Below are positions 1 through 64,000 of a stretch of DNA of 64,000 bases, piece by piece (positions within the stretch are counted from its first letter, which is position 1; each line of letters begins with the position of its first letter). The stretch covers positions 24,702,073 through 24,766,072 of the forward strand of contig NC_063181.1 in the NCBI RefSeq assembly GCF_023159225.1, given 5' to 3'. The stretch is from Perognathus longimembris pacificus. Taxonomy: Eukaryota > Chordata > Mammalia > Rodentia > Heteromyidae. Below the pieces are notes generated by a model. That model made no database searches and was not told where the DNA came from. It saw only the letters and a program-made list of their open reading frames with translations. A program made the translations under genes and the position numbers.

Positions 1-3000
1 GCAGCTGTATATCAGGGAGTAAACCTTCTGAGAATAAAAACAGCTGGAGCTTGTTAAGGTAATTACACAGGGGAAAGGATAATGTACTGGGAACTCCTCA
101 GAAGAATTTGATTTGTGGTGAGGGTAGAGAGACAAAAGCTCATTTATGAACGACATGAACATGCTGCGTAGGTAGCTGTTTATCAGTAAATATCTCCACT
201 GAGATTAATAAAAGCAGTAGCTTAATAAATTAAGTACTTCCTGGTATGGTTACTGTACGGGCAACTCCCCAAAAGAATCTTGATTGTGGTGAGGGAACAG
301 AGAAAAAAGCTCATTTAGGACCTGCACTTACGAAGGGGGTAGGCAGCTGTATATCAGGGAGTATCCCTTCTGAGAATAAAAACAGCTGGAGCTGGTTCAG
401 GTAATTACACAGGGGAAAGGATAATGTACTGGGAACTCCTCAGAAGAATCTGATTCGGGGTGAGGAGAGAGAGATAAAAGCTCATTTAGGAACGACATGA
501 AAATGCTGCATAGGTAGCTGTTTATCAGTAAATATCTCCACTGAGATTAAGAAAAGCAGTAGCTTAATAAATGAATTAATTCCTGGTATGGTTACTGTAC
601 TGGTAACTCCCCAAAAGAATCTGGATTGTGGTGAGGGAACAGAGAAAAAAGCTCATTTAGGACCTGCACTTACGAAGGGGGTAGGCAGCTGTATATCAGG
701 GAGTAAACCTTCTGAGAATAAAAACAGCTGGAGCTTGTTAAGGTAATTACACAGGGGAAAGGATAATGTACTGGGAACTCCTCAGAAGAATCTGATTTGT
801 GGTGAGGGGAGAGAGATAAAAGCTCATTTAGGAACGACATGGACATGCTGGGTAGGTAGTTGTTTATCAGTAAATATCTCCACGGAGATTGAGAAAAGCA
901 GTAGCTTAACAAATTAAGTACTTCCTGTTATGGTTACTGTACTGGTAACTCCCCAAAAGAATCTGGATTGTGGTGAGGGAACAAAGACAAAAGCTCATTT
1001 AGGACCTGCACTTACGAAGGGGGTAGGCAGCTGTATATCAGGGAGTATCCCTTCTGAGAATAAAAACAGCTGGGGCTTGTTCAGGTAATTACACAGGGGA
1101 AAGGATAATGTACTGGCAACTCCTCAGAAGAATCTGATTTGTGATGAGGGGAGACAGATAAAAGCTCATTTAAGAACGACATGAAAATGCTGCATAGTTA
1201 GCTGTTTATCAGTAAATATCTCCACAGAGATTAAGAAAAGCAGAAGCTTAATAAATTAAGTACTTCTTGGAATGCTTACTGTACTGGTAACTCCCCAAAA
1301 GAATCTGGATTGTGGTGAGGGAACAGAGAAAAAAGCTCATTTAGGACCTGCACTTACGAAGGGGATAGGCAGCTGTATATCAGGGAGTAAACCTTCTGAG
1401 ATTAAAAACAGCTGGAGCTTGTTAAGGCAATTACACAGGGGAAAGGATAATGTACTGGGAACTCCTCAGAAGAATCTGATTTGTGGTGATGGAGAGAGAT
1501 AAAAGCTCATTTAGCAACGACATGGACATGCTGCGTAGGTAGCTGTTTATCAGTAAATATATCCACTGAGATTAAGAAAAGCAGTAGCTTAATAAATTAA
1601 GTACTTCCTGGTATGGATACTTTACTGGTAACTCCCCAAAATAATCTGGATTGAGGTGAGGGAATAGACAAAAAAGCTTATTTAGGACCAGCACTTTCGA
1701 AGGGTGTAGGCAGCTGTATATCAGGGAGTATCCCTCCTGAGAATAAAAACAGCTGGAGCTTGTTAAGGTAATTACACAGGGGAAAGGATAATATACTGGG
1801 AACTCCTCAGCAGAATCTCATTTGTGGTGAGGGGAGAGAGATAAAAGCTCATTTAGGAACGACATGAAAATGCTTGATAGGTAGCTTTTTATCAGTAAAT
1901 ATCTCCACTGAGATTAAGAAAAGCAGTATCTTAATAAATTAAGTACTTCCTGGTATGGTTACTGTACTGGTAACTCCCCAAAAGAATGTGGATGGTGGTG
2001 AGGGAACAGAGAAAAAAGCTCATTCCGGACCTGCACTAACGAAGTGGGTAGGCTGCTGGATATCAGGGAGTAAACCTTCTGAGAATAAAAACAGCTGGAG
2101 CTTGTTAAGGCAATTACACAGGGGAAAAGATAATGTACTGGGAACTCCTCAGAAGAATCTGATTTGTGGTGAGGGGAGAGAGATAAAAGCTCATTTAGGA
2201 ACGACATGAACATGCTGCGTAGGTAGCTGTTTATCAGTAAATATCTCCACTGAGATTAAGAAAAGCAGTAGCTTAATAAATTAAGTACTTCCTGGTATGG
2301 TTACGGTACTGGTAACTCCCCACAAGCATCTGGATTGTGGTGAGGGAACATAGAAAAAAGCTAATTTAGGACCTGCACTTACGAAGGGGTTAGGCAGATG
2401 TATATCAGGGAGTATCTCTTCTGAGAATATAAACAGGTGGAGCTTGTTAAGGTAATTACACAGGGGAAAGGATAACGCACAGGGAACTCCTCAGAAGAAT
2501 CTGATTTGTGGTGAGGGGAGAGAGATAAAAGCTCATTTAGGAACGACATGAAAATGCTGCATAGGTAGCTGTTTATCAGTAAATATCTCCACTGACTTTT
2601 AGAAAAGCAGTAGCTTAATAAATTAAGTAATTCCTGGTATGGTTACTGTACTGGTAACTCCCCAAAAGAATCTGGAGTGTGGTGAGGGAACAGAGAAAAA
2701 AGCTCATTTAGTACCTGCACTTACGAAGGCGGTAGGCAACTGTATATCACGGAGTACACCTTGTGAGAATAAAAACAGCTGGAGCTTGTGAAAGTAATTA
2801 CATAGGGGAAAGGATAATGTACTGGGAACATCTCAGAAGAATCTGATTTTTGGTGAGGGGAGAGAGATAAAAGCTCATTTAGGAACGACATGAACATGCT
2901 GCGTAGGTAGCTGTTTATCAGTAAATATCTCCACTGTGATTAAGAAAAGCAGTAGCTTAATAAATTCATTACTTCCTGGTATGGTTACTGTACTGGTAAC

Positions 3001-6000
3001 TCCCCAAAAGAATCTGGATTGTGGTGAGGGAACAGAGAAAAAAGCTCATTTAGGACCAGTACTTACGAAGGTGGTAGGCAGCTGTATATCAGGGAGTAAA
3101 CCTTCTGAGAATAAAAACAGCTGGAGCTTTTTAAGGTAATTACACAGGGGAAAGGATAATGTACTGGGAAGTCCTCAGAAGAATCTGATTTGTGGTGAGG
3201 GGAGAGAAATTAAAGATCATTTAGGAACAACATGAACATGCTGCATAGTTAGCTGTTTATCAGTAAATATCTCCACTGAGATTAAGAAAAGCAGTAGCTT
3301 AATAAATTAAGTACTTCCTGGTATGGTTACTGTACTGGTAACTCCCCAAAATAATCTGGATTGGGGTGAGGGATCAGAGAAAAAAGCTCATTTAGGATCT
3401 GCACTTACGAAGGGGGTAGGCAGCTGTATATCAGGGAGTATCCCTTCTGAGAATAAAAACAGCTGGAGCTTGTTAAGTTAATTACACAGGGGAAAGGATA
3501 ATGTACTGGGAACTCCTCAGAAGAATCTGATTTGTGGTGAGGGGAGAGAGATAAAAGCTCATTTAGAAAGACATGAAAATGCTGCATAGGTAGCTTTTTA
3601 TCATTAAATACCTCCACTGAGATTAAGAAAAGCTGTAGCTTAATAAATTAAGTAGTTCCTGTTATGGTTACTGTACTGGTAACTCCCCAAAAGAATCTGG
3701 ATTCTGGTGAGGGAACAGAGATAATAGCTCATATAGGACATGCACTTACGAAGGGGGTAGGCAGCTGTATATCAGGGAGTATCCCTTCTGAGAATAAAAA
3801 CAGCTGGCGAATGTTAAGGTAATTACACAGGGGAAAGGATAATGTACTGGGAACTACTCAGAAGAATCTGATTTGTGGTGAGGGGAGAGAGATAAAAGAT
3901 CATTCATGAACGACATGAAAATGCTGCATAGGTAGCTGTTTATCAGTAAATATCTCCACTGAGATTAAGAAAAGCAGTAGCTTAACAAATTAAGTACTTC
4001 CTGGTATGGATACAGTACTGGTAACTCCCCAAAAGAATCTGGATTATGGTGAGGGAACAGAGAAAAAAGCCCATTTAGGACCTGCACTTACGTAGGGGGT
4101 AGGCAGCTGTATATCAGGGAGTATCCCTTCTGAGAATAAAAACAGATGGAGCTTGTTAAGGTAATTACACAGGGAAAAGGATAATGTATTAGGAACTTCT
4201 CTGAAGAATCTGATTTGTGGTGAGGGGAGAGAGATAAAAGCTCATTTAGGAACGACATGAACATACTGCATAGGTATCTGTTTATCAGTAACAATCTCCA
4301 CTGAGATTAAGAAAAGCAGTAGTTTAATAAATTAAGTACTTCCTGGTATGGTTACTGTACTGGTAACTCCCCAAAAGAATCTGGATTTTGGTGAGGGAAC
4401 AGAGAAAAAAGCTCATTTAGGAACTGCACTTACGAAGGGGGTAGGCAGCTGTATATCAGGGAGTAAACCTTCTGAGAATAAAAACAGCTGGACCTTGTTA
4501 AGGTAATTAAACACGGGAAAGGATAATGTACTGGGAACTCCTCAGAAGTATCTGATTTGTGGTGAGGGGAGAGAGATAAAAGATCATTTAGTAACGACAT
4601 GATCATGCTGCTTAGGTAGCTGATTATCAGTAAATATCTCCCCTGAGATTAAGAAAACCAGTAGCTTAATAAATTAAGTACTTCCTGGTATGGATATTGT
4701 ACTGGTAACTCCCCAAAGAATCTGGAATGTGGTGAGGGAACAGAGAAAAAAGCTCATTTAAGACCTGCAATTACGAAGGTGGTAGGCAGCTGCATATCAG
4801 GGAGTAAACCTTCTGAGAATAAAAACAGCTGGAGCTTGTTAAGGTAATTACACAGGGGAAAGGATAATGTACTGGGAACTCTTCAGAAGAATCTGATTTG
4901 TTGTGAGGGGAGAGTGATAAAAGCTCATTTAGGAATGACATGAACATGCTGCGTAGGTCGCTGTTTATCAGTAAATATCTTCACGGAGATTAAGAAAAGC
5001 AGTAGATTAATAGATTAAGTACTTCCTGGTATGGTTACTGTACTGGTAACTCCCCAAAAGAATCTGGATTGTGGTGAGGGAAGAGAGAAAAAAGCTCATT
5101 TATGTCCTGCACTTACGAGGGGGGTAGACAGCTGTATATCAGGGAGTAACCCTTCTGAGAATAGAAACAGCTGGAGCTTGTTAAGGTAAATACACAGGGG
5201 AAAGGATTATGTACTGGGAACTCCTCAGAAGAATCTGATTTGTGGTGAGGGGAGAGAGATAAGAGCTCATTAAGAACGACATGTAAATGCTGCATAGGTA
5301 GCTGCTTATCAGTAAATATCTCCTCTGAGATTAAGAAAAGCAGTAGCTTAATAAATTAAGTACTTCCTTGTATGGTTACTGTACTGGTAACTCCCCAAAA
5401 GAATCTGGATTGTGGTGAGGGAACAGAGAAAAAAGCTCATATAGGACCTGCACTTACGAAGGGGGTAGGCAGCTGTATATCAGGGAGTAAACCTTCTGAG
5501 CATAAAAACAGCTGGATCTTGTTAAGGTAATTACACAGAGGAAAGGATAATGTACTGGGAAAATCCTCAGAAGAATTTGATTTGTGGTGAGGGGAGAGAG
5601 ATAAAATGTCATTTTGGAACGACATGAACATGCTGCGTAGGTAGCTGTTTATCAGTAAATATCTCCACTGAGATTAAGAAAAGCAGTAGCTTAATAAATT
5701 AAGTACTTCCTGGTATGGTTACTGTAGTGGTAACTCCCCAAAATTGTTTGTATTGTGTTGAGGGAACAGAGAAAAAAGCTCATTTAGTCCTGCACTTACG
5801 AAGGGGGTAGGCAGCTGTATATCAGGGAGTATCCCTTCTGAGAATAAAAACAGCTGGAGCTTGTTAAGGTAATTACACACGCGAAAGGATAATGTACTGG
5901 GAACTCCTCAGAAGATTCTGCATTGTGGTGAGGGGAGAGAGATTAAAGCTCATTTCGGAACGACATGAAAATGCTGCATAGGTAGCTGTTTATCAGTAAA

Positions 6001-7148
6001 TATCTCCACTGAGATTAAGAAAAGCAGTAGCTTAATAAATTAAGTACTTCCTGGAATGGTTACTGTACTGATAACTCCCCAAAAGAATTTGGATTGTGTT
6101 TAGGGAACAGAGAAAAAAGCTCATTTAGGACCAGCACTTACCAAGGGGGTAGGCAGCTGTATATCAGGGAGTATAACTTCTGAGAATAAAAGCAGCTGCA
6201 GCTTGTTAGGGTAATTACACAGGGGAAAGGATAATGTACTGGGAACTCCTCAGAAGAATCTGATTTGTGGTTAGGGGAGAGAGATAAAAGCTCATTTCAT
6301 AACGACATGAACATGCTGCGTAGGTAGCTGTTTATCAGTAAATATCTCCACTGAGATTAAGAAAAGCAGTAGCTTAATAAATTAAGTACTTCCTGGTATG
6401 GTTACTGTACTGGTAACTCCCCAAAAGAATCTGGATTGTGGTGAGGGAACACAGGAAAAAGCTCATTTAGGACCTGCACTTACGAAGGCGGTAGGCAGCT
6501 GTATATCAGGGAGTATCCCTTCTGAGAATAAAAACAGCTGGAGCTTGTTAAGGTAATTACACAGGGGAAAGGATAATGTACAGGGAACTCCTCAGAAGAA
6601 TCTGATTCGTGGTTGAGGGGAGAGAGATAAAAGCTCATTTAGGACGACATGAAAATGCTTCATAGGTAGCTGTTTATCAGTAAATATCTCCGCTGAGATT
6701 AAGAAAAGCAGTAGCTTAATAAATTAAGTACTTCCTGGTATGGTTACTGTACTGGGTACTCCCAAAAAGAATCTGGATTGTGGTGAGGGATCAGAGAAAA
6801 AAGCTAATTTAGGACCTGCACTTACGAAGGGGGTAGGCAGCTGTATATCAGTGAGTATCCCTTCTGAGAATAAAAACAGCTGGAGCTTGTTAAGGTAATT
6901 ACACAGGGGAAAGGATAATGTACTGGGAACTCCTCAGAAGAATCTGATTCGTGGTGAGGGTAGAAAGATAAAAGCTCATTTAGCAATGACATGAAAATGC
7001 TGCGTAGGTAGCTGTTTATCAGTAAATATCTCCACTGAGATTAAGAAAAGCAGTAGCTTAATAAATTAAGTACTTCCTGGTATGGGTACTGTACTGGTAA
7101 CTCCCCAAAAGAATCTGGATTGTGGTGAGGGAACAGAGAAAAAAGCTC
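1..7148 (+). repeat. 342-bp dimeric satellite array, block 1
   Basis: Head-to-tail units with a 342-bp period: the anchor ctggtatgg or a close variant starts at 241, 583, 925, 1267 and 1608. Each unit holds two related halves of 171 bp. Monomer A begins near tactggtaactccccaaaag and monomer B near tactgggaactcctcagaag. They agree best over their first 65 bp or so (both run to gctcattt) and more loosely after that. Units here differ from one another at many scattered positions, with many B monomers reading atgaaaatgctgcata and A monomers reading gggagtatccctt. I see no gene in this stretch. The satellite name is not known to me. Confidence 0.97.
7139..7148. repeat. LINE-1 target-site duplication, left copy
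   Basis: The satellite bases aaaaaagctc stand immediately left of the LINE-1 and are repeated at 8860-8869, where the satellite resumes in the same register (gctcatttagg). The implied nick on the opposite strand is after a T run (tttttt/ctc), close to the LINE-1 endonuclease preference. Confidence 0.85.
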
Positions 7149-7692
7149 TGCATATTTTTTAGAGATGAGGCCTTTGTCTGTTGAATGTCCGGTAAAGATC
7201 TTCTCCCAGTCTGTGGGCTTTCTGTTTATCTTGAGAGCTATGTCCTTTGCCGTGCAGAAGCTCTGGAGTTTGATGCAGTCCCATTTGTCCAACCTTTCTT
7301 TGATTTGTAGCCTTTTAGGGACTTTGTTAAGGAAGTTCTGTCCTGTGCCAAGGACCCCAAGTGTTTCTCCTACTCCTTCCTTTAGTGTCTTCAGGGTGCC
7401 TGTTTTGATTTCAAGGTCTTTAATCCATTTGGAATTGATTTTGGTGCAGGGTGATATATAAGGATCTAGTTTTAGTTTGTTGCATGTGTTGAGCCAGTTT
7501 TGCCAGCACCACTTGTTAAAGAGGCTATCTTTCTTCCATACTATTGTTTTAGCTCCTTTATCAAAGATTAAGTAGGCATAGTTCTGTGGGTTTAATTCTG
7601 GGTCTTCAATTCTGTTCCATTGGTCTTCAGGCCTGTTCCGGTGCCAATACCAAGCTGTTTTTATTACTATAGCTTTATAATTACCTTCTTCC
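7149..7692 (-). pseudogene. LINE-1 ORF2 fragment, inverted 5' segment
   Basis: The minus strand encodes an ORF2p segment downstream of the reverse-transcriptase domain. Recognisable landmarks are YKAIVIKTAWYWHRNR, LIFDKGAKTIVWKKDSLFNK, WCWQNWL, KLKLDPYISPCTKINSKWIK and LKSFC-like LQSFCTAKDIALKINRKPT, ending at GLISKKYAEL. The frame is uninterrupted inside the element. It runs into satellite sequence at both ends, so the longer open frame at 7041-7838 is a chimera and not a gene. The protein would normally be the endonuclease/reverse transcriptase that copies LINE-1 RNA at its target. This piece lacks both catalytic domains and is non-functional. The left boundary shares the bases ctc with the target, so it is exact to only a few bases. 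Confidence 0.93.
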
Positions 7693-8346
7693 AAAACAAA
7701 ACTACAAAGAACCAATAGCCCCCTCATCAAGTGGGCTAAAGACTTGCAAAGAAACTTCTCTGATGAGGAAATGAGAATGGCCAATAGACATATGAAAAAA
7801 TGCTCTACATCACTGGCCATAAAGGAAATGCAAATCAAAACAACATTGAGATTTCATCTCACCCCAGCAAGAATGTCATATATCAAGAAAACTAATAATA
7901 ACAATTGTTGGAGGGGATGTGGCCAAAAGGGAACCCTACTTCATTGTTGGTGGGAATGTAAACTGGTTCAGCCACTCTGGCAAGCAGTATGGAGATTCCT
8001 AAGAAGCCTCAATATAGAACTCCCCTATGACCCAGCAGCCCCACTGTTGGGTATCTACCCAAAAACCCACAAACAAAATCACAGTAATGCCACCAGCACA
8101 ACAATGTTCATCGCAGCACAATTTGTCATAGCGAGAATCTGGAACCAACCCAGATGCCCCTCCATAGATGAATGGATCAGGAAAATGTGGTACATTTACA
8201 CAATGGAATTTTATGCCTCTATCAGAAAGAATGATATTGTTCCATTTGTAAGGAAATGGAAGGACTTGGAAAAAGTTATACTAAGTGAAGTGAGCCAGAC
8301 CCAAAGAAACATGGACTCTATGGCCTCCCTTATTGGGAATAATTAG
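7693..8346 (+). pseudogene. LINE-1 ORF2 C-terminal fragment
   Basis: The plus strand encodes the ORF2p C-terminus, from about [18 protein letters not shown] through [18 protein letters not shown], the cysteine-rich stretch [36 protein letters not shown] and SLIGNN to a stop at about 8344. The C-terminal cysteine motif of LINE-1 ORF2 is visible and complete. The frame is open back to about 7700, and there is no start codon of its own because the piece is the 3' half of an inverted insertion. It continues in ORF2 order from the reversed fragment on its left. It has no catalytic domain, so it is a dead fragment. Confidence 0.94.
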
Positions 8347-8859
8347 TACAGGTTTAGGCAAGCCAGAGCAGAGCATCACAAGGCCCAATAGCTATACACT
8401 TAGAAACAAATAAGGGGATGCTAAGTGAAATGAACTCCATGTTATGGAAACAAGTGATATATCACAGTTGTAACTACTTTCAACGTGCTATGTGTTTGTG
8501 TAGTTTCTATTATTGATGATGTTTTGTATCAACTTCCTATGTTTGTACCTACACTATCTCTGTAATCTTATCTGAGTATATTGGAAACCGTGTTTACTGG
8601 TATTGGAAGTAGGAAATTCAAAGGGAATACCAAATTCGAGAAACACAGGGTAAAAAAAGAGAAATAACTACAAAAGCAATACTTGCAAAACTGTTTGGTG
8701 TAAGTGAACTGAACACCTGGAGGGATAGGGAAAGGGGGGGAGAGAGGGGGCCATGAGGGACAAGGCAACAAACAGTAAAAGAAATGTATCCAATGACCAA
8801 CGTAGGATACTGTAACCTCTCTGTACGTCAGTTTGATAATAAAAATTTAAGAAAAAAAT
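8347..8859 (+). other. LINE-1 3' UTR and A-rich tail
   Basis: Non-coding 3' end of the LINE-1. It contains a purine-rich stretch at about 8720-8760 (aaaggggggggagagagggg), typical of L1 3' UTRs, then ctctctgtacgtcagtttg, a polyadenylation signal in gataataaaaattt near 8835, and an A-rich tail broken by g and t that ends at 8859. The short open frames read on the other strand here are not genes. Confidence 0.9.
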
Positions 8860-8869
8860 AAAAAAGCTC
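8860..8869. repeat. LINE-1 target-site duplication, right copy
   Basis: aaaaaagctc directly follows the LINE-1 tail and matches 7139-7148. The first As cannot be told apart from the tail, so the duplication could be slightly shorter or longer. Confidence 0.82.
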
Positions 8870-9808
8870 ATTTAGGACCTGCACTTACGAAGGGCGTAGG
8901 CAGCTGTATATCAGAGAGTAAACCTTCTGAGAATAAAAACAGCTGGAGCTTGTTAAGGTAATTAAACAGGCGAAAGGATAATGTACTGGGAACTCCTCAG
9001 AAGAATCTGATTTTTGGTGAGGGGAGAGAGATAAAAGCTCATTTAGGAACGACATGAACATGCTGCTTAGGGAGCTGTTTATCAGTAAATATCTCCACTG
9101 AGATTAAGAAAAGCAGTAGCTTAATAAATTAAGTACTCCTGGTATGGTTACTGGACTGGAAATTCCCCAAAAGAGTCTGGATTGTGGTGAGGGAACAGAG
9201 AAAAAAGCTCATTTAGGACGTGCACTTACGAAGGGGGTATGCAGCTGTGTATCAGGGACTATCCCTTCTGAGAATAAAAACAGCTGGACCTTGTTAGGGT
9301 AATTACACAGGGGAAAGGATAATATACTGGGAACTCCTCAGAAGAATCTGATTTGTGGTGAGGGGAGAGAGATAAAAGCTCATTTAGGAACAACATGAAA
9401 ATGCTGCCTAGGTAGCTGTTTATCAGTAAATATCTCCACTGAGATTAAGAAAAGCAGTAGCTTAATAAATTAAGTACTTCCTGGTATGGTTACTCTACTG
9501 GTAACTCCCCAAAAGAATCTGGATTGTGGTGAGGGAACAGAGAAAAAAGCTCATTTAGGACCTGCACTTACGAAGGGGGTAGGCAGCTGTATATAAGGGA
9601 GTAAAGCTTCTGAGAATAAAAACAGCTGGAGCTTCTTAAGGCAATAATACCGGGGAAAGGATAATGTACTGGGAACTCCTCAGAAGAATCTGATTTGGGG
9701 TGAGGGGATAGAGATAAAAGCTCATTTATGAACGACATGAACATGCTGCGTAGGTAACTGTTTATCAGTAAATATCTCAGCTGAGATTAAGAAAAGCAGT
9801 AGCTTAAT

Positions 9809-12256
9809 AGATTAAGTACTTCCTGGTATGGTTACTGTACTGGTAACTCCCCAAAAGAATCTGGATTGTGGTGAGGGAACAGAGAAAAAAGCTCATTTAT
9901 GACCTGCACTTACGAAGGGATTAGGCAGCTGTATATCAGGGAGTATCCCTTCTGAGAATAAAAACAGCTGGAGCTTGTTAAGGTAATTACACAGGGGAAA
10001 GGATAATGTACTGGGAACTCCTCAGAAGAATCTGAATTGTGGTGAGGGGAGAGATATAAAATCTCATTTAGGAACGCCATGAAAATGCTGCATAGGTATG
10101 TATTTATCAGTAAATATCTCCACTAAGATTAAGAAAAGCAGTAGCTTAATTAATTTGTACTTCCTGGTATGGTTACTGTACTGGTAACTCCCCAAAAGAA
10201 TCTGGATTGTGGCGAGGGAACAGAGAAAAAAGCTCATTTAGGACCTGCACTTACGAAGGGGGTAGGCAGCTGTATATCAGGGAGTAAACCTTCTGAGAAT
10301 AAAAACAGCTGGAGCTTGTTAAAGTAATTACACAGGGGAAAGGATAATGTACTGGGAACTCCTCAGAATAATCTGATTTGTGGTGAGGGGAGAGAGATAA
10401 AAGCTCATTTAGGAACGACATGAACATGCTGTGTATGTAGCTGTTTATCAGTAAATATCTCCACTGAGATTAAGAAGAGCAGTAGCTTAATAAATTAAGT
10501 ACTTCCTGGTATGGTTAATGTACTGGTAATTCCCCTAAAGAATCTGGATTGTGGTGAGGGAACAGAGAAAAAAGCTCATTTAGGTCTTGCTCTTATGATG
10601 GGGGTAGGCTGTTGTATATCAGGGAGTATCCCTTCTGAGAATAAAAACAGCTGGAGCTTGTTAAGGTAATTACACAGGGGAAAGGATAATGTACTGGGAA
10701 CTCCTCAGAAGAATCTGATTTCTGGTGAGGGGAGAGAGATAAAAGGTCATTCAAGAACGACATGAATATGCTGTGTTGGTAGCTGTTTATCAGTAAATAT
10801 CTCCACTGAGATTAAGAAGAGCAGTAGCTTAATAAATTAAGTACTTCCTGGTATGGTTACTGTACTGGTAACTCCCCAAAAGAATCTGGATTTTGGTGAG
10901 GGAACAGAGAAAAAATCTCATTTCGGACCTGCACTTACGAAGGAGGTAGGCAGCTGTATATCAGGGAGTATCCCTTCTGAGAATAAAAACAGCTGGAGAT
11001 TGTTAAGGTAATTACACAGGGGAAAGGATAATGTACTGGGAACTCCTCAGAAGAATCTGATTGGTGGTGAGGGGAGAGAGATAAAAGCTCATTTAGGAAC
11101 GACTCGAAATGTTGCGTAGGTAGCTGTTTATAAGTAAATATCTCCACTGAGATTAAGAAAAGCAGTAGCTTAATAAATTAAGTACTTCCTGGTATGGTTA
11201 CTGTACTGGTAACTCCCCAAAAGAATCTGGATTGTGGTGAGGGAACAGAGAAAAAAGCTCATTTATGACCTGCACTTACGAAGGGATTAGGCAGCTGTAT
11301 ATCAGGGAGTATCCCTTCTGAGAATAAAAACAGCTGGAGCTTGTTAAGGTAATTACACAGGGGAAAGGATAATGTACTGGGAACTCCTCAGAAGAATCTG
11401 AATTGTGGTGAGGGGAGAGATATAAAATCTCATTTAGGAACGCCATGAAAATGCTGCATAGGTATGTATTTATCAGTAAATATCTCCACTAAGATTAAGA
11501 AAAGCAGTAGCTTAATTAATTTGTACTTCCTGGTATGGTTACTGTACTGGTAACTCCCCAAAAGAATCTGGATTGTGGCGAGGGAACAGAGAAAAAAGCT
11601 CATTTAGGACCTGCACTTACGAAGGGGGTAGGCAGCTGTATATCAGGGAGTAAACCTTCTGAGAATAAAAACAGCTGGAGCTTGTTAAAGTAATTACACA
11701 GGGGAAAGGATAATGTACTGGGAACTCCTCAGAAGAATCTGATTTGTGGTGAGGGGAGAGAGATAAAAGCTCATTTAGGAACGACATGAACATGCTGTGT
11801 ATGTAGCTGTTTATCAGTAAATATCTCCACTGAGATTAAGAAGAGCAGTAGCTTAATAAATTAAGTACTTCCTGGTATGGTTAATGTACTGGTAATTCCC
11901 CTAAAGAATCTGGATTGTGGTGAGGGAACAGAGAAAAAAGCTCATTTAGGTCTTGCTCTTATGATGGGGGTAGGCTGTTGTATATCAGGGAGTATCCCTT
12001 CTGAGAATAAAAACAGCTGGAGCTTGTTAAGGTAATTACACAGGGGAAAGGATAATGTACTGGGAACTCCTCAGAAGAATCTGATTTCTGGTGAGGGGAG
12101 AGAGATAAAAGGTCATTCAAGAACGACATGAATATGCTGTGTTGGTAGCTGTTTATCAGTAAATATCTCCACTGAGATTAAGAAGAGCAGTAGCTTAATA
12201 AATTAAGTACTTCCTGGTATGGTTACTGTACTGGTAACTCCCCAAAAGAATCTGGA
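9809..12256 (+). repeat. Higher-order duplication, 1,366-bp offset (four dimers)
   Basis: About 1.08 kb from 9809 to 10890 recurs at about 11175-12256, offset 1,366 bp. Both copies carry private variants such as gctcatttatgacctgcact with gaagggattaggc (9890s and 11260s), the loss of two bases in taattaatttgtacttcc, and the odd taggtcttgctcttatgatg. I noticed one difference (cagaataatctg at about 10366 against cagaagaatctg). This is a recent tandem duplication of four dimers. Confidence 0.85.
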
Positions 12257-12359
12257 TTGTGGTGAGGGAACAGAGAAAAAAGCTCATTTAGGCCCTGCAC
12301 TTACAAAGGGGGTAGGCAGCTGTATATCAGGGAGTAAACCTTCTGAGAATAAAAACAGC

Positions 12360-15300
12360 TGGAGCTTGTTAAGGTAATTACACAGGGGAAAGGATAATGT
12401 ACTGGGAACTCCTCAGAAGAATCTGATTTGTGGTGAGGGGAGAGAGATAAAATCTCATTTAGGAACGACATGAAAATGCTGCATAGGTAGGTGTTTATCA
12501 GTAAATACCTCCAATAAGATTAAGAAAAGCAGTAGCTTAATAAATTAGTACTTCCTGGTATGGTTACTGTACTGGTAACTCCCCAAAAGAATCTGGATTG
12601 TGGCGAGGGAGAGGGAAAAAAGCTCATTTAGGACCTGCACTTACGAAGGGGGTAGGCAGCTGTATTTCAGGTAGTAAACCTTCTCAGAGTAAAAACAGCT
12701 GGGGCTTGTTAAGGTAATTACACATGGGAAAGGATAATGTACTGGGAACTCCTCAGAAGAATCTGATTGTGGTGAGGGGAGAGAGATAAAAGCTCATTTA
12801 GGAACGACATAAACATGCTGCGTATGTAGCTGTTTATCAGTAAATATCTCCACTGAGTTTAAGAAAAGAAGTAGCTTAATAAATTAAGTACTTCCTGGTA
12901 TGGTTACTGTACTGGTAACTCCCCAAAAGAATCTGGATTGTGGTGAGGAAACAGAGAAAAAAGCTCATTTCGGACCTGCACTTACGAAGGGGGTCAGCAT
13001 CTGTATATCAGGGAGTAAACCGTCTTAGAATAAAAACAGCTGGAGCTTGTTAAGGTAATTACACAGGGGAAAGGTTAATGTACTGGGAACTCCTCAGAAG
13101 AATCGGATTTGTGGTGAGGGGTGAGAGATAAAAGCTCATTTAGGAACGACATGAAATGCTGCGTATGTAGCTGATTATCAGTAAATATCTCCAGTGAGAT
13201 TAAGAAAAGCAGTAGCTTAATAAATTAAGTACTTCCTGGTATGGTTACTGTACTGGTAACTCCCCAAAAGAATCTGGATTGTGGTGACGGAACAGAGAAA
13301 AAAGTTCATTTCGGACCTGCACTTACGAAGGGTTAGGCAGCTGTATATCAGGGAGTATCCCTTTTGAGAATAAAAACAGCTGGAGCTTGTTAAGGTAATT
13401 ACACAGGGGAAAGGATAATGTACTGGGAACTCCCCAGAAGAATCTGATTGGTGGTGGGGGAGAGAGATAAAATCTCATTTATGAACGACAAGAAAATGCT
13501 GCATAGGTAGCTGTTTATCAGTAAATATCTCCACTAAGATTAAGAAAAGCAGTAGCTTAATAAATTAGTACTTCCTGGTATGGTTACTCTACTGGTAACT
13601 CCCCAAAAGAATCTGGATTGTGGTGAGGGAACAGAGAAAAAAGCTCATTTTGGACCTGCACTTACGAAGGGGGTAGGCAGCTGTATATCAGGGAGTAAAC
13701 CTTCTGAGATTAAAAACAGCTGGAGCTTGTTAAGGTAATTACACAGGGGAAAGGATAATGTACTGGGAACTCCTCAGAAGAATCTGATTTGTGGTGAGGG
13801 GAGAGAGATAAAATCTCATTTAGGAACGACATGAAAATGCTGCATAGGTAGGTGTTTATCAGTAAATACCTCCAATAAGATTAAGAAAAGCAGTAGCTTA
13901 ATAAATTAGTACTTCCTGGTATGGTTACTGTACTGGTAACTCCCCAAAAGAATCTGGATTGTGGCGAGGGAGAGGGAAAAAAGCTCATTTAGGACCTGCA
14001 CTTACGAAGGGGGTAGGCAGCTGTATTTCAGGTAGTAAACCTTCTCAGAGTAAAAACAGCTGGGGCTTGTTAAGGTAATTACACATGGGAAAGGATAATG
14101 TACTGGGAACTCCTCAGAAGAATCTGATTGTGGTGAGGGGAGAGAGATAAAAGCTCATTTAGGAACGACATAAACATGCTGCTTATGTAGCTGTTTATCA
14201 GTAAATATCTCCACTAAGTTTAAGAAAAGAAGTAGCTTAATAAATTAAGTACTTCCTGGTATGGTTACTGTACTGGTAACTCCCCAAAAGAATCTGGATT
14301 GTGGTGAGGAAACAGAGAAAAAAGCTCATTTCGGACCTGCACTTACGAAGGGGGTCGGCATCTGTATATCAGGGAGTAAACCGTCTTAGAATAAAAACAG
14401 CTGGAGCTTGTTAAGGTAATTACACAGGGGAAAGGTTAATGTACTGGGAACTCCTCAGAAGAATCGGATTTGTGGTGAGGGGTGAGAGATAAAATCTCAT
14501 TTAGGAACGACATGAAATGCTGCGTATGTAGCTGATTATCAGTAAATATCTCCAGTGAGATTAAGAAAAGCAGTAGCTTAATAAATTAAGTACTTCCTGG
14601 TATGGTTACTGTACTGGTAACTCCCCAAAAGAATCTGGATTGTGGTGACGGAACAGAGAAAAAAGTTCATTTCGGACCTGCACTTACGAAGGGTGAGGCA
14701 GCTGTATATCAGGGAGTATCCCTTTTGAGAATAAAAACAGCTGGAGCTTGTTAAGGTAATTACACAGGGGAAAGGATAATGTACTGGGAACTCCCCAGAA
14801 GAATCTGATTGGTGGTGGGGGAGAGAGATAAAATCTCATTTATGAACGACAAGAAAATGCTGCATAGGTAGCTGTTTATCAGTAAATATCTCCACTAAGA
14901 TTAAGAAAAGCAGTAGCTTAATAAATTAGTACTTCCTGGTATGGTTACTCTACTGGCAACTCCCCAAAAGAATCTGGATTGTGGTGAGGGAACAGAGAAA
15001 AAAGCTCATTTTGGACCTGCACTTACGAAGGGGGTAGGCAGCTGTATATCAGGGAGTAAACCTTCTGAGATTAAAAACAGCTGGAGCTTGTTAAGGTAAT
15101 TACACAGGGGAAAGGATAATGTACTGGGAACTCCTCAGAAGAATCTGATTTGTGGTGAGGGGAGAGAGATAAAATCTCATTTAGGAACGACATGAAAATG
15201 CTGCATAGGTAGGTGTTTATCAGTAAATACCTCCAATAAGATTAAGAAAAGCAGTAGCTTAATAAATTAGTACTTCCTGGTATGGTTACTGTACTGGTAA

Positions 15301-16520
15301 CTCCCCAAAAGAATCTGGATTGTGGCGAGGGAGAGGGAAAAAAGCTCATTTAGGACCTGCACTTACGAAGGGGGTAGGCAGCTGTATTTCAGGTAGTAAA
15401 CCTTCTCAGAGTAAAAACAGCTGGGGCTTGTTAAGGTAATTACACATGGGAAAGGATAATGTACTGGGAACTCCTCAGAAGAATCTGATTGTGGTGAGGG
15501 GAGAGAGATAAAAGCTCATTTAGGAACGACATAAACATGCTGCGTATGTAGCTGTTTATCAGTAAATATCTCCACTGAGTTTAAGAAAAGAAGTAGCTTA
15601 ATAAATTAAGTACTTCCTGGTATGGTTACTGTACTGGTAACTCCCCAAAAGAATCTGGATTGTGGTGAGGAAACAGAGAAAAAAGCTCATTTCGGACCTG
15701 CACTTACGAAGGGGGTCGGCATCTGTATATCAGGGAGTAAACCGTCTTAGAATAAAAACAGCTGGAGCTTGTTAAGGTAATTACACAGGGGAAAGGTTAA
15801 TGTACTGGGAACTCCTCAGAAGAATCGGATTTGTGGTGAGGGGTGAGAGATAAAAGCTCATTTAGGAACGACATGAAATGCTGCGTATGTAGCTGATTAT
15901 CAGTAAATATCTCCAGTGAGATTAAGAAAAGCAGTAGCTTAATAAATTAAGTACTTCCTGGTATGGTTACTGTACTGGTAACTCCCCAAAAGAATCTGGA
16001 TTGTGGTGACGGAACAGAGAAAAAAGTTCATTTCGGACCTGCACTTACGAAGGGTTAGGCAGCTGTATATCAGGGAGTATCCCTTTTGAGAATAAAAACA
16101 GCTGGAGCTTGTTAAGGTAATTACACAGGGGAAAGGATAATGTACTGGGAACTCCCCAGAAGAATCTGATTGGTGGTGGGGGAGAGAGATAAAATCTCAT
16201 TTATGAACGACAAGAAAATGCTGCATAGGTAGCTGTTTATCAGTAAATATCTCCACTAAGATTAAGAAAAGCAGTAGCTTAATAAATTAGTACTTCCTGG
16301 TATGGTTACTCTACTGGTAACTCCCCAAAAGAATCTGGATTGTGGTGAGGGAACAGAGAAAAAAGCTCATTTTGGACCTGCACTTACGAAGGGGGTAGGC
16401 AGCTGTATATCAGGGAGTAAACCTTCTGAGATTAAAAACAGCTGGAGCTTGTTAAGGTAATTACACAGGGGAAAGGATAATGTACTGGGAACTCCTCAGA
16501 AGAATCTGATTTGTGGTGAG
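12360..16520 (+). repeat. Higher-order repeat, three copies of a 1,361-bp four-dimer block
   Basis: Private variants recur at exact 1,361-bp spacing: aaatctcatttaggaacgac at 12450, 13811 and 15172, and ggaacgacataaacatgctg at 12801, 14162 and 15523. The block holds four slightly shortened dimers (eight monomers), each identifiable by its own changes. Examples are the g-rich gattggtggtgggggagag monomer and the cggcatctg A monomer. Copies differ only at occasional bases, for example cgtatg/cttatg and ggttagg/ggtgagg. Register is lost after about 16520. Confidence 0.9.
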
Positions 16521-19500
16521 GGGAGAGAGATAAAAGCTCATTTAGGAATGACATGAAAATGCTGCATAGGTAGCTGTTTACCACTAAATATCTCCACTGA
16601 GATTAAGAAAAGCAGTAGCTTAATAAATTAAGTACTTCCTGGTATGGTTACTATACTGGAAACTCCCCAAAAGAATCTGGATTGTGGTGAGGGAACAGAG
16701 AAAAAAGCTCATCTAAGACCTGCACTTACGAAGGGGTTAGGCAGCTATATATCAGGGAGTATCCCTTCTGTGAATACAAACAGCTGGAGCTTGTTAAGGT
16801 AATTACACAGCGGAAAGGATAATGTACTGGGAACCCCTCAGAAGAATCTGATTTGTGGTGAGGGGAGAGATATAAAAGCTCATTTAGGAACGACATGAAA
16901 ATGCTGCATAGGTAGCTGTTTATCAGTAAATATCTCCACTGAGATTAAGAAAAGCAGTAGCTTAATAAATTAAGTACCACCTGGTATGGATACTGTACTG
17001 GTAACTCCCCAAAAGAATCTGGATTGTGGTGAGGGAACAGAGAAAAAAGCTCATTTAAGACCTGCAGTTACGAAGGGGGTATGCAGCTGTATATCAGGGA
17101 GTAAACCTTCTGAGAATAAAAACAGCTGGAGCTTTTTAACGTAATTACACAGGGGAAAGGATAATGGACTGGGAACTCCTCAGAAGATTCTGATTTGTGG
17201 TGAGGGGAGAGAGATAAAAGCTCATTTAGGAACGACATGAACATGCTGCGTAGGTAGCTGTTTATCAGTAAATATCTCCACTGAGATTAAGCAAAGCAGT
17301 AGCTTAATAAATGAAGCACTTCCTGGTATGCTTACTGTACTGGTAACTCCCCAAAATTATCTGGATTGTGGCGAGGGAACAGAGAAAAAAGCTCATTTCG
17401 GACCTGCACTTACGAAGGGTTAGGCAGCTGTATATCAGGGAGTATCCCTTCTGAGAATAAAAACAGGTGGGGCATATAAAGGTAATTACACAGGGGAAAG
17501 GATAATGTACTGGGAACTCCTCAGAAGAATCTGATTTGTGGTGAGGGGAGAGAGATAAAAGCTCATATATGAACGACAATAACATGCTGTGTAGGTAGCT
17601 GTTTATCAGTAAATATCTCCACTGAGATTAAGAAAAGCAGTACCTTAATAAATTAAGTACTTCCTGGTATGGTTACTGTACTGCTAACTCCCCAAAATTA
17701 TCTGGATTGTGGCGAGGGAACAGAGAAAAAAGCTCATTTCGGACCTGCACTTACGAAGGGTTAGGCAGCTGTATATCAGGGAGTATCCCTTCTGAGAATA
17801 AAAACAGCTGGAGCTTGTTATGGTAATTAAAAAGGGGAAAGAATAATGTACTGGAAACTCCTCAGAAAATCTGATGTGTGGTGAGAGGAGAGAGATAAAA
17901 GCTCATTTAGGAACGACATGAACATGCTGCGTAGGTAGCTGTTTATCAGTAAATATCTCCACTGAGATTAAGAAAAGCAGTAGTTTAATGAATTAAGTAC
18001 TACCTGGTATGGTTACTGTACTGGTAACTCCCCAAAATAATATGGATTGTGTTGAGGGAATAGACAAAAAAGCTCATTTAGGACCTGCACGTACGAAGGG
18101 TGTAGGCAGCTGTATATCAGCGAGTAACCCTTCTGAGAATAAAAACAGCTGGAGCTTGTTAAGGTAATTACACAGGGGAAAGGATAATGTACTGGGAACT
18201 CCTCAGAAGAATCTGATTTGTGGTGAGGGGAGAGAGATAAAAGGTCATTTAGGAACGAGATGAACATGCTGCATAGGTTGTTGTTTATCAGTAAATATCT
18301 CCACTGAGATTTAGAAAAGCAGTAGCTTAATAAATGAAGCACTTCCTGGTATGGTTACTGTACTGGTAACTCCCCAAAAGAATCTGGATTGTGGTGAAGG
18401 AACAGAGAAAAAAGCTCATTCAGGACCTGCACTTATGAAGGGGGTAGGCAACTGTATATCAGGGAGTTTCCCTTCTGAGAATAAAAACAGCTGGAGCTTG
18501 TTAAGGTAATTACACAGGGGAAAGGATAATGTACTGGGAACTCCTCAGAAGAATCTGATTTGTGGTGAGGGGAGAGAGATAAAAGCTCATTTAGGAACGA
18601 CTTGAAAATGCTGCATAGGTAGCTGTTTATCAGTAAATATCTCCACTGAGATTAAGCAAAGCAGTAGCTTAATAAATGAAGCACTTCCTGGTATGGTTAC
18701 TGTACTGGTAACTCCCCAAAAGAATCTGGATTGTGGTGAAGGAATAGAGAAAAAAGCTCATTTAGGACCTGCACTTACGAAGGGGGTAGGCAGCTGTATT
18801 TCTGGGAGTAAACCTTCTGAGAATAAAAACAGCTGGAGCTTGTTATGGTAATTACACAGGGGAAAGGATAATGTACTGGGAACTCCTCAGAAAATCTGAT
18901 GTGTGGTGAGAGGAGAGAGATAAAAGCTCATTTAGGAACGACATGAACATGCTGCGTAGGTAGCTGTTTATCAGTAAATATCTCCACTGAGATTAAGAAA
19001 AGCAGTAGTTTAATGAATTAAGTACTACCTGGTATGGTTACTGTACTGGTAACTCCCCAAAAGAATATGGATTTTGTTGAGGGAATAGACAAAAAAGCTC
19101 ATTTAGGACCTGCACGTACGAAGGATGTAGGCAGCTGTATATCAGCGAGTAACCCTTCTGAGAATAAAAACAGCTGGAGCTTGTTAAGGTAATTACACAG
19201 GGGAAAGGATAATGTACTGGGAACTACTCAGAAGAATCTGATATGTGGTGAGGGTAGAGAGATAAAAGCTCATTTAGGAACGACATGAAAATGCTGCATA
19301 GGTAGCTGTTTATCAGTAAATATCTCCACTGAGATTAAGCAAAGCAGTAGCTTAATAAATGAAGCACTTCCTGGTATGGTTACTCTACTGGTAACTCCCC
19401 AAAAGAATCTGGATTGTGGTGAAGGAACAGAGAAAAACGCTCATTTAGGACCTGCACTTACGAAGGGGGTAGGCAGCTGTATATCAGGGAGTAAACATTC

Positions 19501-21239
19501 TGAGAATAAAAGCAGCTGGAGCTTGTTAAGGTAATTACACAGGGGAAAGGATAATGTACTGGGAACTCCTCAGAAGAATCTGATTTGTGGTGAGGGGAGA
19601 GAGATAAAGGCTCATTTAGGAACGACATGAACATGCTGGGTAGGTAGCTGTTTATCAGTAAATATCTCCACTGAGATTAAGAAAAGCAGTAGCTTAATAA
19701 ATTAAGTACTTCCTGGTATGGTTACTGTACTGGTAACTCGCCAAAAGAATCTGGATTGTTGTGAGGGAACAGAGAAAAAAGCTCATTTATGACCGACACT
19801 TAGGAAGGGGGTAGGCAGCTGTATATAAGGGAGTAAACCTTCTGAGAATAAAAACAGCTGGAGATTGTTATGGTAATTACACAGGGGAAAGGATAATGTA
19901 CTGGAACTCCTCAGAAGAATCTGATTTGTGGTAAGAGGAGAGAGATAAAAGCTCATTTATGAATGACATGGACATGCTGCGTATGTAGCTGTTTATCAGT
20001 AAATATCTCCACTGAGATTAAGAACAGCAGTAGCTTAATAAATTAAGTACTTCCTGGTATGGTTACTGTACTGGTAACTCCCCAAAAGAATCTGGATTGT
20101 GTTGAGGGAACAGAGAAAAAAGCTCATTTAGGACCTGCACTTACGAACGGTGTAGGCAGCTGTATATCAGGGAGTTTCCATTCTGAGAATAAAAACAGCT
20201 GGAGCTTGTGATGGTAATTACACAGGGGAAAGGATAATGTACTGGGAACTCCTCAGAAGAATCTGATTTGTGGTGAGGGGAGAGAGAGAAAAGCTCATTT
20301 AGGAACGACATGAACATGCTGCATAGGTAGCTGTTTATCAGTAATTATCTCCACTGAGATTAAGAAAAGCAGTAGCTTAATAAATTAAGTACTTCCTGGT
20401 ATGGTTACTGTACTGGTAACTCCCCAAAAGAATCTGGATTGTGGGGAGGGAACAGAGAAAAAAGCTCATTTAGGACCTGCAGTTACGAAGGGGGTAGGCA
20501 CCTGTATATCAGGGAGTAAACCTTCTGAGAATAAAAACAGCTGGAGCTTGTTAAGGTAATTACACAGGGGAAAGGATTATGTACTGGGAACTCCTCAGAA
20601 GAATCTGATTTGTGGTGAGGGGAGAGAGATTAAAGCTCATTTAAGAACGACTTGAAAATGCTGCATAGGTAGCTGTTTATCAGTAAATATCTCCACTGAG
20701 ATTAAGAAAAGCAGTAGCTTAATAAATTAAGTACTTCCTGGTATGTTTACTGTACTGGTAACTCCACAAAAGAATCTGGATTGTGGTGAGGGAACAGAGA
20801 TAAAAGCTCATTTAGGACCTGCACTTACGAAGGGGGTAGGCAGCAGTATATCAGGGAGTAAACCTTCTGAGAACAAAAACAGCTGGAGCTTGTTAAGGTA
20901 ATTACACAGGGGAAAAGATAATGTACTGGGAACTCCTCAGAAGAATCTGATTTGTGGTGAGGGGAGAGAGATAAAAGCTCATTTAGGAAGGACAAGAACA
21001 TGCTGCGTAGGTAGCTGTTTATCAGTAAATATCTCCCCTGAGATTAAGAAAAGCAGTAGCTTAATAAATTAAGTACTTCCTGGTATGGTTACTGTATTGG
21101 TAACTCCCCAAAAGAATCTGGATTGTGGTGAGGGAACAGAGAAAATAGCTCATTTAGGACCTGCACTTACGAAGGGGGTAGGCAGCTGTATATCAGGGAG
21201 TAAACCTTCTGAGAACAAAAACAGCTGGAGCTTGTTAAG

Positions 21240-22790
21240 GTAATTACACAGGGGAAAAGATAATGTACTGGGAACTCCTCAGAAGAATCTGATTTGTGGT
21301 GAGGGGAGAGAGATAAAAGCTCATTTAGGAACGACATGAACATGCTGCGTAGGTAGCTGTTTATCAGTAAATATCTCCACTGAGCTTAAGAAAAGCAGTA
21401 GCTTAATAAATTAAGTACTTCCTGCTTTGGTTACTGTACTGGTAACTACCCAAAAGAATCTGGATTGTGGTGAGGGAACAGAGAAAAAAGCTCATTTAGG
21501 ACCGGCACTTACGAAGGGGTAGGCAGCTGTATATCAGGGAGTAAACCTTCTGAGAATAAAAACATCTGGGGCTTGTTAAGGTAATTACACAGGGGAAAGG
21601 ATAATATACTGGGAACTCCTCAGAAGAATCTGATTTGTGGTGAGGGGAGAGAGATAAAAGCTCATTTAGGAACGACATGAACATGCTGCGTAGGTAGCTG
21701 TTTATCAGTAAATATCTCCACTGAGATTAAGAAAAGCAGTACCTTAATAAATTAAGTACTTCCTGGTATGGTTACTGTACTAGTAACTCCCCAAAAGAAC
21801 CTGGATTGTGGTGAGGGAACAGAGAAAAAAGCTGGTTTAGGACCTGCACTTACCAAGAGGGTTGGCAGCTGTATATCAGGGAGTAAACCTTCTGAGAATA
21901 AAAACAGCTGGAGCTTGTTTAGGTAATTACACAGGGGAAAGGATAATGTACTTGGAACTCCTCAGAAGAATCTGATTAGTGGTGAGGGGAGAGAGAAAAA
22001 AGCTCATTTAGGAACGACATGATCTTGCTGCGTACATAGCTGTTTATCAGTAAATATCTCCACTGAGGTTAAGAAAAGCAGTAGCTTAATAAATTAAGTA
22101 CTTCCTGGTATCGTTACTGTACTGGTAACTCCCCAAAAGAATCTGGATTGTGGTGAGGGAACAGAGAAAAAAGCTCATTTAGGACCTGCACTTACGAAGG
22201 GGGTAGGCAGCTGTATATCAGGGAGTAAACCTTCTGAGAATAAAAACAGCTGGAGCTTGTTAAGGTAATTACACAGGGGAAAGGATAGTGTATCGGGAAC
22301 TCCTCAGAAGAATCTGATTTGTGGTGACGGGAGAGAGATAAAAGCTCATTTAAGAACGACATGAACATGCTGCCTAGGTAGCTGTTTATCAGTAAATATC
22401 TTCACTGAGATTAAGAAAAGCAGTAGCTTAATAAATTAAGTACTTCCTGGTATGGTTACTGTACTGGTAACTCCCCAAAAGAATCTGGATTGTGGTGAGG
22501 GAACAGAGAAAAAAGCTCATTTAAGACCTGCACTTACGAAGGGGGTAGGCAGTTGTATATCAGGGATTAAACCTTCTGAGAATAAAAACAGCTGGCGCTT
22601 GTTAAGGTAATTACACAGGGGAAAGGATAATGTACTGGGAACTCCTCAGAAGAATCTGATTTGTGATGAGGGAAGAGAGATAAAAGCTCATTTAGGAACG
22701 ACATGAACATGCTGCGTAGGTAGCTATTTGTCAGTAAATATCTCCACTGAGATTAAGAAAAGCAGTAGCTTAATAAATTAAGTATTTCCT
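21240..22790 (+). repeat. Kilobase satellite duplication, copy 1
   Basis: About 1.5 kb that recurs at 26880-28430 with a 5,639-bp offset. Shared private variants include cctgctttggttactg (21422 and 27061), ctggtttaggacctgcac with ccaagagggttggc, gatcttgctgcgtacatag and ggatagtgtatcggg. The offset is close to 33 monomers of 171 bp, which fits the single extra monomer at 26548. Confidence 0.88.
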
Positions 22791-25700
22791 GGTATGGTTA
22801 CTGTACTGGTAACTCCCCAAAAGAATCTGGATTGTGGTGAGGGAACAGAGAAAAAAGCTCATTTAGGACCTGCACTTACGAAGGGGGTAGGCAGTTGTAT
22901 ATCAGGGAGTAAACCTTCTGAGAATAAAAACAGCTGGAGCTTATAAAGGTAATTACACAGGGGAAAGGATAATGTACTGGGAATCCTCAGAAAAATCTGA
23001 ATTGTGGTGAGGGGAGAGAGATAAAAGCTCATATAGGAACGACATGAACATGCTGCATACGTAGCTGTTTATCAGTAAATATCTCCACTGAGATTAAGAA
23101 AAGCAGTAGCTTAATAAATTAAGTACTTCCTGGTATGGTTACTGTACTGGTAACTCCCCAAAAGAATCTGGATTGTGGTGAGGGAACAGAGAAAAAAGCT
23201 CATTTAGGACCTGCACTTACGAAGGGGGTAGGCAGCTGTATATCAGGGAGTAAACCTTTTGAGAATGAAAACAGCTGGAGCTTGTTAAGGTAATTACACA
23301 GGGGAAAGGATAATGTACTGGGAACTCCTCAGAAGAATCTGATTTGTGGTGAGGGGAGAGAGATAAAAGCGCATTTAGGAACGACATGAACATGCTGCGT
23401 AGGTAGTTGTTTATCAGTAAATATCTCCACTGAGATTAAGAAAAGCAGTAGCTTAATAAATTAAGTACTTCCTGGTATGGTTACTGTACTGGTAACTCCC
23501 CAAAAGAATCTGGATTGTGGTGGGGGAACAGAGAAAAAAGCTCATTTAGGACCTGCACTTACGAAGGGGGTAGGCAGCTGTATATCAGGGAGTAAACCTT
23601 CTGAGAATAAGAACAGCTGGAGCTTGTTAAGGTAATTACACAGGGGAAAGGATAATGTACTGGGAACTCCTCAGAAGAATCTGATTTGTAGTGAGGGTTG
23701 AGAGATAAAAGCTCATTTAGGAACGACATGAACATGCTGCGTACGTAGCTGTTTATCAGTTAATATCTCCACTGAGATTAAGAAAAGCAGTAGCTTAATA
23801 AATTAAGTACTTCCTGGTATGGTTACTGTACTGGTAACTCCCCAAAAGAATCTGGATTGTGGTGAGGGAACAGAGAAAAAAGCTTATTAATACCTGCACT
23901 TACGAAGGGGGTAGGCAGCTGTATATCAGGGAGTAAACCTTCTGAGAATAAAAACAGCTGGAGCTTGTTAAGGTAATTACACAGGGGAAAGGATAATGTA
24001 CTGGGAACTCCTCAGAAGAATCTGATATGTGGTGAGGGGAGAGAGATAAAGGCTCATTTAGGAACGACATGAACGTGCTGAATATGTAGCTGTTTATCAG
24101 TAAGTATCTACACTGACATTAAGAAAAGCAGTAGCTTATTAAATGAAGTACTTCCTGGTATGGTTACTGTACTGGTAACTCCCCAAAAGCATCTGGATTG
24201 TGGTGAGGGAACAGAGAAAAAAGCTCATTTAGGACCTGCACTTACGAAGGGGGTAGGCAGCAGTATATCAGGGAGTAAACCTTCTGAGAATAAAAACTGC
24301 TGGAGCTTGTTAAGGTAATGACACAGGGGAAAGGATAAAGTACTGGGAACTCCTCAGAAGAATCTGATTTGTGGTGAGTGGAGAGAGATAAAAGCTCATT
24401 TAGGAACGACATGAACATGCTGCGTAGGTAGCTGTTTATCAGTAAATATCTCCACTGAGATTAAGAAAAGCAGTAGCTTAATAAATTAAGTACTTCCTGG
24501 TATGGTTACTGTACTGTTAACTCCCCAAAAGAATCAGGATTGTGGTGAGGGAACAGAGAAAAAAGCTCATTTAGGACCTGCAGTTAAGAAGGGGGTAGGC
24601 AGCTGTATATCAGGGAGTAAACCTTCTGAGAATAAAAACAGCTGGAGCTTGTTAAGGTAATTAAACAGGGGAAAAGATGAAGTACTGGGAACTCATCAGA
24701 AGAATCTGATTTGTTGTGAGGGGAGAGAGATAAAAGCTCATTTAGGAACGACATGATCATGCTGCGTAGGTAGCTGTTTATCAGTAAATATCTCCACTGA
24801 GATTAAGAAAAGCAGTAGCTTAATAAATTAAGTACTTCCTGGTATGGTTACTGTACTGGTAACTCCCCAAAAGAATCTGGATTTTGGTGAGGGAACAGAG
24901 AAAAAAGCCCATTTAGGACCTGCACTTACGAAAGGGGTAGGCAGCTGTATATCAGGGAGTAAACCTTCTGAGAATAAAAACAGCTGGAGCTTGGTAAGGT
25001 AATTACACAGGGGAAAGGATACTGTACTGGGAACTCCTCAGAAGAATCTGATTTGTTGTGAGGGGAGAGAGATAAAAGCTAATTTAGGAACGACATGAAC
25101 ATGCTGCGTAGGTAGCTGTTTATCAGTAAATATCTCCACTGAGATTAAGAAAAGCAGTAGCTTAATAAATTAAGAACTTCCTGGAATGGTTACTGTACTG
25201 GTAACTCCCCAAAAAATCTGGATTGTGGTGAGGGAACAGAGAAAAAAGCTCATTTAGGACCTGCACTTACGAAGGGGGTAGGCAGCTGTATATCAGGGAG
25301 TGAACCTTCTGAGAATAAAAACCGCTGGAGCTTGTTAAGGTAATTACACAGGGGAAAGGATAATGTACTCGGAACTCCTCAGAAGAATCTGATTTGTGGT
25401 GAGGGGAGAGAGATAAAAGCTCATTTAGGAACGACAAGAACATGCTGCGTAGGTAGCTGTTTATCAGTAAATATCTCCACTGAGATTAAGAAAAGCAGTA
25501 GCTTAATAAATTAAGTACTTCCTGGTATGGTTACTGTACTGGTAACTCCATTAAAAAATCTGGATTGTGGTGAGGGAACAGAGAAAAAAGCTCATTTAGG
25601 ACCTGCACTCACGAAGGGGGTAGGCAGCTGTATATCAGGGAGTAAACCTTCTGAGAATAAAAACAGCTGGAGCTTGTTAAGGTAATTACACAGGGGAAAG

Positions 25701-26547
25701 GATAACGTACTGGGAACTCCTCAGAAGATTCTGATTTGTGGTGAGGGGAGAGAGATAAAAGCTCATTTAGGAACGACGTGAACATGCTGCGTAGGTAGCT
25801 GTTTATCAGTAAATATCTCCACTGAGATTAAGAAAAGCAGTAGCTTAATAAATTAAGTACTTCCTGGTATGGTTTCTGTATTGGTAACTCCCCAAAAGAA
25901 TCTGGATTGTGGTGAGGGAACAGAGAAAAAAGCTCATTTAAGACCTGCACTTACGAAGGAGGTAGGCAGCTGTATATCAGGGAGTAAACCTTCTGAGAAT
26001 AAAAACAGCTGGAGCTTGTTAAGGTAATTACACAGGGGAAAGGATAATGTACTGGGAACTCCTCAGAAGAATCTGATTTGTGGTGAGGGGAGAGAGATAA
26101 AAGCTCATTTAGGAACGACATGAACATGCTGCGTAGGTAGCTGTTTATCAGTACATAACTCCACTGAAATTAAGAAAAGCCGTAGCTTAATAAATAAAGT
26201 ACTTCCTGGTATGGTTTCTGTACTGGTAACTCCCCAATAGAATCTGGATTGTGGTGAGGGAACAGATAAAAAAGCTCATATAGGACCTGCCCTTACGAAG
26301 GGGGTAGGCAGCTGTATATCAGGGAGTATCGCTTCTGAGAATAAAAACAGCTGGAGCTTGTTAAGGTAATTACACAGGGGAAAGGATAATGTACTGGGAA
26401 CTCCTCAGAAGAATTTGATTTGTGGTGAGGGGAGAGAGATAAAAGCTCATTTAGGAACGACATGAACATGCTGCATACGTAGCTGTTTATCAGTAAATAT
26501 CTCCACTGAGATTAAGAAAAGCAGTTGCTTAATAAATTAAGTACTTC

Positions 26548-26718
26548 CTGGTATGGATACTGTACTGGTAACTCCCCAGAAGAATCTGGATTGTGGTGAG
26601 GGGAGAGAGACAAAAGCTCATTTAGGAACGACATGAACATGCTGCGAAGGTAGCTGTTTATCAGTAAATATCTCCACTGAGATTAAGAAAAGCAGTAGCT
26701 TAATAAATTAAGTACTTC
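26548..26718 (+). repeat. Single 171-bp hybrid monomer (A/B register slip)
   Basis: Anchor-to-anchor distance here is 171 bp instead of 342 bp. The monomer starts as A (tactggtaactcccc) and continues as B (gtgaggggagagagacaaaag, then aacgacatgaacatgctg). This is what a crossover between out-of-register A and B monomers would leave. Confidence 0.88.
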
Positions 26719-26879
26719 CTGGTATGGTTACTGTACTGGTAACTCCCCAAAAGAATCTGGATTGTGGTGAGGGAACAGAGAAAAAAGCTCATTTAGGACC
26801 TGCACTTACGAAGGGTGTAGGCAGCTGTATATCAGGGAGTAAACCTTCTGAGAATAAAAACAGCTGGAGCTTGTTAAGG

Positions 26880-28430
26880 TAATTACACACGGGAAAGGAT
26901 AAAGTACTGGGAACTCCTCAGAAGAATCTGATTTGTGGTGAGGGGAGAGAGATAAAAGCTCATTTAGGAACGACATGAACATGCTGCGTAGGTAGCTGTT
27001 TATCAGTAAATATCTCCACTGAGCTTAAGAAAAGCAGTAGCTTAATAAATTAAGTACTTCCTGCTTTGGTTACTGTACTGGTAACTACCCAAAAGAATCT
27101 GGATTGTGGTGAGGGAACAGAGAAAAAAGCTCATTTAGGACCGGCACTTACGAAGGGGTAGGCAGCTGTATATCAGGGAGTAAACCTTCTGAGAATAAAA
27201 ACAGCTGGGGCTTGTTAAGGTAATTACACAGGGGAAAGGATAATATACTGGGAACTCCTCAGAAGAATCTGATTTGTGGTGAGGGGAGAGAGATAAAAGC
27301 TCATTTAGGAACGACATGAACATGCTGCGTAGGTAGCTGTTTATCAGTAAATATCTCCACTGAGATTAAGAAAAGCAGTACCTTAATAAATTAAGTACTT
27401 CCTGGTATGGTTACTGTACTAGTAACTCCCCAAAAGAACCTGGATTGTGGTGAGGGAACAGAGAAAAAAGCTGGTTTAGGACCTGCACTTACCAAGAGGG
27501 TTGGCAGCTGTATATCACGGAGTAAACCTTCTGAGAATAAAAACAGCTGGAGCTTGTTAAGGTAATTACACAGGGGAAAGGATAATGTACTTGGAACTCC
27601 TCAGAAGAATCTGATTAGTGGTGAGGGGAGAGAGAAAAAAGCTCATTTAGGAACGACATGATCTTGCTGCGTACATAGCTGTTTATCAGTAAATATCTCC
27701 ACTGAGGTTAAGAAAAGCAGTAGCTTAATAAATTAAGTACTTCCTGGTATGGTTACTGTACTGGTAACTCCCCAAAAGAATCTGGATTGTGGTGAGGGAA
27801 CAGAGAAAAAAGCTCATTTAGGACCTGCACTTACGAAGGGGGTAGGCAGCTGTATATCAGGGAGTAAACCTTCTGAGAATAAAAACAGCTGGAGCTGGTT
27901 AAGGTAATTACACAGGGGAAAGGATAGTGTATCGGGAACTCCTCAGAAGAATCTGATTTGTGGTGACGGGAGAGAGATAAAAGCTCATTTAAGAACCACA
28001 TGAACATGCTGCCTAGGTAGCTGTTTATCAGTAAATATCTCCACTGAGATTAAGAAAAGCAGTAGCTTAATAAATTAAGTACTTCCTGGTATGGTTACTG
28101 TACTGGTAACTCCCCAAAAGAATCTGGATTGTGGTGAGGGAACAGAGAAAAAAGCTCATTTAAGACCTGCACTTACGAAGGGGGTAGGCAGTTGTATATC
28201 AGGGATTAAACCTTCTGAGAATAAAAACAGCTGGCGCTTGTTAAGGTAATTACACAGGGGAAAGGATAATGTACTGGGAACTCCTCAGAAGAATCTGATT
28301 TGTGATGAGGGAAGAGAGATAAAAGCTCATTTAGGAACGACATGAACATGCTGCGTAGGTAGCTATTTGTCAGTAAATATCTCCACTGAGATTAAGAAAA
28401 GCAGTAGCTTAATAAATTAAGTACTTCCTG
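26880..28430 (+). repeat. Kilobase satellite duplication, copy 2
   Basis: Second copy of the 21240-22790 segment at +5,639 bp. It is nearly identical, with scattered single differences such as ctgtatatcacgg against ctgtatatcaggg and gagctggtt against gagcttgtt. It ends about 250 bp before ERV1. Confidence 0.88.
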
Positions 28431-28684
28431 GTATGGTTAATGTACTGGTAACTCCCCAAAAGAATCTGGATTGTGGTGAGGGAACAGAGAACAAAGCTCA
28501 TTTAGGACCTGCACTTACGAACGGGGTAGGCAGCTGTATATCAGGGAGTAAACCTTCTGAGAATAAAAACAGCTAGAGCTTGTTAAGGTAATTACTCAGG
28601 GGAAAGGATAATGTACTGGGAACTCCTCAGAAGAATCTGATTTGTGGTGAGTTGAGAGAGATAAAAGCTCATTTATGAACGACA

Positions 28685-29345
28685 TGTTGAACCTGGGTAA
28701 CTGCAGTCGAAATCAGGACACGGGGGATGCAAGGCGAGTGAACCAATGCATACTTTATTCCAAGAGGCCCAGGGTTTATATAGGGTTAGAAACCAATTTT
28801 ACAATTACAGGGTAAAAGATCAATATAGCATGACGTTTGTCTCAAATACAGAAGTGGAGGAAATTTCCTACTGTGAGGGCAGGAACTTGATACAAATGCC
28901 TTTCTAATTACAGTAGGTAGTGACTACAAAGATTATTGATATCAAAACAAGGAACTGTATACAACCGAGGTAGAACTATAATTATCTCCTAGCTACTATC
29001 TCCTTAAGGCTAGATAACATCAATCTTGACTTCTCCAAATACTTGTGAAATAACAGTGAGGAGACTTTCCTGTTTACAGTGAGAATCTAGTGAGGAGACT
29101 TTCCTGTTTACAGAGAGAATCTAACACTAAAGGCAGCTGGTCTAGCATTCTCCTCAGGGAGACATGCTAAGTAGGGGGAAAAAGGAGATTCTCACAACAA
29201 CTGGTGGCTTCCTTTGGCCCACAAACACCAGAAACTCCTTACTGGGAATGTGTTCCCAAGGGCCTATTAGTGTGCTAATGAGGTCTCAGAGTAACCGTGC
29301 CGGGGCTAAATTTTTCCACTGGTTGGAGACCTTAATTCTCCAACA
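28685..29345 (-). repeat. ERV1 3' LTR (661 bp)
   Basis: On the minus strand it starts tgttggagaattaagg and ends caggttcaaca. The tail bears a TATA box (TATATAAA, complement of 28775-28782) and a polyadenylation signal AATAAA (complement of 28754-28759). A short A-rich purine tract and the env stop lie directly outside its U3 end. It is about 98.7% identical to the 5' LTR by eye. Confidence 0.95.
29056..29123 (-). repeat. 34-bp tandem repeat in ERV1 U3 (3' LTR)
   Basis: Two adjacent copies of a 34-bp unit start at 29056 and 29090 (gtgaggagactttcctgttt...), differing near their ends. Each holds ggagactttcc, which resembles but does not match an NF-kappaB site. The same pair is in the 5' LTR at 35596-35663. 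Tandem enhancers in U3 are common in retroviruses, and any activity here is inferred. Confidence 0.7.
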
Positions 29346-29360
29346 ATTCCCCCTTTTTTA
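29346..29360 (-). promoter_or_regulatory. ERV1 polypurine tract
   Basis: The minus strand reads TAAAAAAGGGGGAAT directly against the U3 start TGTTGG. This is the expected position and composition of the plus-strand primer of retroviral reverse transcription. It begins right after the env stop codon. Confidence 0.92.
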
Positions 29361-30923
29361 TTAATTTTCCACAGCCGCTTCTCTGGAAAGTTTAAGGGCA
29401 GTGAGTAAAACATCAGAGGAATTATTCCTAGTGTAACGCTTCATTATAGCTATGATAGAACAATATCCTAAGAAAAAGACACATATCATAAGTATTAAGG
29501 CAATAGAAGCACTTCCAACACTATGGGTAATACTTTGCCACCACCCCCTAGGGTCTAGTCCTTCTAAGGTCTGAGCTAGTCCTTGGGCTATGTCATCAAT
29601 AGAGGAGGCATCTGGCAATTCCTTTTGAAAAGCTTCAAAAACCTCCCTGTACAAGCTTTGTTCACTTAACGTACCATTTAGTAGGGCTCCATCTATAAGC
29701 ATTTGTATATCATTCCATTCACATTCAGAGGCATTATATTTATAAGGTGTTACACAGACATGACTAGAATTCCAATCACAAGTCAAAAACAACCGTTGCT
29801 GTAAAGCCAAATATTTCTGTCCAAGCCAAAACACTCCTCCTTTAACAGCTTCTATCTCATCTTGAAGGTGGGCATTTACTTCCAGCTGATGTTGCCACAG
29901 ATTGTGGGAGTCCTGGTGCCACTGCACCACAAAGTCATGAGTTTGTACAGATTGTCGCAATGCGGCTCCGGATACTGCTGCAGTTGTAGCAATGGCAATC
30001 AGTCCAACAAGTCCTGCGATAATCAGTCCAATGGCAAGACGACTCCTCTTCAGAAGCCGCTTGAAAAACTGCATTACCAATCCTTGTACAGGTCCTCCAG
30101 CCCAGGGATGATGCATGCGAACACGAACCCAAAGGGAGTCGCGCTGGGTTAAAATCATGACCCTATCTTGACTAAAATTAAAGGTGACATTGTTATTCAA
30201 GCAAGTATACAATTTACAATTTATGCAGGTAATGGTATTCTTAGTTATGTTTATGGGACCGATCATCAGTACTTGTGGAAAATGAACACAAGCAGAGATA
30301 TTATAGGTCTTTACAACTGTGAAGTTGTAGGAGGCCGAGGATCTTTTAGATCCTGAGTAAGTCCCATTGGCCAGCAATACAGGAGCCAGAGAAGCTGCTA
30401 ATTTCCAGAGATGACGTTGTGGAGGAAATAGCCTGTTTCCATGGGCGAGAGCAGGCCGGGGGTCACTAAAGCCTGCTCCAAACCACCCTAAAAGCTGTTT
30501 AGCAGACATGGCATTGGACATGTTCATAGATAAAGTAGGTTCACAAGATGAGTTATATTCAGTGCAGTTTTTCAACCACACACCAAAAGGTCCCCAATCA
30601 TACCAAGTATGCTGGGATGAATTCCAAATAGTTGGAAAAATTCCTCGACAACTTTCCCAATGTCTTTCAGTAAAGTTCAGGTTCAGATAAGTAAAATTGT
30701 CACATTTAGGCAGGCCAGGAGGAATAGGATAATTATCTAATTTATAGGTATGAGATCCCACAGACCAGGAAGACAGTCTAATCAGCCGAGTTCTACTGGA
30801 GTTATATGAACCTCCATGCTGAATCCAATATTGATATCTAAAAGGGTAACATGGGGAACGGCCTTGACAGATAGCTTTAGAGAACTGAGAATAAGAGAAG
30901 TTAAATGATCTTTCCTCTTCCAT
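29361..30923 (-). pseudogene. env: ERV1 env: most of SU and complete TM, open for 520 codons
   Basis: Envelope glycoprotein remnant, open for 520 residues but lacking the N-terminus. Residues 1-290 are SU, with many N-glycosylation sequons (about a dozen) and a CINCKLYTC motif near 233-241. A basic furin-type site lies at about LKRSR (291-295). A hydrophobic, alanine/glycine-rich fusion peptide spans about 296-320, followed by a heptad-like helix, the CDWNSSHVC cysteine pair (382-390) and a membrane anchor at about 473-494. The tail is short and the stop sits next to the polypurine tract. The layout is of the betaretroviral HML/MMTV type. The listed methionine is internal. The true N-terminal SU lies upstream in another frame, so the gene is broken. 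The TM half looks undamaged. Confidence 0.93.
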
Positions 30924-30924
30924 A

Positions 30925-31084
30925 GGAAAGACTGGAATGCCAGACCCATAGGGGGAGAGAGTAAATTAGGAATAGATGTAAAAACAGAGACAGGGGCTTT
31001 TGTCCATAAATATGGACGTAATAAAGGAGGGTTAGAAATATAGGCCCAATACATTACCTCTGATGTAGCCCCTACAGGTTACCA
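30925..31084 (-). pseudogene. env: ERV1 env N-terminal SU remnant, out of frame
   Basis: Continues env upstream of the long open frame, but in a different frame. It includes SEVMYWAYISNPPLLRP and a region ending near SPPMGLAFQSFLW, which resembles the N-terminal SU of betaretroviral envelopes. The two env frames meet near 30910-30930, implying a 1- or 2-base frameshift. In this frame a TAA stop lies just upstream at about 31080. No convincing signal peptide was found between here and the end of pol, so the env start is missing or decayed. Confidence 0.75.
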
Positions 31085-31186
31085 GTGCACACCTGTCCAT
31101 TTGAATGGCCTTATCACTTGAATGAGAATGTCTCACCCCCTTGATGGACAGAGGGGTGTTTGTTGCTGGATCCACTGGTGCAGGTG

Positions 31187-31850
31187 CTAGAAAGATGGGC
31201 TGTCTTCTGTAGAAACATAAGCATACCCTCGCCCCTGGGTTAACAACTCCCCGGGACCCAATCTAGCCCAACCCCCAATCCAAACTGGCTGTGGTTTGTT
31301 TTGCATAGGCAGAGCTAGGAAGTGTCCCTCAGCTCTTGCTAAAACATCTCCTTGAGGCAAATTTAAAAAGTTAAGGACAAATAGTGCTTCTGCAATAACG
31401 GCTCGGGCTGTTTTATAAATACTTTTCATAGAAGTTGCATATCCCTCAGTACTATCCATACTCCCCCTCTTTAGTTTTTTAATTTGTGTTTTTAATGTAT
31501 AATGAGCTCTTTCTACTATACCTTGACCTTGAGGATTGTATTCAATTCCTGTAACATGAAAAATGTTATGAAATTCTAAAAATTTTCGTACTTGTTTACT
31601 GGAATAAGCTGGTGCATTGTCAGTTTTTATTTGAGAAGGAATCCCCATGACTGCGAATGTTTCTAGTAAATGTTGAATGACATGAGTCCCTTTTTCCCCT
31701 GGTAGAGGAGTTGCCCAAATAGAAGAATATGTATCAATGGATACATGCACATATTGTAAGCGGCCAAATTTAGGGATGTGTGTTACATCCATTTGCCAAA
31801 TTTCATTAGGAGTAGTTCCTGACGTGTCAATTAATTTTTGAGGGCTACAT
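31187..31850 (-). pseudogene. pol: ERV1 integrase, catalytic core and C-terminal domain
   Basis: Integrase that would insert viral DNA into the host. Counting from the methionine at 31792, the catalytic triad is visible: D2 in MDVTHIP, D58 in KTDNAPAY and E94 in NPQGQGIVERAH. The last two are 35 residues apart, as in intact integrases. A C-terminal domain ends in the GRGYAYVSTED strand. The frame stays open to the left of the methionine, back through TTPNEIWQ. It then joins RT-like sequence directly, so RNase H and the integrase zinc-binding domain are deleted. The stop at 31187 precedes the env remnant by about 100 bp. It has no intact polyprotein to be released from, so it is unlikely to function. 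Confidence 0.92.
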
Positions 31851-32240
31851 AAATCCGAATCTCCTTGAAGAATGGAAAATAGATTAGGAATTCTGGGAAT
31901 TCCTAAGGAAGGGCGAAGCCAATTGATGTCCCTAGTAACTTTTGAAAATTAAGAGTTTTAAACTCTTCAGTATGAATTTTTATTAATTGGGGGGTAATTA
32001 CTTCTCTTCTAACTAAATATCCCAGACTTAAATGGTTCTTCTGTTTAAATGAATTTTATCAGGGGCAATTATTAAATTATACTGTTGAAAGTCTAAAGGC
32101 AAAATTTGTAACAATTTTGATACAATATTTTTATCAGGTGCAGCAAATAATAAATCATTTTATTGAAAACCTGTAAAACAAACTGGAGTAGTAATTAAAC
32201 AATCATCTTGATAGCCATCGTTTTCCTATATCCAACTTAA
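31850..32240 (-). pseudogene. pol: ERV1 reverse transcriptase remnant
   Basis: Degraded RT palm-to-connection sequence. In shifting frames the minus strand gives NDLLFAAPDKNIVSKLLQIL (just past the YMDD position), a damaged lower-palm stretch, RDINWLRPSLGIPRIPNLF and SILQGDSDLCSP. The catalytic YMDD itself is not intact: a TAA stop falls at this point near 32160. At least one frameshift lies just before the INWLRP motif (about 31935). Sequence beyond SILQGDSDL jumps straight to the integrase core. The whole reads as a dead pol with an internal deletion. RT fingers and upstream palm were not recognised. Confidence 0.85.
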
Positions 32241-33151
32241 AACAAACATTTTAAATTTCATATCTTAGAATACATTTTTGATCTCAAGTCTTTTACCAAG
32301 CCTGGTTGTACTAAAAGAAATCTGGAGCCTAGGTATCACCCATTGCTTCACGCTGCTTTTTTTTCACTTCCAAATTTCTTATCTAGAAAGGCATTCTAAA
32401 ACCTTTTAAAGTAGAGGCTTTCACACCTTTACCTCAGCCTGTATTTGCATAGAAAAACTGAAGCCCAGGGGGCACATTGCCTCCTGGTTGTCTGCTTTAA
32501 AAGAGCCATTTTCCTATCTACAGAGAGTTAATGAAAGTTGTGTACTTCTATCCCCCATTAGTTTATATACTTTAAAATATTTACCTGATTATATGTGACT
32601 TAAGATAGTTAATCTTACTGTTACAGTACAGTTTACACTTAAAAAATTTAGTACCTGATTCATTAAAGTGATACCCAAAACAATTGTAACAAGAGTACAC
32701 TTAGCAGTGTGCCCCAGAATTATAACCATGAGATTTCAGAGTTAGCATATTTGCCTTTTTAATACATCCAAATTGCAAACCTGTACAGGAATCGAGTTAT
32801 ATCAGGTAAATAAACTTTTAACTCTCCTTTAAGATATTCCAATTTTAATCCATCCTAAGGGGCAGTTTTAGAAGTATCAGTCAAATCATACATTTTACCC
32901 TGAGGTTTCCAATGTTTATACCTGAAAACAAAAGAAATAAAAGAAAGGCCTCCATTGGCCTGTCCTATAGAATGGGCCTATCTCCATCCTACTCCTTAGA
33001 GCTTGATGAACTGTCTTGGGGCCAGCTTGCCCTCTCCCACTATGAATGGACGCCACCCTACGGCTGTCCCATCACGTGGATCGGCTAAACTGCACTTTTG
33101 TCAGTTTACCCCTCACTACTGAGGATAGGTTCAAGGGCCCATGCTAAGTTC

Positions 33152-33192
<41 letters not shown>

Positions 33193-34475
33193 ACCATGAA
33201 TTAAAGAATTTTTAACAATAGTTCCTTTCAAAATAAATAATCCTTTAAAGCTCTTGGTAATGCCCAAATTCGATGATCTTTTGAAGTTTAAAGTTAAACT
33301 AACCTATTTTTACATCATACATTTTTAATCTTGAACACATTCACACCCACATACATTTGTGCGCGCGCACACACACATACATACATTCACATATGTAGGT
33401 ATTAATGTAAACAGAACTTAAAAACAGTCCAAACAACTATCAGCCATACATTTTTTAGTGGCAAAAGGTATATTTTCCAATCTTATTCTTGTAATGACCA
33501 AAACTTAAAACAAAACCTTTAATGAATGATTTTAGCATCGTTTAGTCTTATTTGCTAGGGCCTATTAGTTTTAGCAAAGTATCTTAGCATGCTAAACACT
33601 GAAGATAACTGGGTTGGGGTCCCCTGGAGTATTACTGAGTCCACCTAGCACTTGACTCTTAGTGTTTACTCTCAGGCTAAGATTAGCCTAGCCGGCTGTT
33701 TGAACTCAGCTCTTAGCAGCCTGCACTTTTTCTGCCTTCTTGCAGAAGGAGACACAGTACCTAGTAAATGTTTTGCCCATAAACATGTAAATGGACAACA
33801 GAAATAAGGGAAACAAAAGTTTATGTTTAAAACTGGTGCCAATCTCAAAGACAAAACTAGTCAAGACAAAACAGAACATAGAAACAGAGGCTTTTACGCC
33901 TTGGATGGCATGTCCAGCGTCCACAAGCTGCCAGCCAGAGTGATGGAAAGTCCATAGGGCCCTGAAAATTCTCAGGGGGATCCTCCCCAGTGGAGATTTC
34001 CATCCCCTGGCAATCAACCTGCCGAGGCCGCCCACCAGAGGACTTCTTTCCCAATTTAGCACTCCACACGAAACACAACTAATCAAACAAGGACAAAGAC
34101 ACATGAAACATGCAGCGCAGGCCAAATTAAAAGTGCAATTGCAGTAAAAATTCTCTTAAGAAGTAAAAGAAAAATCACTAGTCCTTCCCCAATTCCAGGC
34201 TGATGGACTAAAACAGGGAGTGTCAGCTCCCCTGCTAGTGCCTGGTTGTAAAGAAAAGATGATGGGGAAGCCTCCTTCACTGGAAGGGAGCCATGAGACG
34301 GCCCTGTATTACAGCTGTCCTAAATTGAGTGAATCTGGTCAATATCTTGATAATGACGGGGCTGTGCCACACCTCTAGTTGGAGGGGGTTCAATGACAGG
34401 AAAAGTTTGATAGCAAGAGAGAGAGGCAGAACCATAGGACTTAGATTAAAGTAAAAGTGGGCTCCGCGGCCGCAA
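32241..34475 (-). other. ERV1 internal region, unassigned
   Basis: About 2.2 kb between the RT and gag remnants, where capsid, nucleocapsid, protease and the RT N-terminus would be expected. I recognise none of them. It holds an AT-rich stretch, a (TTTA)n run at about 33148-33190, a short (CA)n/(CATA)n run near 33363-33390, and on the minus strand a pyrimidine-rich tract ending in CAG at 32922-32924 that resembles a 3' splice site. A minus-strand frame at 34083-34280 ends in a hydrophobic stretch (IFTAIALLIWPALHVSCVFV). A frame at 33706-34125 has no recognised domain. It may be foreign sequence replacing gag-pro, or decayed viral sequence. Confidence 0.55.
33148..33190. repeat. (TTTA)n simple repeat
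   Basis: About ten tandem ttta/attt units end in a T run. Such tracts often arise from the A-rich tail of an old retroposon, but no retroposon body is recognised beside it. Confidence 0.9.
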
Positions 34476-35048
34476 TTATTTGTTCTTTACTTTCACCTTC
34501 CTGACTGCCCCTGGCAGATCGAAAGAGCATCTGTAGCACTTTGACTGCACTGCTGAGCTGCCTAAATTATCATCATTCTCTGAAGGAGCATAGGTAGAGG
34601 CTGAAGGCTTATTTGATGTTAATTTTTCTTTAACAAAACTGACAGGAGATAGTTCAGGTGTTGCCATGTCTTTTAGCTCCTGCCCAATTTGAGTTTTTAC
34701 CTCCCCGGACAAATTATAAGCCTTCATAGCTTTTTCCACGTCAGCCTCTGGCTCAGCAGCTGATGTTATGATAGCATCAGGAGACATCATGCTCACGGCT
34801 GTATGTATTAATGCCCAAACAGACCAAAATGTAACTGGAACCTTGTCTCCACACCGATATTCATTTTCCATATTATTCTCTACTCGTTCCCAGACTTCTA
34901 AATCTAAAGTATCTCCCTCTGGGAACCATAGATTATACTCCACTACCTGTGCACACTCATCTCTTTGTGAACACGAGACCATAGCTCCGTCCCGTTTCAA
35001 TACATGGTGGATAAAATTAGAAAATGGAGTTGGTTTAGCTTGTCCCAT
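34476..35048 (-). pseudogene. gag: ERV1 gag, matrix region only
   Basis: N-terminal Gag with a betaretroviral matrix fold signature. It starts MGQAKPTPF (glycine 2 suits myristoylation) at 35048. LWFPEGDTLDLEVWERV follows, then VPVTFWSVWALIHTAV, matching the conserved FP.xGTLD..W and plxvW..W spacing of betaretroviral matrices. An acidic and Ser/Pro-rich linker leads to a stop at 34476 after about 190 residues. Capsid and zinc knuckles are absent downstream. The frame is open a further 22 codons upstream, but the MGQ start fits the family better. Matrix normally targets Gag to the membrane. Without capsid this piece cannot assemble particles. Confidence 0.88.
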
Positions 35049-35202
35049 AACCCCATAATTTTTTAAGAATAGGAGCTCACCACACAGATCCCTTGTCTCC
35101 TGTGAATTACACACAGATCCCTTGTCTCCTGTGAATTAAAAATATCTCTCACCTCACTCGAGAGCTCGGCAGTTCCGCAATCTCCTGTGGATCAATTGTC
35201 AG
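35049..35202 (-). other. ERV1 5' leader
   Basis: Untranslated leader between the primer binding site and the gag start. It contains an exact tandem duplication of a 29-bp unit (35081-35109 and 35110-35138, beginning cacacagatcccttg on the plus strand). A major splice donor or packaging hairpin could not be assigned by eye. Confidence 0.7.
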
Positions 35203-35222
35203 GTCCCTGGGTCCGGACGCCA
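35203..35222 (-). promoter_or_regulatory. ERV1 primer binding site, possibly tRNA-Lys-like
   Basis: Two bases inside the 5' LTR the minus strand reads TGGCGTCCGGACCCAGGGAC. Its start and end resemble a tRNA-Lys3 site, but the middle has extra bases. The position is certain and the tRNA identity is tentative. Confidence 0.6.
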
Positions 35223-35224
35223 GA

Positions 35225-35886
35225 TGTTGAACCTGGGTAACTGCAGTCGAAATCAGGACACGGGGGATGCAAGGCGAGTGAACCAATGCATACTTTATTC
35301 CAAGAGGGCCAGGGTTTATATAGGGTTAGAAACCAATTTTACAATTACAGGGTAAAAGATCAATACAGCATGACGTTTGTCTCAAATACAGAAGTGGAGG
35401 AAATTTCCTACTGTGAGGGCAGGAACTTGATACAAATGCCTTTCTAATTACAGTAGGTAGTGACTACAAAGATTATTGATATCAAAACAAGGAACTGTAT
35501 ACAACCGAGGTAGAACTATAATTATCTCCTAGCTACTATCTCCTTAAGGCTAGATAACATCAATCTTGACTTCTCCAAATACTTGTGAAATAACAGTGAG
35601 GAGACTTTCCTGTTTACAGTGAGAATCTAGTGAGGAGACTTTCCTGTTTACAGAGAGTATCTAACACTAAAGGCAGCTGGTCTAGCAAGTCTCCTCAGGG
35701 AGACTTGCTAAGTAGGGGGAAAAAGGAGATTCTCACAACAACTGGTGGCTTCCTTTGGCCCACAAACACCAGAAACTCCTTACTGGGAATGTGTTCCCAA
35801 GGGCCTATTAGTGTGCTAATGAGGTATCAGAGTAACCATGCCAGGGCTAAATTTTTCCACTGGTTGGAGACCTTAATTCTCCAACA
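35225..35886 (-). repeat. ERV1 5' LTR (662 bp)
   Basis: The promoter LTR in element orientation. TATA box TATATAAA is complementary to 35315-35322 and AATAAA to 35294-35299. It differs from the 3' LTR by about eight substitutions and one extra base. It contains the 34-bp tandem repeat at 35596-35663 and, unlike its partner, a perfect 12-bp inverted repeat at 35683-35710. Confidence 0.95.
35683..35710. repeat. Perfect 12-bp inverted repeat in ERV1 5' LTR
   Basis: tagcaagtctcc (35683-35694) pairs fully with ggagacttgcta (35699-35710) around a 4-base loop. In the 3' LTR the same site has a one-base deletion and two substitutions that break the pairing. Confidence 0.85.
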
Positions 35887-37020
35887 CTTCCTGGTATGGT
35901 TACTGTACTGGTAACTCCCCAAAAGAATCTGGATTGTGGTGAGGGAACAGAGAAAAAAGCTCATTTAGGACCTGCACTTACGAAGGGGGTAGGCAGTTGT
36001 GTATCAGGGATTAAACCTTCTGAGAATAAAAACAGCTGGCGCTTGTTAAGGTAATTACACAGGGGAAAGGATAATGTACAGGGAACTCCTCAGAAGAATC
36101 TGATTTGTGATGAGGGAAGAGAGATAAAAGCTCATTTAGGAACGACATGAACATGCTGTGTAGGTAGCTATTTGTCAGTAAATATCTCCACTGAGATTAA
36201 GAAAAGCAGTAGCTTAATAAATTAAGTACTTCCTGGTATGGTTACTGTACTGGTAACTCCCCAAAAGAATCTGGATTGTGGTGAGGGAACAGAGAACAAA
36301 GCTCATTTAGGACCTGCACTTACGAACAGGGTAGGCAGCTGTATATCAGGGAGTAAACCTTCTGAGAATAAAAACAGCTGGAGTTTGTTAAGGTAATTAC
36401 ACAGAGGAAAGGATAATGTACTGGGAACTCCACAGAAGAATCTGATTTGTGGTGAGGGGAGAGAGATAAAAGCTCATTTAGAAACGACATGAACATGCAG
36501 CGTAGGTAGCTGTTTATCAGTAAATATCTCCACTGAGATTAAGAAAAGCAGTAGCTTAATAAATTAAGTACTTCCTGGTATGGTTACTGTACTGGTAACT
36601 CCCCAAAAGAATCTGGATTGTGGTGAGGGAAGAGAGAAAAACGCTCATTTAGGACCTGCACTTACGAAGGGTGTAGGCAGCTGTATATCAGGGAGTAAAC
36701 CTTCTGAGAATAAAAACAGCTGGAGCTTGTTAAGGTAATTACACAGGGGAACGGATAATGTACTGGGAACTCCTCAGAAAAATCTGATTTGTGGTGAGAT
36801 GAGAGAGATAAAAGCTCATTTAGGAACGACATGAACATGCTGCGTAGGTAGCTGTTTATCAGTAAATATCTCCACTGAGATTAAGAAAAGCAGTAGCTTA
36901 ATAAATTAAGTAATTCCTGGTATGGTTACTGTACTGGTATCTCCCCAAAAGAATCTGGATTTTGGTGAGTGAACAGAGAAAAAACTCATTTAGGACCTGC
37001 ACTTACGAAGGGGGTAGGCA
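35887..37020 (+). repeat. Satellite segment duplicated at +4,100 bp (no ERV in the second copy)
   Basis: The first 1.1 kb right of ERV1 recurs at about 39987-41120. It shares gtgtatcagggattaaac, acgaacagggtaggc, ggagtttgttaa, cacagaggaaagg and gattttggtgagtgaac. Isolated differences are present. The second copy has ordinary satellite on its left side and no provirus. Confidence 0.88.
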
Positions 37021-38279
37021 GCTGTATATCAGGGAGTAAACCTTCTGAGAATAAAAACAGCTGGAGCTTGTTAAGGTAATTACACAGGGGAAAGGATAAT
37101 GTACTGGGAACTCCTCAGAAGAATCTGATTTGTGGTGAGGCAAGAGAGATAAGAGCACATTTAGGAACGACATGACCATGCTGCTTAGGTAGCTGTTTAT
37201 CAGTAAATATCTCCACTAAGATTAAGAAAAGCAGTAGGTTAATAAATTAAGTACTTCCTGGTATGGTTACTGTACTGGTAACTGCCCAAAAGAATCTGGA
37301 TTATGGTGAGGGAACAGAGAAAAAAGCTCATTTAGGACCTGCACTTACGAAGTGGTAGGCAGCTGTATATCAGGGAGTAAACCTTCTGAGAATAAAAACA
37401 GCTGGAGCTTGTTAAGGTAATTACACAGGGGAAAGGAAAATGTACTGGGACCACCTCAGAAGAATCTGATTTGTGGTGAGGGGAGAGAGATAAAAGCTCA
37501 TTTAGGAACGACATGAACATGCTGCATAGTTAGCTGTTTATCAGTAAATATCTCCACTGAGATTAAGAAAAGCAGTAGCTTAATAATTTAAGTACTTCCT
37601 GGTAAGGTTACTGTACTGGTAACTTCCCAAAAGAATCTGGATTGTGGTGAGGGAACAGAGAAAAAAGCTCATTTAGGACCTGGACTTACGAAGGGGGTAG
37701 GCAGCTGTATATCAGGGAGTAAACATTCTGAGAATAAAAACAGCTGGAGCTTGTTAAAGTAATTACACAGGGGAAAGGATAATGTACTGGGAACTCCTCA
37801 GAAGAATCTGATTTGTGGTGAGGGGAGAGAGATAAAAGCTCATTTAGGAACGACATGAACATGCTGCGTAGGTAGCTGTTTATCAGTAAATATCTCCACT
37901 GAGATTAAGAAAAGCAGTAGCTTAATAAATTAAGTACTTCCTGGTATGGTTACTGTACTGGTAACTCCCCAATAGAATCTGGATTGTGGTGAGGGAACAG
38001 AGAAAAAAGCTCATTTAGGACCTGCACTTACAAAGGGGGTAGGCAGCTGTATATCAGGGAGTATCGCTTCTGAGAATAAAAATAGCTGGAGCTTGTTAAG
38101 GTAATTACACAGGGGAAAGGATAAAGTACTGGGAACTCCTCAGAAGAATCTGATTTGTGGTGAGGGGAGAGAGATAAAAGCTCATTTAGGAACGACATGA
38201 ACAAGCTGCGTTCGTAGCTGTTTATCCGTAAATATCTCCACTGAGATTAAGAAAAGCAGTAGCTTAATAAATTAAGTAC

Positions 38280-38960
38280 TTCCTGGTATGGTTACTCTAC
38301 TGGTAACTCAGCAAAAGAATCTGGATTGTATTGAGGCAACAGAGAAAAAAGCTCATTTAGGACCTGCAATTACGAAGGGGTAGGCAGCTGTATATCAGGG
38401 AGTAAACCTTCTGAGAATAAAAACAGCTGGAGCTTGTTAAGGTAATTACACAGGGGAAAGGATAATGTACTGGGAAATCCTCAGAAGAATCTGATTTGTG
38501 GTGAGGGGAGAGAGATAAAAGCTCATTTAGGAACGACATTAACATGCTGCGTAGGTAGCTGTTTATCAGTAAATATCTCCACTGAGATTAAGAAATCAGA
38601 AGCTTAATAATTTAAGTACTTCCTGGTATGGTTACTGTACTGGTAACTCCCCAAAATATTCTGGATTGTGGTGAGGGAACAGAGAAAAAAGCTCATTTAG
38701 GACCTGCACTTACGAAGGGGGTAGGCAGCTGTATATCAGGGAGTATCGCTTCTGAGAATAAAAACAGCTGGAGCTTGTTACGGTAATTACACAGGGGAAA
38801 GCATAATGTACTGGGAACTCCTCAGAAGAATCTGATTTGTGGTGAGGGGAGAGAGATAAAAGCTCATTTAGGAACGACATGAACAAGCTGCGTATGTAGC
38901 TGTTTATCAGTAAATATCTCCACTGAGATTAAGAAAAGCAGTAGCTTAATAATTTAAGTA
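38280..38960 (+). repeat. Satellite segment shared with the higher-order blocks
   Basis: Matches 41868-42548 at a 3,588-bp offset. It includes the rare ctcagcaaaagaatctgg with gtattgaggcaacag, the aacgacattaacatg variant and the shortened gaaatcagaagc. It is a fragment of the block that appears three times further right. Confidence 0.85.
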
Positions 38961-41099
38961 CTTCCTGGTAAGGTTACTGTACTGGTAACTTCCCAAAAGA
39001 ATCTGGATTGTGGTGAGGGAACAGAGAAAAAAGCTCATTTAGGACCTGGACTTACGAAGGGGGTAGGCAGCTGTATATCAGGGAGTAAACATTCTGAGAA
39101 TAAAAACAGCTGGAGCTTGTTAAAGTAATTACACAGGGGAAAGGATAATGTACTGGGAACTCCTCAGAAGAATCTGATTTGTGGTGAGGGGAGAAAGATA
39201 AAAGCTCATTTAGGAACGACATGAACATGCTGCGTAGGTAGCTATTTGTCAGTAAATATCTCCACTGAGATTAAGAAAAGCAGTAGCTTAATAAATTAAG
39301 TACTTCCTGGTATGGTTACTGTACTGGTAACTCCCCAAAAGAATCTGGATTGTGGTGAGGGAACAGAGAACAAAGCTCATTTAGGACCTGCACTTACGAA
39401 CAGGGTAGGCAGCTGTATATCAGGGAGTAAACCTTCTGAGAATAAAAACAGCTGGAGTTTGTTAAGGTAATTACACAGAGGAAAGGATAATGTACTGGGA
39501 ACTCCACAGAAGAATCTGATTTGTGGTGAGGGGAGAGAGATAAAAGCTCATTTAGAAACGACATGAACATGCAGCGTAGGTAGCTGTTTATCAGTAAATA
39601 TCTCCACTGAGATTAAGAAAAGCAGTAGCTTAATAAATTAAGTACTTCCTGGTATGGTTACTGTACTGGTATCTCCCCAAAAGAATCTGGATTGTGGTGA
39701 GGGAACAGAGAAAAAAGCTCATTTAGGACCTGGACTTACGAAGGGGGTAGGCAGCTGTATATCAGGGAGTAAACATTCTGAGAATAAAAACAGCTGGAGC
39801 TTGTTAAAGTAATTACACAGGGGAAAGGATAATGTACTGGGAACTCCTCAGAAGAATCTGATTTGTGGTGAGGGGAGAGAGATAAAAGCTCATTTAGGAA
39901 CGACATGAACATGCTGCGTAGGTAGCTGTTTATCAGTAAATATCTCCACTGAGATTAAGAAAAGCAGTAGCTTAATAAATTAAGTACTTCCTGGTATGGT
40001 TACTGTACTGGTAACTCCCCAAAAGAATCTGGATTGTGGTGAGGGAACAGAGAAAAAAGCTCATTTAGGACCTGCACTTACGAAGGGGGTAGGCAGTTGT
40101 GTATCAGGGATTAAACCTTCTGAGAATAAAAACAGCTGGCGCTTGTTAAGGTAATTACACAGGGGAAAGGATAATGTACAGGGAACTCCTCAGAAGAATC
40201 TGATTTGTGATGAGGGAAGAGAGATAAAAGCTCATTTAGGAACGACATGAACATGCTGTGTAGGTAGCTATTTGTCAGTAAATATCTCCACTGAGATTAA
40301 GAAAAGCAGTAGCTTAATAAATTAAGTACTTCCTGGTATGGTTACTGTACTGGTAACTCCCCAAAAGAATCTGGATTGTGGTGAGGGAACAGAGAACAAA
40401 GCTCATTTAGGACCTGCACTTACGAACAGGGTAGGCAGCTGTATATCAGGGAGTAAACCTTCTGAGAATAAAAACAGCTGGAGTTTGTTAAAGTAATTAC
40501 ACAGAGGAAAGGATAATGTACTGGGAACTCCACAGAAGAATCTGATTTGTGGTGAGGGGAGAGAGATAAAAGCTCATTTAGAAACGACATGAACATGCAG
40601 CGTAGGTAGCTGTTTATCAGTAAATATCTCCACTGAGATTAAGAAAAGCAGTAGCTTAATAAATTAAGTACTTCCTGGTATGGTTACTGTACTGGTATCT
40701 CCCCAAAAGAATCTGGATTGTGGTGAGGGAACAGAGAAAAACGCTCATTTAGGACCTGCACTTACGAAGGGTGTAGGCAGCTGTATATCAGGGAGTAAAC
40801 CTTCTGAGAATAAAAACAGCTGGAGCTTGTTAAGGTAATTACACAGGGGAACGGATAATGTACTGGGAACTCCTCAGAAAAATCTGATTTGTGGTGAGAT
40901 GAGAGAGATAAAAGCTCATTTAGGAACGACATGAACATGCTGCGTAGGTAGCTGTTTATCAGTAAATATCTCCACTGAGATTAAGAAAAGCAGTAGCTTA
41001 ATAAATTAAGTACTTCCTGGTATGGTTACTGTACTGGTATCTCCCCAAAAGAATCTGGATTTTGGTGAGTGAACAGAGAAAAAACTCATTTAGGACCTG

Positions 41100-44000
41100 C
41101 ACTTACGAAGGGGGTAGGCAGCTGTATATCAGGGAGTATCGCTTCTGAGAATAAAAACAGCTGGAGCTTGTTAAGGTAATTTCACAGGGGAAAGGATAAT
41201 GTACTCGGAACTCCTCAGAAGAATCTGATTTGTGGTGAGGGGAGAGAGATAAAAGCTCATTTAGGAACGACATGAACATGCTGCATATGTAGCTGTTTAT
41301 CAGTAAATATCTCCACTGAGATTAAGAAAATCATTAGCTTAATAAATTAAGTACTTCCTGGTATGGATACTGTACTGGTAACTCCCCAAAAGAATCTGCA
41401 TTGTGGTGAGGGGAGAGAGATAAAAGCTCATTTAGGAACGACATGAACATGCTGCGTAGGTAGCTGTTTATCAGTAAATATCTCCACTGAGATTAAGAAA
41501 AGCAGTAGCTTAATAAATTAAGTACTTCCTGGTATGGTTACTGTACTGGTAACTCCCCAATAGAATCTGGATTGTGGTGAGGGAACAGAGAAAAAAGCTC
41601 ATTTAGGACCTGCACTTACAAAGGGGGTAGGCAGCTGTATATCAGGGAGTATCGCTTCTGAGAATAAAAATAGCTGGAGCTTGTTAAGGTAATTACACAG
41701 GGGAAAGGATAAAGTACTGGGAACTCCTCAGAAGAATCTGATTTGTGGTGAGGGGAGAGAGATAAAAGCTCATTTAGGAACGACATGAACAAGCTGCGTT
41801 CGTAGCTGTTTATCCGTAAATATCTCCACTGAGATTAAGAAAAGCAGTAGCTTAATAAATTAAGTACTTCCTGGTATGGTTACTCTACTGGTAACTCAGC
41901 AAAAGAATCTGGATTGTATTGAGGCAACAGAGAAAAAAGCTCATTTAGGACCTGCAATTACGAAGGGGTAGGCAGCTGTATATCAGGGAGTAAACCTTCT
42001 GAGAATAAAAACAGCTGGAGCTTGTTAAGGTAATTACACAGGGGAAAGGATAATGTACTGGGAAATCCTCAGAAGAATCTGATTTGTGGTGAGGGGAGAG
42101 AGATAAAAGCTCATTTAGGAACGACATTAACATGCTGCGTAGGTAGCTGTTTATCAGTAAATATCTCCACTGAGATTAAGAAATCAGAAGCTTAATAATT
42201 TAAGTACTTCCTGGTATGGTTACTGTACTGGTAACTCCCCAAAATATTCTGGATTGTGGTGAGGGAACAGAGAAAAAAGCTCATTTAGGACCTGCACTTA
42301 CGAAGGGGGTAGGCAGCTGTATATCAGGGAGTATCGCTTCTGAGAATAAAAACAGCTGGAGCTTGTTACGGTAATTACACAGGGGAAAGCATAATGTACT
42401 GGGAACTCCTCAGAAGAATCTGATTTGTGGTGAGGGGAGAGAGATAAAAGCTCATTTAGGAACGACATGAACAAGCTGCGTATGTAGCTGTTTATCAGTA
42501 AATATCTCCACTGAGATTAAGAAAAGCAGTAGCTTAATAAATTAAGTACTACCTGGTATGGTTACTCTACTGGTAACTGCCCAAAAGAATCTGGATTGTG
42601 GTGAGGGAACAGAGAAAAAAGCTCATTTAGGGCCTATACTTACGAAGGGGGTAGGCAGCTTTATATCAGGGAGTAAACCTTCTGAGAATAAAAACAGCTG
42701 GAGCTTGTTACGGTAATTACACAAGGGAAAGCATAATGTACTGGGAACTCCTCAGAAGAATCTGATTTGTGGTGAGGGGAGAGAGATAAAAGGTCATTAA
42801 GAACGACATGAACATGCTGCCTAGGTAGCTGTTTATCAGTAAATATCTCCACTGAGATTAAGAAAAGCAGTAGCTTAATAAATTAAGTACTTCCTGTTAT
42901 GGTTACTGTACTGGTAACTCCCCAAAAGAATCTGGATTGTGGTGAGGGAAGAGAGAAAAAAGCTCATTTAGGACCTGCACTTACGAAGGGGGTAGGCAGC
43001 TGTTTATCAGGGAGTAAACCTTATGAGAATAAAAACAGCTGGAGCTTGTTAAGGTAATTACACAGGGGAAAGGATAATGTACTGGGACCTCCTCAGAAGA
43101 ATCTGATTTGTGGTGAGGGGAGAGAGATAAAAGCTCATTTAGGAACGACATGAACATACTGCGTAGGTAGCTGTTTATCAGTAAATATCTCCACTGAGAT
43201 TAAGAAAAGCAGTAGCTTAATAAATTAAGTACTACCTGGTATGGTTACTGTACTGGTAACTCCCCAAAAGAATCTGGATTGTGGTGAGGGAACAGAGAAA
43301 AAAGCTTATTAATATCTGCACTTACGAAGGGGGTAGGCAGCTGTATATCAGGGAGTAAACCTTCTGATATTAAAAACAGCTGAAGCTTGTTAAGGTAATT
43401 ACACAGGGGAAAGGATAATGTACTGGGAACTCCTCAGAAGAATCTGATTTGAGGTGAGGGGAGAGAGATAAAAGCTCATTTAGGAACGACATGAACATTC
43501 TGCGTACGTAGCTGTTTATCAGTAAATATCTACACTGACATTAAGAAAAGCAGTAGCTTAATAAATTAAGTACTTCCTGGTATGGTTACTGTACTGGTAA
43601 CTCCCCAAAAGAATCTGGATTGTGGTGAGGGAACAGAGAAAAAAGCTCATTTAGGACCTGCACTTACGAAGCGGGTAGGCAGCTGTATATCAGGGAGAAA
43701 ACCTTCTGAGAATAAATACAGCTGGAGCTTGTTAAGGTAATGACACAGGGGAAAGGATAAAGTCCTGGGAACTCCTCAGAAGAATCTGATTTGTGGTGTG
43801 GGGAGAGAGATAAAAGCTGATTTAGGAACGACATGAACATGCTGCGTAGGTAGCTGTTTATCAGTAAATATCTCCACTGAGATTAAGAAAAGCAGTACCT
43901 TAATAAATTAAGTACTTCCTGGTATGGTTACTGTACTGGTAACTCCCCAAAAGAATCTGGATTGTGGTGAGGGAACAGAGAAAAAAGCTCATTTAGGACC

Positions 44001-45960
44001 TGTACTTACGAAGGGGGTAGGCAGCTGTATATCAGGGAGTAAACCTCCTGAGAATAAAAACAGCTGGAGCTTGTTAAGGTAATTCAACTGGGGAAAAGAT
44101 GAAGTACTGGGAACTCCTCAGAAGAATCTGATTTGTGGTGAGGGGAGAGAGATAAAAGCTCATTTAGGAACGACATGAACATGCTGCATACGTAGCTGTT
44201 TATCAGTAAATATCTCCACTGAGATTAAGAAAAGCAGTAGCTTAATAAATTAAGTACTTCCTGGTATGGTTACTGTACTGGTAACTCCCCAAAAGAATCT
44301 GGATTGTGGTGAGGGAACAGAGAAAAAGTTCATTTAGGACCTACACATACGAAGGGGGTAGGCAGCTGCATATCAGGGAGTAAAACGTCTGAGAATAAAA
44401 GCAGCTGGAGCTTGTTAAGGTAATTACACAGGGGAAAGGATAATGTACTGGGAACTCCTCAGAAGAATCTGATTTGTGGTGAGGGGAGAGAGATTAAAGC
44501 TCATTTAGGAACGACATGAACTTGCTGCATATGTAGCTGTTTATCAGAAAATATCTCCTCTGAGATTAAGAAAAGCAGCAGCTTAATAAATTAAGTACTT
44601 CCTGGTATGGTTACTGTACTGGTAACTCTCCAAAAGAATCTGGATTGTGTTGAGGGAACAGAGAAAAAGTTCATTTAGGACCTACACATACGAAGGGGGT
44701 AGGCAGCTGCATATCAGGGAGTAAAACGTCTGAGAATAAAAGCAGCTGGAGCTTGTTAAGGTAATTACACAGGGGAAAGGATAATGTACTGGGAACTCCT
44801 CAGAAGAATCTGATTTGTGGTGAGGGGAGAGAGATTAAAGCTCATTTGGAACGACATGAACTTGTTGCATATGTAGCTGTTTATCAGAAAATATCTCCCC
44901 TGAGATTAAGAAAAGCAGCAGCTTAATAAATTAAGTACTACCTGGTATGGTTACTGTACTGGTAACACCCCAAAAGAATCTGGATTATGGTGAGGGAACA
45001 GAGAAAAAAGCTCATTTAGGACCTGCACTTACGAAGGGGTTAGGCAGCTGTATATCAGGGAGTAAACCTTCTGAGAATAAAAACAGCTGGAGCTTGTTAA
45101 GGTAATTAAACAGGGGAAAAGGTGAAGTAATGGGAACTCCTTAGTAGAATCTGATTCGTGGTGAGGGGAGAGAGATAAAAGCTCATTTAGGAATGACATG
45201 AACATGCTTCATACGTAGATGTTTATCAGTAAATATCTCCACTGAGATTAAGAAAAGCAGTAGCTTAATAAATTAAGTACTGCCTGGTATGTTTACTGTA
45301 CTATTAATTCCCCAAAAGAATCTGGATTGTGGTGAGGGAACAGAGAAAAAAGCTCATTTAGGACATGCACTTACGAATGTGGTAGGCAGCTGTATATCAG
45401 GGAGTAAACCTTCTGAGAATAAAAACAGCTGGAACTTGTTAAGGTAATTACACAGGGGAAAGGATAATGTACTGGGAACTCCTCACAAGAATCTGATTTG
45501 TGGTGAGGGGAGAGAGATAAAAGCTCATTTATGAACTACATGAACATGCTACTTAGGTAGCTGTTTATCAGTAAATATCTCCACTGAGATTAAGAAAAGC
45601 AGTAGCTTAATAAATTAAGTACTTCCTGGTATGGTTACTGTACTGGTAACTCCACAACAGAATCTGGATTGTGGTGAGGGAACAGAGAATAAAGCTCATT
45701 TAGGACCTGCACTTACGAAGGGGGTAGGCAGTTGTATATCAGGGAGTAAACCTTCTGAGAATAAAAACAGCTGGAGCTTGTTAAGGTAATTACACAGGGG
45801 AAAGGATAATGTACTGGGAACTCCTCAGAAGAATCTGATTTGTGGTGAGGGGAGAGAGATAAAAGCTCATTTAGAACGACATGAACATGCTGCGAAGGTA
45901 GCTGTTTATCAGTAAATATCTCCACTGAGATTAAGAAAAGCAGTAGCTTAATAATTTAAG
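41100..45960 (+). repeat. Large higher-order block, copy 1
   Basis: A run of about 14 dimers plus one 171-bp monomer, each dimer with its own variants. It recurs at about 46390-50920 and in part at 51905-55795. Offset to copy 2 is 5,291 bp up to about 43580, then 4,949 bp, because copy 2 lacks one dimer (about 43577-43918, cgaagcgggtaggc). Confidence 0.88.
41358..41528 (+). repeat. Single 171-bp hybrid monomer (A/B register slip)
   Basis: Anchors at 41358 and 41529 are one monomer apart. The 5' part is A (ctccccaaaagaatctgc) and the 3' part is B (gtgaggggagagagataaaag). It matches the hybrid at 46649, so that pair descends from one event by block duplication. Confidence 0.88.
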
Positions 45961-46389
45961 TACTTCCTGGTAAGGTTACTGTACTGGTAACTTCCCAAAA
46001 GAATCTGGATTGTGGTGAGGGAACAGAGAAAAAAGCTCATTTAGGACCTGGACTTACGAAGGGGGTAGGCAGCTGTATATCAGGGAGTAAACATTCTGAG
46101 AATAAAAACAGCTGGAGCTTGTTAAAGTAATTACACAGGGGAAAGGATAATGTACTGGGAACTCCTCAGAAGAATCTGATTTGTGGTGAGGGGAGAGAGA
46201 TAAAAGCTCATTTAGGAACGACATGAACATGCTGCGTAGGTAGCTGTTTATCAGTAAATATCTCCACTGAGATTAAGAAAAGCAGTAGCTTAATAAATAA
46301 AGTACTACCTGGTATGGTTACTGTACTGGTAAATCCCCAATAGAATCTGGATTGTGGTGAGGGAACAGAGAAAATAGCTCATTTAGGAC

Positions 46390-49300
46390 CTGCACTTACG
46401 AAGGGGGTAGGCAGCTGTATATCAGGGAGTCTCTTCTGAGAATAAAAACAGCTGGAGCTTGTTAAGGTAATTACACAGGGGAAAGGATAATGTACTCGGA
46501 ACTCCTCAGAAGAATCTGATTTGTGGTGAGGGGAGAGAGATAAAAGCTCATTTAGGAACGACATGAACGTGCTGCATATGTAGCTGTTTATCAGTAAATA
46601 TCTCCACTGAGATTAAGAAAATCATTAGCTTAATAAATTAAGTACTTCCTGGTATGGATACTGTACTGGTAACTCCCCAAAAGAATCTGCATTGTGGTGA
46701 GGGGAGTGAGATAAAAGCTCATTTAGGAACGACATGAACATGCTGCGTAGGTAGCTGTTTATCAGTAAATATCTCCACTGAGATTAAGAAAAGCAGTAGC
46801 TTAATAAATTAAGTACTTCCTGGTATGGTTACTGTACTGGTAACTCCCCAATAGAATCTGGATTGTGGTGAGGGAACAGAGAAAAAAGCTCATTTAGGAC
46901 CTGCACTTACAAAGGGGGTAGGCAGCTGTATATCAGGGAGTATCGCTTCTGAGAATAAAAATAGCTGGAGCTTGTTAAGGTAATTACACAGGGGAAAGGA
47001 TAAAGTACTGGGAACTCCTCAGAAGAATCTGATTTGTGGTGAGGGGAGAGAGATAAAAGCTCATTTAGGAACGACATGAACAAGCTGCGTTCGTAGCTGT
47101 TTATCCGTAAATATCTCCACTGAGATTAAGAAAAGCAGTAGCTTAATAAATTAAGTACTTCCTGGTATGGTTAGTCTACTGGTAACTCAGCAAAAGAATC
47201 TGGATTGTATTGAGGCAACAGAGAAAAAAGCTCATTTAGGACCTGCAATTACGAAGGGGTAGGCAGCTGTATATCAGGGAGTAAACCTTCTGAGAATAAA
47301 AACAGCTGGAGCTTGTTAAGGTAATTACACAGGGGAAAGGATAATGTACTGGGAAATCCTCAGAAGAATCTGATTTGTGGTGAGGGGAGAGAGATAAAAG
47401 CTCATTTAGGAACGACATTAACATGCTGCGTAGGTAGCTGTTTATCAGTAAATATCTCCACTGAGATTAAGAAATCAGAAGCTTAATAATTTAAGTACTT
47501 CCTGGTATGGTTACTGTACTGGTAACTCCCCAAAATATTCTGGATTGTGGTGAGGGAACAGAGAAAAAAGCTCATTTAGGACCTGCACTTACGAAGGGGG
47601 TAGGCAGCTGTATATCAGGGAGTATCGCTTCTGAGAATAAAAACAGCTGGAGCTTGTTACGGTAATTACACAGGGGAAAGCATAATGTACTGGGAACTCC
47701 TCAGAAGAATCTGATTTGTGGTGAGGGGAGAGAGATAAAAGCTCATTTAGGAACGACATGAACAAGCTGCGTATGTAGCTGTTTATCAGTAAATATCTCC
47801 ACTGAGATTAAGAAAAGCAGTAGCTTAATAAATTAAGTACTACCTGGTATGGTTACTCTACTGGTAACTCCCCAAAAGAATCTGGATTGTGGTGAGGGAA
47901 CAGAGAAAAAAGCTCATTTAGGGCCTATACTTACGAAGGGGGTAGGCAGCTTTATATCAGGGAGTAAACCTTCTGAGAATAAAAACAGCTGGAGCTTGTT
48001 ACGGTAATTACACAAGGGAAAGCATAATGTACTGGGAACTCCTCAGAAGAATCTGATTTGTGGTGAGGGGAGAGAGATAAAAGGTCATTAAGAACGACAT
48101 GAACATGCTGCCTAGGTAGCTGTTTATCAGTAAATATCTCCACTGAGATTAAGAAAAGCAGTAGCTTAATAAATTAAGTACTTCCTGTTATGGTTACTGT
48201 ACTGGTAACTCCCCAAAAGAATCTGGATTGTGGTGAGGGAAGAGAGAAAAAAGCTCATTTAGGACCTGCACTTACGAAGGGGGTAGGCAGCTGTTTATCA
48301 GGGAGTAAACCTTATGAGAATAAAAACAGCTGGAGCTTGTTAAGGTAATTACACAGGGGAAAGGATAATGTACTGGGACCTCCTCAGAAGAATCTGATTT
48401 GTGGGGAGGGGAGAGAGATAAAAGCTCATTTAGGAACGACATGAACATACTGCGTAGGTAGCTGTTTATCAGTAAATATCTCCACTGAGATTAAGAAAAG
48501 CAGTAGCTTAATAAATTAAGTACTACCTGGTATGGTTACTGTACTGGTAACTCCCCAAAAGAATCTGGATTGTGGTGAGGGAACAGAGAAAAAAGCTTAT
48601 TAATATCTGCACTTACGAAGGGGGTAGGCAGCTGTATATCAGGGAGTAAACCTTCTGATAATAAAAACAGCTGAAGCTTGTTAAGGTAATTACACAGGGG
48701 AAAGGATAATGTACTGGGAACTCCTCAGAAGAATCTGATTTGAGGTGAGGGGAGAGAGATAAAAGCTCATTTAGGAACGACATGAACATTCTGCGTACGT
48801 AGCTGTTTATCAGTAAATATCTACACTGACATTAAGAAAAGCAGTAGCTTAATAAATTAAGTACTTCCTGGTATGGTTACTGTACTGGTAACTCCCCAAA
48901 AGAATCTGGATTGTGGTGAGGGAACAGAGAAAAAAGCTCATTTAGGACCTGTACTTACGAAGGGGGTAGGCAGCTGTATATCAGGGAGTAAACCTCCTGA
49001 GAATAAAAACAGCTGGAGCTTGTTAAGGTAATTCAACTGGGGAAAAGATGAAGTACTGGGAACTCCTCAGAAGAATCTGATTTGTGGTGAGGGGAGAGAG
49101 ATAAAAGCTCATTTAGGAACGACATGAACATGCTGCATACGTAGCTGTTTATCAGTAAATATCTCCACTGAGATTAAGAAAAGCAGTAGCTTAATAAATT
49201 AAGTACTTCCTGGTATGGTTACTGTACTGGTAACTCCCCAAAAGAATCTGGATTGTGGTGAGGGAACAGAGAAAAAGTTCATTTAGGACCTACACATACG

Positions 49301-51300
49301 AAGGGGGTAGGCAGCTGCATATCAGGGAGTAAAACGTCTGAGAATAAAAGCAGCTGGAGCTTGTTAAGGTAATTACACAGGGGAAAGGATAATGTACTGG
49401 GAACTCCTCAGAAGAATCTGATTTGTGGTGAGGGGAGAGAGATTAAAGCTCATTTAGGAACGACATGAACTTGCTGCATATGTAGCTGTTTATCAGAAAA
49501 TATCTCCTCTGAGATTAAGAAAAGCAGCAGCTTAATAAATTAAGTACTTCCTGGTATGGTTACTGTACTGGTAACTCTCCAAAAGAATCTGGATTGTGTT
49601 GAGGGAACAGAGAAAAAGTTCATTTAGGACCTACACATACGAAGGGGGTAGGCAGCTGCATATCAGGGAGTAAAACGTCTGAGAATAAAAGCAGCTGGAG
49701 CTTGTTAAGGTAATTACACAGGGGAAAGGATAATGTACTGGGAACTCCTCAGAAGAATCTGATTTGTGGTGAGGGGAGAGAGATTAAAGCTCATTGGAAC
49801 GACATGAACTTGTTGCATATGTAGCTGTTTATCAGAAAATATCTCCCCTGAGATTAAGAAAAGCAGCAGCTTAATAAATTAAGTACTACCTGGTATGGTT
49901 ACTGTACTGGTAACACCCCAAAAGAATCTGGATTATGGTGAGGGAACAGAGAAAAAAGCTCATTTAGGACCCTGCACTTACGAAGGGGTTAGGCAAGCTG
50001 TATATCAGGGAGTAAACCTTCTGAGAATAAAAACAGCTGGAGCTTGTTAAGGTAATTAAACAGGGGAAAAGGTGAAGTAATGGGAACTCCTTAGTAGAAT
50101 CTGATTCGTGGTGAGGGGAGAGAGATAAAAGCTCATTTAGGAACGACATGAACATGCTTCATACGTAGATGTTTATCAGTAAATATCTCCACTGAGATTA
50201 GAAAAGCAGTAGCTTAATAAATTAAGTACTGCCTGGTATGTTTACTGTACTATTAATTCCCCAAAAGAATCTGGATTGTGGTGAGGGAACAGAGAAAAAA
50301 GCTCATTTAGGACATGCACTTACGAATGGGGTAGGCAGCTGTATATCAGGGAGTAAACCTTCTGAGAATAAAAACAGCTGGAGCTTGTTAAGGTAATTAC
50401 ACAGGGGAAAGGATAATGTACTGGGAACTCCTCACAAGAATCTGATTTGTGGTGAGGGGAGAGAGATAAAAGCTCATTTAGGAACTACATGAACATGCTA
50501 CTTAGGTAGCTGTTTATCAGTAAATATCTCCACTGAGATTAAGAAAAGCAGTAGCTTAATAAATTAAGTACTTCCTGGTATGGTTACTGTACTGGTAACT
50601 CCCCAACAGAATCTGGATTGTGGTGAGGGAACAGAGAATAAAGCTCATTTAGGACCTGCACTTACGAAGGGGGTAGGCAGTTGTATATCAGGGAGTAAAC
50701 CTTCTGAGAATAAAAACAGCTGGAGCTTGTTAAGGTAATTACACAGGGGAAAGGATAATGTACTGGGAACTCCTCAGAAGAATCTGATTTGTGGTGAGGG
50801 GAGAGAGATAAAAGCTCATTTAGAACGACATGAACATGCTGCGAAGGTAGCTGTTTATCAGTAAATATCTCCACTGAGATTAAGAAAAGCAGTAGCTTAA
50901 TAAATTAAGTACTTCCTGGTATGGTTACTGTAGTGGTAACTCCCCAAAAGAATCTGGATTGTGGTGAGGGAACAGAGAAAAAAGCTCATTTAGGACCCTG
51001 CAGTTTCGAAGGGGTAGGCACCTGTATATCAGGGAGTAAACCTTCTGAGAATAAAAAACAGCTGGAGCTTGTTAAGGTAATTACACAGGAGAAAGGATAA
51101 TGTACTGGGAAATCCTCAGAAGAATCAGATATATGGTGAGGGGAGAGAGATAAAAGCTCATTTAGGAACGACATGAACATGCTGCGTAAGTAGCTGTTTA
51201 TCAGTAAATATCTCCACTGAGATTAAGAAAAGCAGTAGCTTAATAAATTCAGTACTTCCTGGTATGGTTATTGTACTGGTAACTCCCCAAAAGAATCTGG
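46390..51300 (+). repeat. Large higher-order block, copy 2
   Basis: Second copy of the block at 41100-45960, less one dimer. It is almost base-for-base identical, for example ggttagtctactgg against ggttactctactgg. Small differences such as an extra c in aggaccctgcac and a lost a in gagattagaaaagc separate it from the other copies. Confidence 0.88.
46649..46819 (+). repeat. Single 171-bp hybrid monomer, duplicate of that at 41358
   Basis: Anchors at 46649 and 46820 are 171 bp apart. The A-to-B switch point and the catta variant upstream are the same as at 41358, with one difference (gagtgagat for gagagagat). Confidence 0.87.
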
Positions 51301-51904
51301 ATTGTGGTGAGGGAAGAGAGAATAAAGCTCATTTAGGACCTGCACTTACGAAGCAGGTAGGCAGCTGTATATCAGGGAGTAAACCTTCTGAGAATAAAAA
51401 CAGCTGGAGCTTGTTAAGGTAATTACACAGGGGAAAGGATAATGTACTGGGAACTCCTCAGAAGAATCTGATTTGTGGTGAGGGGAGAGAGATAAAAGCT
51501 CATTTAGGAACGACATGAACATGCTGCGTAGGTACCTTTTTATCAGTAAATATCTCCACTGCGATTAAGAAAAGCAGTAGCTTAATAAATTAAGTACTTC
51601 CTGGTATGGTTACTGTACTGGTAACTCCCCAAAAGAATCTGGATTGTAGTGAGGGAACAGAGAAAAAAGCTCATTTAGGACCTGCACTTACGAAGGGGGT
51701 AGGCAGCTGTATATCAGGGAGTAAACCTTCTGAGAATAAAAACAGCTGGAGCTTGTTAAGGTAATTACACAGGGCAAAGGATAATGTACTGGGAACTCCT
51801 CAGAAGAATCTGATTTGTGGTGAGGGCAGAGAGATTAAGGCTCATTTAGGAACGACATGAACATGCTGCGTAGGTAGCTGTTTATCAGTAAATATCTCCA
51901 CTGA

Positions 51905-54900
51905 GATTAAGAAATCAGAAGCTTAATAATTTAAGTACTTCCTGGTATGGTTACTGTACTGGTAACTCCCCAAAATATTCTGGATTGTGGTGAGGGAACA
52001 GAGAAAAAAGCTCATTTAGGACCTGCACTTACGAAGGGGGTAGGCAGCTGTATATCAGGGAGTATCGCTTCTGAGAATAAAAACAGCTGGAGCTTGTTAC
52101 GGTAATTACACAGGGGAAAGCATAATGTACTGGGAACTCCTCAGAAGAATCTGATTTGTGGTGAGGGGAGAGAGATAAAAGCTCATTTAGGAACGACATG
52201 AACAAGCTGCGTATGTAGCTGTTTATCAGTAAATATCTCCACTGAGATTAAGAAAAGCAGTAGCTTAATAAATTAAGTACTACCTGGTATGGTTACTCTA
52301 CTGGTAACTCCCCAAAAGAATCTGGATTGTGGTGAGGGAACAGAGAAAAAAGCTCATTTAGGGCCTATACTTACGAAGGGGGTAGGCAGCTTTATATCAG
52401 GGAGTAAACCTTCTGAGAATAAAAACAGCTGGAGCTTGTTACGGTAATTACACAAGGGAAAGCATAATGTACTGGGAACTCCTCAGAAGAATCTGATTTG
52501 TGGTGAGGGGAGAGAGATAAAAGGTCATTAAGAACGACATGAACATGCTGCCTAGGTAGCTGTTTATCAGTAAATATCTCCACTGAGATTAAGAAAAGCA
52601 GTAGCTTAATAAATTAAGTACTTCCTGTTATGGTTACTGTACTGGTAACTCCCCAAAAGAATCTGGATTGTGGTGAGGGAAGAGAGAAAAAAGCTCATTT
52701 AGGACCTGCACTTACGAAGGGGGTAGGCAGCTGTTTATCAGGGAGTAAACCTTATGAGAATAAAAACAGCTGGAGCTTGTTAAGGTAATTACACAGGGGA
52801 AAGGATAATGTACTGGGACCTCCTCAGAAGAATCTGATTTGTGGGGAGGGGAGAGAGATAAAAGCTCATTTAGGAACGACATGAACATACTGCGTAGGTA
52901 GCTGTTTATCAGTAAAATATCTCCACTGAGATTAAGAAAAGCAGTAGCTTAATAAATTAAGTACTACCTGGTATGGTTACTGTACTGGTAACTCCCCAAA
53001 AGAATCTGGATTGTGGTGAGGGAACAGAGAAAAAAGCTTATTAATATCTGCACTTACGAAGGGGGTAGGCAGCTGTATATCAGGGAGTAAACCTTCTGAT
53101 AATAAAAACAGCTGAAGCTTGTTAAGGTAATTACACAGGGGAAAGGATAATGTACTGGGAACTCCTCAGAAGAATCTGATTTGAGGTGAGGGGAGAGAGA
53201 TAAAAGCTCATTTAGGAACGACATGAACATTCTGCGTACGTAGCTGTTTATCAGTAAATATCTACACTGACATTAAGAAAAGCAGTAGCTTAATAAATTA
53301 AGTACTTCCTGGTATGGTTACTGTACTGGTAACTCCCCAAAAGAATCTGGATTGTGGTGAAGGAACAGAGAAAAAAGCTCATTTAGGACCTGTACTTACG
53401 AAGGGGTAGGCAGCTGTATATCAGGGAGTAAACCTCCTGAGAATAAAAACAGCTGGAGCTTGTTAAGGTAATTCAACTGGGGAAAAGATGAAGTACTGGG
53501 AACTCCTCAGAAGAATCTGATTTGTGGTGAGGGGAGAGAGATAAAAGCTCATTTAGGAACGACATGAACATGCTGCATACGTAGCTGTTTATCAGTAAAT
53601 ATCTCCACTGAGATTAAGAAAAGCAGTAGCTTAATAAATTAAGTACTTCCTGGTATGGTTACTGTACTGGTAACTCCCCAAAAGAATCTGGATTGTGGTG
53701 AGGGAACAGAGAAAAAGTTCATTTAGGACCTACACATACGAAGGGGGTAGGCAGCTGCATATCAGGGAGTAAAACGTCTGAGAATAAAAGCAGCTGGAGC
53801 TTGTTAAGGTAATTACACAGGGGAAAGGATAATGTACTGGGAACTCCTCAGAAGAATCTGATTTGTGGTGAGGGGAGAGAGATTAAAGCTCATTTAGGAA
53901 CGACATGAACTTGCTGCATATGTAGCTGTTTATCAGAAAATATCTCCTCTGAGATTAAGAAAAGCAGCAGCTTAATAAATTAAGTACTTCCTGGTATGGT
54001 TACTGTACTGGTAACTCTCCAAAAGAATCTGGATTGTGTTGAGGGAACAGAGAAAAAGTTCATTTAGGACCTACACATGGGTAGGCAGCTGCATATCAGG
54101 GAGTAAAACGTCTGAGAATAAAAGCAGCTGGAGCTTGTTAAGGTAATTACACAGGGGAAAGGATAATGTACTGGGAACTCCTCAGAAGAATCTGATTTGT
54201 GGTGAGGGGAGAGAGATTAAAGCTCATTTGGAACGACATGAACTTGTTGCATATGTAGCTGTTTATCAGAAAATATCTCCCCTGAGATTAAGAAAAGCAG
54301 CAGCTTAATAAATTAAGTACTACCTGGTATGGTTACTGTACTGGTAACACCCCAAAAGAATCTGGATTATGGTGAGGGAACAGAGAAAAAAGCTCATTTA
54401 GGACCTGCACTTACGAAGGGGTTAGGCAGCTGTATATCAGGGAGTAAACCTTCTGAGAATAAAAACAGCTGGAGCTTGTTAAGGTAATTAAACAGGGGAA
54501 AAGGTGAAGTAATGGGAACTCCTTAGTAGAATCTGATTCGTGGTGAGGGGAGAGAGATAAAAGCTCATTTAGGAACGACATGAACATGCTTCATACGTAG
54601 ATGTTTATCAGTAAATATCTCCACTGAGATTAAGAAAAGCAGTAGCTTAATAAATTAAGTACTGCCTGGTATGTTTACTGTACTATTAATTCCCCAAAAG
54701 AATCTGGATTGTGGTGAGGGAACAGAGAAAAAAGCTCATTTAGGACATGCACTTACGAATGGGGTAGGCAGCTGTATATCAGGGAGTAAACCTTCTGAGA
54801 ATAAAAACAGCTGGAGCTTGTTAAGGTAATTACACAGGGGAAAGGATAATGTACTGGGAACTCCTCACAAGAATCTGATTTGTGGTGAGGGGAGAGAGAT

Positions 54901-55795
54901 AAAAGCTCATTTAGGAACTACATGAACATGCTACTTAGGTAGCTGTTTATCAGTAAATATCTCCACTGAGATTAAGAAAAGCAGTAGCTTAATAAATTAA
55001 GTACTTCCTGGTATGGTTACTGTACTGGTAACTCCCCAACAGAATCTGGATTGTGGTGAGGGAACAGAGAATAAAGCTCATTTAGGACCTGCACTTACGA
55101 AGGGGGTAGGCAGTTGTATATCAGGGAGTAAACCTTCTGAGAATAAAAACAGCTGGAGCTTGTTAAGGTAATTACACAGGGGAAAGGATAATGTACTGGG
55201 AACTCCTCAGAAGAATCTGATTTGTGGTGAGGGGAGAGAGATAAAAGCTCATTTAGAACGACATGAACATGCTGCGAAGGTAGCTGTTTATCAGTAAATA
55301 TCTCCACTGAGATTAAGAAAAGCAGTAGCTTAATAAATTAAGTACTTCCTGGTATGGTTACTGTAGTGGTAACTCCCCAAAAGAATCTGGATTGTGGTGA
55401 GGGAACAGAGAAAAAAGCTCATTTAGGACCTGCAGTTTCGAAGGGGGTAGGCACCTGTATATCAGGGAGTAAACCTTCTGAGAATAAAAACAGCTGGAGC
55501 TTGTTAAGGTAATTACACAGGAGAAAGGATAATGTACTGGGAAATCCTCAGAAGAATCAGATATATGGTGAGGGGAGAGAGATAAAAGCTCATTTAGGAA
55601 CGACATGAACATGCTGCGTAAGTAGCTGTTTATCAGTAAATATCTCCACTGAGATTAAGAAAAGCAGTAGCTTAATAAATTCAGTACTTCCTGGTATGGT
55701 TATTGTACTGGTAACTCCCCAAAAGAATCTGGATTGTGGTGAGGGAAGAGAGAAAAAAGCTCATTTAGGACCTGCACTTACGAAGCAGGTAGGCA
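51905..55795 (+). repeat. Large higher-order block, copy 3 (cut by the gap)
   Basis: Matches copy 2 from about 47465 on, offset 4,440 bp falling to 4,433 bp (close to 13 dimers). Small indels differ, for example a 10-base loss in cctacacatgggtaggc near 54075. It ends at the run of N. Confidence 0.88.
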
Positions 55796-56295
55796 NNNNN
55801 NNNNNNNNNNNNNNNNNNNNNNNNNNNNNNNNNNNNNNNNNNNNNNNNNNNNNNNNNNNNNNNNNNNNNNNNNNNNNNNNNNNNNNNNNNNNNNNNNNNN
55901 NNNNNNNNNNNNNNNNNNNNNNNNNNNNNNNNNNNNNNNNNNNNNNNNNNNNNNNNNNNNNNNNNNNNNNNNNNNNNNNNNNNNNNNNNNNNNNNNNNNN
56001 NNNNNNNNNNNNNNNNNNNNNNNNNNNNNNNNNNNNNNNNNNNNNNNNNNNNNNNNNNNNNNNNNNNNNNNNNNNNNNNNNNNNNNNNNNNNNNNNNNNN
56101 NNNNNNNNNNNNNNNNNNNNNNNNNNNNNNNNNNNNNNNNNNNNNNNNNNNNNNNNNNNNNNNNNNNNNNNNNNNNNNNNNNNNNNNNNNNNNNNNNNNN
56201 NNNNNNNNNNNNNNNNNNNNNNNNNNNNNNNNNNNNNNNNNNNNNNNNNNNNNNNNNNNNNNNNNNNNNNNNNNNNNNNNNNNNNNNNNNNNNNN
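55796..56295. other. Assembly gap, 500 N
   Basis: Exactly 500 undetermined bases, a size usually used for gaps of unknown length. Satellite on the left runs + and satellite on the right runs -, so the gap hides an orientation switch. The open frames spanning it are artefacts. Confidence 0.99.
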
Positions 56296-58185
56296 TAAGT
56301 GCAGGTTCTAAATGAGCTTTTTTCTCTGTTACCTCACCACAATCCAGATTCTTTTGGGGAGTTACCAGTACAATAACCATACCAGGAAGTACTTAATTTA
56401 TTAAGCTACTGCTTTACTTAATCTCAGTGGAGATATTACTGATAAACAGCTACCTACGCAGCATGTTCATGTCGTTCCTAAATGAGCTTTCTATCTCTCT
56501 CCCTCACCACAATTCAGATTCTTCTGAGGAGTTCCCAGTACATTATGCTTTCCCCTGTGTAATTACCTTAACAAGCTCCAGCTGTTTTTATTCTCAGAAG
56601 GGATACTCCGTGATATACAGCTGCCTACCCCCTTCGTAAGTGCAGGTCCTAAATGAGCTTTTTTCTCTGTTCCCTCACCACAATCCAGATTCTTTTGGGG
56701 AGTTAAAAGTACAGTAACCATACCAGGAACTACTTAATTTATTAAGCTACTGCTTTTCTTAATCTCAGTGGAGATATTTACTGATAAACAGCTACCTCTG
56801 CAGCATTTTCATGTCGTTCCTAAATGAGCTTTTATCTCTCTCCCCTCACCACAAATCAGATTCTTCTGAAGAGTTCCCAGGACATTATCCTTTCCCCTGT
56901 GTAATTACCTTAACAAGCTCCATCTGTTTTTATTCTCAGAAGGGATACTCCCTGATATACAGCTGCCTACCCCTTCGTAAGTGCAGGTCCTAAATGCGCT
57001 TTTTTCTCTGTTCCTTCACCACAATCCAGATTCTTTTTGGGAATTACCAGTACAGTAACCATACCAGGAAGTACTTAATTTATTAAGCTACTGCTTTTCT
57101 TAATCTCAGTGGAGATATTTACTGATAAACAGCTACCTATGCAGCATTTTCTTGTCGTTCTTAAATGAGCTTTTATCTCTCTCCCCTCACCACAAATCAG
57201 ATTCTTCTGAGGAGTTCCCAGTACATTATCCTTTCCCCTGTGTAATTACCTTAACAAGCTCCAGCTGATTTTATTCTCAGAAGGGATACTCCCTGATATA
57301 CAGCTGCCAACCCCCTTCGTAAGTGCAGGTCCTAAATGAGCTTTTTTCTCTGTTCCCTCACCTCAATCCAGATTCTTTTGTGGAATTACCAGTACAGTAA
57401 CCATACCAGGAAGTACTTAATTTATTAAGCTACTGCTTTTCTTAATCTCAGTGTAGATATTTACTGATAAACAGCTACCTACGCAGCATGTTCATGTCGT
57501 TCCTAAATGAGCTTTTATCTCTCTCCGTCACCACAAATCAGATTCTTCTGAGGAGTTCCCAGTACATTTTCCTTTCCCCTGTGTAATTACCTTAACAAGC
57601 TCCAGCTGTTTTTATTCACAAATGGGATACTCCCTGATATACAGCTGCCTACCCCCTTCGTAAGTGCAGGTCCTAAATGAGCTTTTTTCTCTGTTCCCTC
57701 ACCACAATCGAGATTCTTTTGGGGAGTTAGCAGTACAGTAACCATACCAGGAAATACTTAATTTATTAAGCTACTGCTTTTCTTAATCTCAGTGGCGATA
57801 TTTACTGATAAACAGCTACCTATGAAGCATTTTCATGTTGTTCCTAAATTAACTTTATCTCTATCCCCTCACCACAAATCAGAATCTTCTGAGGAGTTCC
57901 CAGTACATTATCCTTTCTCCTGTGTAATTACCTCAACAAGCTCCAGCTGTTTTTATTCTCAGAAGGGATACTCCCTGATATACAGCTGCCTACCCCCTTC
58001 GTAAGTGCAGGTCCTAAATGTGCTTTTTTCTCTTTTCCCTCACCACAATCCAGATTCTTTTGGGGAGTTACCAGTACAGTAACCATACCAGGAAGTACTT
58101 ATTTTATTAAGCTACTGCTTTTCTTAATCTCAGTGGCGATATTTACTGATAAACAGCTACCTATGCAGCATTTTCATGTCGTTCC
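56296..58185 (-). repeat. 342-bp satellite, inverted block 4
   Basis: Reverse complement of the same dimer (for example taagtgcaggtcctaaatgagc and ccagctgtttttattctcag). Units are diverged, and most carry the atgaaaatgctgcata B variant and the gggagtatccctt A variant, as in block 1. It ends at catgtcgttcc, where ERV2 starts. Confidence 0.97.
58181..58185. repeat. ERV2 target-site duplication, left copy
   Basis: gttcc, repeated at 62428-62432. Together the flanks restore the satellite motif catgtcgttcctaaatg exactly, so the duplication and the insertion site are clear. Confidence 0.93.
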
Positions 58186-58532
58186 TGCGGCGGGCGGCAA
58201 CCCCGTCCAGCGAGGAAAGGCGACCACCACACGAAGATCCTTCCCAATCACATTTTATTGAGGAGCTGCTTGGTTGAGGGAGAGCTGAAGCGAGGGGCAC
58301 CAAAAGGCCAAAAACACCTGCTTATATACCGTTGGGTGAGCATGGGTCGTTCCCTGTTTGGTCTGTGACTGGTTGCTACTAGCAGCTGCCACGGGATTGG
58401 CTGGGACTAGAACTCACTTGCGCATGCGCGGGGTTCAGGCCGGTAAATCCGTTAGGCTTTGCCGTTATTTACCAGTAATTCTGCAAGGAAGTAGGAGCCA
58501 TCTTGTAATGGCGTTGTTGCCGGCTTCCTGCA
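58186..58532 (-). repeat. ERV2 3' LTR (347 bp)
   Basis: On the minus strand it starts TGCAGGAAGCCGG and ends CGCCCGCCGCA. TATA box TATATAA is complementary to 58322-58328 and AATAAA to 58254-58259. The polypurine tract abuts its U3 end. Confidence 0.96.
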
Positions 58533-58533
58533 G

Positions 58534-58551
58534 TTCCCCCTTTTTGTTTTT
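58534..58551 (-). promoter_or_regulatory. ERV2 3' polypurine tract
   Basis: The minus strand reads AAAAACAAAAAGGGGGAA, followed by one base and then the U3 start TGCAGG. It primes plus-strand DNA synthesis. An identical 18-base tract lies at 59530-59547. Confidence 0.93.
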
Positions 58552-58848
58552 GTGCAGGTAAGAGTAGAGATCTGATCTCTGTGTGCTATTTTGGAACAAT
58601 GCACTGGCTTTCCCATGAGTGTTATCCATTCATCGGACGCCAGACCCGTCCGATACCTTTTTTCCAGAGGTGGGGTCTAGGGTATCTACCCACGTGCAAT
58701 CAGACTTGCTCTTCTTGGGGCCTGTTACCTCAGGACTCCCAAGTGCGGTGCTATTGCCCGGCATCCTTCTCTGCTCAAATGCACGCCTATCCCTAGTGCA
58801 AGTGAAGCTACCAGCTTCCTGGGGTGCAAAGGCCGTGCAATTGAGGGC
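58552..58848 (-). other. ERV2 region between env remnant and polypurine tract
   Basis: About 300 bp with no convincing frame on the element's strand. The plus-strand frames at 58581-58852 have no recognised motif and overlap the provirus backwards. It may be untranslated 3' sequence or decayed env. Confidence 0.6.
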
Positions 58849-59214
58849 TTAGTCCCTTTTTAGGGCTGAAAGCCAAATCTGGGGGGAAGCTCCATACTCC
58901 AAGGCGGCTAAAGCCTGTGAAATTACAACCTTGTCCCTTCGTGTTTGGGTTCGCAGGTGACAGACCAACCAGAGGCAGACCATACTGCCCCCTAGGCATA
59001 GTAGTAAAAATACGAGTAATACATGGGACTTCCATGTTGCAGTCTGCAGAAAACAAGGTGGGGAGGAATCTGCATGCAAGGGCATAGGTACTGGCCATGC
59101 CTTAGTCACAGCCCATAGTGTCATTTCTTTTGCTGCCATCGGGGCTGCAGTCAGCACTGTTGCAAGTAGCAGGGGGATCAGTTGTACCACAGGGCAAGTG
59201 GATGGCGTCTTCAT
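58849..59214 (-). pseudogene. ERV2 env remnant or short membrane protein (121 aa)
   Basis: A 121-residue frame that begins inside the end of pol in another frame, as betaretroviral env genes do. Residues 1-28 look like a signal peptide (hydrophobic core LIPLLLATVLTAA). A second hydrophobic helix at about 63-86 (HVLLVFLLLCLGGSMVCLWL) is followed by a basic tail (RTQTRRDK). The parts between, which in an envelope would be SU and the TM ectodomain, amount to only about 35 residues. The simplest reading is an env with a large internal deletion that joins the leader to the anchor and tail. I cannot match the sequence to a particular Env, so a distinct small accessory product remains possible. Confidence 0.6.
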
Positions 59215-59545
59215 CTTGCGGGTCTTTATTTTCGCAATGGGTTTCTTCTGTCGTTTCCACAGGCCTGGTCAATCTCGTTGGCACCCAGTGAGGCACTTCT
59301 TGGCCCTGAGGAAAAACACAAACAGCTCCCCTGGATCTCGTTATCACCAGATCCGGTCCATACCATTTGTTATTCAAAACCTCTTTCCACATGACCATAT
59401 CCTTTCTGACGGTGACCTTAGTGGCTGCATGCCTATCGGCAGCTGACTCACCGGCATCATTTACATTTAAAAAATTTAAGGTAAAGAGTACAAGTGAAAG
59501 CCTTTCCCTGGGGGTCGCTGTCTCAGCTATTCCCCCTTTTTGTTT
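59102..59545 (-). pseudogene. pol: ERV2 integrase C-terminal fragment
   Basis: The frame starts at the deletion junction with KQKGGIAET and continues through RERLSLVLFTLNFLNVN, ESAADRHA and MWKEVLNNKWYGPDLVITRSRGAVCVFPQ to WVPTRLTRPVETTEE. These are the last core helix and the DNA-binding C-terminal domain of betaretroviral integrases. The D,D,E residues are all upstream of the junction and missing. It lies in the same frame as the dUTPase but is separated from it by one TAA at 59546-59548. Its 3' end overlaps the env-like frame by about 110 bp. It has no catalytic capacity. Confidence 0.9.
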
Positions 59546-59547
59546 TT
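59530..59547 (-). promoter_or_regulatory. Second polypurine tract, candidate central PPT
   Basis: The minus strand reads AAAAACAAAAAGGGGGAA, identical over 18 bases to the 3' tract at 58534-58551. It encodes the KQKGG of integrase and sits exactly at the pro/pol deletion junction. Confidence 0.7.
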
Positions 59548-60019
59548 ACAAACATGTAAGGTCCACTCCAGTGGATCCAAGGTCTGCATTGTTTCTTTCA
59601 ATATTTTTTGCAGGAAAACGGTCATGCCTTGAAGGCAGCAGTAGAAGTTGAGCAATTCGATCTCCTGGAGCTATGGAGATAACTCCACGGGGAACATGAC
59701 AAAGGATTTTTATAGTTCCTTCACAATCTGGGTTAATGACTCCTGGGAGGACAATTAGCCCTCTCATGGTGGAAGAGGAACGACCAAGAATCAAGCCCAC
59801 TGTGTCTCTTTCAAGGGGTCCTGTCATATCAGAGTCTATGACCTGTACGCCCATCGCCGGAGTTAATACTGTTCCGGTGGCAGCACAGAGGTCCAGCCCT
59901 GCGGAGCCTGAAGTTGCCCTTCGAGCCTGGGTGGTTGCAGGTGGGGGGCTGGTACCGACGTTTGAAGTGCCCCATAGATTTGTGGGCCCTGGGGACGGGG
60001 GCCCCCCTTCCCGTTTTTT
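59546..60019 (-). pseudogene. pro: ERV2 pro-frame dUTPase, truncated before the protease
   Basis: dUTP pyrophosphatase domain in the -1 frame relative to gag, as in betaretroviruses, where it limits uracil incorporation during reverse transcription. The frame is open from the frameshift heptamer at 60013-60019. The conserved trimeric-dUTPase motifs are visible in order: ATSGSAGLDLCA, GRSSSTMRG, GVINPDCEG and GDRIAQLLLLP. A degenerate final motif containing LGSTG follows. The protease that should come next is gone: the frame reaches a TAA at 59546-59548 and then integrase sequence. It overlaps the gag 3' end by about 150 bp. No clear start codon is needed, because expression would be by frameshifting. 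The dUTPase part looks intact to about motif 4. Confidence 0.92.
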
Positions 60020-60999
60020 GACTCTAACGGTACAGCTTGGGGGATCGGGTGTCCATTGATGTCCTTCACTGACCTACATTCATTGGCCCAATGTTTTCCC
60101 TTTTTACATCGGGGGCACAGACCTGGTTGTCGCTGTCCTCCCGTTAAATTAGCTGGGGTCTCGTTAATTTTCGGGCATTGCCGCTTAAAGTGTCCTAATT
60201 GGCCACACTTAAAGCAGCCCTTCTGTTTGTCGTCCCTAGCCATGCGAGCGGCAGAAAGCACAGCCGCCGCCAAGCCTGCATTTGTCAATGGGCCTCCCAC
60301 CTCTCGGCAAGCTCTTACCCATGCCTCAAGGCCCTTTTCCTTTATAGGAGTTATCACTCTTTTACATTCCTTGGTACTTTGCTCATAGATTATTTGTTGT
60401 ACAAGTGGCATGGCAGCATCCAAATTCCCAAGTACACGCTCCGCCGTCTCAAGCATGCGTGCCACAAAATCAGAAAATGGTTCATTGGGCGCCTGAATCA
60501 CTTTTGTAAGGTTGCCAGCCACCTCTCCTTTGTTTGGCAAGGCCCGCCAAGCCTTGTAAAATATCTCATTTACCTGGCGGTAGACTTCAAAGGGGTAGGT
60601 GGTCTGTTCCACTGCATAAGCTCCCTGTCCTAGAAGCATGTCCACCGACCATTCGGCTCTCCCTTCTTGGAGATTCTTTCTGAATTGTATTTGTGCCTTG
60701 TCCTGAACAATGGACCTAAAGTCAAGGAACTGCCCATGACTGAGACATGTGTGCGCAATCTCAAACCAATCCGTGGGCGTCATGGCATTAACCGTGAGTC
60801 GCCGCAATAAGGCAGTGGTATAACTGGCTGTAACTCCATATGTGCGCACTGACTCCATTAGATCCCTTAGTTGTTTATAAGAGACTGGCTCATAGGTCCT
60901 TTCATCTGTTATTGGGTTCTCAAAGACTGGAAAAGCCGCGGCCAACCTAGACCACATACTTCTCTTTATGAAGTTGCTCCGCCCGGACACCGCATAAGG
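59863..60999 (-). pseudogene. gag: ERV2 gag, capsid and nucleocapsid
   Basis: The larger part of Gag, open for 375 codons to the stop at 59863. Numbering starts at the GTG at 60990, which is not a real start because the frame continues upstream into a PPPY late-domain motif and the C run. Capsid begins at about PVFENP (residue 21). Its major homology region is IQAPNEPFSDFVARMLE (165-181). Two CCHC zinc knuckles of nucleocapsid follow: CFKCGQLGHFKRQC (259-272) and CPRCKKGKHWANEC (292-305). A proline/glycine-rich tail overlaps the dUTPase frame. Capsid forms the particle shell and the knuckles bind genomic RNA. The domains look undamaged. The break is the frame change in the C run at 61001-61018, which separates it from matrix. 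Confidence 0.92.
60013..60019 (-). promoter_or_regulatory. ERV2 gag-pro -1 ribosomal frameshift heptamer
   Basis: The minus strand reads A AAA AAC, in phase with gag (tcA AAA AAC). It is a canonical slippery heptamer and is followed by GGGAAGGGGGGCCCCC, which could base-pair. The -1 frame is open from here through the dUTPase. Confidence 0.9.
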
Positions 61000-61790
61000 C
61001 GGGGGGGGGGGGGGGGGGCAGAGGGTGTTTTTTGCCTGGGGGCCTTGGCCCCAAGGGGGTAACCAGGTCCGTATCTGTCCTTTTCGTACCTAGCAGCGGC
61101 TTCCTCCAAGCCCTCTTCATCTTCTGGGCTCAGCTCGCTGCCCGAGGTATGGCCACTCTCGGCCTCGCTCTCTGATTCACTGCCCTCTATACTAAGAGCT
61201 GAGAAGGAGTTATCAATCTTAAATTCCTCCAAAGAAGGATACAACGGGGCAACTGGTTCTTGTCCTTGTCCCTTTTGAGTTTGCTTTTGTTTTGTCTGTC
61301 TCGTCCCCGCCGCCTGCGCGGTCGAGGATTTTCCGGAGGGCTGCAGTCCCTCCTCCAGACCCTTATGGGGTCTCCCTTTTCTTTCTTTCATCTTTTTATT
61401 TTTATTTTCCTTAGGCCTAACCACTTCCCCCTTTACTGATGAGGATTCCGAAAGACTATCCTGGTGCTTACTAAGGGCCCTTTGACCTTCCTTTATAAGA
61501 TCTATGGAGTGTCCATCTTCCAGGCATGAGCGTACCATGCGCCATAAGGGCATCGTTGCTCTAGAGATCTCACCCTTTTCCTGAGCGCTGTCTAAATCCC
61601 TGCCTAACTTGTCCCAGCAAACGAGGGTCAAGCCGCCAGAAACCGCGAACCACGGTGCCTGTTGGTCTATATCAGTAAGAACCTTCTTGATAGTTGCCCT
61701 GCCAACCTTAAGACCGCGCTGTTTCAGCAATGTCTGAAGAGGAGTGTAAAGGTCCTCAGAACCGGTTGTTTTCCCCTGAGAATTTCCCAT
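60966..61790 (-). pseudogene. gag: ERV2 gag, matrix and linker
   Basis: N-terminal part of Gag, 274 codons, starting MGNSQGKTT at 61790 in a good context (GCAACATGG, A at -3 and G at +4). Glycine 2 suits myristoylation. The matrix region has LYTPLQTLLKQRGLKV, APWFAVSGGLTLVCWDKLG and TMPLWRMVRSCLEDG, the usual betaretroviral matrix pattern. A long charged linker rich in K, E and S follows. The frame runs into a proline run encoded by 18 consecutive C (61001-61018). It then leaves the capsid frame and stops at 60966. Whether the frame break is real or a base-call error in the homopolymer cannot be decided from this sequence. Everything upstream of the run looks undamaged. Confidence 0.92.
61001..61018. 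repeat. 18-base G/C homopolymer at the gag frame break
   Basis: A run of 18 G on the plus strand (proline codons in gag). The matrix and capsid frames are offset by one position across it. Such runs are prone to length change in replication and to miscalls in sequencing. Confidence 0.9.
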
Positions 61791-62060
61791 GTTGCACCCT
61801 TATCTACGAGTGTCTTATCCACGGGCGAAAACCACGTTATCTACCGTGGGCTTACTTTCACTTTTAACTTACTCTAGATCAATGCAGCGGCACTCTTTTC
61901 CAGGTTCGTCACAGCGCAAACAGAGCAAGCACACACCAGCCACCAGCACTCACAGCGGAAGGATAATAAGAAGCACCAGACTGGAACGGCAGTCCACATA
62001 CCTGAGGGAAGTTACCTCCTCATGTGTTGGGTTCTGGATCCTCTTCGACCCCTCGCCTGG
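61791..62060 (-). other. ERV2 5' leader
   Basis: About 270 bp of untranslated leader between the primer binding site and the gag start. No reading frame on the element's strand is credible. The frame at 61950-62198 runs into the LTR and is not a gene. The packaging signal and splice donor could not be placed. Confidence 0.7.
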
Positions 62061-62078
62061 TCCCGGGTTTCGGCACCA
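62061..62078 (-). promoter_or_regulatory. ERV2 primer binding site for tRNA-Phe
   Basis: The minus strand reads TGGTGCCGAAACCCGGGA, complementary over 18 bases to the 3' end of mammalian tRNA-Phe (...TCCCGGGTTTCGGCACCA), two bases inside the 5' LTR. tRNA-Phe priming is a hallmark of IAP elements. Confidence 0.9.
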
Positions 62079-62080
62079 GT

Positions 62081-62427
62081 TGCGGCGGGCGGCAACCCCG
62101 TCCAGCGAGGAAAGGTGACCACCACACGAGGATCCTTCCCAATCACATTTTATTGAGGAGCTGCTTGGTGGAGGGAGAGCTGAAGCGAGGGGCACCAAAA
62201 GGCCAAAAACACCTGCTTATATACCGTTGGGTGAGCATGGGTCGTTCCCTGATTGGTCTGTGACTGGTTGCTACTAGCAGCTGCCACGGGATTGGCTGGG
62301 ACTAGAACTCACATGCGCATGCGCGGGGTTCAGGCCGGTAAATCCGTTAGGCTTTGCCGTTATTTACCAGTAAGGCTGCAAGGAAGTAGGAGCCATCTTG
62401 TAATGGCGTGGTTGCCGGCTTCCTGCA
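62081..62427 (-). repeat. ERV2 5' LTR (347 bp)
   Basis: Same length as the 3' LTR, with eight differences seen by eye. TATATAA is complementary to 62217-62223 and AATAAA to 62149-62154. It would be the promoter LTR, transcribing towards lower coordinates. Confidence 0.96.
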
Positions 62428-62432
62428 GTTCC
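62428..62432. repeat. ERV2 target-site duplication, right copy
   Basis: gttcc, matching 58181-58185, followed by taaatgaactttt of the interrupted satellite unit. Confidence 0.93.
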
Positions 62433-64000
62433 TAAATGAACTTTTATCTCTATCCCCTCACCACAAATCAGATTCTTCTGAGGAGTTCCCAGTACATTAT
62501 CCTTTCCCCTGTGTAATTACCTTAACAAGCTCCAGCTGTTTTTAATCTCAGAAGGGATACTCCCTGATATACAGCTGCCTACCCCCTTCGTAAGTGCAGG
62601 TCCTAAATGAGCTTTTTTCTCTGTTCCCTCACCACAATCCAGATTCTTTTGGAGAGGTACCAGGACAGAAACCATACCAGGAAGTACTTAATTTATTAAA
62701 CTACTGCTTTTCTTAATCTCAGTGGAGATATTTACTGATAAACAGCTACCTACGCAGCATGTTCATGTCGTTCCTAAATGAGCTTTTATCTCTCTCCCCT
62801 CACAACAAATCAGATTCTTCTGAGGAGTTCCCAGTACATTATCCTTTCCCCTGTGTAATTACCTTAACAAGCTCCAGCTGTTTTTATTCTCAAAGGGATA
62901 CTCCCTAATATACAGCTGCCTACCCCCTTCGTAAGTGCAGGTCCTAAATGAGCTTTTTTCTCTGTTCCCTCACCACAATCCAGATTCTTTTGGGGAGTTA
63001 AAAATACAGTAACCATACCAGGAAGTACTTAATTTATTAAGCTACAGCTTTTCTTAATCTCAGTGGAGATATTTACTGATAAACAGCTACCTACGCAGCA
63101 TGTTCATGTCGTTCCTAAATTAGCTTTTATCTCTCTCCCCTCACCACAAATCAGATTCTTCTGAGGATTTCCCAGTACATTATCCTTTCCCCTGTGGAAT
63201 TAACTTAACAATCTCCAGCTGTTTTTATTCTCAGAAGGTTTACTCCCTGATATACAGCTGCCTACCCCCTTCATAATTGCAGGTCCTAAATGAGCTTTTT
63301 TCTCTGTTCCCTCACCACAATCCAGATTCTTTTGGGGAGTTACCAGTACAGTAACCATACCAGGAAGTACTTAATTTATTAAGCTACTGCTTTTCTTAAT
63401 CTCAGTGGAGATATTTACTTATAAACAGCTTCCTATGCAGCATTTTCATGTCGTTCCTAAATGAGCTTTTATCTCTCTCCCCTTACCACAAAACAGATTC
63501 TTCTGAGGAGTTCCCAGTACATTATCCTTTCCCATGTGTAATTACCTTAACAAGCTCCAGCTGTTTTTATTCTCAGAAGGGATACTCCCTGACATACAGC
63601 TGCCTACCCCCTTCGAAAGTGGAGGTCCTAAATGATCTTTTTTCTCTGTTCCCTCACCACAATCCAGCTTCTTTTGGGGATTTACCTGTACAGTAACCAT
63701 ACAAGGAAGTACTTAATTTGTGAACCTACTGCTTTTCTTAATGTCAGTGGAGATATTTAATGATAAACAGCTACCTACGCAGCATGTTCATGTCGTTCTT
63801 AAATGAGCTTTCTATCTCTGTCCCCTCACCACAAATCAGATTCTTCTGAGGAGTTTCCAGTACATTATCCTTTCCCCTGTGTAATTACCTTAACAAGCTC
63901 CAGCTGTTTTTATTCTCAGAAGGTTTACTCCCTGATATACAGCTGCCTACCCCCTTCGTAAGTGCAGGTCCTAAATGAGCTTTTTTCTCTGTTCCCTCAC
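62428..64000 (-). repeat. 342-bp satellite, inverted block 5
   Basis: Continuation of the inverted satellite in register across ERV2, to the end of the window. About four and a half dimers, moderately diverged, with both tatccc-type and taaacc-type A monomers. The minus-orientation frame at 63448-63696 is satellite translation and not a gene. Confidence 0.97.

Follow-up and report, generated by a model that had tools for sequence, protein, structure and literature searches.

The 64,000-bp stretch of DNA analysed here (C21:24702073-24766072, hereafter the window) is very probably part of the centromere region of a Pacific pocket mouse chromosome. We consider it likely that the window falls in the centromeric satellite array of the mid-sized C21, and that this array represents a new family in which a 171-bp ancestral unit was amplified as a 342-bp A-B dimer. 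An initial annotation of the window had put the satellite forward as a centromeric or pericentromeric candidate, and this proposal is well supported by a mid-chromosome block on C21, by the occurrence of the satellite in 9 of 20 unplaced contigs, and by a homogeneous core with aged flanks.

Dimer structure, higher-order repeats and insertions

Tandem satellite makes up ~79% of the window, or about 50 kb, which is the array size originally estimated. Across positions 1-55795, the periods detected by Tandem Repeats Finder are 171 and 342 bp, and a dynamic-programming decomposition with two monomer consensuses, A and B, yields 299 monomers in five blocks, nearly all of them 170 or 171 bp long (144 full A and 145 full B monomers). 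Their order is ABAB, with same-type neighbours at only 3 of 294 adjacent pairs. The two consensuses, 171 bp each, are 72.1% identical, against 51.5% on average and 56.5% at most when B is shuffled 300 times and compared with A, which bears out the earlier description of a 342-bp period with two homologous 171-bp halves. Sampled monomer pairs are 93.1% (A-A), 93.4% (B-B) and 69.3% (A-B) alike, and individual copies are ~96% like their own consensus. Within the satellite, autocorrelation gave no convincing period for a 10-bp AA/TT/TA rotational signal, and dyad symmetry is not enriched (7 dyads versus 4.7 +/- 2.6 in shuffles). A structured-RNA origin was also considered and rejected, as an Rfam search of the window at gathering scores returned no match.

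Three of the blocks run on the forward strand (1..7148, 8860..28684 and 35887..55795), the third reaching an assembly gap of 500 N (55796..56295). The initial annotation had drawn one array over 1..55795. Satellite is indeed found there, but it is not continuous: a LINE-1 element (7149-8859) interrupts it, and so does an endogenous retrovirus (28685-35886). The array also extends past 55795, as the same satellite resumes in inverted orientation beyond the gap, in two reverse-strand blocks (56296..58185 and 62428..64000), the second of which continues past the window to about 24.821 Mb on C21.

The dimers are further organized into higher-order repeats. Over all 10,153 dimer pairs the mean identity is 93.1%, and the 51 pairs that exceed 99% line up as diagonal runs: 12 dimers recurring at a lag of 13 dimers (99.5% identity), 8 at a lag of 4 (99.3%), 7 at a lag of 15 (99.5%), and 4 at a lag of 8 (99.9%). 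When dimer order was shuffled within blocks, the longest run was 2 or 3 in each of 200 trials, so the higher-order structure suggested initially is confirmed by the 8- and 12-dimer runs. The runs at lags 4 and 8 define a 4-dimer unit of about 1,361 bp on the forward strand at 12315..16404, the end being approximate, and the 12 dimers at 99.5% belong to a 13-dimer repeat (about 4.4 kb) present as two adjoining forward-strand copies at 47262..55795. In the first block (1..7148), two dimer haplotypes alternate in a largely regular manner, giving a 684-bp unit. A strict array-wide higher-order repeat is ruled out, as the identity between dimers hardly changes with their distance at most lags, the local runs alone standing above this level. 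These local runs above 99%, together with the 684-bp alternation, indicate recent local amplification on an older dimer array.

Three insertions interrupt the satellite. The element at 7149..8859, on the forward strand, which by eye we take to be the 3' end of a LINE-1 whose 5' part is inverted, is bounded by a 10-bp target duplication (7139-7148 and 8860-8869), and the satellite phases of its flanks overlap by the same 10 bp; two of its frames gave no Pfam match. An ERVK-like endogenous retrovirus lies on the reverse strand at 28685..35886, identified by self-comparison, flank phases and Pfam matches in separate pieces (GP41, integrase core, RT thumb and Gag p10), with LTRs at about 28685-29345 and 35225-35886 that are 98.5% alike. 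This insert has no target duplication, and the satellite phase is shifted by about 80 bp between its two flanks; these features suggest that the array recombined or lost sequence during or after the insertion. An IAP-like gag-dUTPase retroviral element, also on the reverse strand (58186..62427), splits the inverted satellite; its LTRs (about 58186-58532 and 62081-62427) are 97.7% alike, its target duplication is 5-6 bp, and Pfam matches in separate pieces comprise Gag p10, p24, zinc knuckles and dUTPase, the gag piece having its nearest relative in Dipodomys (72%). Given a rodent substitution rate of about 2-5 x 10^-9 per site per year, the LTR differences of the two retroviral elements correspond to roughly 1-6 million years.

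Abundance, chromosomal position and polarity

An exact 32-mer of monomer A occurs 157,884 times in the genome (77,317 + 80,567), and its reversed control does not occur at all. At one 32-mer per dimer, this amounts to at least 54 Mb of satellite. The window retains 54 exact copies for its 144 full A monomers, and if this retention held elsewhere the genome-wide total would be ~144 Mb. Among 20 evenly spaced unplaced contigs, from each of which one 400-base sample was taken, the satellite is the commonest class, and in the nine that carry it the match to the consensus is 95-100%, except for one 60-base piece at 91.7%. According to the assembly paper, the unanchored ~290 Mb seems to consist mostly of heterochromatin and centromeric repeats (PMC9348616). 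A second abundant satellite, AT-rich, with GTCGAC motifs and a period of ~480 bp, was seen in 6 of the 20 contigs; parts of its unit are 75-78% similar to other parts.

Our chromosomal placement is based on C21, less fully on C1, and on C2 in part. On C21 (45.66 Mb), 7 of 20 ten-kb loci sampled at 22-27 Mb contain the satellite, all seven within 24.60-24.86 Mb, and two of these hold only 304 and 139 bases of it. In the sampled loci the array forms one mid-chromosome block of ~185 kb, at about 24.636-24.821 Mb, the middle of which is absent from the assembly, and five short samples at 24.615-24.635 Mb contain no satellite. Small isolated bits of diverged satellite were also observed beyond the array on either side, at ~24.6097-24.61 Mb (about 86% like the consensus) and at 24.86 Mb (about 77%). 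On C1 (163 Mb), the matches listed include 75 places, all at 64.341-64.441 Mb, and the chromosome looks complete in this respect because the matches listed go on to C2 (25 places). Pieces of cytochrome b, of mitochondrial origin, were encountered at the scaffold ends: in 15 scaffolds they are found no more than about 36 kb from the left end, always on the reverse strand, and in C1, C2 and C21 forward-strand pieces occur close to the right end (for example C1:25324, C2:20069, C3:21507, C7:20081, C21:33422 and C21:45636398). They look like a nuclear mtDNA copy spread with subtelomeric duplication.

The satellite on C21 has forward orientation to the left of the gap and reverse orientation to the right of it, out to the arms. 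On C1 it is forward in the matches listed and in both flanks, and on C2 the outer block is reverse and the matches listed are forward. Because a scaffold gap sits at the point of the switch on C21, the switch may be a scaffolding error. No N run occurs in the C21 loci read on the right side, which omit stretches of about 4 and 10 kb there, coverage of the left side being less complete, and a true flip in the missing middle seems likelier than an error of scaffolding.

A more sceptical view would be that we are dealing with an ordinary heterochromatic satellite with no centromere role, comparable to a knob, or that the C21 block is itself an artefact of scaffolding, in that contigs could be misplaced or misoriented at the gap where the orientation switches. 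Chromosome 18 of the assembly is described in the assembly paper as having a repetitive span of >20 Mb (PMC9348616), and large heterochromatic blocks outside centromeres may therefore exist in this genome. However, at the right edge of the C21 array the satellite is joined to non-satellite arm sequence inside one unbroken locus (L052), at the left edge it starts between two adjacent loci (L035 and L053), and C1 has a single mid-chromosome cluster among the matches listed. We consider this view very improbable, and retain that of a centromeric array.

The homogeneous core and its aged flanks

Apart from insertions, the core of the C21 array consists of A-B dimers at about 93-98% (means per ten monomers) from ~24.641 to 24.808 Mb. 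Outside the core, on both sides, the mean best identity is 0.83-0.85 per locus, where L053 includes the core edge, and the A-B order is lost; the outer limits of the diverged monomers are ~24.636 Mb (left) and ~24.821 Mb (right). Same-type neighbours account for 55 of 178 cases in six flank loci on C21, C1 and C2 (compared to 3 of 294 in the window core), although some of these neighbours may not touch, since monomers with a best identity <=0.68 or a length outside 155-185 bp were dropped. Among the 184 flank monomers kept, 31 are about equidistant from A and B, a state found in 0 of 289 monomers of the window core. Clustering of 208 rows (the 184 flank monomers, 22 core monomers and the two consensuses) recovers a third, intermediate class that shows 0.83 identity with A and 0.85 with B. 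A tree of 473 monomers, built by approximate maximum likelihood, groups the 144 core A monomers as one clade (support 0.97) and 144 of the 145 core B monomers in a clade with 3 flank monomers (support 0.77). The flank classes do not resolve as clean clades, and this is most marked for the third class (best F1 0.49). Mean terminal branches are 0.012-0.014 in the core versus 0.053-0.076 in the flank classes.

The flanks also differ from the core in a directional manner. Modern A and its flank relative differ at 12 sites, at 10 of which the flank has the B-like state, and modern B and its flank relative differ at 15 sites, at 11 of which the flank has the A-like state. At 21 of 27 differing sites combined, the flank thus carries the state shared with the other monomer type, which indicates that the flanks keep shared, and most simply ancestral, states.

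The status of the intermediate monomers is less clear-cut, as they could be A-B recombinants produced by conversion rather than survivors of an ancestral type. Of the 31 sites that separate the flank A-like consensus from the B-like one, the intermediate consensus matches A at 15 and B at 16, with no third state. Its private sites number only 2, and from about position 100 onward all its matches are to B. The intermediate class not being a clade in the tree points the same way, and without an outgroup ancestral and recombinant monomers look alike. Against recombination, the matches over the first ~77 positions of the intermediate consensus are interspersed (15 A, 5 B) instead of marking one clean crossover, and the outer left C21 flank and the C2 block contain intermediate and B-like monomers without any that are A-like. 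The right C21 flank, however, has A-like monomers throughout, to its outer part, so that the layering is not strict. We regard recombination as a serious possibility, somewhat less probable than not.

This pattern of core and flank fits a satellite centromere that grows from within, as in the model of core amplification and ageing at the edges described for alpha satellite (PMC2729386). Under such a model, unequal exchange and local amplification would keep the young core homogeneous and leave higher-order repeats behind, and expansion of the core from within would push older, less ordered monomers to both flanks, where they would decay. Kinetochore nucleosomes containing CENP-A would then most likely sit on the core, with about one to each 171-bp unit and no contribution from a CENP-B box, and the remainder of the array would pack as pericentromeric heterochromatin. 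From sequence, the A-B core is a candidate kinetochore repeat only, and the phasing of nucleosomes, the manner of expansion and the presence of the satellite at all centromeres are likewise predictions.

Could the A-B satellite instead be confined to pericentromeric heterochromatin, as is the major satellite of mouse, with the kinetochore assembled elsewhere, possibly on the ~480-bp satellite or on sequence missing at the gap? The abundance of that second satellite in the unplaced contigs makes it a possible kinetochore repeat, and the A-B consensus has no CENP-B box. On the other hand, the A-B satellite reaches the C21 gap from both sides, its blocks in the window leave no room for the ~480-bp satellite outside the annotated inserts, and a homogenized core with aged flanks on both sides is what marks the active core in alpha satellite. 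We find a purely pericentromeric role unlikely, and favour the A-B core as the centromeric repeat.

Comparison with known satellites

Among rodents, the closest parallel in period is PMsat, the centromere satellite of Peromyscus, at 344-346 bp; the part of the source covered makes no mention of a dimer structure for it (PMC6733818). Neither of two PMsat primer sites has a match in the window at up to 3 mismatches, and identity with PMsat was rejected on their absence, the comparison being by primers and not by the full PMsat sequence. The major and minor satellites of mouse have units of 234 and 120 bp, and those of kangaroo rats have units of about 10 bp or shorter. Like the satellite described here, these are abundant rodent satellites of pericentromeric, centromeric or heterochromatic location, but they differ from it in unit length, the distinction being made on these lengths and not on sequence. 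Our search of the open-access literature found no paper describing this satellite, and the main text of the assembly paper, as covered, contains no description of it (PMC9348616).

Homology to alpha satellite was examined by aligning the satellite with a human alpha consensus. The best local score was 20 on either strand, which 60 and 64 of 300 shuffles also reached; alpha-satellite homology is therefore rejected, and the judgement in the initial annotation that the sequence is not alphoid stands. Part of the monomers of human alpha satellite carry a CENP-B box. The pocket mouse consensus has none, its best site matching 6 of 9 core bases, which 488 of 500 Markov shuffles equalled or bettered. 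Across the window and eleven C21, C1 and C2 loci, sites with 8 of 9 core bases were noted only at window position 8634, within the LINE-1 3' end and outside the satellite, and at L019:6623. If it is the kinetochore repeat, the satellite would thus work without CENP-B sites.

As it is not alpha by sequence and lacks the PMsat primer sites, we class the satellite as a new family. Our best reading is that it is a main centromeric satellite of this rodent, and that the family evolved an alpha-like architecture independently. A broader hypothesis, which we put forward tentatively and with slightly less than even confidence, is that this rodent lineage independently evolved the whole alpha-satellite programme, from a 171-bp ancestor through B-like and intermediate types to an A-B takeover and core higher-order repeats, with dead layers towards either arm and no CENP-B box involved; and that the opposite polarities of the two C21 arms, with aged flanks on both sides, against the single polarity seen on C1, would be consistent with a centric fusion or with an inversion spanning the C21 centromere. 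If true, centromere architecture would follow from recombination and the holding of nucleosomes rather than from alpha sequence or CENP-B, and one chromosome would bear a possible mark of fusion or inversion. The flank monomers would offer a rodent system in which older sequence states are preserved. The satellite is also a candidate centromere probe for the endangered Pacific pocket mouse, in which karyotype variation has raised concern about outbreeding, as noted in the assembly paper (PMC9348616).

Alpha satellite, as characterized in earlier work (PMC4053949, PMC2729386), has a 171-bp unit, a higher-order homogeneous core and older, irregular flank monomers, and takes the form of a 343-bp dimer in New World monkeys. 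The pocket mouse satellite resembles it in its ~171-bp monomer, its higher-order repeats and its homogeneous core with older flanks (on both sides of C21, the layering not being strict), and its 342-bp A-B dimer resembles the New World monkey form. It is unlike primate alpha satellite in having no detectable sequence similarity to it, a consensus without a CENP-B box, and a rodent host, whose cytochrome b is nearest to that of Perognathus merriami (94%). The alphoid-like geometry first proposed thus holds for the architecture and not for membership in alpha satellite, and the pocket mouse satellite separates the plan of 171-bp unit, dimer and higher-order repeat from both alpha sequence and the CENP-B box.
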